64,000 nucleotides of DNA. Source: Thuidium tamariscinum. Taxonomy: Eukaryota > Streptophyta > Bryopsida > Hypnales > Thuidiaceae. A model generated the notes under the pieces. That model did no database searches. It had not been told where the DNA came from and saw nothing but the letters and a program-made list of their open reading frames with translations. Positions 1 to 64,000 of this stretch are shown piece after piece (within the stretch, counting starts at the first letter, position 1; each line of letters opens with the position of its first letter). The position numbers were made by a program, and so were the translations under genes. The stretch covers positions 20,718,053-20,782,052 of the forward strand of contig OX344750.2 of NCBI GenBank assembly GCA_947034885.2, written 5' to 3'.

Positions 1-212
1 AACAATTTTTGTCAATTCAAATGCTTATATCTTGCAATCTACACGGTGGAAATTTCTGAAATTTTTTCCACATGTTTACAAACCACCTTACTACAAGATC
101 CTATGGTTATACAAGTCAAAATGTGTTTTGAAAAAAAAATTGAACTTGTATTAGAAATGGCAGTTTTGGAGCATTTTTGGTGAAAACATAGTCAAAAACC
201 TTTAGGGGTTAA
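1..212 (+). repeat. 3' end of a TTAA-bounded repeat, family A
   Basis: This 212-base stretch matches the last part of the family A repeat whose full copies lie at 5482-6427, 51552-52502 and 55493-56437. It holds the shared segments for 'caatctacac', 'gatcctatggttac' and 'gcattttggtgaaaacatagtc', then the terminus CCTTTAGGGGTTAA at about 199-212. The 5' part lies outside the window. Confidence 0.75.
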
Positions 213-1883
213 TTAAATAACAACAAATTTTATTTTGCCTCGAGTTCACTTATTTTTGAAATCACATTCTAAGGAGAAAATAATTTTATGTGTAGGTTAT
301 TGTATTTTGTTTGCTAGGTTTACTGCCAAATTTTTTTGTTCAAGCGATTGTAAGCTTCTTGGAATGGTATGAGGTATCTTGTCATCAAAGAGAATTCAAT
401 GAAGAGAAGTTCATATCTATGGAACAGTCAATGACTAGGTATTTATAATGGAATTTTGTTTTGATAGAGAATTAAAGATTTAGATGTTGAATATACTATT
501 ATTTATAATAGAAAAAGGACATACAAAATATATTTTCATGTATTCTTCATAAAAATTGCAATGGTTGGTTTATTTTAGAAGGTTGCTATTATGTGGGCTT
601 AGAAGTATTAGCCCATGAGCTTTGAAGACTATACACCTACTACAAAATTGTCTTCATTAAGAAAGTTTTCTATAATTTTAGTATATTTATATTATAGAGA
701 CCTATGTTGTAGGTGTTTATACTATGAGCACCTACAATAGTTGTATGACATCTTCTAATATGCATGCTTAAGACTTACATACTAACATTGTCATACCCAC
801 ATACTAGCACTATTACAAAATTGTACATGTGTCGCAAGACTATTGACCTATGTAAAATACATTTAGGAATATGGCAAAAATCAAACTTCAATTTGATAAA
901 AATTCATAATATGAAGCATTACATAGCTTCAATCAAATGATCTAGCACTCCGGTGGAATATAGTACAAATATGTATGAGCATCTTCACATAGCTATTGTA
1001 AAAACAGGTTATAGGATAAGCAATAGAAAGAATTTTCTTGATCATATTATAAAATACAACCAAAGACTTGAAGTTCTTAGAAAGGACGCAATGAGAAATG
1101 GAGCTTATTCTCGTTCAATTGGGAAGAATGCAACACTAGACAAGGTACATAAAAAGATAGTTTTGAAATTGTTGTAGTATAAAAGTTTTTAGCAATACTT
1201 TGAATCCTAACTATAAACATGCAAGGAAGTTGGCATGAGGATGTATAAATGTGAAATGTTTTCTTAGCTTTCTAGAAAATTTGAATTGGAGGGATGGTTG
1301 TTTGTGCAGACTTTAGAGATTGGAAAACACATTCTAGCAGGTTTTTTTACAAACTTGAATATAGATAGACTTCAATTGCCCACACTTACGGGAGGACCAT
1401 CTACACATTCAAGGAACCAACAACAACAACAAATGGTGAAAATAATTTCACAAGAAGACATCCAAACAAATTTGAAGATTTGTTTGGAAGCTTATTTAAA
1501 CCAGAATCACATGATAGGAAGTCAGGTATGTGTGTGCTCTCTTGTTTTTGGTGTTTTGCTATTGCATTATAATTTTCACACATTTAATGGTATTTCATGT
1601 GAGTGTAAAAATAAATGTTGAGTATCAAGTTGAAATGCTTATAGGTTATTCAAATTTATAGATCTATAGCTCTATGTCCTAGTCAAAGCTTAAGATTTGA
1701 AGCAACTCCAACGTTTACCCATGCAACATCAAGTTTTCATGCTAAAGAGTGGTTTGGCAACATTTCAATAAAAATGGAAGAAGAAAATGAAACGAAAAGG
1801 ACATGTTATGCTCAACTCCGCCTTCTTTTCAAGTGCAATGTGAAAGTAGTAGGAGACACTTATGAAACCAAAGAGTTATGTTT

Positions 1884-1892
1884 GGTGAAGAA
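1884..1892. repeat. Target-site duplication, left copy
   Basis: GGTGAAGAA is found immediately before the nested element and again at 3355-3363 immediately after it. Nine bases is the usual duplication length of Mutator-like elements. Confidence 0.8.
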
Positions 1893-3354
1893 AAAGGGTT
1901 GCTATTTTGTGAGCCTATGAGCGTGAGCTTGTAAGCTTGTGAGCCTACGAGCCTACACAATTTTTTGAAGATTCCATCTAAAACTTTTGGCCAAATTTGA
2001 TAAACTTTGGTAAATTTTAGTGCCTATTACCATGGAACTATTATTGTAGACCTATTACCGTGGTCCCTTGAATAACTTTGCTTTACCATTTATTGTACTT
2101 TGCTAGATCTTATAAAGAAAAAAAAATAGTGACTAATTATAATTTTTTTGAAATCAAATGAGGTTATTTCACAAATTTAGATTTTTGTGAACACTCTCCT
2201 TAGTCTTGCTTCTTAGTACCTTGGCACCGAGGGGAGTTCCACAGCCTTGATTAAAAAAAATTCTTCCCCCCCCCGGCAATTGTAGGACTCCACTCGGCCA
2301 AAAAACAAAAAAAACAATTTTTTTGTTTTTTGTTTTTTTTGGCAATAATAATTTTATTAGAGCCGTGGGACTCCTCTTGGTGCCGAGGGGTACTAAGAAG
2401 CAAGACCAAGGAGAGTGTTCACAAAAATCTAACAAACCTTGACAAGTATTGTTTCAAAATGATAAATAAACAACCATTGGATCAAGAAAGAAGAAATGAA
2501 TCCCTTCATTGGATGAACAAGAGTATAATGAGTCAACTAATCAATAATCTTGTATAACAAAGTTCATTCTTTACAAAAGTAATCCCTATCAATCAAATTT
2601 TTTTTTAAATCTTAACAAGTTCCATTATTAATACATTAAGACAAAATTGTAGGTGCCTACATTGGCCTTTGAAAAGACCTACGCTACTATAAGATACTCA
2701 TGAACAAAATGAAATTTGGTGCAACTAAGTTCTTTCCATATATAATGAAATCATAGAAACAAATTTTTTTCTAAAATTTAAGCAAGTCAATTGACTTAAA
2801 AATGAAGAGGGAATAATTGATGCCCTCCTATTGGCCTTGAGAAGACTTATAATGCTACAAGACATGATCAACCAAAATAAAATTTAGTATAGCAAAGATT
2901 TTTATCAACAAATTTTTTTTCTAAAATCTAAACAACTGTAATAATAATACATCTATAAAAATCATTAGTACCTTTCCCTAAGCCTCAAAAAGATCTACAT
3001 TATTATAGGATAATGATCAACCAATACTTTATATTAATTTAATTCCATCTTTATTCATCTTTCATATCAATTGAGTTCTTCATTTTTGTAATGTATACTT
3101 TTAAGTAAGATTGAAAATTAGAATCTTTATCCAATTTGAATATAACCACGGTAATAGGTCCACAGTAATAGGTCTACAAAAATAGGTACTAAAATTTATT
3201 AGAAATAAAAAATTCTGATTCAAATTTTAAGATGGAATCAATTTTAATGAATGAAATTAAGTTTTATAATACTTCTTCAAATTTTTAAGTTTTGTGCTCA
3301 CAAAATCCCTGTTCTACGCTCACACGCTCACAAGCTCACAGAATAGCACCGTTG
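1893..3354. mobile_element. Mutator-like nonautonomous element nested in the transposase
   Basis: A 1462-base insert flanked by the 9-bp direct repeat GGTGAAGAA. Its two ends are inverted copies: the left end reads GGGTTGCTATTTTGTGAGC and the reverse complement of the right end reads CGGTGCTATTCTGTGAGC after a short offset. Both ends continue into GAGCCTA/GAGCGTG-rich sequence. No long ORF is seen inside. It interrupts the KDZ-type transposase frame, which reads through once the insert and one copy of the duplication are ignored, so it arrived after the transposon. A shorter fold-back element at 2181-2428 is nested in it. Confidence 0.75.
2181..2428. mobile_element. Fold-back MITE nested in the nested element
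   Basis: About 248 bases with long inverted arms: the left begins ATTTTTGTGAACACTCTCCT and runs on through CTTGCTTCTTAGTACC and GGCACCGAGGGGA; the right ends with the reverse complement of the same series. The centre is poly-A/poly-T rich (2287-2340). No coding capacity is seen. This is the third layer of insertion at this site. Confidence 0.75.
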
Positions 3355-3539
3355 GGTGAAGAAGTATGAAGAGATAGAATTTGATAATATAGTGAAGTGT
3401 GTAGTATTGAAGTGGTTTGAAAATGTTGAAGGATCATATGAGGTCATCGATATACATAAGATGATTAAATCTATTCACATTGTACCAGATTTTAGGAGCG
3501 TAGGTCGATATTTCGTAAATGGATATAAGTTTTAAAGTG

Positions 3540-5481
3540 TTTTTTTTAACCAATGGTGCCATCAAAGACTACTCTATAATATAAAACCACGAAAGCATTT
3601 GTAATGAGGCTATAAGTTAATTCAGTGACTTTTGAAAAGGGTGTCTAGAACTCCTCAATTGATCTTAATAGTTGAAGATTTTGAAAAGACATGTGATGAT
3701 GAAGTTCAAAAAAAAGAATAAGGCATTTATATTGGAAGTTGTAGATGTAGAGCGTCTTTAACATAAACATATTGATAAATAGGTAGAGATTCAATAAGAT
3801 AATTAGAGTCATGTAGACATCTCCTCAACGTATATGTATGAGTCATATATGTCATTAATATAGTAATGCACATGTAATGTACAAAGAATTTGTATTAGAA
3901 CTTGAATAGTTTATTAACTGCTATGTGTAGAAAGATTTTGAGTGTCAAGGAAATAGTTGAAATTACTTTATGAGAATAGAACTTGAAATATTGATGTGAA
4001 GAACTATAGGGCACATTAATAATTGTGACATTGGAGTATTTGAATATATGGATTTATGGCAATATATAATTTTTGTGAAATTGGAGTACTCTAATAAGAA
4101 TGCAATTCTAATATGAAGTGTAGCATATGAAGTTGTAGTGTTTTCTGTTCAAAGAGAGAATCCCTTGTAATTTAATACATACACCTAAGTTAAGAGGGTA
4201 TTTAAAGTGGGGCTATTTACTTTAATTTAAGTATTTAAGATGACCATAGTTTTACATCAACAGCTACAAAGGGCATATTTTCAATATACTAAATTTTTAA
4301 TAAAGTAATTCATTCTTATGGGCTTTGAAGTAGGGCTATGTTACATTTGAAATTTAGGTGTTTTAATTTTTTCCTCCCTCCACCTTTATTTAAAAAAAAT
4401 TCTTTCCAGCTACCACATACAAGTTCAAGATATACACTATGAAACAATCAATTAAATTCAATTGACATTGATGAAGTGGTAGTTTTTGACTTATTAAAGC
4501 AAATTTTTCATAGAATGAACAATTAAAAATGTAGGTAGGTTCCTATAAATATGGTTGTGATTACTTATTAATAAAATTTTAGACAGAAGATGTGAAGATG
4601 TATGTCTTTAAGAGAAATATAATTTTATCCAAATGGGGATCCAAATGAAAGTTATGCTTTCCTAAATTTTCAAGGTAGACTAAGCAATTTGGGCATGTTT
4701 TGTACATTTTTTGCAGAAACAACCCTATATTTTTGAAATTTGGCATATATGCAACTAATAAAATATAGGGTACAAGTATCTTAAGAGAATTTATTTCTCA
4801 ATTTACATTGTAAGAAAAGTGAACTTTGTTAACCATATTGGGGCAACATCAAAAAAAACATTTTCTTCTAATTTCTAGTTCTATTAGTTTGTAACCTATG
4901 AAGTCAAAATTCTTGAAACTTTTCTAAATTTTTTTCCTAATTGTATTGAATTTGAATTTCAAATGAAAAATTTCTTCATTGCACAAAAGAAGATGAAAAA
5001 GTGACTACTGTACTATGAATGCATTTAACATACTTTGATTGTAGATTGATTAAAATAATGTGAACTTTGTATTTGTTTTTTAAAATTTCATGAATGAACC
5101 TAACATCATATATAGAGGAATAGTTATAAAATTGTACTCTAGAAAGGCTTGAAGTTCATTGCCCTTGTTTTGTAGAAATAAAAGAAAAATTTCCCCGTAG
5201 ACATTGTGAACTTTCAATCCATAATTGCAAATGGGTTGATTGTTTTTTTAGGCATTGCCTTACTTGTTCCATAAATTTTACATATGATTGAATTTTTTTT
5301 AAAGAATTGGACAATGCATCTAGAATTGGCTATTTGAATTTTTGTTCTTCCAAAATACTATGATTTAGAAAATAAGAGGAAGATTAATACTAAATACTTC
5401 TAAAATTTCTATTGAAAGTATTGTATAAACATTCAATTCAATATGATTGTGTATAATATATATGGCTTCAAAGATTGAAGT
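3540..5481. other. AT-rich tract without a recognisable gene
   Basis: No ORF of note and no motif I recognise. The DNA is AT-rich and simple in parts, with poly-T and poly-A runs. It separates the decayed transposase from a full family A repeat and may be the downstream part of the same transposon or older repeat debris. Confidence 0.5.
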
Positions 5482-6427
5482 TTAACCCCTAAAGGACCAA
5501 ACTACTTTTTTTGGCAACATAGCGATTTTGGGTAGCTCACTAAGGATGGATTTTTTGTTTTTTTCTTTGAAATTTTCACACAACATGTGCCTAAGGAGTA
5601 CCTTTAAGACCCAACAATTTTCAGATTTTTGACTACATAGTTACAAAGTTATGACATGATAAGTTGATTTCTTTCTTCAACAGGCACCGAGGGGACCCAA
5701 AAAACTTCTTAAATTTTTATTTATTTTTTAAATTACAATATGAAATTGGTTTATTTGATTTCTATATGAGTAGAAAGCTTTCAATCATTTCATTTTGATT
5801 AATGAGTCAAAAATTATGACTATTTTAAGTTTGATGTAGTTTGCGGCTAGGTATAGAATCTCTACACTACAAAAAAAGTTTGAAATTCTTTGTTTAATTC
5901 AATTTTTAATGTTTTCGAAAAAAAAATATTGTGTGTACATTGTTTAACACAACATTACAACCATTGGAATTGTCTTCTCTTAACTCTATGAATAAATTGT
6001 TAATAATTTGGTATGTTGGCTAATTTTCTACTTCTTTCTATTTACTATTTTTTTCCTATATGTTGGACAATTCTAAATGATCTAAAAAATTTAAAGCATG
6101 TAGCCAACCTCACTTGAAGAATGAATCAAAAGAGTTACAATCATTTTGGACATTCTTCTATACAAATCCGCTCTTTTGAAGTGCAACTACACGGATTTTT
6201 GCAGTGGTAAAAAAAAGATTTCTGTCACTTCAAACACTAATATCTTGCAATATTTACAACGAAAATTGCTGGAATTTTTTCCACATCTTTTCAAACCTAT
6301 GTTCTAAGAGATCCTATGGTTATTTTTGTTTGAAAATTTTTTTTTCTTAGAATTTGGTAGTTATCTAAGAAATGATAGTTTTGAAGCAGTTTTGATGAAA
6401 ATATAGTAAAAAACCTTTAGGGGTTAA
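5482..6427 (+). mobile_element. Complete family A element, TTAA-bounded
   Basis: About 946 bases running from TTAACCCCTAAAGGACC to CCTTTAGGGGTTAA, so the two ends are inverted copies of about 14 bases including TTAA. Internal landmarks shared with the other copies are 'ggcaacatagc', 'ggagtacctttaagacccaacaatttt' (in parts), 'aagttatgacatgat' and the 3' block 'atatcttgcaat'. No ORF is present, so it is nonautonomous. TTAA followed by CCC is the target and terminus pattern of piggyBac-type elements; that class call is an inference. Confidence 0.7.
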
Positions 6428-7815
6428 TGAACTATAAATTTTGTTCTCATGTTGTGCAATATGTAGTGTGTTTAATTTAGTAATGTAAATTTGCTATATA
6501 TGCCAAATTTAATGAGGCAATTTTTGTCACTTAGGGTCAATCTTTTACACTAATGTTTAATTTTGAGTTATATATACTATGGGTATCATGGCTAAATTTT
6601 AGTATAACACCCTTCATTGCAAATTTTTTGATGTTTATTGTGTCCATTTTTGTCATCTACATGAAATAATTTATGTACATCTATATTCATCATACAATGA
6701 AAAATTTGAAATGAAGAAACTTTTATTTGTCAAAGGTAACTCATTAAAAAAAATTAATACTAAATTATGTTTTTACATAGTCTAATTTATATTTAATATA
6801 ATGTTTAGCATTTCATAGGTCCTATAGTAGCCCTACATATTATATAGATTTTTTTCCTTTGAATTAAATGGACCCTATCTTATAACTAATGTAGTTAAAA
6901 AAAAAAAAAGAGTGATCTCTTCAAGGGGTTTTGGGAGGACAAAATGGATATTGTGCAAGTTCCTGCATTCTTTGGAAATGTCCAAATTTTTTTAATTTTG
7001 TAGTGAAGAGAAAAAAACGCTTTAGTGTTATGAAATATCATTTTTATTTGAATTGGTGTCCAAGAAAAAAAATTAGAGCAGAAGAAGCTTTTTTCTATAT
7101 ATTGTGACTATAAAAAGAACCTTGAGTAACCTTTGAAAGAAAATATTGGAAGTTTATTATAAATAGATAGTAACTTCATATATATGAAAAGCTTTGAGTA
7201 ATTCCATTTGGGTTGTGTCGGTAGGAGTTGTGTTCAATATTAATTTCTATAGGCAATTAAACCATCAATGTTCTTGAAAAAGGGAACTTGTACAGGTTAT
7301 TTATGACTTCAAATTTTACATTTTTTTTGGAGGATATTGTTTTGGGAGGTTTAGATTCATATCTAGAACAATTTTATGAAATAATGAGATTAGTGTGGCA
7401 GTTTGATCTTAGAGGTCTTAGGATTTAACAACTTTCTTCAAATTGAAAAACACTTCTATTTAAAACAATTGTAGTGATTGAAAATTAAGTAATTTGAAAG
7501 AAATTGTATTCTCAAAATTTAAATTCACATCTTTATGAAATGGAAATAGAAATTGCTACTAAAAAGAATGAAAATTTTAAATCATTAAGGTTATAAGGCA
7601 GGAGGTCTGGAAACCAACTATGTGAAGGTTGAAACTAAATTTACAGGTGGTGAAACATCTTGAAATATTTTTTAATGATTTTTTCTTGAAAGATACTGTA
7701 GGTGGAAAGGCCATCTAACTCTAGTCATTTCAAATTTTATGAAGCTTTGTATAATTAATTGTGAATTTCTAAAGAGAATGTGGCATAGGGCTCAAAAATC
7801 GCCCACTCCATCAAA
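6428..7815. other. AT-rich tract with a family D fragment at its end
   Basis: No gene seen. Near 7670-7805 the sequence resembles 63450-63540, with the shared core 'ggcatagggctc(t/a)aaaatcgcc', so the end of this tract belongs to a dispersed repeat (here family D). Confidence 0.5.
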
Positions 7816-7893
7816 TGTATGTAGCTTGTACATTCCTGTAAAGATTAATCAAAATGTATGTAGCTTGTACATTCTTGTAAAGATTAATCAAAA
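7815..7893. repeat. Two-unit tandem repeat
   Basis: A unit of about 42 bases containing ATGTATGTAGCTTGTACATT and AAAGATTAATCAAA is present twice in tandem, with one base difference near the middle. Confidence 0.8.
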
Positions 7894-7959
7894 TGCATTG
7901 CTTGTAATGTGAGTTGCTAACTAAAATTGACTCCCAAACGGACCGACAACAATAAACCC

Positions 7960-8340
7960 ACATGTACTTGCGTAACAACAAAAGAAATAAAAGCAATACT
8001 GCAACAAACCAGATTTATAAAACAACTATTGCAATTCAAAAGCAATTCTACTTCAATTACAATTCAAAATTGAAATTAAACACAATGCAATAGCCATTCA
8101 AGAACAATGTAATATTAAAAACGTTATTTACAATTTCATTATTGCAATAGAATTGTTACCCTAAACAAATGTATACTTTTTATTTTTTAAATTGTTGCAA
8201 TTATTTCAAGCAAATAATATTGCAAACGCAAAATATTTTTCATTAATGCAATACAATTGAAACAATAAAGTCACAATAATGTAATCAAATGTAATTGTAG
8301 TCTGACTATTGCAATACTGTTGCAATTGTTTTTATTTTCC
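7960..8340. repeat. TTGCAAT-rich low-complexity island
   Basis: The words TTGCAAT/ATTGCAA and the related CAATTGCAAT recur about every 20-40 bases directly upstream of the subtilase ORF. A similar island lies at 50805-51310 downstream of the ARID-HMG gene. There is no regular period. It may be part of the subtilase 5' region or a degenerate satellite. Confidence 0.55.
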
Positions 8341-8342
8341 TG

Positions 8343-11300
8343 ATGGAACATAAATGTCTCTATGGGGTAAAATTTGCAGTGACTTTGAGAATGGGATTAG
8401 GATGTGTGGATGGGGTTGTAATTTACAGTACTATAATGTGGTTGATATGCTTCAACGCGGGTGGTTTGTCTATGGAGAGTTCATTCATATCAGCGACAAA
8501 AATGTTTTTTGGCGCAGAAGACAGTGAGATTGGGGATGAGAATGTTTGTATGAGGTTTCAGGATTGGAGTGAACTTGTTGCGATTGAACAGTCGCTGCAG
8601 TGGAGACAAAGTTTGAAGGCAGTTGCTTTGGAGGATGATCGACGGAAGGTTCATAGAGAAGTAGCAACAATGGTTATGAAGGAAAGGGAGCATCGTGTCG
8701 CAAGAGATAGTCTACAAAAGTGGTTGACTACTACTGAGAAATGGCATTTCGTGATAGGTTACAGCAACATGAGAGCTTTGAAAGTTGCAAGAAGAATCAT
8801 TCAAGGGGCTCGAGTCCATTATCTGCCTACAGGTAATAGCTCCTTGCATTATTTATTAGCCTTCATCAGTGCAGCATCAGCGGATATCCTTCGTAAGCAA
8901 CTGGCCTTCCATGCCGTGGAGCCGGTACTTCCTTATCTTAAAATTGAAGATCTAACACTCGGAAAACTGATTCGTGATCAAGAGGATGCAAAACATTTGG
9001 CTATAAATTCTTATGATGAAATTTTTGGGCTGAAAGCAACATTAGCTCACGGTGCCCTTACTATGCGTGAAGTCAAGATTCTCGCGAGACGTTGGCAAGC
9101 CGTTTTGCAATTGGAGTTTAGGGATCCGGCATTTTCACATGAGCACACAACCACTTTGCGTTACACGGACAGAGAGGGACAGACAGGCATCAACTCAGTT
9201 GACGAAGGCCATAGGACATTCTCTGATGAGAATTCACGTGCCATGTCTTTGCATACAACACACAAGAATTTATTGTCCACAGAGATGAGAAATTCCGATT
9301 TTCAGAATCAATTTGCCCCAGCAATAAAATGTCAAGGGGAGGCGACAGCCATTTTGTGCTCTTCAATTACCAAGACAGCCCTACAAAGCGTGGCTAATTT
9401 CATGGCATTTCACGCGGTGGTCCAACTTGTAGAGCTGAATCCTCGTTACGAAGTGTTCAACAAATGGGCCAAATATGTGACGCAGGTGGGCCTCTCAGTT
9501 GTCGGGTGGTACTCTCTCCTTTCTCTTCTTCTTGCTGAAGGTATACTTCAAAACTGCATGCTGAAGTGCTCGTCTTCGACCGTAATCCCAGAGTGTATCT
9601 GGAAAGCGGCTTCCAATCTTCAATAAGGGCTTGCTTGGCGAAGGAGAAGTGATTGCTTGTGCTGATACAGGAATTGATATGGATGTAAGATTTGTATTGC
9701 AAATTGTCCGTACTGAAAGTCTAAAGAAGCTCTTCAAATTAACCTTACGAAGTTGTTTTTTGACTTACCAATATTCCCTAACAATTGAATGGGAGGTTAA
9801 CTTTAGGTTTGGCGTGTTGCAGCATTGCTTCTTTCGGGACAAGTATCAACCAGTACCCTTTAATGTGGTCAATTTGCAAGCTCGTAAGGTTGTGCAGTAC
9901 GTGATATCATGGGAAAACAAGACAGATTTTGTGGAGGGCCATGGCACGCATGTAATTGGCACCATTGCTGGTAACACTGATGGAGGTTTTAATGAATTTG
10001 CCGGCATGGCTCCTGCGGCCAAAATTGGTGAGCTACTCACGCCATGGTCACTTTGATTTTCTTTGACAAACTTCAAAGACAACGCCTTGCGTTCTTTAAC
10101 AAGCTAAAAATCTGTGATGCAACTACCGGTACCATTTTGGAATCTCTCATCGTTTACGTTACAAATTCCATCTTTCCAATTACCCATTAGTTGGTTTTGT
10201 GAATTAACTCACTTTGTTAAGAATGCTAAATATTATTCTGAAGATGGAAATATGGCTGACCGGTATAGCATTCTTCGACCTGGGAAGTAATTCATCAAAC
10301 CTCAAAGCTCCAATTGAACTCGGAAAAGGAGTCTTTGACTACGGTTACATGGCTGGAGCACGTATATTCTCCAATTCTTGGGGTGAGTATCCGGCGTCAG
10401 TCTAATCTTTTAAGTGCACAGTGTAACGAGATAATGTCACTTTTTTACTTGTGCAGATTCGATTTTGTCGTGACCGAATTGCTAGACTTCTTTCTCTGTG
10501 CTGTTGCATTGTAGTAGACAATTTGTTGGGTTTTCTTATCGACGTACATAATTGACCAGGAATGTGTATTCTCAAGTAGGTACTTGGGGAGGGATATCTT
10601 TGTTGTTAGGAGGATTATGTATTTTGACTTAACCAAATATTCCCTGACTTTGGGGTGAAAGAGCAGGTGTACTAAGACAAGGATATGATTCAAACTCTCA
10701 TGAAGTGGATTCTTTTTCTTACTTGTAAGGTGAAGATGTTTTTCTTCATCTCTATTGAACTGATCTAAATCGGTCCTTATATATGTATTTCGAATCTCAG
10801 TCCATGCAAGTACAACTTTTGGAAATGTTAGAATAGTGGAAGTAACAGTCCTAATATTGAAACATGATAACACAATCTTTCTATGTGGTCAGTTTTTTTA
10901 GCTTTACTCTCAAACAAACTTAAGTTCCCGCTTTTATTGTGGGAAACGGGGTATGTTTTGTATGTTGCCAATACTCTAAACCGTCACTACAACACCTTGA
11001 TATGGTTGCAGGAATGAAAATGTGCTAATTATATTCGCAGTAGGTAACCAGGGTGCACTTGGGAAGGGTACTGTAGCAAGTCCTGCCAGTTCCAAAAATT
11101 GTCTTGCGGTATGCACGTTCTTTCACAAATGCATTTGAGTATGACAAAACTAGGCTACTATCAGAAACGAAAAGATTCAAAAGTCATGAGAACTTGTCAT
11201 TGAGTAGAAAGTCTACAACTTTGCCAATTTTATTGCACATTGACGCATCTTTGCATGAATTTATTTATTAAAGGTGGATGAATGTGCTAATTGGCATAAG

Positions 11301-13516
11301 GTCGGCGCATCCTTCAATGCAGCTGAAAGCCTCGCAGCTCAGAGGGAAGAATATTCGAGAATTCTCATGAAGCCTTCTACGGTGGCTCCGTTTTCAAGTG
11401 TTGGGCCTACCTTAGACGGCCGTATTAAACCTGACGTCTTAGCTCCGTTACTTCCTTACTCCTTCACTAATTTTCTGATTCAGCATTCCTCATATGAACA
11501 ATCACAAGTGAGCAATGTTAATTCACTTGCTTCTTGTTGGGGCCGAAGTTCCTGCCTTCTTTCATTGGCAGCGTTTGGCCTTTTCGGTAATTAATCTTTG
11601 TATATTGCTAATCTAACTTGTTTGAAATGGAAGCCTGCAGGGGCATGGTAGTATGGTCGTCCGTGCCAGAGTATGGACATGGTCCTCCAAAACAGAATTG
11701 CCAAGTTGGACCAAAGCAGGTTTCAATGCACTATCTGAAATATTGACAAAAAGGACTAGTGCTATCGAGTATCTTACTGTACCCTTTTTTCTCTACTTTG
11801 GTATCTTTTGTGCACGCCAAATATTTTTGCTACATATTTAGCAGGGGCCACCCGTATTGCAGGGGACATCAAGCTCAACTCCAGTTGTAGCAGGTTTGGC
11901 GTCTTTGGTCCGCCAATACTTTAGAGAAGGATATTATCCATCAGGTGCTTTCATCATTGCATAATGTCTTACAAGCATTTTTCAGTCAATTATCCAATTT
12001 CGTGAAGCAATGAGTTGATGTTGGCAAGAACAGTGACTGTAAAACCATGAATTGACTAGGTAAGAAAAATATTAAGGACGGCTTCATCCCATCGGGTGCA
12101 TTGCTTAAAGCTGTGATGATTCACAGGTTTGCTAGCCTTACGAAATTCTTTTAATACCCAGACGCTCAAACAACTGAACTTTTGGCATATAGTCCCGACG
12201 ATTATTAGTCATGCTTATTAGTCAATATTTGGCCTATAGTGCCTATGAAAGAATACATCTTTTAAATGTTAATTGGAGTATATAACTTTGTGGATTCCTG
12301 AGACGATATTTAAATCCTGAAAATGTTGATGTTTCTTCCTATAGTGCTGTCCCAGAACAAAGGTATGTCAATTCCTCAGGCATGAATGATCTTCGACTTG
12401 CTCCAGACTATTTTCAAGGTAGAACAATCAAGACTATTTGCTTTAACATTCTGTGTAAACTATAGAGTAGTACACTGTCAACTCTATTGTCTGACCATCT
12501 AATTAATGATGACAGGGTATGGACTAATAGTGCTGGAGAAAGTACTGGTTTTTGCCAAGCCCCGCTCAAAACATCAACCTTCCCATATATTTGTTTTGTC
12601 TGGGCAAAGAGACGGGGCAGTGGTTAAACACAAAAGTTTTCAGTCGTTCACGCTTATAGTGACGTCGTCTAAGGAACCTCTACGAATGACAATGGTGAAT
12701 CTTTTAGAGATGGTCTACTTTGAAGTACAGTACCGGCTCGATATTGCTTAGACATTAACAACACTGGGTTCATTCTTTTTCATTGCAATTAGTATGAGAA
12801 TAGAATTCCTACAATCTAGCTTCCCTTCGATTCTCAATTCTGATTCAGGTCTTGACTATTTAGGTGTGGATGGATCCTCCAGCTGCACCGAGCTCTCGAC
12901 ATCCAATGGTTAATGATCTCAATTTAAAAGCTCTGAGCCCAAACAGAAAAATTATTTTTCCCAATGGCATGAATGAAGAGGATTCTACAAACAACGTGGA
13001 GGTCATTCATTGTGAGTCCCAATCGTTTTCTTCAGTTTGTCTAAAAGAATTTAAATCGTGATGAACTTGTGAGGTATGGAAATGAATGCATCTGAACACT
13101 ATGGCAAATTATTAACAATTAGATCACTGTATGAACATTTTGGTAAATGTCCTCAACAACTTTTAATTGTTGAATTGCCTACTAGTTTTGTGTAATGCTT
13201 CACGAATTGACATCCCTTTATTTTTACAGTGATAAAGCCAACGAAAGGCCTTTGGAAGGTGACAGTGGAGGCTTCTCGAGTGATAAATGATAGACAGCCC
13301 TATGCACTATTTATAACTGGTTCTTTCAAGTTTGGGACTCGATCTGGTTATAGAGATGGGACTGGTTTTAGGAGTAGCTATTTTCCTCATCATGACAATG
13401 TTACATCAGATGCAGATCGGCAAGGAAGTGCACACTGGGAGTACAGTTGCTGCTTCTGCATATTCTTGGGAATGTGGTGTTCGGTTATCATTCTTATCGC
13501 TCACTTGAAAAATTAA
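8343..13516 (+). CDS. Subtilisin-like serine protease (S8), TagB/Kp43-like
   Basis: Multi-exon subtilase. Exons I can join in phase: 8343-9485, 9592-9684, 9823-10027, 10269-10382, then 11012-11108, 11301-11446, 11641-11719, 11845-11944, 12060-12126, 12345-12418, 12516-12694, 12864-13011 and 13230-13516 (stop). The catalytic Asp lies in CADTGID, the His in GHGTHVIGTIAGN, the oxyanion Asn region in NSWG, and the Ser in GTSSSTPVVAG (usual form GTSMATP). The C-terminal part carries the family's VWMDPPAAPSS...VNDLNL...NNVE block and a jelly-roll-like end (QPYALFITGSF). A hydrophobic N-terminal stretch (residues 25-43) suggests a signal peptide or anchor, and the C-terminus ends in a hydrophobic segment (about CIFLGMWCSVIILIAHL). 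The roughly 380-residue first exon would be a long propeptide region. One short exon between 10382 and 11012 is not resolved, because the phases require extra sequence. The first Met is the least certain part. Likely secreted or endomembrane. Confidence 0.85.
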
Positions 13517-13800
13517 TTTTTGTGACCACTTTTCTTTTTAGGTAATCAAAATGTGATCAAATTTGGTTGAATTTTACTTATTTCAATTACAAAAATTACT
13601 TAACACGACAACCAAGTCGACAATCTGGCAGGAGAGATTTTTTGGATTTTAAGAGATTAACCGCCTCTACCAACATGTCACCTGTAAATGCTGCCTAATA
13701 ATAAAGATATCATTTGTACCTTAACAAAAGAGTGAACTAGGTGCAATCCGTATCCCATGCTTATAGATATGGATACAATATACATTGTGTGTTACAGGTG

Positions 13801-14665
13801 TTAACCCTTAGAGGACAAGATCCATTGCCATTTGGTCTAAAATAGTGCTTTAGGTGAACTTAGCAAATTTAGATTGTGTTCAAACATTAATCTTATATTT
13901 TTATTACTTACAATTACAAATTATGTATGACTAGGAGAAACTTCAATTGATTTTGTGAAAAATTATAATTGCTATCATTTTTGTTGCAACAATTAAAAGT
14001 AAATAAGTAAAAATAGTAGAAACAATCCAAATTATTTGAAATTTTTCTTAAGATGTACAAGTAGCAATGAAGATTAGTGTACAAAATTTGCAATCAATTA
14101 TAATATTTTTTAAACCCAAAACTACCACAACAAAGACCTTGAAGTCAAATTTGACTATCAAACCAAATTCAAGACTTTACTTAGTAGATGTTTGAAATTT
14201 TGATATTTTTGACTTGTAGAAAATTGAGCTTTCTACTTATTCTATTTTTTTTTAATTTTTGGGTGAAAACTACAAATTTTTGTGATTTTTTAAAGATAAA
14301 GGTTAAAAAAAATTATATCAATTATAATATATATTAGAATCATCTGAATTTTTTACTATTAATGAATATTAGATTGAAAAATTTAATTTTGTAATTTAAA
14401 TTGAAAATCCAATTTTGAAGGAAAAAACATGAAAGAAAAACACAGCATATTGCATTTTCAGGATTTTAATGCATGGAGCTTGCAATTGCAATAACTTCTT
14501 TAATTTTTGGATTTTTTCAAAATTTCAAGTTGAAGTAGAGAGAAAACTTATCAAATTCCATTTTCTTAATTTAAGTCAAATACCAAAAATGGTTATATTA
14601 AAAGTTAGAATCAAGGTTGACCAAGGTACATTCACTTTTTGGATGCATGCACCCTTGAGGGTTAA
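13801..14665 (+). mobile_element. Family B element, TTAA-bounded
   Basis: About 865 bases from TTAACCCTTAGAGGACAAG to CCCTTGAGGGTTAA. Its interior matches 56629-57496, sharing for example 'aaagaccttgaagtcaaatttg' and the 3' block around 'tttttggatgcat'. It has no usable ORF. The ends again show TTAA plus CCCTTA in inverted orientation, with an interior unrelated to family A. Confidence 0.7.
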
Positions 14666-15046
14666 TACATGTTTGTTGACATGGGTATGGATTTGTATGC
14701 TCAAATGTGATTAACACATAGTTTTTAGATCTTTGAAGTTGATCATCTATATAATGTAATTCTCATGGACATTGTGAAAAACAAGAAGCATTATTCTTTA
14801 GTGAGTGTTGTAATGAGAAAAGCATTCTTGAATTTTTTTTTTGGCTAGGAACTTAGCCTGTTTGTTTTCAAATTGGGATATGAGACATGTCTCATCTGGG
14901 CGCACTAATCTCCATAATACAAATATGATACAAATATATGTGATGATACGGATGTGATTTGTGTGCCCAAACCTCATTATCTCATAGCTTTTGGACCTTA
15001 GAACAGTGATTCCCATGGTATCAATTTTAACAAATGATTCCCATGA
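14666..15046. other. Spacer between repeats
   Basis: AT-rich sequence without a gene or recognisable element. Confidence 0.45.
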
Positions 15047-15973
15047 TACCATTGATCCTTCGGGGGACAAATGCAAATTCGGGTAGGTACCTACGGGTTG
15101 AATTTTTGTCTCGATTTTTGGAAACTTTTTTTGGAGATAGAAAAATTATATATCTTCGTAGGGGTATAATTTTTTTTCAATTAGTGCCCGGGAACGAAAG
15201 TTATGCCCAAATAAGCTCAAAACAGGGGACGGCGGGCAGTTTGGGCAGCAAAGAAAACTTTTGAATTTTTTTTTGAATTTTTTCCCTTATAGATTATACT
15301 TTTTTCTATCTTGAAAGATTTGATTCATTTCATTTGGATTTGTTATGAGAAAATTATGGACATTCTTGTTTTTTGGGCAGTTAGAGCATCTTGTTCTTGG
15401 AAAAAAACCCTTCTAGGATTCATTTCTGAATGCAATTTCTTCCATTTTAAAAAAATAAAATAAAAATTTCATGGTTTAGATTACTTTCTAGAATAATCTC
15501 ACCATTAGGATTAGTGCATTTTAATTCCATCTAAAAGATATTAATATTTTAGATTTTCCTTCTATCTTGTACCTACTTCTACTTAACAATTTTTTTAAGT
15601 ATAAAAATTAAATTTTTTTGAAATTATTTTTTTCCCTAGGTTCTCAAATCAATTTTGCACTACAAAGATTTAAAGCTCAAAACTTTGTAGTGCAAAATTT
15701 TTTAAGTTAAAAATGTTCAAAGTCAAAAAATCCAGTCTCACAATGTGCTAAAAAACTTGTTTTTTCTACTTTAAACGCAAATATCTTGCAATTTGTAGGG
15801 TCAAAAATTTTGAAATTTATTCCACACTTTTTTATACTAGTAGGGTGTAAGATTCTATAGTTAGATGCGGAAAAAAACCACAATTTAAATGTTTTTTTAC
15901 TCTTTGGTGTGGAAATGGCAATTTTCGATGTTTTTTGGCAAAACATAGGGCTTGGTCCTTTAGGGGTTAAAAA
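15047..15973 (+). repeat. Diverged family A copy
   Basis: The right end is CCTTTAGGGGTTAA at about 15960-15973, preceded by the block 'aaatatcttgcaattt' and 'agattctatagtt', as in family A. The left end is diverged (CCTTCGGGGGACAAATG) and the TTAA is not clear there. 'gggtaggtacctac' near 15080 is shared with the copy at 26280. Confidence 0.6.
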
Positions 15974-16134
15974 AATCCAAAAGCACTCCTTAGAAGTCAA
16001 AACACTATAGAAGATCTTCTTTTTCACCCCTAATTCCAAGGATGAATATTGAATAGTTGCATTTCTGTCCAATATAGAGAGATTCTTTCTCATTCATCAA
16101 CTAATAAATGACCTCCACATTGTTTATGGGTTAA
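15970..16134 (+). repeat. Short family C 3' end fragment
   Basis: This 165-base piece contains 'agaagatcttc' and 'agttgcatttct.tccaatata', then ends GGGTTAA. The same series ends the full family C element at 22323. It starts at the TTAA that ends the previous element, so the two share or abut at TTAA. Confidence 0.55.
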
Positions 16135-16400
16135 TCCTTAAAGCAGGAACTTGAGACTGTGGAAATCATCTATTTTGGCACTGTGGGGATCTTTGGTTTA
16201 ATTTCTAAAGGCCCACACATTCAAAAAGTCAACCTTGAATCTAACTTTCAATACAATCATTTTTGGTATTTGACTTCAATTAAGAAAATAAAGCTTGACA
16301 AGTTTTCTTTGTACCTCAATTTGAATTTTTTGAAAAACTCAAAAAATGAAAGAATTATAGCACTTGCAAGCTTTAATGGTCTCTACTAAAGTATATTTTA
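16131..16400 (-). repeat. Truncated family B copy, inverted
   Basis: Starts TTAATCC and reads on the minus strand as the family B 3' part ('tgattgtattgaaagtta', then 'caaggttgac'). It abuts the preceding fragment at TTAA. Confidence 0.55.
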
Positions 16401-16410
16401 TGAACCATAA

Positions 16411-16990
16411 TTAACCCTAGAGCTCTCTAATGTCCAAATTCTGAATGATGTATAGATTGAAAATGAGATTTCTTTCTCATGACATCTTGGATGCAAGTCA
16501 TCCAAATTTATTTAGATAATTTATGGTGTTGTGGTCTTATCCAAGGGCAGATTTGGTGCTACTAAAGCACATACTTTTTTAAATTTACAAATGTAGAAGT
16601 ATGTCAAGTCATTGGCTTGCATTCACTCTACTTTAAACTTGGAATTGCAAAAATGAAGTCATAGAATCAAAGAATCAAAGAATTCTAAAAATCATTGTGT
16701 TTAGAGAACCTCATTTCAAATTTATTCCATCAATATTTACTCAAAAAATGACAATATTCTCTATATAATTGAATTTAAAAAGAATTTTGAATTTTTCCTT
16801 TCAAAATTTATAGAAAAATATTGGTGATAGTAGATAGTAGTGAATCTAACCATATAGATGGAATGTAAAACTCAAACTCTACAACTTTTATTTGCATTTC
16901 AATTCCAAAATATTCTTCCAAATGATACCTTATGATGATTTTTCCAAAATCATTAGTTTTGGAGATGAGTCTAGATGCTTAGGGATTAAT
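16411..16990 (-). mobile_element. Short family C element, TTAA-bounded
   Basis: About 580 bases from TTAACCCTAGAGC to GCTTAGGGATTAA. It matches the family C copy at 21283-22323 in reverse orientation: the 'tttggagatgagtctaga' end here is the reverse complement of its left end. It lacks the middle part of the longer copy and has no ORF. Confidence 0.65.
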
Positions 16991-17024
16991 TAAGGCTTAA
17001 TATGATAGAGTGACATTCAAATCA

Positions 17025-17165
17025 CATTCTAATATATTTTTAAACCATAGTCATGAGTTATCACATTCTAATATATTTTTAAACCATAGTTACAGGTTAG
17101 AGTGACGCTCAATTCACATTCTAAAATATTTTTCTAATTTATTCTTAATCCATAGTATACCCTAC
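17025..17165. repeat. Short direct repeats
   Basis: A word close to TCACATTCTAATATATTTTT followed by AAACCATAGT occurs twice in full and once in a diverged form. Related sequence is seen near 24640 and 33190. Confidence 0.65.
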
Positions 17166-17600
17166 ACCATTGCCAAATTCAAAATCAAAATCAAAATAAT
17201 TTTCTAATTTCTTAATCCATTACAACTTTGTAATTCATTAACTTTCTCACCATGAGTCCAAATGGCACAAAACAAAATCCATACATCCCCCCTTGCTAAG
17301 AGCTTTTTGACGAAACCACATGACCGGGGATGCATGGGCTAGTGACAACCAAACAAAAAACCAAACAAGGAAACAACGTAACAAAACAAACAAACAACCT
17401 GTCTATAGGTATAAGTTAGATGTGGCCAAAATTGCATCAGTAAAGTTGGACACAAAAAATCAGATGAAAATCATCCGTTCTTCAATACTTCAATAATGCC
17501 GAAAGCCTAGTTGACAATCCAAATTACACAGAACATCCTTGGCGTCCTTCCAGGGTTAAATATGTCATATAGAACTCCTTCAATAAGTGACAAGATTTGT

Positions 17601-17880
17601 TTAACACAACTTGTAACTTTCGTGAAAGTTTGGACGCATGCACCTTAACTCCACTGCCTGGGCAGCGCCTTGTGTTCTCATCTCCGCTGGAAGTGACTCT
17701 TGTGCAACCACTTCCTTGGGGGGGAACATAAAATTGTAGAACTGAATCTGCCATTTTTTTCCATGCAACGTTCCGAGCTCATGTAGAATTTTTTTGACTT
17801 CCTTCCAATTCGTGACGGACAGATGAGGGTCGCTGCATTCAAGGGCCAATTCAATAACTAAAATTCATCCCTACAAGGCT
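17601..17880 (-). other. Conserved reading stretch downstream of kinase copy 1
   Basis: On the minus strand a frame reads IELALECSDPHLSVTNWKEV, then a segment ending with KEVVAQESLPAEMRTQGAAQ. The corresponding region beside kinase copy 2 (27190-27380 and 27700-27790) keeps a similar peptide (MVAQEPLPTEMRTQG) but is split by a hairpin element. Upstream on the same strand a good donor follows a short frame MVKVAEFR near 18105-18130. It may be exons of a separate small gene or a 3' part of the kinase gene. I do not recognise a family. Confidence 0.35.
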
Positions 17881-18199
17881 CCGTGCAGATGTGGTTTCCC
17901 TGAAGTCGAAGGCAAAGAATACTAAATCCTGCGTAAGTACTGTCGGAAATTTAGCCCAACACTGAGCATGTGTGCAGAGTATGTCTCTCAATCGCGGAGA
18001 GCAATACTACCGGAATATGAGGTATGCGCAAGCAGAATCGCCACTTGAAATGAAATGCATGCTCTACATTTTTGGTGACGATTGTGGTGCACATAACTTA
18101 CCTGAACTCTGCAACCTTCACCATAGCCAGAGTGCAAAGTGAGGTCACGCTGTTATGCATCTGATGAGAGCCTTAAATTGCAAAGGCGATTGAGCCAGA

Positions 18200-20044
18200 C
18201 TACTCTCCATGGACTAAATCTCGTCTTCCGTACGTCAATCCCAAGCATCGGCTCAGTGGGAGCGACCTTCTCTGCAAACGTTTCGTCCACGCCTCCACTC
18301 TCGAGCGTGGCGGCACCACATTTCCAAAGGGGATGTCACCAAGGACATCACATATTGTGGAGAACTTGGGCCTCACCTCAGGATCATCGTTCCAACACTT
18401 CGAGATGAGCCCTGCCAAGTCTGGATGTAGTCCAGCAGGGAGCTCCGGCCTGCGCTTCGCCATCACGTCCCTCTCATTCAAATGCTCGTGAGGCGCATTA
18501 CCGGTCAGGATTTCGTAGCATGTCATAGCAAAGCTGTACACATCCGTCTTCAGTAGCTGCTCATTTCTGAGCTCGCCTCTCTTTGCTCTGAGGACCTCGG
18601 GAGCTCGCCACAGATTGGTGCCTGCACGGTGTGCAACATGTGGGTTTCCAATACGATGGGATGCCCCGAAATCAGTGATTTTCACATCAAACCGTCCACA
18701 GTGGTCGTGGACCAACACATTCGCTGCCTTCATGTCCCTGTGGACGACATTCTTTGAGTGCAGGAAGTTCAAACCCAGAGCTATCTTGAGGCACAGCTCC
18801 CGAGCTTCAGCGCCGCTGAATAGAGGGGACGATGTCCGACCTTTCTTGCGCAAGAGCTGTGAGCGAGAATTGATCAGTTTTCGGAGATCCATGTCCATGC
18901 GCTCCATCATGATCCAGCCGCCATTGTCATCAACAGAAACACCCATCAACCGAGCAACATGTGGATGCTGAAGCTTCATAAGAAACTCCACTTCCTCTTT
19001 GAAACTCAGAGACAACCACTTGAATCTTTTCACTGCAAATGCGCATCCCAGCCAATTCACTTCGTACACTTCGTTGGTGCCTCCAGCCCCAATGCGTCGC
19101 CTCCACTCTACATCGGCTGGGTCTATGGACAGATGGATCGGCAACGTTTCTAACATACTTGCAATCTCCACGCATTTATTTCCTTCATCGTCTTTATGGG
19201 TGGTCCACTGTAACGCACAATCCTTGGTCACGGTCGTTTGCTTTCGGGCTTGATCACATGCAGCACGGATAGTAGCCAATCTGTCACATATTGCAGAAAA
19301 CCCAGGCCTCTTCTCTGGGTTCTCATCCGAGCAATCAAGAATAAGCTCCGCCAGGTCGTCACCAATGCCAGGAGGAAGCTCTAACCTAGCCGCTGCTTCT
19401 CTAACTCTCGGTTCCAACTTTCTTCCTGATAGAATTGCAGTGCAAAGTACAGAGAAATCATAAACATCTGCATCTTTTGACGAGTTTCTGGCATGATCTG
19501 AGAACGCAAAACCGCCGATCTTTATGTCAAGCTGGCCATCAGTATGCACATTCATCAAAATAATGTCACCAGTCAGGGATCCGTGTACAACTTCTCTGCC
19601 ATGTAAGAACCTCATACCCAAAGCAATCTTCATTGCAATGTCAATAACTTCGCAGCCATCAAAGGGAGGAGCCCTCGATGCCCAGTGGCGATCATTCATA
19701 ACTTTTAGCAGGTTAGTTTCCATGCGCTCCATCACTATGGACACCATTCTTTGCCGAAGTTCCACGTTGAATCCCAAAAGTTGCACTACGTGCGGATGTG
19801 GAAGCCTCATTAAGATCTCCAGTTCCTTGGGGTAAGGTTTGAAAACTTGAAAGTCAGAAATGGCGAGTTCTTTGACCGCAACCTCGCAACCGAGCCAAGT
19901 GCCACTTCTCACCTCGCTAGAGATTCCAATGCCAATAATTTTCCCTATATGCAAGTCAGATGATGAAATCCTGAGATGCTCTGGAATGCTCCGGAATCTA
20001 GTCCGGTGTGCAGCGTCTGCCACGTGCGGTACCGTCAAGTCCAT
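18200..20044 (-). CDS. Tandem pseudokinase-kinase protein, copy 1
   Basis: Single open frame of 614 residues from the Met at 20044; an in-frame upstream Met at 20197 would add 51 residues but is not supported by the second copy. The first domain (about 30-259) is kinase-like and keeps the VAVK lysine (about 58), but has HGS in place of HRD (about 154-156) and GGF in place of DFG (177-179), so it should be catalytically dead. The second domain (about 315-565) has a glycine loop (IGAGGTNEV), AVK lysine (339), HRD with AAN (435-440), DFG (458-460), APE (481-483) and the late conserved Arg (558), so it should be active. The sequence style is plant TKL-type Ser/Thr kinase. No membrane segment or leucine-rich repeats are seen, so it is probably cytosolic. 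The arrangement resembles pseudokinase-kinase pairs where the first domain controls the second; that role is inferred. Confidence 0.9.
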   Translation of the reverse strand: MDLTVPHVADAAHRTRFRSIPEHLRISSSDLHIGKIIGIGISSEVRSGTWLGCEVAVKELAISDFQVFKPYPKELEILMRLPHPHVVQLLGFNVELRQRMVSIVMERMETNLLKVMNDRHWASRAPPFDGCEVIDIAMKIALGMRFLHGREVVHGSLTGDIILMNVHTDGQLDIKIGGFAFSDHARNSSKDADVYDFSVLCTAILSGRKLEPRVREAAARLELPPGIGDDLAELILDCSDENPEKRPGFSAICDRLATIRAACDQARKQTTVTKDCALQWTTHKDDEGNKCVEIASMLETLPIHLSIDPADVEWRRRIGAGGTNEVYEVNWLGCAFAVKRFKWLSLSFKEEVEFLMKLQHPHVARLMGVSVDDNGGWIMMERMDMDLRKLINSRSQLLRKKGRTSSPLFSGAEARELCLKIALGLNFLHSKNVVHRDMKAANVLVHDHCGRFDVKITDFGASHRIGNPHVAHRAGTNLWRAPEVLRAKRGELRNEQLLKTDVYSFAMTCYEILTGNAPHEHLNERDVMAKRRPELPAGLHPDLAGLISKCWNDDPEVRPKFSTICDVLGDIPFGNVVPPRSRVEAWTKRLQRRSLPLSRCLGLTYGRRDLVHGE

Positions 20045-20197
20045 GGAAAGGAAGAAGAAGAACGACCCTAAGGCTCGCATAAATAAAGAGCCTGTTGGGG
20101 TTCTTGTACTCGCAAGTGAAAGAGGAACTGTACTGATCACTGTGATGCGATTCAAATTATCCAACACTGTAGAAACATAAACATATAGAGCTTGCAA

Positions 20198-21260
20198 TTC
20201 ATGATTTCTAACCCGGTCTACTAACCCAGGAATTCAAGAAAGAGAAATCTTCGGTTGCGTTTTGAGAACCATCACCTGCGTGACAATCACAAAGCTACAT
20301 CAGCCATCTTGTCTGAAAGTAATTGCAAACCCTAGCGAATATCTCTAACTACACCAAATTGCAAGTTTGTAACTCTAACCCAAAGATGATCCTCGTAGAT
20401 TCGTGCCCTAAATGGACACAATCTCAACATGAAATCCAGATTCAATTTTTGATACACCAACTGTCAACACTTTAGAAATTCATTAATTTAGTCATATGGC
20501 GTTACAAAACTACACAATAACTCAGTAAGATGCATTAGAACCCTCTTTCAATTGCTGAAATGATCCAAACAATTTGAGACAAGTTAATGCCTTGAATCCC
20601 CCTCTTTCCAATTTGCACGTACATACCTGGAGGAATTATAGTGCTCGCCATCAATTCTTGGTGAACACGAAGGGTTATAAATCCTTCACTTGTCCAATGC
20701 ATGCATGCTACAATCTTGCCCCATGGTCTACCTTACTACAATGATTCCTAACCCTAACTCTGTGCTAAATATGGGAGGTCAAAAGGTACAAGTAGTAAAT
20801 CCTTGACTGAGTTTTCGAAAGAGATGGAGAATATATTTTAAGAGGAGAATCACGCAGCCATTTCTCCTTTGTGCGAGCTCAACTCTCATCCTCTTCACTA
20901 AGTTAACTTAGAGACAGCTTGAGTCTGTTAGCAAGAGCTAGCTACTGACCCTGCACTTTCAAACTGAAGCCACAAGACGAATATCGGAAACTCCCATATC
21001 TCCGAAATACTCTGAAGCACGTTGCTTTGTTGCATCCACTCCGTCCGCTGTGCTCACAAGAAACTAAAAACGCATCCCCTGCTGATCGATCGCCTCGCAA
21101 GGATTCTGCTGGAGTGCGACTGCCCTCTAATAACTTAAGCTTCGAGTGCTTTGTTTCTGTACAGTACACAGTTGCGATCACTCCCCCCTGTTTTGAGTGC
21201 AGCACAATATGCGCCACGCCATTGCAGCCCACTACAAAATCTTCAAATCTCATTATTCCT
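20198..21260 (-). promoter_or_regulatory. Duplicated upstream region of kinase copy 1
   Basis: About 1 kb 5' of the kinase that is closely matched at 30300-31390 upstream of copy 2, so 5' UTR and promoter were copied with the gene. A telomere-like box (TTTAGGGTTTAGGG on the plus strand, so AAACCCTAAACCC in gene orientation) lies at about 21265-21278 at its far edge. Such telo boxes occur in plant promoters, but function here is not shown. Confidence 0.45.
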
Positions 21261-21282
21261 TTGTTTAGGGTTTAGGGTTTTG

Positions 21283-22323
21283 TTAACCCCTAAGCGTCCA
21301 GACTCATCTCCAGAATTCATGATTTTGGAAAAACCATCATAAAGTACAATATGGAAGAATATTTTGGAATTGAGATGCAAATAAAAGTTGTAGAGTTTGA
21401 GTTATAGATTCCATCCATGTGGTTGGATTCACCATTGCTATCACCAATATTTTTCTATAAATTTTAAAGGGAAAATTGAAAATGCCTTATAAATTCAATT
21501 CCAAGCAAAATATTGTCATTTCTGTGGTAAATTTTATTAGAATGGATTTGAAATGAGGTTCTCTTGACATGGTGATTTTTTGAAATTTTTGTGTTCTTTG
21601 ATTCTATGATCTTATTTTTGCAATTTTGGGTTTGAACTAGAGTCAATGCAATTTTGGCTTGAATCGACCACTTGACATACTTCTACATTTGTTATTTGGA
21701 AAAATATGTTCTACATTTGTTTTGTTTTGAAAAATATATGTATTCTAGTAACACCAAATTTAACCCTTGGATAGGACAACAACTTGATGAAGTATCTTTA
21801 AAAATTAGGATGACTTTCATCATAGTTATAATGAAAAAGAAATCCAATTTCAATCTATATATTGTCAAAAAATTGATTGTTGAAGCGCTTGAAGTATAAA
21901 CTAAAAAAATGAAGTTGAATATGGGTTTTTTTTGGGTTTTGAAAGCTTGACTTGATGTTTGACTATTTCACAATAGATGTATTTCTTTAGGGATTAATGT
22001 TGTAGCCCTTCTCTAATGTAATAATCTCTCCTAAGTCCAAAGGTTCTAAGTTCCAAGGGTGTTAAGAATATCTTTGTTGAAGCATGCCATACTCTCTTAG
22101 CAAATAGTTTTGCGTGCCCAATTGTTTTTCTATATTCCACCAATAGGAGATTTCTAAATTTGTCAATATAAGCCACAAAGCATGTAATGGAAGTCAAACT
22201 AATATAGAAGATCTTCCCTTTCCACACAAATTTTAAAAATAAACAGTTGCATTTCTTTTCCATACAAAAGATTTTCTATCATCCGTGGGACACTAAACGT
22301 TGGTGTTGATGTTTAAGGGTTAA
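21283..22323 (+). mobile_element. Family C element, TTAA-bounded
   Basis: About 1041 bases from TTAACCCCTAAGCGTCC to GTTTAAGGGTTAA. The left end block 'cagactcatctcc' recurs near 31690 ('aggctcatctc') and inverted at 16970. The interior has no significant ORF. It starts at the edge of the duplicated kinase block. Confidence 0.7.
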
Positions 22324-23275
22324 CCTTAGACCCCTAGATTCTTAAAACAAAAGATGGGCCTATCACCATTGATTTTAAACCTTGGTGTCCATTACTTTGT
22401 TTTGTGCCATTTTGCAACTAGATATGAAATCATATGTTCTACTATAAGTCATACAATTTTTAAATATTTTTTAGAAAAATTTGAAATTACTATCAATTTT
22501 TAAGAAGAAAATGAAGAAAATTCATGTAAAATACATTGTACGTTTGAAAATTTTGAAATTTCTATTATAGGTGAATATTATAGTTTGTAACATAAGTTTT
22601 AGTATAAACCAAAGTTCCCATGTCACTCTAGGATTAGAAAAATAGAGAATCAAACAAACGAAGGTTATGCCTTAAGTTCATATTGCTATAAAATATTGGA
22701 ATTTACAAATTTTTACAAATTTTTCAATTGGAGAAGAATATGCACTTGATAGGCTTCCTTTCATTTGTTGAACTCAAATTCAAAAATGTCACTTTTGTGG
22801 CTAAAATTCACATCAAGAGTAAATAGCCAAAAATGGCCAAAGTACACTAAAAGGGTGATTCCAAAAAATTGGATGAAAATTTTATTTTTTCTTTCTACAA
22901 TATTAGGTGAAGTCATCCTAAAAATATTACACATTGTCATCATATTTTTAGGATTAAACAACATCCACTTTAAAGGAGACATAATGGCAAAGGAGGAAAA
23001 AAAATCTCCTTGAGGTACTATATGGGTCTTCTTGCTTGTTCAAAGTTTGTACATTTAGGGTATGCATAAGTGAATAGTACATTGGCTTTGTAGCCTAAAT
23101 GTGGTACTTGGCAAGCCATTTTTAATTACTATTGAAGTAGATTTAGTAGGATGAAACATTCCCTTAAAATACATAAACTACTTTTTGTCAACAATTATCT
23201 CCAAACCAAGCTTAAAGGTTTTATCTTGTCATTTGAGGGTAACCATTCCATAAAAAATTGCAGCTATAGCTAAAA
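22324..23275. other. AT-rich tract without a gene
   Basis: No coding region or named repeat recognised. A short sequence 'ttaaccttagacccctag' at 22318-22335 could be the start of another TTAA-type repeat. Confidence 0.4.
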
Positions 23276-23512
23276 AATGGCCATTGGATGGCTTTCAAAT
23301 TTAGAAATTATAGTAGAAATGAAGAATGCACCTATTAGTCTAAAAATTAGATCATTTTTGAAAGACAACATTGGTCATAGGCTAGTGTCATTATAAGATT
23401 AATTTTGAATAGGACCTATCTTCAAAGTATTTTGCAAAAAATGATCTAATTTATAGACCAATATGTGTATTCTTCATTTCTATACAAATCTTGAAAGTCA
23501 TCCATAGGCCAC
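23276..23512. repeat. Inverted repeat
   Basis: The left arm (about 23276-23355) and right arm (about 23440-23512) are inverted copies sharing 'gaaatgaagaat' / 'attcttcatttc', 'attagatcattttt' / 'aaaaatgatctaatt' and 'ggatggctttca' / 'tgaaagtcatcc'. An 85-base centre separates them. Probably an old MITE. Confidence 0.6.
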
Positions 23513-24080
23513 ATTTTGATGGTAATGTCTTTCCATCAAGTTCAACCTCCCCTCTTTTGGTTCAAAACCAATACAATTGGCATTAGAGTTGAAAATGATT
23601 TTGAGTGCAATAGAGAGTTGTTGCAACGTTTTAAGATTAAGATAAATTAGCCTTATCTTATCTTCAACCCAATTTTGTCATCCTACATTTTGGCCCCACT
23701 TCCAATTATTCAAGCATCCAAAGTTGTCCAAGAAATTATGCAAAATTTATCTAAAAATTTGACAAAATCAATGCATTAATACGGTTAAGATTAATGAGTG
23801 ATGAATATATGACTGGTGAATACTTAGGTGCTAATAGATATATAAAAAGTAGTTATGGGTTGTTAATAGGATGTTCATGACTCTATTCTATAGGTGGTTT
23901 TGTAATTTCATAGTTGAACACTTCAAAATTCACAAAAATTAAAATTTTGATTAAAAAAATTAAAATTCTACTTGATTTTGACTCATGAAACAAGTGCACA
24001 CCTCTAAAAAGTATTTTCCCCTCTTCCCGCCCCTTTTGAAATTACCCCTAATATAGTTAGACTACAAATTAGGATAGTAA

Positions 24081-24376
24081 CTTGGGGAGGACACTTCTTG
24101 TGTATTTGGGGGACCCACGTGCGGCGGTGGGGTATTTTTAGGGGGGCTATCAATTACTTGTAATCATTACTTGGCAACATTAAAAGAGCCCCTATTTTAC
24201 CATAAAGTGGAAAAATCAGCCATATTATCATCCCTATTTTATTTTTAAAACACTTTGCCTTTTTAATGTCCCCTATTTTATACATAAATTTCTTATAAAT
24301 TTTACCCAAGATTATTTAAATGTACCCTATCTTCCGCCGCACGTAGGTTATTAAAAAACGGGAAGTGTCCTCCCCT
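24081..24376. mobile_element. MITE with 10-bp target duplication (Mutator-like)
   Basis: A 296-base element with inverted ends: the left GGGGAGGACACTTC followed by CACGTGCGGCGG, the right CCGCCGCACGTAGG followed by GAAGTGTCCTCCCC. It is flanked by AGGATAGTAA at 24071-24080 and 24377-24386. Duplication length of 9-10 bases and long terminal inverted repeats fit a Mutator-like MITE. The interior is AT-rich and noncoding. Confidence 0.85.
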
Positions 24377-24386
24377 AGGATAGTAA

Positions 24387-25590
24387 TAGGCTAATCTACC
24401 TTATTTGATTTGGCAATTGTCATTTAAAGCAACATGGGGATCAAGTAGTCTTTTATAGGCCTAAACAACTAAAGAAATATACAACCTATTACCAAGGTGG
24501 TTGGCCAAAAGAAATATGTTTTTTTAAACAAGTCATTTGGAATGGCTATGGAACCAAAGAAATTTCTAATAGCTTTGGCAATTTTGAAGTGGTCTTTATT
24601 GAAACATATTTGTGAATCATTAAGGCTTGATAAGGTAGAATGACACTCAAATCACATTCTCCAAGTCACATTTTTTGGTAGAAGGATCCAAGACTCCATC
24701 AACAATCAATAGGGTATAGAATTTCCATTTTCTCCATGCAATGCGTGTTTTTGTGCTTTTTCAAGGTTTGGATCAATAAGTTAATGACACATAAGCAAGC
24801 AAGAAAGTAGGAAGCAATGAATGGTAAAGTAATTCTTCAATGATATGAATTGGATGACTAGCCTCTTGATGTTGATTATGGGTCAAGTCCAACTTTTGCC
24901 TTTTAAAACTCATAGTAATTTCAATTCAAGAGATAAAATAACCAAAATTTGTGCAATTTTCATCATTTTCCATCACTACCCCTCTGAAAATATTTCCTTT
25001 GCCTTGCACTTCAATAGATCATATCTAAAATTGCTTATTTGATTTGTTATTGGTGGCTTTACTTTAGTATTTGTCATAAAAAATTCCAAGTTTTTGTAGA
25101 AATTTCAAAATACTAAGGATTTTGTAAGAATTTTTTTCAAAATCACATAAAATACAAATCATGATGAAAAAAAATATAATATTTTCAAAATAAAAGCACA
25201 TCATAATTTATGAGTATAAAAAATTGTAGTATAAAGAAATTTTTTTACCACTTCAAACCTAGTCACCAAATGTTATTTTCAAGAATTTGTCAAAATTCCA
25301 AATAGACTAAAAACTACTATTGCAAAGATTCATTAAAATGTTTTTACTTGAAAGCAAAAGAAATTGTTTTGAATGTCAAAATCAAGTTTTGAGGGGAAGA
25401 AGCTCAAAGTAATAAAAACACTATTGTAGCTAATGTATCATTTTTTTTGGATAAACCATCCTAATAAAATAAAATAAAATACTAAATAGTCTTGATTTTA
25501 ACTAATGATGTGGCTATAATCACATGAATAAAGTTGCACAAAAGAAAATCAAAAGAAAATCATCCATATTTTGATATGCACAAAACCCAC
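24387..25590. other. AT-rich tract without a gene
   Basis: No gene seen. Near 24640-24680 are short words shared with 17025-17100 ('actcaaatcacattct'). Confidence 0.4.
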
Positions 25591-25740
25591 TTGACCATCC
25601 GAATTACACCAAACATCCTTGGTGTCCTTCTAGAGTTAAATATGTTATAGAACTCCCTTCAATAAGTGACAAGATTTGTCTAATCCATACAGATACAAGT
25701 TGTAACTTTACTGAAGGTCTAGATGTTTGGACCCTAACAT
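25590..25740 (-). repeat. Detached 3' end of the duplicated kinase block
   Basis: This stretch matches 17515-17650 beside copy 1: 'acatccttgg.gtccttc', 'gttaaatatgt' and 'aataagtgacaagattt' are shared. In copy 2 it lies about 1.4 kb away from the rest of the block because a family A element was inserted between them. Confidence 0.7.
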
Positions 25741-25936
25741 ATGAACAAGGAATATCTGCATTTAGTTACAAGTTCGCTAGTTGAAATCTAAATTTTTTGA
25801 ATTGACTTCAAAATTTTAGGAAAAAAACTAATCACTTTAGAGGAAAAAAAGAAAACATTATTTATTTTCTTAAGGATTAGCTAAGAATATTCTATGAACA
25901 ATCAATTGGTTCAAGAAAATGTAGGATTTTAGCTAG

Positions 25937-27184
25937 TTAAACCCTAAAGGACCAAATCATTAGGAGGGATTTGAGGGCTGCAAAGGGCCGTTTCGGGATT
26001 GTTCCCAAAACAGGGTCTGGGAACGGTTGGCCGCTGGTCAGCATTTAAAAAAAGAAAAGAAAAATTAAAAAATGGGGGGGGTCCTGAAATATGAAAAAAA
26101 GTCAAAAAAAAAAATTCGGAAAAAAAGAAGTCAATGATGTGGCAGTTGCTCGACCACGTCGGATTCCTGCAGAACTGCGTTCCCGCGGCTGTTTTCGCGA
26201 TTTCGGACTGTGGGAACTCACAGGCTCCAGAGCCCTCAAATCCCTCCTAATGAGTGTTTTTTTGGCAATGTAGTGATTTTGGGTAGGTACCTATGAATGG
26301 AATTTTTATTTTTATTCTTTGAGATTTTCACGCAATATTTCCCCAAGGTGTAGCTTTAAGGATCAACAATTTTCATGATTTTTGACTACATGGTTCAAAA
26401 GTTATTGTATGATATGTAGTTTTCATTGCTTAGTGGGTAGCTTGGGTAGTTAAAATAAATTCTTCAAAAATTATTATTTTTTAAAATAAAAACTTGAAAT
26501 TGGTTATTTAGATTTAATATACATGGAAAGATTTGAATCATTTCATTTTGATTAATGAGATAAAAGTTATGAGAGTTTAAGTTTGTAGGTAGTTTATTGG
26601 AAGTTATGTAATGTCTACTCTAAAATAAACTTTAAAATCCATTATTTAATTCAATTTTTAATATTTTAAAAAACAACAACATTGGATGTAGATTGTTTAT
26701 TACAACAATACAACCACTCGGATTGTCATTTTTCAATTCAATAAATAAATTGTTAACAATTTAGTCTTTTAATTAAATTGCTCTCTACTTCTTTCTACTT
26801 ACTATTTCTTTTTGTACATGTTGAACAATTTCAAAAGATTTGAAAATTTTCAAGCATGTAGCTAACTTGAATTAAAGAACGAATACAAAGAGTTACAACC
26901 ATTTTGGACATTTTTTCATACAAATGTGGCCTTCTAAAGTGCAATTGCCCGAATTCTTGTAGTGGTGAAAAAAGTTATTTTGTAACTTCAAACACACATA
27001 TCTTGCAATCTACACAACATAAATTTTTGAAATTTTTTCTACATCTTTTCAACTAGTGCACTAAAAGATCCTATAGTTACATTATTCCAAATATGGTTTT
27101 CTTTCCAAACTTGTTAGTTGTCCTGCAAATGAAAATTGTAGAACGGTTTTGGTGAAAGCATAGTAAAAAATCTTTAAGGGTTAA
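25937..27184 (+). mobile_element. Family A element carrying a nested MITE
   Basis: Starts TTAAACCCTAAAGGACC and ends TCTTTAAGGGTTAA. Without the 295-base nested element at 25958-26252 the length is about 950, like other family A copies, and the interior is recognisable ('ggcaatgtagtgattttggg', 'caccaaaag'-free central part, 'tgcaatctacac' 3' block). It sits inside the kinase copy 2 duplicate and splits its 3' end. Confidence 0.75.
25958..26252. mobile_element. MITE with perfect 22-bp inverted ends
   Basis: The left end CATTAGGAGGGATTTGAGGG plus CT is matched exactly, inverted, by the right end. The interior is much richer in G and C than its surroundings and holds a poly-A stretch. No target duplication is clear. 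It lies just inside the left end of a family A copy. Confidence 0.8.
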
Positions 27185-27375
27185 GCTCGAATTTCTCCCC
27201 AGACTGTGACTGCTTGAGCAGCCAGACCCTGTGTTCTCATCTCAGTTGGCAGCGGCTCTTGTGCAACCATTTCCTTGGGCCGAGAACCTAAAAGTATTGT
27301 AGTTCCACAAAATCTCTCATTTTTTCTATAAACTGTTTTGAGCTCATGTGAAGTTTTCACTGTGTTCCAACACTA

Positions 27376-27697
27376 TAACAAAACATGGTAAAAAAAAATG
27401 CACTCAGAATTGAGTGCGGTTTTTTTTGCCACGTTTTTGTGCATGCACACGTAGTGGGCAGTCAGCGTTTTTTGCATTTTCCCACTGCAATTTTTTGAAT
27501 TTTGGGGCGTGTAACATACCATTAGAAAGAGGCCTTCAATACCTTTTCAATGGTATATTACACGCCCCAAAATTCAAAAAATTGCAGTGGGAAAATGCAA
27601 AAAACGCTGACTGCCCACTACGTGTGCATGCACAAAAACGTGGCAAAAAAAACCGCACTTGATTTTGAGTGTGGTTTTTTTTTACCATGTTTTGTTA
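27376..27697. mobile_element. Near-perfect hairpin element (MITE)
   Basis: About 322 bases whose two arms of roughly 150 bases are almost exact inverted copies. Ends are TAACAAAACATGGTAAAA and its complement; in the middle are 'ccaaaattcaaaaaattgca' and 'gtgggcagtcagcg' in both orientations; the loop is about 20 bases near 27525-27545. It interrupts the region homologous to 17780-17830. A transcript through it would fold into a long duplex. Confidence 0.9.
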
Positions 27698-28219
27698 TCT
27701 GCGCAGATAGTTATAGACATATGAGAGCCGCCACATTCAAGGCCAATTCAATTCCTAATTTCATCTGTGCAAAGCTCCGAGCAGTCCTGAAGTCAAAGGA
27801 GGTTAAACCTGTGTAAGTTCTGCTCGGACCTTTCAACTCAGCATTGAGAATGTGTGAAGACTATGCCTCTCAATCGTGGAGAGCACTAAATAAGGTATGT
27901 GCAAACAGAATCGCCACTTGAAACGAATGCATGTTGTACATTTTAGCTGATGGTTGAGGTTGCAAGTACCTTATCTGAAGTCAGGATCAATCCTTTTTGG
28001 GAGGCACGGTGGTGCCAAATTGCACCATTTCAAAATAAACTTCTACTTCTTACCAGATGAAAGTAATATTTTTTCACAAGGAATTTCCCATTTCTATACA
28101 AAATATAAATGAAATTATCAAATTTTGGTTGAAAACATGCACAAAAATGATTGAGCAGTGTTTTTTAACCAAAAGATGTACGTATGTAGAAATACAATGC
28201 TTCACCAAATTCTAAATGA

Positions 28220-30188
28220 TTACCGTCTTCTTCTAAGTCTTTGCCGTGTTTCCCGTCTTCGCACTTCCTCACAACGGTCCGGTCTCGGAGGCTCTCTCTC
28301 GTGGACGAGATCTCTTGCGTCAAATTTATATGTCAATCCAAAGCATTGGCCGAATGAGAGCGACTTCCTTCGCACCCGTTCCGTCCATGCCTCCACTCTA
28401 GAGCGTGGCGGCACCACAGGGTTTCCAAAGTGGATGCCACCAAGGACATCACATATCGTGGAGAACTTGGGCCTCACCTCAAGGATCATCGTTCCAACAC
28501 TTCGAGATGAGTCCCGCCAACTTCGGATGTACTCCAGCAGGGAGCTTCGGCCTGCGCTTCGCCATCACGTCCCTCTCATTCAAATGCTCGTGAGGTGCAT
28601 TACCGGTCAGAATTTCGTAGCATGTCATAGCAAAACTGTACACATCCGTCTTCAGTAGCTGCTCATTTCTGAGCTCGCCTCTCTTCGCCCTTAGGACCTC
28701 GGGAGCTCGCCACAGATTCGTGCCGACACGGTGCGCAACATGTGGGTTTCCAATACGATGGGATGCTCCAAAATCTGTGATTTTCACATCAAACCGTCCA
28801 CAGTGGTCGTGGACCAACACATTCCCTGCCTTCATGTCCCTGTGGACGACATTCTTTGAGTGCAGGAAGTTCAAACCCAGAGCTATCTTGAGGGACAGCT
28901 CCCGAGCTTCAGCGCCGCTGAATAGAGGGGACGATGTCCGACCTTTCTTGCGCAAGAGCTGTGAGCGAGAATTGATCAGTTTTCGGAGATCCATGTCCAT
29001 GCGCTCCATCATGATCCAGCCGCCATTGTCATCAATAGAAACACCCATCAACCGAGCAATGTGTGGATGCTGAAGCTTCATAAGAAACTCCACTTCCTCT
29101 TTGAAACTCAGAGACAACCACTTGAATCTTTTCACTGCAAATGCGCATCCCAGCCAATTCACTTCGTACACTTCGTTGTTGCCTCCGGCTCCAATGCGTC
29201 GCCTCCACTCTACATCGGCAGGGTTTATGGACAGATGGATCGGCAACGTTTCTAACATACTTGCAAACTCCACGCATTTATTTCCTTGATCGTCTTTATG
29301 GGTGGTCCAATGTAGCGCACAATCTTCGGTCACGGTCGTTTGCTTTCGGGCTTGATCACATGCAGCACGGATAGTAGCCAATCTATTACATATTGCAGAA
29401 AATCCAGGCCTGCTCTTTGGGTTCTCATCTGCGCATTTGAGGATAAGCTCCGCCAGGTCTCTATCAATGCCAGGAGGAAGCTCTAACCTAGCCGCTGCTT
29501 CTCTAACTCTCCGTTCCAAGTTTTCAGTGCAGCAAGCGCAGCAAGGCAACAAGTACAAGCGCTTTCTTCCTGATAGAAGTGCAGTGCAAAGTAAAGAGAA
29601 ATCATAAACATCTGCAGCTTTTGACGAGTTTCTGGCATGATCTGAGAACGCAAAACCGCCGATCTTTATGTCAAGCTGGCCATCGGTATGCACATTCATC
29701 AAAATAATGTTACCAGTCAGGGATCCGTGTACAACTTTTCTGCCATGCAAGAACCTCATACCCAAAGCAATCTTCATTGCGATGTCAATAACTTCGCAGC
29801 CATCAAAGAGAGGAGCCCTCGATGCCCAGTGGCGATCATTCATAACATTTAGCAGGTTAGTTTCCATGCGCTCCATCACTATGGACACCTTTCTTTGCCG
29901 AGAGTCCACGTTGAAACCCAGAAGTTGCACTACGTGCGGATGTGGAAGCCTCATTAAGATCTCCAGTTCCTTGGGGTAAGGTTTGAACACTTGGAAGTCA
30001 GAAATGGCGAGTTCTTTGACCGCAACCTCGCAACCGAGCCAAGTGCCACTTTTCACCTCGCTAGAGATTCCGAAGCCAATGAGATTTCCTATATGCAAGT
30101 CAGATGATGAAATCCTGAGATGCTCTGGAATGCTTCGGAATCTAGTTCGGCGTGTAGCCTGTGCCACGTGCGGCACCATCAAGTCCAT
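28220..30188 (-). pseudogene. Tandem pseudokinase-kinase protein, copy 2, frameshifted
   Basis: Close duplicate of the gene at 18200-20044, beginning with the same MDL...VPHVA start at 30188. The first domain again has HGS and GGF in place of HRD and DFG; the second keeps IGAGGNNEV, AVK, HRDMKAGN and DFG. Two differences matter. A 42-base in-frame insertion near 29524-29565 adds about 14 residues (RLYLLPCCACCTEN) to the end of the pseudokinase domain. An extra A in the plus strand at 28481-28482 turns the codon after DDP into a stop at 28479-28481, so the 569-residue product loses the last kinase helices, the conserved Arg and the tail. The lost part continues in another frame to about 28220. 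It may be a pseudogene, or a truncated protein whose pseudokinase part still works. Confidence 0.8.
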
Positions 30189-30299
30189 GGAAAGGAAGAA
30201 GAAGAAGAACGACCCTAAGGCTGGCGTGAATAACTTAGAGCCTGTTGGGGTTCTTGTACTCGCAAGTGAAGAGGAACTGCACCGATCACTGTGATACGA

Positions 30300-31400
30300 T
30301 TCAAATTATCCAATACTGTAGAAACATAAACAAATAGAGCTTGCAATTCGTGATTCCTAACTCGGTCTACTAACTCAGGAATTCAAGAAAGAGAAATCTT
30401 CGGTTGCGTTTTGAGAACCATCACCTGCGTGACCATCACAAAGCTCCATCAGACACCTTGTCTGAATCAAAGTAATAGCAAACCCTAGCGAATATCTCTA
30501 ACTACACCAGATTGCAAGTTTGCAACTCTAACCCAAAGATGATCCTTGTAGATTCTTGTGCACAATTCCAACATGAAATCCAGATTCAATTTTTGATACA
30601 CCAATAATCAACACTTTAGAAATTCATTAATTGAGTCATATGGCGTTACAAAACTACACAATAACTCAGTAAGATGCATTAGAACCCTCTTTCAATTGCT
30701 GAAATGATTCAAACAATTTGAAACAAGTAAATGGCTTAAATCCTCCTCATGCTAATGAGGACGCGTACATACCTTGAGGAATAGTGCTTGCCACCAATTC
30801 TTGGTGAACACGAAGGGTTATAAATCCTTCACTTGTCCAATGCATGCATGCTACAATCTTGCCCCATGGTCTACCTTTCTACAATGATTCCTAACCCCAA
30901 TTCTGTGCTAAATATGGGAGGTCAAATTAAAAGTACAGCTAGGAAATCCTTGACTGAGTTTTTGAAAGAGAGGGAGAATCTATAAGAGGAGAACCAAGAA
31001 GCCATTTCTCCTTTGTGCGAGCTCATCCTCTTCACTAAGGTAACTTAGAGACAGCTTGAGTCTGTCAGCAAGAGCTACTGACCCTACCGACTTTCAAACT
31101 GAAGCCACAAGACGAATATCGGAAACTCTCGTATCTCCGAAATACTCTACAGCAAGTTGCTGCGTTGCATCCACTCCGTCCACTGTGCTCACAGGAAACT
31201 AAAAATGCGTCGCCACTCTGCCTTCGCAAGGATTCAGAAAGCAGGAGAGTTCCTATCGTCTGCTGGCTCTGCTAGAGTGCGGTTGCCCACTAATATTAGC
31301 TTCGCATGCTTGGTTACTGTACCGACAGTCGCCCCCCGTTTCGAGTGCAGCACAGGCGCCACGAAATTGCAGCCCACTACAAATCTTCAAATGTCAAATT
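30300..31400 (-). promoter_or_regulatory. Duplicated upstream region of kinase copy 2
   Basis: Matches 20198-21260 with small indels, including 'atgcatgctacaatcttgcccc' in part and the cluster near 'gaagccacaagacgaatatcgg'. It presumably holds the 5' UTR and promoter of copy 2. A frame at 31157-31555 runs here but has no conserved counterpart in copy 1, so I do not call it a gene. Confidence 0.45.
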
Positions 31401-31679
31401 TGGCAAACCTTCATAACATTCAGTACTGTAGCATTGGCTGGCTTTGCCTTCTCGCAGCAGTGGAGGGTGTTGAGTATTTGATACTCCAAGAGTGTTTTAT
31501 AAGTAACTACTCAAATAAGTGGACATGTGGAGGATGGAGATGGAGAGGCTGGTGAGTGTGGAATATGCTACACTCTTCACTGTAAAGAGAAGGCAGAGCC
31601 ACGACATGCTAGTGAATCTTATGTTGGGTTTTTTTTTCAACATACCCATTATTGGTATGTTGTTTTTTTCCAACATACC

Positions 31680-32280
31680 CCCAAGCGTGTAGGCTCATCT
31701 CACTAGAATGGATGCTTTTGAAAAAATTACTCCGTATTATAAAGTGCTATATGGAAGAGTATTTTGGGATCGAGATGCAAAAAAAATTGAGGACTTGGAG
31801 TTTTAAATTCCATCCATACGTGTCTGTCACTCATGTAAGCTCAAGTCAAATAACCAAGGCATAGCAACATGAAGTGCCATGATTGATTTTTGTTGTGACT
31901 TACATTTACAAGTTTAAAAATCTTCTATTGGTGGGATATAGAAAAACAATTGGGTAAGCCAAACCATTTGTCACGAAAATATGGCATGCCTTGATGGAGA
32001 TGCTTTTAAGAATCTTGGATCATATAACCCTTGGACCTGGGAGAGGTTATTGCTTTTATTAGAGAAGGGTTACAACATTAATCTCTAAAGAAATATATCT
32101 AATTTTTAGAGATACTTTATGAAGTTGTTGTCTTATCCAAGGGAGGATTTGTTGTGACTAGAATACATATTTTTCTAAAAGTTCAAATGTGGAAGTTTGT
32201 CAATTAGTGGACTTGCATTGAGTCTAGTTCAAACATGGGATTGCTAAAATGAGGACACAAAAATTGAGAAAAATCACATG
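31680..32280 (+). repeat. Truncated family C copy
   Basis: Begins 'acccccaagcgtgtaggctcatctc', matching the left end of the copy at 21283, and continues with 'tatggaagagtattttgggat', as at 21350. The TTAA at the left end is degraded and the right end is lost next to an inverted family A copy. Confidence 0.6.
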
Positions 32281-32317
32281 CTCACACTTTCTAATATAAA
32301 TTTTAAATTTTAGGGAC

Positions 32318-33083
32318 ATTTTTTTGATACATGTAACTATAGGATCTTGTAGTATGATAGTTTGAGAAGACGTGGAAAAAATTTAGAAATTTCTTCCATG
32401 TCTATTGTAAGATATTAGCATTTGAATTGGCATAAATACTTTTTTTGGCCTTGCAAAAAATTAGGCAGCTCCACTTCACAAAGTGACATTTGTATGAAAA
32501 AATGTCCAAAACGATTGTGCTTCTTTGCTGATTCATTCTTCAAGGCAAGCTGGTTACATGCTTGAAAAATTTGAGATCATTTCTAAAAAGTAAGTAGAAA
32601 GGAGTAGAAAATGATTCAAATTACTAAATTGTTAACTATTTATTTATAAAATTGAAAAATGTCCATCCCAATGGTTTTAATGTTGTAATAAACAATCTTC
32701 ACCTAATGTTTTTATTTTTTTCAATAATAGTGAAAATTTAGTTAAATAAAAGACCTCAAAGTTTACTATAGTGTTGAGGATCCATAATTGCTTCCAAACT
32801 AAAACTCTTCATGATTCTCTTTTCATTAATCGAAATAGAATGATTCAAAACTTACCTTGTATATATAAATCTTATAAAATCAATTTCAATGTTTTAATTC
32901 TTGGACAATAACTCTTTTTAACCATGTATTTAGAAAGTATGAAAATTGTTGGGCCTTAAAGTTGCAAATTCCTTGGATACATGTTGTCAAAAAATTTCAA
33001 AGGAAATTTTTTTTTTTTTCATAATAAGCTACTTCAAATCACTATGTTGCCCAAAAAATGCCATTTGGTCCTTTAGGGGTTAA
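32318..33083 (-). repeat. Truncated family A copy, inverted
   Basis: Reads on the minus strand from TTAACCCCTAAAGGACC at 33083 through 'ggcaacatagtg' and 'aagaatgaat' to 'gatcctatagttac' near 32340. The outermost 3' end is missing where it meets the family C fragment. Confidence 0.65.
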
Positions 33084-33218
33084 GTTTGTCCACATCATAG
33101 CTCTATGCACCAAATAAATGATAGTTTCAAAGAATTTTTTTCTAATGAAATATAATCACAGAATGTCAATGAGGTGGTGTAAACATTCAAATCACTTTCT
33201 CCAAATCACATTCTATTA

Positions 33219-33816
33219 TTCCCTCCATCCCAAAATGATCTTCCGATTGCCCTTCATTTTTTGTCCCAAAATGATCTTCCAGATGCATGATCTAATGTGG
33301 AGATAAATAAAATTTGAGGTCAAAGCCATTCCTAAAGCCAACTCCAATTAGAAACATGGATTTTGAATGTTTTAGAGAGCAAGTACTGTTTCCTTCAGTT
33401 TTCATGCTAGTACACATCATTGATGAGGTCATAAGCCATATTAGTAATGGTAGGTATGGCCACATGGCCTTGGGCCATAAGATGAGAGCCTTGGTCATGG
33501 GCCACAAGCCTTGTCCTAGCCCACAAATATTTGCAACTTTACTGTTCAACATTAAATGACTAATTAAATACTGGATTTGGTCGACATGAGCTGGATGATC
33601 GTGTGGCCACTGGTGCTGGATAAAAATGTTCTATAAATTCAACTTTCGAGTACTCAAAAACTACAATTTGAAAAGAGCTTTGGAGTTCAAATTTTAGGAC
33701 AATAGGAGTGCATCTAATTCTACTCACAACTCAAAAAAATAAATTTTAAATTGTTATTTTCAAGCTTAATCTAGAGCATTTTGTCTAACAAGAAGATTAT
33801 TGTGGGACGGAGAGAG
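33219..33816. mobile_element. Stowaway/mariner-like element
   Basis: About 600 bases bounded by TA, with inverted ends: the left TTCCCTCCATCCCAAAATGA and the reverse complement of the right CTCTCTCCGTCCCACAATAA. CTCCCTCCGTCCC is the classic terminus of plant Stowaway MITEs of the Tc1/mariner group, with TA as duplication. It holds no transposase. It is longer than most Stowaway MITEs, so it could be an internal deletion derivative. Confidence 0.7.
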
Positions 33817-33819
33817 TAT

Positions 33820-34723
33820 AATTTTATAATAAATAAATAAATAAAATATGCCTTGAATTGTACAAATATAATTAGACAATGTCACATTTTAAACACTTGT
33901 AAATGGGAGATTTATAAGTTCTATTAACTAAGGTAGGACCACCTATTCAACATCAAAGAGCTATACTTAATGTGGAGAGTGCAATTCATCAATCAAGAGT
34001 ACATATTCCATCCTAGTACATCCTAGTACATATTTGGTTAAGTGAAGATCTATCCTAGTTCCAAATGCTTTGAATGTTTTCTATTTTCCCCTTTTCAAGA
34101 TTGGGACTAAAAAATCTCTTGAATGATTGGAATTGGAAAAGTCTAGACACTGGCTATAGATTTGAAGCACTTTCTGGTTCCCAAAATTCATAGAAATTTC
34201 AATTTTGAGAAAAAAATTAAAAAAATTTGCAATCCCTATATTTTCTTATCTTTCTATGTGAAATAAACATACATTACCTCATATTGCTCATGATCTGACC
34301 TAGAATTGCTTAAGTGATCGGGTATAGGCGGTTCTACCAAATTGAAACAAAAAAATTCTCGCAATCCTATATTCGTCAGTACATCACTTGCCACCTAAGC
34401 ACCCCACACTTCCACGTCACCATCGTCACTCCCGTGGTGCCTTGGCCAACCTCCTTGCCGTCTTCTCGCAATACCGAAATTCTTCATGAGCTCCTCGCCA
34501 TCGCCATCGCCATCGCGATCGGCTCTTGTAATGATTCCCTTATTTACTCCATAATCATATTAGTTCTCATATTCTTGCAACGCAATTCCTTCTCCTTTCG
34601 CTTCGCTTTTCAGTTTTCCAAACCTTGATTGAATCGGTTTGAATGAGACAGAAACTCTATTCAATTCGACACTCTGTTGTGTGTGATTGAAGATATTAGT
34701 TCAGCTAGAAGGACGCAACTGGT
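33820..34723. other. Upstream region of the thiolase gene
   Basis: The first part is AT-rich without a gene. From about 34370 the base composition rises and a CGCCAT triplet run (34498-34520) appears, so this part is probably promoter and 5' UTR of the thiolase. Confidence 0.4.
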
Positions 34724-38263
<3,540 letters not shown>

Positions 38264-39437
38264 AATCACTTAAAAATGCTACTCTATTTCTTGAGAAGTT
38301 TAAAAATCTGTTAGTGCTGGTAATATTATTGTGGTGCGTTACAATCTGTGTTAGCAACCGCATTGGATCAAAGTTGCATAAATTTTAGACTGCAAGGTTA
38401 ATTTGTAGAGGAATATTGGATTCCCAAGAGTAATCCACCATGAGTAGCGTATAAAGATATTTTTTCTTGAAAATGCAGTACAGCATTGGGTTGGATTGAG
38501 ACCTGCGTTTTACTGTGCTAACCATTCTATTAGACTGCACTAGTGCAAAATGATTCGTCTTGCGAACATTCTTGCTTCAATAATCCACGGTGTCTTCTAT
38601 CAGCAGTGATGCTTAGAAAGTCCCATACTCCCATGAGTAAAGCATGTCCTGTGCTGACAAACCTTATCCTCAAGAGAATGGGTTGACACCCCTCGTGGTG
38701 AACCCAAATTCCCGACTCCTTGTGGTTGTAACGCCATGTGCTACACCTAAATTTTGTGAGTGACAGCTTGTTGAAAAGGTAATGAAGCGCTTCCAAGCAA
38801 ATATCACATGTCTCCTAATTCAAAAAAATGAGGTCCCAGGAAGCGATTGAAGATGAGAACCATGGCAGTTCAATTTCACAATCTCACAATTTCTTGCTCA
38901 TTTAAGGGCATTCATGAAACGCAGCAGCCCTCATGTGGGCTCCATTTTCCCCTATTGGTAAAAATTCAGTCACTGGCACAATTGATCACAAAGGAGAAAC
39001 ACATTTTTAGCGACGTCTCAGAGCCTGTTCCGACATCAAGATTTCCTAATACAAATCAAATCTATTTAAAATACTATCGGAGAGTGGAGGATGTAACAGT
39101 TGCTCCTCCAAGGGACACCACAGTGGAATCAGCAACATTCACCAAAATGAAATGCCAACTATCACATTCCACCTGAACGCGCCGAATTGTTGGGCCTTCG
39201 TTTCTTGGACAGACTGGCCCTGTCCAGACACTTGAGAATTGGTTGCCCTGAGAGGACAGTGTCATCGCAAACTTCATGCTTTTCCTTCAACCCAGTGGCG
39301 AAGACAATGGATGAAGCAAGACTCAAATCAAATCAAATCAGGGGGTGGGGGTGTTCCAAGGTGGAAAAACCCGATCACTGGACTAATATCAGAGTGATAT
39401 CAGACTGGCTGAGTTCCCACTACATGGAAAGAGACAT
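38264..39437. other. Convergent intergenic region
   Basis: Lies between the stop codons of the thiolase (+) and the mutase-like gene (-). It presumably holds both 3' UTRs. No further gene is recognised. Confidence 0.5.
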
Positions 39438-42400
39438 TCAAACAGAAACTGCGGCGTTCAAAGCTATGTAGTGCTTGATGACCCCCATCATCTCACTCCC
39501 TGTAAAGCGGCCGAGGCAACCGCGTGCAGCAGCAATCTCTCCAAACCTCGACACTGAGTCGCCTGCAACAGCTTTCGAGGGCTCCGGGCTCGCGTGAATA
39601 TCAATGGGGAGGTTCGCGGCGTCGTGGACAGGGAGAGGGAAAGGGGCGAGGTCTGTCGCGAGTACAACCTCCTCTCCCCCTCTGGCTTTCACAAAGTCTC
39701 GCACATGGCAGATGGTGAAGGGGACAGGCTCATAGCTGTGGTCTCCGTATTCGACGGGCGTGGAATGGTCTCCAGTTATGCAAATGCTGTAAGGAGTTCC
39801 GGTTTGTTTCTCGGCCTCCCACAGCAGGCGTGCCAATTGGGCGACCATGGTGTCCACTGCCTCAAATGCCTTCACTTTCAGCTTCATGGCCTTGTCGTGT
39901 CCACAGTCATCGATCGCCTGCACTCACCATATTACATGTCTTCAGGAATGTAATACTGGTGAATCCATACTAATTCAGCAGAACCGTATAAACTTAAGAA
40001 CACAAGACAGACACTAACATAGCATTCTTTATCCATTGAGGTACTACTACACCCTTTTTTTGTACAGATGGTACGATACGACATGAACAAAACAGCAGGG
40101 GGTATCTCAGCCGGCCTGAAAAGAAGGCGATTTCAAAAACGCATTCCAAAAGAGAGGCTAGTACTTTGAGGAAAGAAGAGTTACATTGTACCCAATTTCA
40201 CACAGCCTACTCTTTAGCCACTCAAGCATTCTTTCTTTTTGTAATGCGGTAAATATTGCAATGACAAAGTGTTGTTTCCTGCTTGATCATACAACCACTC
40301 AGCTGCAACCATTTGCAGCTATGCTTGCAATATATTACATTATTTCTTTTCTTACATCCGTCAAGCTTCCTCTGGTTGAATCTCAAGCTTTCCCTCATTG
40401 TATCTTTTATGTATAAAAGGGAGAATGGGCATCATGGATACACAAGATTTAGGGTATCATGGGCGATTCCAAGGTGTAACAGGGATTCTAAGGTACCCTA
40501 AAGAATCTTATAAAGTGACCAGCCAGATTGTAGAAACAATCAATCCCATTATCTCTCCTATTTCGGCACTTGAACACCTATAACGGAGCGAAAGAGATAA
40601 ATTCCAGCATATGAGTGGTTGGAGGCCACAAAAAATGCACCAAAATAGAAATTGAGCTGAAGACTTGGACTTGGACATGAGAATGCAAGTCACTGCAAGG
40701 ATTGCAGAGCAGTCAATATTCAGAATCTGGGTCGAGTTGTACCTTAACATGGAGAAATCCAAAGTCATAACCTTCGGCATATCCCGGTTTCCCTTCTTCC
40801 TGCCCAGGAACAAAGACGTTGGGCGGAGGAGTCAAGGGAGCCGCCAAAGCTTTGGCAATTGCAACTGCCTTGTTGGTGATAAGGGTCCGATAGTCGCCAG
40901 TAGTCCCTGGTGCGTCCAGGATGTCGATGCCCAGGGATAATCCTAGTCCTGCAATGATCTTCGTCGGAGCCACCATGCATGGTCGCAGACCTTGCACCTC
41001 CTTAAACGTTGGCACCTAACCCAAAAACCAACAGCAAATTCTAAGTCCCGACATCAACTACTATGGCGGACATAACATTTTTAAGGAGCTCCCTCAACAC
41101 CCTTGAAAAAAATGAACAGATTCTTTTTGCGCGCAACCTTGATCTGGCCACTCACTAAACGCCATGCATGCGGTCTACACTGAACGCTAGATTTGAGTCT
41201 TTTGGGGAGCGTTGCCATCTATAGTAGAGAAGGTAAGTTCTCACTGAGCATCAGGCATGCTCTCAACGGTGAATATGTTAGACTCTTAAGTCTTACTTTG
41301 GGTAGCCATCCATAGTGGAAAAGGTAAGTTTTCACGAATGTTATGAAAGGGCCAAATTGGGGGATTGGAGAAGTTAGGATTTAATAACACACATCAATCA
41401 CAAATGATAAGGAAGCGCCACACCGGGGGATTGGGGAGGATGATGTTCAGGGTGTAGGGTGAGGGGTTGATAACATACATCAATGCGGATACCGCAGCCT
41501 CGCAGCAGTACAACATTGGCGATGGCCTTGCCCTGTTTCTTGCGCTCCGCATTGAGAGGGTGTGACCGCAGGATCCCGCGAATCACATCCGAAAGCTCGT
41601 TCACAACGTTCGCCGTGTGCGCGGCCTCCTTGGTGTCGTCCAGTGGCTTCACTTTGAGCAACAAACGATGGTCCTTCAAAGGGTCGGATCCTGAGATGTT
41701 GCCACTCAGGCCAGGCCCACTCACAACCACCCCACATCGGTGCTCCGTTGCATACCTGGGAACACATCATACCCCTCGTTCTTCAGTAGCAGTGGTACGG
41801 CCCATAATAAGAACAATGCCAACTAAGGCTTCTCTAGAGCAAAGACGCGCCAAATCATAGAATATCACCCTAAACCCAAACCTCTCACATGTGATGACAA
41901 TGGCTCATTGGCTTGAAGATCTCTCTCTTGTTCCGATTCAGCTGAAATTTGCAAAACAAGGTGCGAGACTAGGAATTCTTTTCATGCCAGTTGAGAGGGA
42001 CCGAACAAGGGTTTTCTAGAATGCTATGGTGCAGAAACATTCCAAAAGCAAAGAAAAAAGCGATTCTATACGTTCACTAATCTCTAGCTAGACAAAACCT
42101 TCGCATGGCGTAGACGATTGTAAATTCTGAAGATAGGTTACACGACTGCAACTCAACGGACCGCCCCATTCGGTAGGTGTGTACAGACTGGTGCGAAGCA
42201 TGTTGTGTTCAAGATACTCCAAGGTTTAGAAATTCTAGAAGAGGTTCGAAACCCTAAAAGAACAAGAGACAATTGAGGCAAGTGTCCCAAAACGAAAAGA
42301 AGGGAAAAAAAAGGATATTGCGTACCGCACAGACACTTTGTACTGTGGAAACGACGGCAACTTGAGACCATTGAGAGCAGCACAGAGAATCGGTCCAGGC

Positions 42401-43212
42401 TCCTCGAAATGACGATCGGCTCGACGACTGGTCACCACTCCTGATTCCTCATCGATGGTTGCAAAGTTACTCTGCCAAAAACAAGTCACCCCCAACAACG
42501 TGGGCTCGAAAGTTCAAATACACCGACAAATGCGCAGCCCAGAATTCGCTTCGTCAAATTCGAAACTCGAACGTTCGATAAATGCTTTGACAGACATTCG
42601 AAACCCTGAATTCGACACCACTCGAAAGTTCCACAAACGCTTTGACACAAATTCGAAACCCTAAATTCGACACTATTCGAAAGTCCGACAAATGCTTCAA
42701 CAATTTCGAAACCCTACTGAAGTTCACTCTATTCGAAAGTTCCACGAATGCTTCGATGTATTCGAAACCCTGAATTCGATACCATTCGAAAGTTCCACAA
42801 ACGCCCTTGCCAAATTCGAAACCCTAACTTCGACACCAATTCGAGCTTTCGACAAATGCTTCGACAAACCCTAACTTCGATCCCATTGGAAATGAGCGAG
42901 CACCTTGAAGGCGATGTCGCCAGGGACCATCGCCAATCCCGCGCCGAGCGACTCAAACGCTCCTCGCCCTCGGTAGTAGACGCGTGGGTTGTACCCCAGT
43001 AACGACAAATGCGCCGTGTCGCTCCCACACCCGAGCCCGGGCTCCACGGGGTCCATCAACCCGCTGATGCCCCCACTCGCAAGCGCATCTAGATTCGGAG
43101 TCTTGGCGGCCTCCACAGGAGACTGGAACCCCAAGGAGGGAATGGCCACATCGCCCAACCCGTCCACCAGAATGAACGCCACTCGCGCCTTCGGGACGCC
43201 CGTGTCCCCCAT
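39438..43212 (-). CDS. Cofactor-independent phosphoglycerate mutase, archaeal ApgM-like
   Basis: Member of the alkaline-phosphatase-like metalloenzyme family that interconverts 3- and 2-phosphoglycerate without 2,3-bisphosphoglycerate; plants have this ApgM-like form besides the classical iPGAM. Five exons join in phase: 43212-42904, 42471-42326, 41755-41479, 41015-40743 and 39917-39438, giving 494 residues, the usual length. Landmarks in order: AFILVDGLGD (metal site), GLGCGSDTAHLSLLGY, YYRGRGAFESLGAG, DRHFEEPGPI, EHRCGVVV, LLRGCGIRI, MVAPTKIIAGLG, AIDDCGHDKA and TGDHSTPVEYGDHS (metal ligands). I chose the Met at 43212 because related proteins start about ten residues before the first strand; a Met at 43260 would add 16 residues. 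Intron 1 contains a 54-base minisatellite. The product is probably cytosolic, as no clear transit peptide is seen. It is divergent from the ARID-HMG gene. Confidence 0.92.
42545..42885. repeat. 54-base minisatellite in intron 1 of the mutase gene
   Basis: About six imperfect units carrying TTCGAAACCCT, (T/A)TTCGACAC and TCGAAAGTTCCACAAACGC. Starts of TTCGAAACCCT lie at about 42598, 42652, 42705, 42761 and 42814, with a degenerate sixth near 42862, so the period is 52-56 bases. It is rich in TTCGAA palindromes. Confidence 0.85.
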
Positions 43213-45266
43213 TGGAAGCTCTCCGATCCTTCGAAACAGATCGGGTTTGTTAAGTATCAAAAATAAGTAAGCTTATCACACACAGCCCCTAGAACTTGAA
43301 CGTCTTCTCAGCCTCGAAAGATGCAAGATGACGGAGGGGGGGGGGGGGATGCCAATTCGGACGGATTCAATCAGCTTGTGCAGTTTGCTGTTCCGCACGA
43401 GCACTACAACACTGTTATTCAAGTGGGTCAGTGGGACCATCAACCGTGACAAAAATAGACAAGAATTGCACGCACCTAAAAATGGCGATGGAAGAATCCA
43501 AAATAACAAAGTCACGGCGCGTCACTCATGTCGTGATGCAGTGTTTGTTGGGGGGTATCACCTAGGTTTTATATAGATATCACCAAGTATCATCCAATGA
43601 TCACATGAGTATTGAGGGCTACTTCTCCACCATGCCCAAAAAATCATCACTGAGCTCGATCCACAGCTTGTCACAGGATACCACTAGGTTGCCAATTCGC
43701 AATTTTCGATTTCTAGGACCATGAAGGGTCCATATATAGTTGATCAATCCCAACTTATTGCAGAATTCGTCTTCTTTCCTTGCGAAATCCGCTGCAATCA
43801 ATCGAGAAGGATCGGAATTGATCGCAGAATCAAATAGTCAGGTTCGAAATCGAACCCAACAACATAATGTTGAACAACAACGATTAAAACGATGCTGCAT
43901 GTCTTTTGTTTTCAAATTTTCAGATTTCCCCGACATTGAGAAGCAAGGTTCCTACTCTATTGCCATTCCAACCTGCTGCCGTTCCATTCAATCCTCGAAT
44001 AGCACTTGAAAATCTGTTCTTGCTCGGTGTGAGCTTCGTGTGCGCTTTTCAGACTCCTCCTCAAGTTGCCCGTCCCGAACTCGCGAAGCCGCCTCCACAC
44101 TCTCTCGAACGCCACCTAACTTAAGGTAGAAGGCTCAGAAACCGCTCATCTAAGGGCTGGTTCGCATTTTTACAGTATTTCTTTAGATGGGAACATTTTT
44201 AGCTCATTTTTCAGACCAAGAAAAATTGATGGAAAATCTAGCCCAAGTGGTTTCATATTTTTTGAAACATTATTGAATTACTTATGAATTTTCAAAGGAG
44301 ATGTGTCCTAGGTCCCTATTTATGTTCCTAGGTCCTTCATATACTGTTCACTTGCAATTCTAAAGAAAAATGGGGAAAGCAAAGACAATGATTGGCTCTT
44401 GTGATAAAGAATGCTTTTTCCTTCACTTCATTCAATGACTCGTGAGATCAATTTATAAACTGGATCATGTCCATTCTACAACCAGTTATAGGGGCGGTTC
44501 TTAATGCCCGAACTGTTTTCGAGCCCTCTACTTTACATGTCAAAACACACTGACTGGGACGCCAGGTAGGATTTATCGACCTCTCCAAGGAATGAAGCTA
44601 CGCCACGTGGACAAGCTTGGTGGCACCTCAAAGAGTATTTTAGGCGCCATCGGGTACTGTCAGGAGCTTCGGTTTTCGTGCAGCTCGAAGAGTGTCTATC
44701 GAAGCTTTCAAATCGTCCCTGCCAGCTTCAGTTTCAGAGATCAAATGCCTCGTTAGAATTTCGAACTGCTGCAGTATGAGATTCAGTAGTGAACTCGGAA
44801 GCCTTCTTTAGAGAGTTCTCGCTTACAACCTTTCACGTTTAGGTGTACTGTACACTTCGTGCGGCAGGTATTTGAAAAATTTGCGCATACATTTGTTTGC
44901 TACTGATTTTGGTACCATTTTTCACGTTGTTTTGAAGCTACCAGACGGCGCTCTACTCTCTGGAGCTACGCGTTGTGCTGTCGTCGAGTGTTTTGTTGTG
45001 AACAGTTGGTTGCGTCGTTGCTGGTTTAATGAGAGTCATAAGTGTCTAGAGTAGTGCAGGACCAGCTACTTCACGATCATATCTTGTTCATTTTAGCACA
45101 TTATAACTATTGAAAAGTGGAGAGCTCAGGCGGTAAGATGAAAGAGTTTGGGGTATAAGGGTCACCAATTCTAGGTCGTGAGTGGGAGGAAGGGTTTAGC
45201 AAGGGTTTAGCATGGAGTGAAGGCCCGGGAAAAAGCGAAGGAGAGTACGTGTGGACTGTGAAGAGG
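43213..45266. promoter_or_regulatory. Divergent intergenic region
   Basis: About 2 kb between the starts of the mutase-like gene (-) and the ARID-HMG gene (+); it must hold both promoters. A run of about 13 G is at 43336-43348. A G-box core CCACGTGG is at about 44602-44609. Frames near 43740-44124 are open but I recognise no protein. At 44150-44290 short words are shared with the end of the window ('cccaagt(g/c)gtttcata'). Confidence 0.4.
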
Positions 45267-48200
45267 ATGGAGGTGTCGCCGTTGAAAGCACAAACGCCGC
45301 CAAGTGCTGTGCACCAAAATGGAGGAACGCCAGCTCCATCAGTGCCACTTGAAGAGCAATTGCAACAAGCAGTGACACCCTGCTCAGAAGCAGTGCCGGT
45401 GACGACCCCCCCAGCAGCAGGTGCGTTGCTGTCGCCCCGCATTGCGTTAAACCAGTCGTACCCGGCTGCGCTTGCGGAGCATCTGGCAGTTGTGGCTAGC
45501 AAGGAGCTCTTTCTCGACACTCTCACCAAGTTCCACCTCGCGCTCGGCACTCGCATCGTGTAAGCTTTCCCTGCACAGAGTTTCACCTCCTTCAATTCCC
45601 CCCATTCTTCTCGCCTTCTCTTTGTCACGTCTTTCTTCAGCACTCATCGTGTTCTTTTGCCCTTGTCAATTGCCATGTACCCTAAACCCTTGACTTTGCA
45701 AATCTGTATCAGTATTGCAATTCGACAATAACGTTCTGTAGCTCTTGTGAGACTGCACGTTTCACTTTGAGACTCGGAATCAGTATTACACTTTAACTTA
45801 ACATACTTTAGGCCTTTTGATTTTGCATCTTGACTGTGAGAATCGCAAATTTGGCAGTAACGATCTTTAGCCTTTGTGAACCTGCACCAAATTTTCCAAC
45901 ATTTACTCTGTGAATTGGAATCAATATTGCAATTCGACATAACATTCTTTAGCCTCTGAGAGTTTGCACTTTGACAATTAGAGTTAGCACTCTTGTTTTT
46001 ACACGACATTCCTTAGCCCATGTGAGCTTGCACGTTGGACTTTGAGACTTTGAATCAGTACATTGCATCTTGACATGTATGATTGGCCTAAGATTGGTTG
46101 ACTTTTTAAACAGTAGCTAGCACGTTTCTATTCCCATTAAGCTTTTTTGGCTCTTTGAAAAATACTACTAATGACGAACCCTAAACAAAAGGTACAAAAT
46201 TGAATTAAACATTGGATAGTATTAGGATGATGTTTGGATTCTTGGATGTATCTTGGGCCATTAATGAGTGTCATGATAGTTTTTAGATTTTTGTGATCTT
46301 CACATCTTTGTAGTTCATAAAGGTTTTATATGTTTACAAAATGTTCTATAACCAAAAGATTTTTTTATGCCTATTTTGAGCCTTCATTAAAAGATTTGAA
46401 AATCCTTTGTAAGTACACTCTTCATGAGGAAGTTTGATTGTAGTGACCACTAGCTTATATGCTAAGGAATCATTGTTTTTTTTGTGAGGCTAAACAATCT
46501 TGATAGCATTGGCTATGCACCTTTGCAATGTCTATGGAAATTGAAAACATGTCTTATCATGACAAATGGTGACATTTTGGTCATTTCAATTTTAATGATA
46601 TGTTTTAAAGATCATTGCATTTTTAGATGTTAAGTAAGGACTTGATGTGAGGGTACATGAAGACAACATCATGATCATTAGGTGTTTTACTCTACTTATG
46701 AATATATAATTAGGATTGACAAAATATTGATACTAATAATAATAGGTGTAGTTGTAACTAGTAAACTACAAGTGTTTGCTATTCAATTTATAGTTGAAAA
46801 ATTAAGCATTCAAATCACTTGAAGTCTTTGTATTAATTTCATGTATTGGAGGCATTTCCATGTAAGCAATTTAGGTATTAGACTATAGGTTCTTGTATGT
46901 TTGGCCTATTGGATTCTCAAAGCAACATGGAGACTTCTATCAATTAAGAGCAAATAGAGCATAGAAAAGTACATCTTTAGAGAGAAAAAACCTAGTCATT
47001 ATCTTTTTCAAGAATAGAAAAATTTGTATAGTGCATAGAAAAGTAATGGAATTGTTTTGGAAGCTCTTTTTATTGTGAAATCTATGTAATCATTTATGAT
47101 TTGATTTATGATTCCATTCACCAATGATCAAAAGGTGCATATTTTTCTTCTTTAAACATACATATTTAATCAATGATTTGAATACTTTATAACCAACATG
47201 AGATCCATCCCTAGATAGTCAAATGATGCATTTAGAATCCTATTGTTTTTTGCACACTATACCTTGTTACCAATTTGTAAGTTCCCCTTCATGTAAATAG
47301 TAATTTTAAAATTGTTGATTTACCTATCAAATCTTACATATTGATCTTGTCTTCTATAGGATTCCAAAAATGGGGGGCAAGGACCTTGACTTACATGTTC
47401 TCTATGTGGAAGTAACACAACGAGGTGGGCTACAACAGGTGTTTCTTTTAGAGCCATCATTCCAACTCTCATTTGTTTCTTACTTTGAGTTTGTTTAGAT
47501 AGTAGGCCTAAACTTATTGATACTATTTAAGCACATTAACCAATGTGTTACAAGATTGTAATTTGGGGGAGATTAATGTAGGGTGTCACATTGAATACAA
47601 GAGTCAAACATCATTTAAATGAAATTGTTATCAGTGTGAATGCATTTTTATGCAATTTTTAGAGTGGGAGGTTGTAAACCACTACAAATGAAAAAAAGAA
47701 TTTATTTTCATTGGAGATCATTGATCATAATAATTGAGCCAAATCATGCTTACACCACTTACTATTCAATTCAACAAAATTTATGAATAGATGAGTTACT
47801 ACTTGTAATTGGGGTCAATTTAGGGTCACTTCCTTATAGTCAATTACTTTTCTTCTTGGAAGGTAGATAAAACCAAGAAATTTATGATATTCCTTTTTAC
47901 CACAACCCATCATTTCTCAATAATGGCTTTTACCTCTGTCATAATCTTATGATAGTCCACAAAGGCATAAAGTGGAATGCAACATTTTCACATCACTATG
48001 ATTTCTCTGTATTTGGTGGCCATCACACTCACGTCTGTTGACGTTTCTTCCTCAGTCCATCTCTTCAATATGATCCTTTCAATGAGCGTTCTGAATTGAC
48101 ATCCAGAGATCAATTGTTTAGTAGACGTCCTATTATTTTAAGAAATTTTAGGAGATGGGAGTTGTATTTAATTCCTATATTAATGTTTCCTTTTTACAAT

Positions 48201-50553
48201 GTTGTCTCTGGTTTTCCAGGTTATCAAGGACAGAAAATGGAAGGAGATTACCGGCGCTTTCGATTTCCCCCGCACTACCACAAGTGCTTCATTCGTCCTG
48301 CGCAAATACTACAGCACACTACTTCACCATTACGAGCAATTATATTTTTTTGGTTCTCATGGGCTCCTCGTCCCTCCTCCAAGTAAGCGTTGATTCTTGA
48401 CAAAAATTTCGTTATCTTCCTCCTGTAATGGCTGATTACATTCCAAGGGATACTACTCACTTTCTCCTACTGCCTGAGAAATCAATGCTAGATTGATTCA
48501 ATACAGTTTTTATAATCCCTGTTTATGTAGAACAAAACATGAACTGTAATTTAGACAATACTCATTTTATCCAATCTGTACTTGCAGCACCACTAGCGAC
48601 ACCTAGTCCGGTTCTTGTTAAGCAAATTGAATCTGCTTCTGCTCCGGAGGCACAAGCAGAGGAGCCAGAAGTAATTAACACGGAAGGGAAGAAAATTCGG
48701 AAGAGGAGACTTGCTCCACTGCCAGTTATGGCACCAGGTTCGTGTGCTGCTCCTTTCAGTATTCGATTATTCAAAAATCGTGTAGGGACACTCCAATTGA
48801 ATTTCACTTGGATCTATGGTGCAAGTATGGCCTAGGACGGGCGCAGCTGTCAATCAATTTCTTGTGCTATCCTCTTTAGAATTTTATACCCTGTGAAGAG
48901 GAGGCTCTAAACATGTTCTTTCTTAGTAAATTCCTCAAGGTATCCAGACCTTCTGTGAGAGGGGTCACAAGCAATTGGTATCCTGATCGTTGCAAAAGAA
49001 AGACTTTATACGTGAGCTTTGAGTGATTGCATAGCAGTGGATCTCGTCTTACTTGGCGCTCTGCATGATTTAAACTCTTAGTTAGTGTATGAGCTAACAT
49101 AAGAAATTCCAGTTCGCAAACCCTATAATTCTTACTTTCAAAACATATAATTATTGTTTGAAAGTGTAGGGCATGGTTTTCTATTTTATTGCTACAATTG
49201 TCTTCCTCCTTTTAAGCTTCCATGGGTATGGACGTTTTAAGTCACGGAAAGCTGCCATTTTGGGTCATTTAAGTGCTTGCTGGATCAATAGCCGATGTCC
49301 ATGTTTCGCAGGGGAACCGATCGCTTCTGTGGGAAGCGTAGTAACTGGAGCCATTGAAGGCAAGTTTGAGCATGGATACTTGGTGACTGTAGTGGTGGGT
49401 TCGGAGAAGCTGAGAGGTGTGATTTACCACGTCCCACCTGGTCATGTTCGTGGTCCTCAGCATGCAGACATTCCCAGTTTCATGCTGTCATCTCGTATTG
49501 TTGGAGATGTCCAACTCCCGGAGCCTGCGAAAGGAAGAAAACGCAAACTGAGGGAGGAGATGAAGAAAGATCCCAATGCTCCTCGCCCAAGCAGGACAGG
49601 CTACAACTTTTTCTTCGCTGAAGAACGAGCCAAGCTGAAACTTAAGTATCCAGAGAAGGAACGAGAATTGAGCCGCATGATTGGCGACGCCTGGAACGGA
49701 CTCACCGACGAACAGAAACTGGTACACCACAGAAGTCCCGTTTCAAAACTATCACTTCATGTTGCAGATTTCATGAATGCTGACCTTTGCCTTCTGCATT
49801 TCAAACTTTGGATTCACCAGATTTAACATTCGCTCGAGTTCATGCAATCGTTAATGTAGAGGATTTCATTTGCTGCATTTGAACCTGTATGTAGGAGTAT
49901 GCTTTCATTGGGACATGACGCAGTTGGTCTCTCACAGCAGGGATCACTAAAATTACAAATAACTAGCTCTCTTCAGATCAAATCTTTATCACTACACTTT
50001 TATTTTTTGTGCAATCTTTCAAGTAGAAGTTTGGAGATCCCCCCAAATGACAGTAGACCATCCCATTTCCTTATAAAGATCAGTGGCCCTAAACATTTAG
50101 TTAACTTGTGCTGTTAACTTGTGGTGTTATTTGATGCAGCCATACCAAGAGAGAGGAGCCAAGGACAGGAAGAGGTTCCAGAAAGAAATGCGTGATTACC
50201 TTGTGTTGAAAAGCAGCGCGAAAACGACCCTTCAAGAATTTGCGCGTCCGGAAGCCGCAAATGCTGGGGACAGGAATCACCAAGTGCCGGAGCCCAACTC
50301 CACAGCAGCCTCGGTGCCAGTTATTCCTGGAAGTCAGTTTATTCTGGATCCATGTCGGCTTGTGAACTCATCAAATTCGGAGCAGCGGTGTGTCCAACAA
50401 GATCCTCAACAGCATTTTGGAAGCTCTCACCTAAGCTGCCCAGAAACGCCCTCCTTTCATGCAGCTGCAAATGCAGCGCATGAAAAGGTTGGCGCGGAGG
50501 AGAACCCAGCTGCCTCGTACACCCAACCTGTGGCTCACCAGTTCATGAATTAA
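45267..50553 (+). CDS. ARID-HMG DNA-binding protein (HMGB9/10/15-like)
   Basis: Nuclear DNA-binding protein of the plant-specific group with an N-terminal ARID and a C-terminal HMG box. Six exons join in phase: 45267-45559, 47360-47438, 48220-48382, 48588-48737, 49312-49721 and 50140-50553, giving 502 residues. The ARID spans about residues 70-175: it begins LFLDTLTKFHLALGTR, continues IPKMGGKDLDLHVLYVEVTQ and VIKDRKWKEITGAFDFP, and ends at a FVLRKYY helix. After a linker with KIRKRR (possible nuclear signal) comes a conserved GSVVTGAIEGKFEHGYLVTV region. The HMG box starts KKDPNAPRPSRTGYNFFFAE and runs through MIGDAWNGLTDEQK into PYQERGAKDRKRFQKEM. A Gln/Ser/Pro-rich tail follows. Members bind AT-rich DNA and act in transcription, for example in pollen and stress in Arabidopsis; the role here is inferred. 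Intron 1 is about 1.8 kb. Confidence 0.93.
45700..46075. repeat. Degenerate tandem repeat in intron 1 of the ARID-HMG gene
   Basis: Five diverged units with the core (A)AC(A/G)TTCTTTAGCCTTTGTGAG and TTGCACTTTGA, at about 45729, 45801, 45857, 45940 and 46003. The spacing is 55-85 bases, so the array is old or irregular. Confidence 0.65.
46076..47359. other. AT-rich remainder of ARID-HMG intron 1
   Basis: No exon, gene or defined repeat recognised; only short AT-rich words. The flanking splice sites are the donor at 45560 and the acceptor before 47360. Confidence 0.5.
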
Positions 50554-50804
50554 TTGTAGGTAGTTTATAATTTCTGTGCATACTTGATCTAATCTGAGAC
50601 TTCCCAGTTAGGAATGAACTTCATAGTTTGAAAATCAGGCAGAGTGATTAACCCCGGTCAATATTGTGTTTTCTATGGGATGTTGCTCACAACGCTTGCT
50701 ACGGTAGATGTAATGCAAGGAATCGGAGATTGGGAGAGACAGGCAGTTCCTGCCTCTTTTGAGGGGATTTAGTGCGAGTGCTTAATTCACTACTAGAGAG
50801 TACC
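50554..50804 (+). other. 3' flank of the ARID-HMG gene
   Basis: Probable 3' UTR; no further frame is supported. Confidence 0.4.
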
Positions 50805-51310
50805 TACGTGCAATGCTTTTTACAATGCTTTGCTAGGCAGTAAGTTGCAATGCTCTTTCAAAACTAAGTTGCTTTTGTTTTACAATAGTTTTGCAATGTT
50901 TTTCTTTTCTTTTCTTCCATGTATTTGCACTAGTTTTACAATTGTTTTCCAACTACGAATTGCAAGGCTCTTGGCAATGCTATTACAAGAAGAATTGGAA
51001 ATCAGCATTCAATGATTTCTTGAATTACTCTGAGGTTATTTGATACTCTTACAAAATTTGTTTCAATTGTTTCAATTCTTTGGCAACAATATAGCAATTA
51101 CATTTTACACTTAATTGCAAGTGATTGTTTTTTATTTGACAAGAAACAGAAGAAGATTAGTCTAAAATGCTGAAAATGGTTTTGCAATGAATTTGGAACA
51201 TTGAGACAAAAGTTTTGTAATAAAATTCTCCTCGCTGGAAAGAACCTTGGAATTGTTTTTACTGAAAAACTATTGCAAAAATGAGGTACTAGTATTGCAA
51301 ATGGTCATTG
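50805..51310. repeat. TTGCAA/TTTGCAATG-rich island
   Basis: Words such as AATGCTTT, TTGCAATG and TTTTGCAATG recur without fixed spacing, resembling the island at 7960-8340 before the subtilase. No gene is supported. Confidence 0.5.
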
Positions 51311-51551
51311 TATAGTGATGTTGGGAGCTTCAAGGGTGAGCCAAGCTAAAGAGTGGGAAGGATTTGCCCTCCTTTAGCTCGTGTAGCATTGCTGCACAAG
51401 GGAGGGTAAGTGAACAATTTTGGATGAACTTCATCATATAACTTGATGAATATCATTTCATATTTGAAAGAGATCAACTAGAATAGATGAATTTTCGGAT
51501 AGTGATGCAGTGGATGAAAACTTCTAGATTGGGTGACTATATCATCATTAT

Positions 51552-52502
51552 TTAACCCCTAAAGTTTTAAATTGCATTTTTTGGCAACTTAGCAATTTGG
51601 GGCAGCTAATTACAAATGGAGTTTTCATTTTTTTTCTTTAAAATTTTCAAAAAACATTTCCCCAAGGAGTAGCTTTAAGGCCCAACAATTTTCATAACTT
51701 TTGACTACACGGTTAAAAAGTTATGGCATGATATGTTGTTTTCTTTACTTGGCAAGCAATGCAGGTAGCTAAAAATACTTCTTTAAAATTTATTTTTTTA
51801 AGAAATAAAAATTTGAAATTGGTTTATTAAATTTATATTTGTGTGGAAAACTTTTGAATCATTCCATTTTGATTAATGAGATGGAAGTTGTGAGGAGTTT
51901 TATTTTGCAGTTTTTGCAAGTAGTTACAGAATCACTACTTTACAAAAAAAATTGAAATCTTTTATTTAATTCAATTTTTAATGTTTTTGAAAAAAAAATT
52001 CAAACATTGGGTGAAGATTGTTTATTACAATATTGCAACCATTGAAATTGGTATTTTTCATTTATATAAATAAATTGTTCACAGTTTAGTATTTTGAATC
52101 ATTTTCTACATCTTTCTATTTACTATTTTTTCCCTATATATTGTATAATAACAAATGATTTGAAATTTTTGAGCATTTAGGCAACTTGCACTGAAAAGTA
52201 AATTCAAAGTGAGTAACCACCATCTTGAACATTCTTTTATAAAAATGTAACCTTGTGAAGTGCAACTGCCCGGGTTTTTGCACGGATAAAAAAGGATTTT
52301 CATCAATTCAAATGTTAATATCTTGCAATCTACATGGTGGGAATTTTTGAAATGTTTCCACATCTTTTGAAACCACCTTGCTACAAGACCCTATGGGTAC
52401 ATCTGTCAAAGAAAAGTTTTTCCTAAAATTTTGCACTTATATTAAAAATTGCAGTTTGGAAGCATTTTTGTGAAAACATAGTCAAAAGCCTTTAGGGATT
52501 TA
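51552..52502 (+). mobile_element. Complete family A element
   Basis: About 951 bases from TTAACCCCTAAAG to CCTTTAGGGATTTA (the right TTAA is mutated to TTTA). It has the full series of family A blocks: 'ggcaacttagcaattt', 'aaggagtagctttaaggccc', 'aaaaagttatggcatgat', 'atcttgcaatctacatgg' and 'gtgaaaacatagtc'. There is no ORF. Confidence 0.75.
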
Positions 52503-53254
52503 TGTCAATCACATTCAATGTCTATATTCCCTATAAACTTCACATGCCATTGCTTGTAGCTAGAGTACTACAAAACTAAAAGCACCTTCAAATTCAAAGA
52601 AATGATCAAAGTAGAGTCTAGAGAGGTTTTTTTTCATTTTTTATGAAGTGTCAAAGTGGTGATATAAAATGTTATAGTATTTCTCCAGATTTCAACATTC
52701 ATCTACACATTGAATAGAAAATATCATAATCATACATATCACATGTCTATAATTATGTCTTCATGCACAATTTGGTAATTTCATCCAAATTTTCTTTTAT
52801 AGTTTGAAGTTTTTCAATGATGGACCTTACAATTTTTTGCCATCTTCTTAGCCAAATTATTTTTTCTCGTGCAATCTAGCACTAGAAAGCCAAAAAAACC
52901 CCTTGGAGTCTAATATTGTTGAACTCCAACTCAAAGATCACAAAATACAATTCCTTCATAGGATGTTTAGACAAAAGAATGACGAATGGACAAACATGAT
53001 GCCTTATGGATGGTATATTGTTAGACTGAACAAAAATAAACCTCCTATTTTTAGAACAAATGATAAGGTAATCTTATCTTATCCTAATTCATCAATAGTA
53101 ACACTATTAGTAATTTTAAAAGGTAACATAGTGATAGGTAGTTTACTAGGAGTTTGTACCTTGAGCACAAAGTGTATAAACTATTCTATTTCCTAGAGAT
53201 AATCAATCCTTCCAAACAAGAGCTTCTTCATGCAAATTTACATTATAAATTTTT
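52503..53254. other. AT-rich tract, possible LTR remnant at its end
   Basis: A frame at 52903-53196 is open but matches nothing I recognise. The last part, just before the primer-binding-like site at 53256, could be the 3' end of a degraded LTR. Confidence 0.4.
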
Positions 53255-54065
53255 ACATAGTATCAAAGTTTGAAGGAGAGATTTGCATACTTATGGTTTG
53301 ATAGAGAGACAATGGCAGACAAAAGGGATATTTCTATGGGATAGTTAAATAAGCTAGAAGGACAACAACTATCTTGCATGGTGAATCAAGATGACTACTT
53401 TGTTTTATAGAGAGAGATTGTGGGATGTTATAGTACAATTCCAAGTATCAAAGAAGTCCGTGAAACATACTTGGCAAAGAAAGAACATCGTGAAGAAGCT
53501 CCAAACAATCCACCAATAGAACAAAATACATCAATGAATTAATATGTGCCAATTTGATGGGGCTAATGAAGACACAATCAGTTAATGGATCAAGGTATGT
53601 TGTTGCATTTATAGACAATATGAATTGAAAAAAGTTTATTTTATTTTATGAGCACAAAAGATGAAGCTTTGGACAAATTCAAGATATATAAAAGCTAGAT
53701 ACAAAGTAGAACCTTGCCGAACTTTGAAGGCCCTGTGAACAGATAGAGGAGAGAAATTCACATTTGAGGCTTTTAAACGATATTGTAATGACTATGGAAT
53801 TCAAAGACAACTTACTCATGCAAGTACTCTAAATCAAAATGGTTTGTCTAAAAGAAGAAATAGGTCTTTAATTAAAAAGGCTAGCTTATTGTATGAGAGT
53901 CATTTGCCTACATTTCTATGGATTGAATTTGTCAACACTACAAATTTGTTGATTAATACACATGTCCTACGTCAATTTTTACTTCAAATTGCCTGGTCTA
54001 AAAAATGGCCTATAGAATACTATTATTTTTATAAAATTCACCATCTAGGAGTCTATATTATATAA
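53255..54065 (+). mobile_element. Decayed Ty1/copia retrotransposon, gag start and integrase
   Basis: At 53256-53270 the sequence ATAGTATCAAAG resembles the tRNA-Met primer site of copia elements (TGGTATCAGAGC). A gag-like start MADKRDIS with LNKLEGQ follows at about 53312. From about 53540 an integrase core is readable with stops: RYVVAFIDNM, then DRGEKFTFEAFKRYC, YGIQRQLTHASTLNQNG, LYESHLPTFLWIEFVNTTN and AWSKKWPIEY. The Glu normally in the NG-AE-R motif is replaced (NGLSKRRN), so the integrase is dead even apart from its stops. Most of gag, reverse transcriptase and RNase H are missing. Confidence 0.8.
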
Positions 54066-54414
54066 TATAAACACCTTCTATGGTTATTGGTATATATCTT
54101 ATAGATACCTATGTTATAGATTCTTTCCATATCATAGCCATAGTATACCTATGTTATAGGTAGTTTAAGTATAAACACCTTCAAATGATTGTATGTAAAT
54201 ACCTACAACTAAGTTGAAGGCGTCTTTATGCCTTAAACAACTCAAAAGTCATTTTTTGGTTGATGAATGAGAGAGCATTTGTCCTTGAAATTAGGGGTAG
54301 AGAGGGAAGATCTTCTATAGTAGTTTGACTACCAATGTGAGTTTTTAGATTTTTGTTGACCAATGATTCCCACAATATCAAAATTGATGATTTCTACAAT
54401 CACTAGATTGTCAT

Positions 54415-55137
54415 TTAATCCCTAAAGCCTTGAGCTTTGTTTTTTGGCAACATAAATTTCTTGTGCAGCTCACTACAAATGGAGTTTCTATTTTTTTTTC
54501 TTTGAAATTTTTACACAATATGTGACCAAGGAGTAGCTTTAAGGCCCAATAATTTTAATAACTTTTGACTTTGTAGTTAAAAAGTTATGGCATGATATGT
54601 TGTTTTCTTTACTTGGAGGGTAGTCCAAGTAGCTGAAAAAACTTCTTTAAAATTTTATTTTTTTTAAAAGTGAAATTTCAAATTGATTCTTTAGGGTTTT
54701 ACAAACATGGGAAGCTTTGTTTCATGCCATTTGGATCAAGGGGTCAAAAGTTATGAGGAATTTTAGTTTGTGGGTAGGTATGGAATCTTTGGTAACTTTT
54801 GACTCATTAATCCAAATGGCATGAAACAAAGCTTCCCATGTGTGCAAAAACCTAAAGAATCAATTTGAAATTTCACTTTTGAGAAAAAATAAATTTTAAG
54901 AAGTTTTTTTAGCTGCTTGGACTACCCTATGAGTAAAGAAAACAACATATTATAGCATCATGCCATAACTTTTTAATCACAAAGTCAAAAGTTATGAAAA
55001 TTGTTGGGCCATAAAGCTACTCCTTAGGCACATCTTGTGTAAATATTTCAAAGAAAAGAAATAGAAACTCCATTCGTAGTGAATTGCCCAAAAAACTTAT
55101 ATTGCCAAAAAATGCAGCTTAGGGCTTTAGGGGTTAA
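54415..55137. mobile_element. Fold-back derivative of family A
   Basis: About 723 bases made of two inverted copies of the family A left half. It begins TTAATCCCTAAAGCC and ends GGGCTTTAGGGGTTAA. 'ggagtagctttaaggccca' in the left arm is mirrored near 55015, and 'atgccatttggatcaa' / 'ttaatccaaatggcat' meet near 54730-54820, with a centre of about 60 bases. The family A right half is absent. Confidence 0.8.
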
Positions 55138-55492
55138 GGTTGAAGCTCATGCCTTTGTGCTCATACACTAGCATTTGTTGGGCACCATATAAACAATGTT
55201 GTTCAATGTCAGGGCTACTTTGTAAGGATGCAAAAGGGGCCCTTAGCTCTTTGGTAAACAATATTCTCGACAATGTTAAGGTAGATCATCCAATTGCCAT
55301 ATATATTTGCTTTCTAGATCCTTTAGAGAAGCTATTTGTCAACTCCTTTACTTTTCAAAGATAGAAAATTTTGAAGAAGTCATTTGTAAAAGGAATAAAG
55401 ACATTTTGACTAGAAGTAAGTTTTTTGTGAATTTTCAAAGTTGAAATGTTAAAGTATGAATAGCCCCTTGTTATAGCATGGGTAGCCCCTCA

Positions 55493-56437
55493 TTAACCCT
55501 AAAGTACCAAACTGCATTTTTTCGGCAACATAGCAATTTTGGGCAACTCACTACGAATGGAGTTTTTATTTTTTTTTCTTTGAATTTTTCACAAAATATA
55601 TGTCCAAGGAGTAGCTTTAAGGCCCAACAATGTTCATAACTTTTGACTACATAGTGAAAAAGTTATTGTATGATATGTAGTTTTCTCTACTCGGTGGGCA
55701 ACCTGGGCAACAAAAACAATTCTTCAAAAATCATTTTCTCTTAATTTTCAAATTTTTTCTTTAGATTTTTATCTACTTGGAAAGCTTTGAATCATTCCAT
55801 CTTGATTAATGAGATGAAAGTTATAGGAGTTTTAGTTTGTAGGTAGTTTATGGGTACTCATAGAATCTCTACACTAAAATAAACTTTGAAGTCATTCATT
55901 TTACTCAATTTTTAATATTTTTGAATAAAAACAAAAAATTGGGTGTATATTCTTTATTACAACATTACAACCATTGGAATTGGCATTTTTCAATCCCATA
56001 AAAAAATAGTTAACAATTTAGTACTTTGGATCATTTTCTACTTCTTCCTACTTATTTATTTTTTCCTACATCTTGTACAATTCCAAATTATTTGAAAATT
56101 TTCAAGCATGTAGCCAAATTGAATTGAAGAATGAATCTAAAGAGTTACAAAAAATTTGGATATTTTTTTATATAAATGTGAGCTACTGAAGTGCAACTAC
56201 TCGGATTTTCACAGGGTCAAAAAATGGTTCTTTGACAATTCAAACACTAATATCTTGCAATCTACACAGTGGAAATTTCTGAATTCTTTTCCACATCTTC
56301 TTGAACAAGTGTGATACAAGATCCTATGGTTACAAATGTTCAAAGATTTTTTTTTTTTGAAATTTTGCACTTGCTTTAGAAATGGCAGTTTTAGATCGTT
56401 TTTGGTGAAAACATAGTCAAAAACCTTTAGGGATTAA
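55493..56437 (+). mobile_element. Complete family A element
   Basis: About 945 bases from TTAACCCTAAAGTACC to CCTTTAGGGATTAA. Internal blocks follow the same order as at 5482 and 51552 and no ORF is present. Together with 54415-55137 it forms a cluster of three family A relatives within 5 kb. Confidence 0.75.
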
Positions 56438-56628
56438 AACATGGGTTGATGTGTCTACTCTCCAAGTCCATTGCCATGATGATGAAGGATTGCTTAGATT
56501 GTTGTAATAGGTGGGATACTAACAACAATGGGAGGATCTTGTAGCTAGGTGGCGAAATTGGATGAATGATATTATTGGATAGTTCTACTTTATACTAAGT
56601 TGCAATTGTTGGAAGTTACCAAACCAAC

Positions 56629-57496
56629 TTAATTCCTAAAGGATTAGACTAATTCACTACAAATTGATCAAACATGATATTTGAACTAAATGTAGCCTAT
56701 TAGATTATATTCAACCATCAATCCTATATTTTAATTACTTTAAAGTATGAATTGTATAGCTCTCTAGGAAATTTCAATTTGTATTGTTAAAATTTATAAT
56801 TGTTACCAATTTTCTTGCTAAAACTGATAATAAATAAGAAAAAATAGCAAAAATAATTTAAATTATTTGAAGTTTTTGCAAAAGATATAAGTAGCAATAG
56901 AAATTAGTGAGAGATTTTTCAATCGATTATTTATTTTCCACACCCAAAAGAAGCATAGCAAAGACCTTGAAGTCAAATTTGGCTATCTAATCAAGTTTAT
57001 CCTTTTATTTAAGTGATGTATAAAATTTTGATGTTTTGGCTACTGAAAAAATGTATTTTCTATATATTTGGTTTTTATTCAAAAAATTGATGGAAAAATG
57101 AATTATTGTAATTTTTTGAAGATAAATGTGGAAATAAAAAACATATCAATTGTAATAAATATTGAAATAATATGGAATTTTTAACATTAATAAAAGTTAG
57201 AACTACAAACTTAATTTCTTCATTAAAATTGAAAATCAGTTTCAAAACAAAAAAATTTGAATGAATAATAGAGCACATTGAGCTTTTTGGATTTTAACAG
57301 ATTGAGCTTACAACTACTAATAATAATTCTTTCAATTTTTGAATTTTTTCAAAATTTCAAGATGAAGTAGAAAGAAGACTTGTTAAGCTTCATTTTTTTG
57401 GTTTACATCAAATACCAAAAATGATTACATTGAAAGTTATAATGAAGATTGACCAAAGTGCATCCACTTTTTGGATGCATAGATGTTTAAAGGTGA
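56629..57496 (+). mobile_element. Family B element, second copy
   Basis: Starts TTAATTCCTAAAGGATTAG and follows 13801-14665 block by block ('aaagaccttgaagtcaaatttggcta', 'ataccaaaaatg.tta'). Its right end is diverged ('tgtttaaaggtg'), so the boundary there is approximate. Confidence 0.6.
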
Positions 57497-57688
57497 AAAG
57501 TGTGGGATAAACAAACAATCCACTCTTAAAAAAATAATCATCCAATGTTTTGACTCAATGTTTTCAAGTGATTAACTATATAATTATATATTGTTGTGCT
57601 TGTCAAAATCCACTTCCCACTTGAGGACTAGGAGCTAAAGTTTGAGGAAAACACACGACGAAACTCCTTGGAGCACCAAAACTAAGGT

Positions 57689-58212
57689 TGGGGTGAACTG
57701 GCTCCCATGTTTGGCCACTCCAAGTAATTCCAAGGGTGCAAGTAAAACAAAAAGCCCCCTATTTTGTGCTTATCTAATTTATCTTGTACACATTAATTAG
57801 CTAATTGGGGGGCCTCTGATTGCAAATATGAATTCAGAATTTGCAAAAAGTAAAAAATTCCAGCATTCTTCCAAGTAGCCGGGATCAATTCACCCCTATT
57901 CAAAACTGAGGTCTAAAGGAATTGGATGTTGTGATTCTCTTCTACTATTCTTTGTGGTTAGGGTGAATTGGTCCCCTTGCTCAGCCACTCCAAATAATTC
58001 TAGGGGTGCAAGTAAAACAAAAAGCCCCCTATTTTGTGCTTGACTAAATTACTTGGTACAACTCCTGCAGCTAATTGGGGGCCTCGGACTGCAATTATGA
58101 ATTCAGAATTTGCAAAAAAGATTATTTGTAAAAAAATAAAAAATTCTAGCGTTTTCCTAGCATCAGTCTTTTTGTTGTACCCCCCTCTGACACCCCTATT
58201 TCAAACCGGGGT
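57689..58212. repeat. Two-copy direct repeat of about 225-255 bases
   Basis: 57689-57915 and 57955-58212 are copies sharing 'ggtgcaagtaaaacaaaaag', 'ccccctattttgtgctt' and 'atgaattcagaatttgcaaa'. Both end in a CACCCCTATT(T)CAAAAC-like word. The second copy has a small A-rich insertion. Confidence 0.85.
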
Positions 58213-58222
58213 TTCTTTTATG

Positions 58223-58452
58223 ATTAACCCTAAAGCGCTTCGAAGTCCATATTCTGGACGATGAACAGAGGGCTTCAAGGCTCTATTTCATCCAATTAAC
58301 TTCTCATTTATCAAATGTAACACTTGAATCTAGAAAAGACAACCTTCCATAATGACCAAATTCATTCAATTCTGGTAAATGATATATCTGTACAAAGCTA
58401 TAAGCGAAAATGCGCAAAAATCCAAAAAAGGATTGAGACGTTCCAGGGTTAA
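58223..58452. mobile_element. Short TTAA-bounded element
   Basis: About 230 bases from TTAACCCTAAAGCGCTTCG to GACGTTCCAGGGTTAA. The left end resembles family C (CCCTAAGCGTCC). The interior is noncoding. It is the shortest element here with both TTAA-CCC ends. Confidence 0.6.
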
Positions 58453-59207
58453 CTCTGTTATCACCAACAAGGCCCTCACCCATTTTTAAACTTTAATTTG
58501 TTAAACAGAATCCGCAGCGATACAAATCACCAAACGACGCATCGTCTTGACCAGCTTTCTCAGCAAACGCCGCTCTCTGCGGACATCTTCTCCATGTGGA
58601 CTAAGTTACTCCGGAGTGCAATAATAAGATTCTATGGTACAATCGATCACAGATGCTTTAAGGCCCCACCCAAACCACTACAACAGGAAAAGCTTCATCA
58701 ATCAACTGGCACCATAAAAAAGCACTTGGTTTGCTAAAAGTTGCATATTACTGCAGTCAGTATACCGTACACGAATTGTATTAAAAAATACAAGCAGTTC
58801 CGGCCACAAGCTCTCACTCGTTTTGAGCACGAGCTGGGTTAACTATACAGGAAGCTAACCGCAGTGGCCGAGTATAAATCTCAATCTAAGCTTGCCACTC
58901 GCAGGCAGCACCAAAACACAATCACCTACTTATACCTAAAGATCACTTCTAATCTACACGGGAATCCTGGATTAACCCACTGTAGAGACCTTTGCGATTC
59001 CAACTACATTCAAGGTTTTTCATAATTATACAAACTAAACCGATCGGCCATGGTACAATCAGTCTAAAATGGGATAATTCCTGCAATATCACAATGGGTG
59101 ATCATTGAATGAACCTGTAAGTTAATGGTACAACGAAAGAGACGTACTCGCCGCTCTCTTCGACTGAAAATTGGCTGTGAATTCAATGGGTGTTTCAATC
59201 GCAGTTG
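58453..59207. other. 3' flank of the GNAT gene
   Basis: Base composition is less AT-rich than the repeats. It probably includes the 3' UTR of the gene on the minus strand. A frame at 58498-58737 is open but not recognised. Confidence 0.4.
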
Positions 59208-61891
59208 TTAGATGAACTTGTGAAATAAGAGACGGCGAGGCTGGACTTGTCTCATTCTTCCGAATGAAGTATTAAACTCCGGAACCTCTCGTCTTGCAAT
59301 GGGTGCAACCTCCTCCTCCTTCTCCACAGTGAAATCGACTTTGTTGTACAGCTTGACTGCAGCTTCGTTTGTGGATACCGCGTGGACATACAAATTCTTG
59401 ATTCCTGGAAAGCGAAGGCGATCTGGTTAGCCGGAGACACATGATCATACATTACATGAGAAGGATTCAAAAGGCGGTCTAGATCGATTAACCTTCGAGA
59501 GAGTGGAGGCTCAAAGTTCTAAGGTTAATGGGCATTAAAAAAACAGCGAATGCCAAGTCATTTTATCAAGCCAGAATGTCCATGTCTGTAAGTTATTGGT
59601 TGTAGGGGTTTACGAATAATAGAGCCCACAAGAGAGTGTGACACAGCCAGACTTGGCCTCAAGTGGGTTTAGGGTTGCGGCATACCCCAAAGCTGAGCAA
59701 CAGTTTGAGCTTGCTGGAGGAGAGCCGTTCCGATGCCCCTCTGGCGCAGCAAAGGGGCCACACATACATTTGAAAGGTATCCGCGTTCACGAAGATTTCC
59801 ACCAATGGCCTGCATTCAGTTCCGACGTTCAATTAACCGTTCCTCAAAGGAATCAAAATCAACAAGGCCCTAAACGATGAGTACCAAAGCTTTTTACACA
59901 GTATTTATACAAAGACTAGAGTATATGAAGAACATCTACTTTACACATTGCAACAGAAGGCCGTAATTGATTAGGGCTTAATTGTAACCAGTTGCAAAAC
60001 TACACCGCACAGGCGCACACTGATAGCAAACCAGCCCACATATTGATAATATTTGACAAAGCATTTATTAGTGGAAATCATCAACGAAGGAGTTCACCCA
60101 ACAATAACGAAAATTTGGTCAGATACTCTACACCACCGACCACCAAAACTTGACTAGAGCAAATTGGGAGAACAAAACGTCAATCTCGTCAAACTGGCGG
60201 AATTCTGGAACGACTTCGACCCTATAAAATTCAAATCTATACCGGTCCTAGTTTCCCAGACGAATGTCACAATTTGGACACCGTGAATCTCGCAAATTTC
60301 ACGAACTTGCCGATACAAACAGGGGCTGAAGTGGTTACCTGTATTCTTCTTGAAGGGGTTGATGTGTTAACAGAAGATGTCGTTCTAGCAAGGCTGAATG
60401 AAGCGCTCATCTCGGGAACCTTCTTCACCGCACTTTCTCCCGGCAACGCAATGCCTTGATTCAAATCCAGAGATCCCACCAGCACATGCTCCTCGCCATT
60501 GTCTAATGTAACCTGCTCACACCCAGTTACCACACCGCTTATGAATTTCATTTGTTCACAAAACCAAGTCCAGGGTTCAAGGCAACCAAGACTCTGTGTC
60601 ATTAGCTCACTTACTCAGAAGTCAGAGGAGTTAGATCATCAATTTCATAAAACTGCGCGCCAAAAAATAGTGACACTCATCTGCACAGAGCTCCAAAAAA
60701 ACTACGACAGGTACGAAGTTTATTTGAAAAGACAAAGTCGTGCAATTCCGCCAACTTAACGAGATCGACGTAAGAGGATTGTGAGGTTGCCCTAGCTAGT
60801 TCTTGTCCTCATTCTAAGCCCCTTGAATCGACCAAAAAGTTCAGATCGACTTGGCATCACGTCCAAGAGATGCTCTGAAGCGTCTCAAGGCTCTCAATCA
60901 CTGACTGCACAATCACATCTCAAATGTACCGAAAAACGAGGCGTAGGAATCAGAGCAGGATATCATGGGCGTGATCTCTTACCTTCAAGGAGGGGTGGAG
61001 TTTGACCACTGACGAATCTGCCAGTCTGGAGAGCGGGTAGAGTGCTAGAATACACACAATGCGCTTGTAGCCTTGCTGGAGCCCTGCCACTTTGGACTTA
61101 AGAGCACTGAACTCGTCCGCTACCTTCATCTTGCGATGCAACTGCAATCCAGTCATCAAAGGAGATTTGAGATTCACATTCGCAGTGTCACAAGTTTAGA
61201 GCCAATTTAATCCCTCTACTGGAAACATTGAAGAGCAAGTTCGCTGCAAAGGGCTCAAGGCAAGGGAGAATATGTCTAAATCTGATCTACTCTCAAGCTG
61301 AAAATAGCGTGAATTTCTGAGATTTTGTTTTAAGCTGTTCAAACTGGCAAGCAACCTCTCAAACATTCATTACACGAATCTTTGAAATCATGCCTGTCAA
61401 AAAAAAAGTTCTGAACTGAAAAATCAAGTCGAAAGGAAATGGACCTTGCCATAACAGTGTTCAACCCAGGGATGAAAAGGGAAGGAAGTGAGTACCTGGA
61501 CAGCTTCTTCACTGCGACCTTCAGGAAACGAGTAGAACGATACAGCGCGCAAATACGCCGCTGCTCTAATAAGCTCCGGTGACCGCGCTTGCTGGAACAC
61601 CAGCCCATCCACCATCACCGTTTGAAAATCCCGTGATTCAAACGCCACGCCTCCAAACCCAACTCTCTCAAGAACAGGAGAACTCGCCGCTTCGAAACTC
61701 TGGCAAGGTACCGCCGGCGCCGCACACGCACTGATCCCTCGCACTGTCCTTCTATTCCGACTACAAGAAACTCTCTCCACCTTCGACCATCCTCCACAAG
61801 AAACGGACACAACCACAACAGTGCGTTCACAAGCTAAACCTCCACGATTCGACACCGAGCTGAGGATCGACATTGCGTGCTTACAAAACAC
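59208..61891 (-). CDS. GNAT-family N-acetyltransferase, plastid-type
   Basis: Transfers acetyl from acetyl-CoA to an amine, in this plant group usually protein N-termini or lysines in plastids. Five exons join in phase: 61891-61496, 61141-60983, 60512-60339, 59809-59686 and 59404-59208, giving 349 residues (343 if the Met at 61873 is used). The first 60 or so residues are rich in Ser, Arg and Val with few acids, like a chloroplast transit peptide. The catalytic domain shows VGSLDLNQGIALPGE (strand 3), then RGYLSNVCVAPLLRQRGIGT, whose RQRGIG is the acetyl-CoA-binding Q/RxxGxG/A loop, and motif B in LYVHAVSTNEAAVKLYNKV. Domain order and the DLNQG block resemble Arabidopsis plastid GNATs. Which paralogue it matches is not decidable by eye. 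The tail after residue 320 is basic. Confidence 0.9.
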
Positions 61892-63395
61892 GATTCAACC
61901 TCAAGACTCACACCGGAAAGGATCGACACCTCCACATCTCGCTAACTGACTTTCCACAACTCACACTGACTTCTCTTCCACTCTCCTCAAGTCCACCATT
62001 CACAATCTCAGACCATGAACGCATTCGCCATGAGCGCATTCGCCATGGGAAAAAAACTACCCATTGCAATTGAAACTAAATAAACTCCACTCGCACTTTC
62101 AAGCCACAAGATTTCGAAATTATTCCTGTGAATCCGACTGACCTCGATTGACGACAAATTCATGCAAACGAATCCACTCGGACCCACAAAAATGTAGCGC
62201 CTTTCTCACGTCGCCATGCGTCGACTACTCCCCGAACGATAATTCAAGTGATCTTGACGTCCCCCACAAGACAGTGAGATGATGGCGCACACGAGACGGC
62301 AACACGAGGCAGACAGTTGTGAAATCGATTTAAGCCATTTTTGGGGCAATTTAGTTTTAGCTCGCGGAGTGTCAACGTGTGTGTGCTGGAATGGTGATCT
62401 TATCCAGTTCGGAGGGGCAAATGCAATCGAGGCCACCGAGACGATTCTTGTAAGGCTCCAATCCGGCCGAGGGAATTTCTGTCGCCTTCCCCAGTGGGCC
62501 GGAAAAGCGCGCAATGGGGGAGTTGGGTTGGAGTGAGCATCTTTCCCGAAATTCTGGCTGTAAAAGAATTTTGCGAATTTTACGAATTTTTTGCGAAATG
62601 TGGAGGGTGTGGATGCGACGATGGCGTTGTAGATTCGGCAGGGGGAATCGATATCGTTGAGTCAGCAATTGTGGGTGGGGTGGGGCAATCCGCAAAGGTG
62701 GGGCTCGCCCGTGCGCTTTGGGAAGGACTTTGGCGCTTTTTGCAGATGGGGCGCTTTGGCTTTTGAAAGACTGCAAGGACTTTTGGATGAACTCCGTCGA
62801 TCTGCCGTCAGTGTACTTTGATGGATGAAATCCGTTGGACTTCTAACTGAAGCAGGCCTGCCAGACAGTACAGTGGACCCTCCCTAATTCAAACTCAATA
62901 AAGTACTGTCAGAGAACACTGCTTGTTGGTCCTGGCTCAACAATGTACAGTGGAAACACCCAAAACCGTCCAAATAAGGAATTCAGCATAGTTGGAGGCA
63001 ACGTTTTCTAAAAATGATATTTTTCTACTATTAGCGAATGAAAATAATGAATATTCAAAACAAAACAAAACAAAAATTCAGATACAGTATGTAATTTCCA
63101 CAAATTTTCAAAGTGTTGGCTCCTTAGACCTGTGGAGCCATCCTGTAGGTGCCCCAAAAACTGAACCCTGCGAAAATCAGCACTCAACCAACCAAATTTC
63201 CCTATGTGTCCTTCAGTTGTGTCAACAAATTACAATCATACATGTAGTGAACACATTAAGGGAAGTCTACTGACGCATTTGGATGAATCTACAATCCACT
63301 GCAAGGAACATGTGCGGGAATAGGTGTTTTGCCCTTAAACCACAAAAGAAGATCATGTCCCTTCCTAAGTTCATGTACAATATCTCTTATCTAAA
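61892..63395. promoter_or_regulatory. Upstream region of the GNAT gene
   Basis: 61892-62200 is the probable promoter and 5' UTR. 62200-62780 is unusually rich in G and C for this window and has open frames on both strands (62372-62776 minus, 62494-62766 plus), but neither shows a family motif. It may be a first exon or UTR of a divergent transcript. 62790-63395 has no supported gene. Confidence 0.35.
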
Positions 63396-63419
63396 ACAAC
63401 AAGTTCATAAATGGACCAT

Positions 63420-63990
63420 CTAAGGGCTAGAATTGAACTTTAAACATCTTGAATTATTTTCCAATGAATTTTTCATGAAAGACAAGTGGAATTATGAAAT
63501 TTTGAAGCTGAAATGGCATAGGGCTCTAAAATCGCCTACATGAAAAGAAAAAAGAAAAAAAGTAAAAATAGTGCACATTTTAGTAGGTGGACCATTTCAA
63601 AGCATGAACGGTTTTGAACATGTTACCTTAATGTGTCAAATCGGTCCCAATCTTATCAAGTTAGGGAGGTTCTATTGTGGGAACTTTGGGTTAACTTCAC
63701 GTTGTTGGAGCTTTTCAACTGCCTAGCTTTTTGATGAACTCTGCCTAGGTTTTGGAGGATTGTGGATGCAAGGCTAAGGTAGAAGGTTCTTAAATGGAGT
63801 GGGTTCTAAAATGGTGTCCTATCTTAAATGTATAATACTTGTACATGTTGCTTTTTCATAGCCTTCAGTAGTGCACATTTTAGACAAGGCACCATTTTAG
63901 AGCCCTATGTCCTTTCAACTTCAAAATTTGATAACTCATTCAAAAAGGCTCAAAAAAAATATGAAACGACTTGGGTTAAATGTCAACTTT
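63420..63990. repeat. Inverted repeat, family D
   Basis: 'gaaattttgaagctgaaat' plus 'ggcatagggctctaaaatcg' near 63497-63536 is mirrored by 'ttttagagccctatgtcc' and 'caacttcaaaatttgataa' near 63894-63935. One arm recurs at 7740-7803. Near 63571 and 63872 a direct copy 'gtgcacattttag' is also present. Noncoding. Confidence 0.6.
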
Positions 63991-64000
63991 ACTAGTCTTT

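What the first reader, a model, noticed from the sequence alone, without database searches (positions are those of the whole stretch)
5482..58452. Several unrelated repeat families share TTAA-CCC(C/T)TA inverted ends: candidate piggyBac-type elements in a plant
Family A (5482-6427, 51552-52502, 55493-56437 and others), family B (13801-14665, 56629-57496), family C (16411-16990, 21283-22323) and a 230-base element (58223-58452) have different interiors. All start TTAA+CCC(C/T)TA and most end with the inverted form. PiggyBac elements insert at TTAA and their termini begin CCC, so TTAA here may be the duplicated target and CCCTAAAGG the true terminus. All copies are ORF-less, implying an autonomous source elsewhere. 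PiggyBac is common in animals and, as far as I know, rare or little described in land plants.
Basis: partly seen in the sequence, partly recalled or inferred. Interest (0 to 1): 0.75.

Follow-up and report, generated by a model that had tools for sequence, protein, structure and literature searches.

The report
PiggyBac transposons in a moss genome
Short TTAA-flanked repeats in this moss genome are non-autonomous piggyBac-type transposons, and the same genome carries full-length, intact and apparently recently mobile piggyBac elements, a transposon family best known from animals and thinly documented in land plants.

Summary
The finding holds. The window carries at least 13 copies (about 16-17% of its bases) of elements without long reading frames, bounded by TTAA and CCC-type inverted ends. 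The host is a moss: a spliced window gene is 88% identical to Ceratodon purpureus, 80% to Sphagnum. In its 363-Mb genome TTAACCCYTAAAGG occurs 9,543 times, the reversed control 6. Pfam's piggyBac domain gives 116 matches among 116 scored of 659 candidates. PB1 (5,096 bp) has 11 copies of one length, each with TTAA on both sides and unrelated flanks; 9 compared over 3,984 bp differ from a reference by 0 or 1 base. PB2 (about 5.15 kb) and PB3 (7.9 kb) share terminal sequence with the family A/A' repeats, so they or relatives are the predicted autonomous partners. Of three nested insertions examined, two have uninterrupted relatives with one TTAA; in the third, one of seven relatives has TTAA. 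The PB3 catalytic region models like T. ni piggyBac. In a tree the moss transposases and unnamed proteins separate from all 15 animal rows. A real member of a known superfamily in an under-documented host; movement is inferred, not shown.

The parts
5482..6427 (+). A1, full-length family A element, perfect 14-bp ends TTAACCCCTAAAGG
   Evidence: its first 124 bp are 73% and its last 58 bp 79% identical to the two ends of PB3
51552..52502 (+). A2, family A, right end decayed to TTTA
55493..56437 (+). A3, family A, TTAA at both ends
1..212 (+). Family A copy cut by the window start
   Evidence: matches 5-212
26253..27184 (+). Family A, left terminus lost
32285..33083 (-). Family A, decayed at its low-coordinate side
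54415..55137 (.). Fold-back element built of inverted family A termini
   Evidence: aligns with L011 end to end in both orientations
15048..15970 (-). Sub-family A' element (86% to L009), one end intact; also serves as an uninterrupted relative for the L021 insertion site near 15710-15835
13801..14665 (+). B1, family B, TTAA at both ends
   Evidence: 24 of 39 other genome rows start exactly at its TTAA
56629..57496 (+). B2, family B, decayed ends
16228..16372 (-). Family B fragment
16411..16989 (+). C1, family C
21283..22323 (-). C2: family C in roughly 21283-21875; remainder is another TTAA-ended piece
31677..32252 (.). Fragments matching C1/C2
   Evidence: 31677-31817 and 31893-32252
58224..58452 (+). 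D, 229-bp element; young genome copies 93-96% identical, ends CCCTGAAGCG / CCCTGAAACG in most

Best explanation
The repeats are non-autonomous members of the piggyBac superfamily (MITE-like, about 0.23-0.95 kb) in a moss genome, moved in trans by piggyBac transposases encoded by full-length elements in the same genome. The transposase recognises the CCC... ends, cuts the element out through TTAA-looped hairpins and joins it to another TTAA, which becomes the 4-bp duplication. Shown: the ends; TTAA on both sides; uninterrupted relatives with a single TTAA for two insertions; open transposase frames with the three conserved aspartates; the predicted fold; shared termini between A/A' repeats and full-length PB3/PB2. 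Inferred: cross-mobilisation, hairpin chemistry, seamless excision, recent activity (from near-identical copies). Ends fall in two classes: CCC(C/T)TAAAGG (A, A', B; with PB3) and CCCTGAARCG / CCCCTAAGCG (C, D; with PB1). For B, C and D the pairing rests on end motifs alone.
For: PF13843: 116 matches of 116 scored (659 candidates), best E 5.7e-80, 0 of 14 control genomes. PB1 protein: that Pfam family only; piggyBat 2.5e-27 and T. ni piggyBac 8.1e-23 by sequence. PB3 model: 6x67 piggyBac E 2.7e-26, TM 0.65/0.74. PB1: 11 of 11 copies have TTAA at both ends and one length; 7 of 9 identical and 2 with one change over 3,984 bp. PB3 and PB2 share termini with A and A'. Nested insertions with single-TTAA relatives: L017 and L021. 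D: 24 of 27 aligned copies have TTAA on both sides. 32 of 41 listed CCCCTAAAGGACCAA ends are preceded by exact TTAA (hand comparison).
Against: TTAA is a palindrome, so flank data alone cannot exclude a 2-bp TA duplication within TTAA. In L021 the right flank differs from its relatives by a 4-base gap two to three bases past the junction; relative L002 reads TTGAAAG there. In L026 six of seven relatives lack TTAA at the site. A and PB3 share only 58-61 bp at the right end, seen for two window copies. Shared termini are 67-79% identical, so PB2/PB3 are relatives of the source rather than shown sources. No empty site was found for any window copy. 3 of 27 D copies lack TTAA on one side.
Confidence: 0.95

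Rival explanations
1. The repeats are MITEs of another superfamily with a TTAA-like site (Kolobok or Sola3, recalled as TTAA-duplicating; Tc1/mariner with TA; PIF/Harbinger with TWA), and the piggyBac elements are unrelated neighbours.
For: For B, C and D only end motifs link them to piggyBac. TA and TTAA duplications cannot be told apart by flanks alone.
Against: Full-length elements with family A / A' termini encode piggyBac transposase. Most D copies share their first ten end bases with PB1. A 3-bp duplication does not fit the symmetric TTAA...TTAA ends. I made no search for Kolobok, Sola, mariner or Harbinger transposases.
Confidence: 0.04
2. The piggyBac sequences are contamination from an animal or protist in the moss assembly.
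For: The 15 relatives of PB1 that carry an organism name, among 120 listed, are all animal.
Against: The elements sit on contigs of 24-54 Mb; C2, which carries the moss APGM gene of this window, also carries four PB1 copies and one PB2 copy. One PB1 copy abuts a family A end at a shared TTAA (L042). Moss transposases separate from all 15 animal rows in the tree.
Confidence: 0.01

Closest known systems
piggyBac of Trichoplusia ni (PDB 6x67) and piggyBat of Myotis (9c0f)
   Same: DDD transposase with the same fold and conserved motifs; TTAA site; ends beginning CCC: T. ni TTAACCCTAGAAAG (sequence seen in a passage of PMC7351741) against TTAACCCTGAAACG and TTAACCCCTAAAGG here.
   Different: Only about 20-30% protein identity; moss proteins are 877-959 residues or codons long with long N-terminal extensions (T. 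ni and piggyBat chains are 594 and 578 residues); elements are 5.1-7.9 kb against 2,472 bp for T. ni (abstract in listing).
Animal piggyBac-derived MITEs (for example the coral MITEs of PMC2872659; title and abstract start in a listing only)
   Same: Short non-autonomous elements with piggyBac ends (same kind, partly recalled).
   Different: Land-plant host; most family A/A' copies here are about 0.92-0.95 kb, long for MITEs.
Plant repeats labelled PiggyBac in surveys
   Same: A review lists PiggyBac among seven angiosperm MITE superfamilies defined by ends and duplication (PMC10004981, one passage); the C-fern table lists 1,230 PiggyBac pieces, 122,417 bp (PMC6890710, passages); Stipa has one piece of 75 bp (PMC8319324, one passage).
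   Different: Those passages show no transposase and no full-length element. The 207-genome plant MITE survey, which included four bryophytes, has neither 'piggyBac' nor 'TTAA' in the held main text (PMC12550479).
Unnamed environmental proteins P0121-P0135
   Same: Closest relatives of PB1 (up to 68%) and of PB2/PB3 (up to 56%); group with the moss rows.
   Different: Host unknown; elements and ends not seen.

Membership tests
piggyBac superfamily (full-length elements) | Transposase with the piggyBac DDE_Tnp_1_7 domain | tested here: met
piggyBac superfamily (full-length elements) | Three conserved catalytic aspartates (DDD) | tested here: met
   PB1 aligned with 6x67 at all three; D198, D404 invariant and D287 nearly invariant in a 28-row alignment led by PB3. 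That these are the catalytic triad is recalled.
piggyBac superfamily (full-length elements) | Cysteine-rich C-terminal domain | tested here: met
   C..C...C..C...C...C...H pattern found by regular expression in 7 of 12 frames that were not empty or cut short of it by inspection of PB1, PB2, L029, L030, L031, L034, L035, L036 (8 frames match; PB3, L032, L037, L038, L039 do not match the pattern as written). Pfam's zinc-finger model was not matched in PB1.
piggyBac superfamily | TTAA duplicated on insertion | tested here: met
   11 of 11 PB1 copies; 24 of 27 D copies; single TTAA in relatives for L017 and L021, not clean for L026
piggyBac superfamily | Inverted ends beginning CCC | tested here: met
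piggyBac superfamily | Seamless excision | not testable with these tools
   needs an assay or resequenced accessions
piggyBac non-autonomous element: families A and A' | Termini shared with an autonomous piggyBac element | tested here: met
   A with PB3 (217-219 bp left, 58-61 bp right); A' with PB2
piggyBac non-autonomous element: families B, C, D | Termini shared with an autonomous piggyBac element | tested here: inconclusive
   end motifs only; no blastn match of window B, C or D to transposase loci
PIF/Harbinger (Tourist-like) | 3-bp TWA duplication | tested here: not met
   symmetric TTAA on both sides
Kolobok / Sola3 (TTAA duplication, recalled) | Own transposase carried by elements with these ends | not tested
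   no search made; the partner elements found encode piggyBac transposase

The most novel reading that the evidence does not exclude
Mosses hold their own deep branch of the piggyBac superfamily, with at least three transposase lineages kept over long times and one family (PB1) mobile so recently that it probably still moves. It feeds an amplification of thousands of TTAA elements and would give land plants a native, seamlessly excising transposon.
Probability: 0.5. Interest if true: 0.75.

Novelty: new member of a known kind. Interest (0 to 1): 0.6.

Why it matters
PiggyBac is a leading footprint-free transposon tool and the plant work I saw uses the insect element (PMC10905368, PMC10794571, passages). 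A native, apparently young land-plant piggyBac with open transposase frames and thousands of non-autonomous copies would give a plant enzyme and ends to test, markers for recent insertions in moss populations, and a case for asking how piggyBac spread across eukaryotes. It also suggests that plant repeat surveys may mis-sort or miss this superfamily in bryophytes.

Tried and rejected
Host naming with the window's tandem kinase failed: the best relatives are unnamed. A spliced APGM protein placed the host among mosses only; my early guess of Sphagnum (note) was wrong. Transposase relics in the window: tblastn of PB1 gave no hit at E 1. The pattern TTAACCCCTAAAGGACCAA did not complete, so the TTAA-preceded fraction rests on a hand comparison of the listed places in the first 4.25 Mb of C1 (32 of 41).

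Empty-site screen: 57 start/end pairs, many not real elements; 6 queries had a match crossing the join. I examined 3 (L017, L021, L026). Dropped: L022 1019-1404 and L026 1892-2205, whose starts lie inside another element, and L023 479-1409, whose only crossing match was 86 bp at 77% in its own flank; none of the three was examined further. Tree: of 14 moss sequences prepared, 7 were used; L035-L038 were left out as near-copies, L032, L033 and L039 as partial, empty or short. Of 120 listed relatives, 31 best-ranked (P0121-P0151) plus 12 further named ones were used. The tree is a quick one (SH-aLRT only), and the moss label needs 5 changes on it, so the moss rows are not one clade among the unnamed ones.

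Literature: searches returned no paper. Searches were seen as listings; passages were read from nine papers, no paper in full. In PMC10619864, the one moss genome paper that the word search raised, 'piggybac' is only 'expression piggybacking'. Subscription papers and bioRxiv preprints are not in the library, so earlier reports may exist.
Full report
WHAT WAS CLAIMED.

OBSERVATION. The ends are real and beyond chance: 11 TTAACCC(C/T)TA in the window, 0.33 expected. Families A, B, C and D are at the stated places with the corrections given under the observation check. With further copies they cover 10,657 of 64,000 bases in 16 segments (about 0.45 kb of this, the second part of C2, is doubtful). 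None of 13 copies checked holds a stop-to-stop frame above 94 codons. In the whole genome (363.2 Mb, 19 contigs; window = C2:20718053-20782052) TTAACCCYTAAAGG has 9,543 exact hits, its reversed control 6. If each element shows two such ends, that is up to about 4,800 elements, or some 4.4 Mb at 0.93 kb each; this is a rough inference that leaves out copies with changed ends. DNA searches found 505 (B), 2,366 (C) and 1,643 (D) candidate places, of which only 40 each were scored. For B, 24 of 39 other rows start exactly at the TTAA; C and D matches begin at or within several bases of it in nearly all rows.

HOST. An archaeal-type phosphoglycerate mutase gene (minus strand, 39441 to about 43212), spliced by eye from five exons, is 88% identical to Ceratodon purpureus, 80% to Sphagnum balticum and 74% to Marchantia paleacea. 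The host is a moss, probably not Sphagnum; the species is unknown to me.

TRANSPOSASE. Pfam PF13843 gives 116 matches among 116 scored of 659 candidates, best E 5.7e-80; none in the tool's 14 control genomes. The 959-aa PB1 protein has that one Pfam family, matches piggyBat (2.5e-27) and T. ni piggyBac (8.1e-23) among solved structures, and aligns with the latter at the three acidic positions that I recall as its catalytic triad. A model of PB3 residues 381-928 (28-row alignment, mean pLDDT 86.9, pTM 0.81) has as best PDB matches 6x67 piggyBac (E 2.7e-26, TM 0.65/0.74) and 9c0f piggyBat; Tn5 follows at 1.6e-06. A regular expression for a cysteine-rich C-terminus matches PB1, PB2, L029, L030, L031 and L034-L036, but not PB3 as written, nor the shorter frames.

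FULL-LENGTH ELEMENTS (names mine). PB1, 5,096 bp: of nine copies compared over 3,984 bp, seven are identical and two differ by one base, up to a sharp edge TTAA|CCCTGAAACGCCGGGC. The other end, GCCGGCGTTTAGGGG|TTAA, lies where a constant length predicts it in 11 of 11 copies, and the sequence outside the TTAA is unrelated between copies (lengths worked out by hand from the coordinates; two of the 11 were read at their ends only). PB2: two copies, 97.4% identical over 5.18 kb, ends TTAA-CCCCTAAATGCCC and TTAA-CCCCTAAGTTCCC, open frames of 877 and 774 codons; against A' repeats one end matches over up to about 300 bp at 68-72%, the other over about 100 bp at up to 79%. PB3, 7,932 bp, C3:18797427-18805358: open frame of 928 codons, ends TTAA-CCCCTAAAGGACTAGC and TTAA-CCCCTACAGTTCC; its left 217-219 bp are 77-79% identical to L015, L019 and L026, and 73% over 125 bp to the window copy 5482-6427; its right end matches only over 58-61 bp, at 79% and 75%, in two window copies. 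So autonomous relatives with the predicted ends exist for A and A'. At 67-79% they are kin of the source, not shown to be the source.

TARGET SITE. Three nested insertions with uninterrupted relatives were examined. L017 533-1471: the joined flanks read GAAGTTAAAGAAAACC and the relative L028 reads GAAGTTAAATAAAACC, one TTAA and no gap. L021 462-1231, inside an A' element: L020, L009 and the window near 15.71-15.84 kb read one TTAA at the site, L002 reads TTGAAAG, and L021 has four more bases shortly past the junction. L026 950-1684, an insert with PB1-type ends in a family A element: of seven relatives, four read TTCAA, one TCCAA, one TTCTAA and one TTAATTAA, so a TTAA there must have arisen by mutation before the insertion. 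Of 27 aligned D copies 24 have TTAA on both sides. In the first 4.25 Mb of C1, 32 of 41 CCCCTAAAGGACCAA ends are preceded by exact TTAA (by hand). Because TTAA is a palindrome these data alone cannot exclude a TA duplication within a TTAA preference; the transposase, whose studied relative leaves a TTAA duplication (PMC7351741, passages), settles it as far as homology can.

END CLASSES. A, A' and B begin CCC(C/T)TAAAGG like PB3 (B copies). D ends CCCTGAAGCG and CCCTGAAACG in most copies, the latter equal to the first ten end bases of PB1. C has CCCCTAAGCGTCCAG and, in L103, CCCTGAAGCGCTTTGAC, close to D. I infer two mobilisation groups; only A/A' has long shared termini behind it.

EVOLUTION. 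Of 120 listed relatives of PB1, the 15 with an organism name are animal, 28-35% identical; the closest, up to 68%, are unnamed. In a quick tree of 50 rows the 7 moss transposases and 18 unnamed proteins lie on one side of a branch with SH-aLRT 100, and the 15 animal rows with 10 unnamed ones on the other. The moss rows fall into at least three lineages (PB1-like, PB2/PB3-like, L034-like; about 30-42% identity between them), each with unnamed relatives. This fits long residence in mosses or their kin, but the hosts of the unnamed proteins are unknown and repeated arrival is not excluded.

LITERATURE. [quoted passage not shown] reviews list it among plant superfamilies (PMC10794571, PMC10004981, passages). 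Repeat tables give 1,230 short pieces in C-fern (PMC6890710) and one 75-bp piece in Stipa (PMC8319324). The 207-genome plant MITE survey has neither word in its held main text (PMC12550479). In the listings of searches I saw no paper on an autonomous or active piggyBac native to a land plant. Presence in plants has thus been asserted before; a description of intact elements was not found by these searches.

VERDICT. The piggyBac membership of the full-length elements, and the piggyBac-type identity of family A/A', are well supported; B, C and D follow by their ends. Present mobility is inferred from near-identity and open frames. A known superfamily in an under-documented host, and a rich case.

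Noticed in passing
window 18200-20933 and 28479-30926: A tandem pair of duplicated genes coding for double-kinase-domain proteins, 91-97% identical in DNA over many stretches. The best relatives (57-59%) are unnamed, and the best named plant hit is only 32% (Spirodela).
   Followed up: partly
L042 left flank, L085, L089 left flank, L099: Elements of different families abut at one shared TTAA (PB1 next to a family A end; two D copies head to head; D next to a PB1-like end; D next to a B end), as if terminal TTAAs were preferred targets.
   Followed up: partly
window 54415-55137 and L011 483-1186: Fold-back elements made of two inverted family A termini.
   Followed up: no
L055 5938-7158: Diverged direct repeats lie between the PB3 frame and its right end and account for part of its extra length.
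   Followed up: no
L034, L035, L036 (C8 and C1): A further transposase lineage (911-974 codon frames, the three loci 99.7-99.9% identical over 4.1 kb); two of the copies lie about 7 kb apart in opposite orientation on C8. Its ends were not located.
   Followed up: no
window 21250-21282: Telomere-like TTTAGGG text (tttagggtttagggttttg) directly beside the C2 insertion.
   Followed up: no
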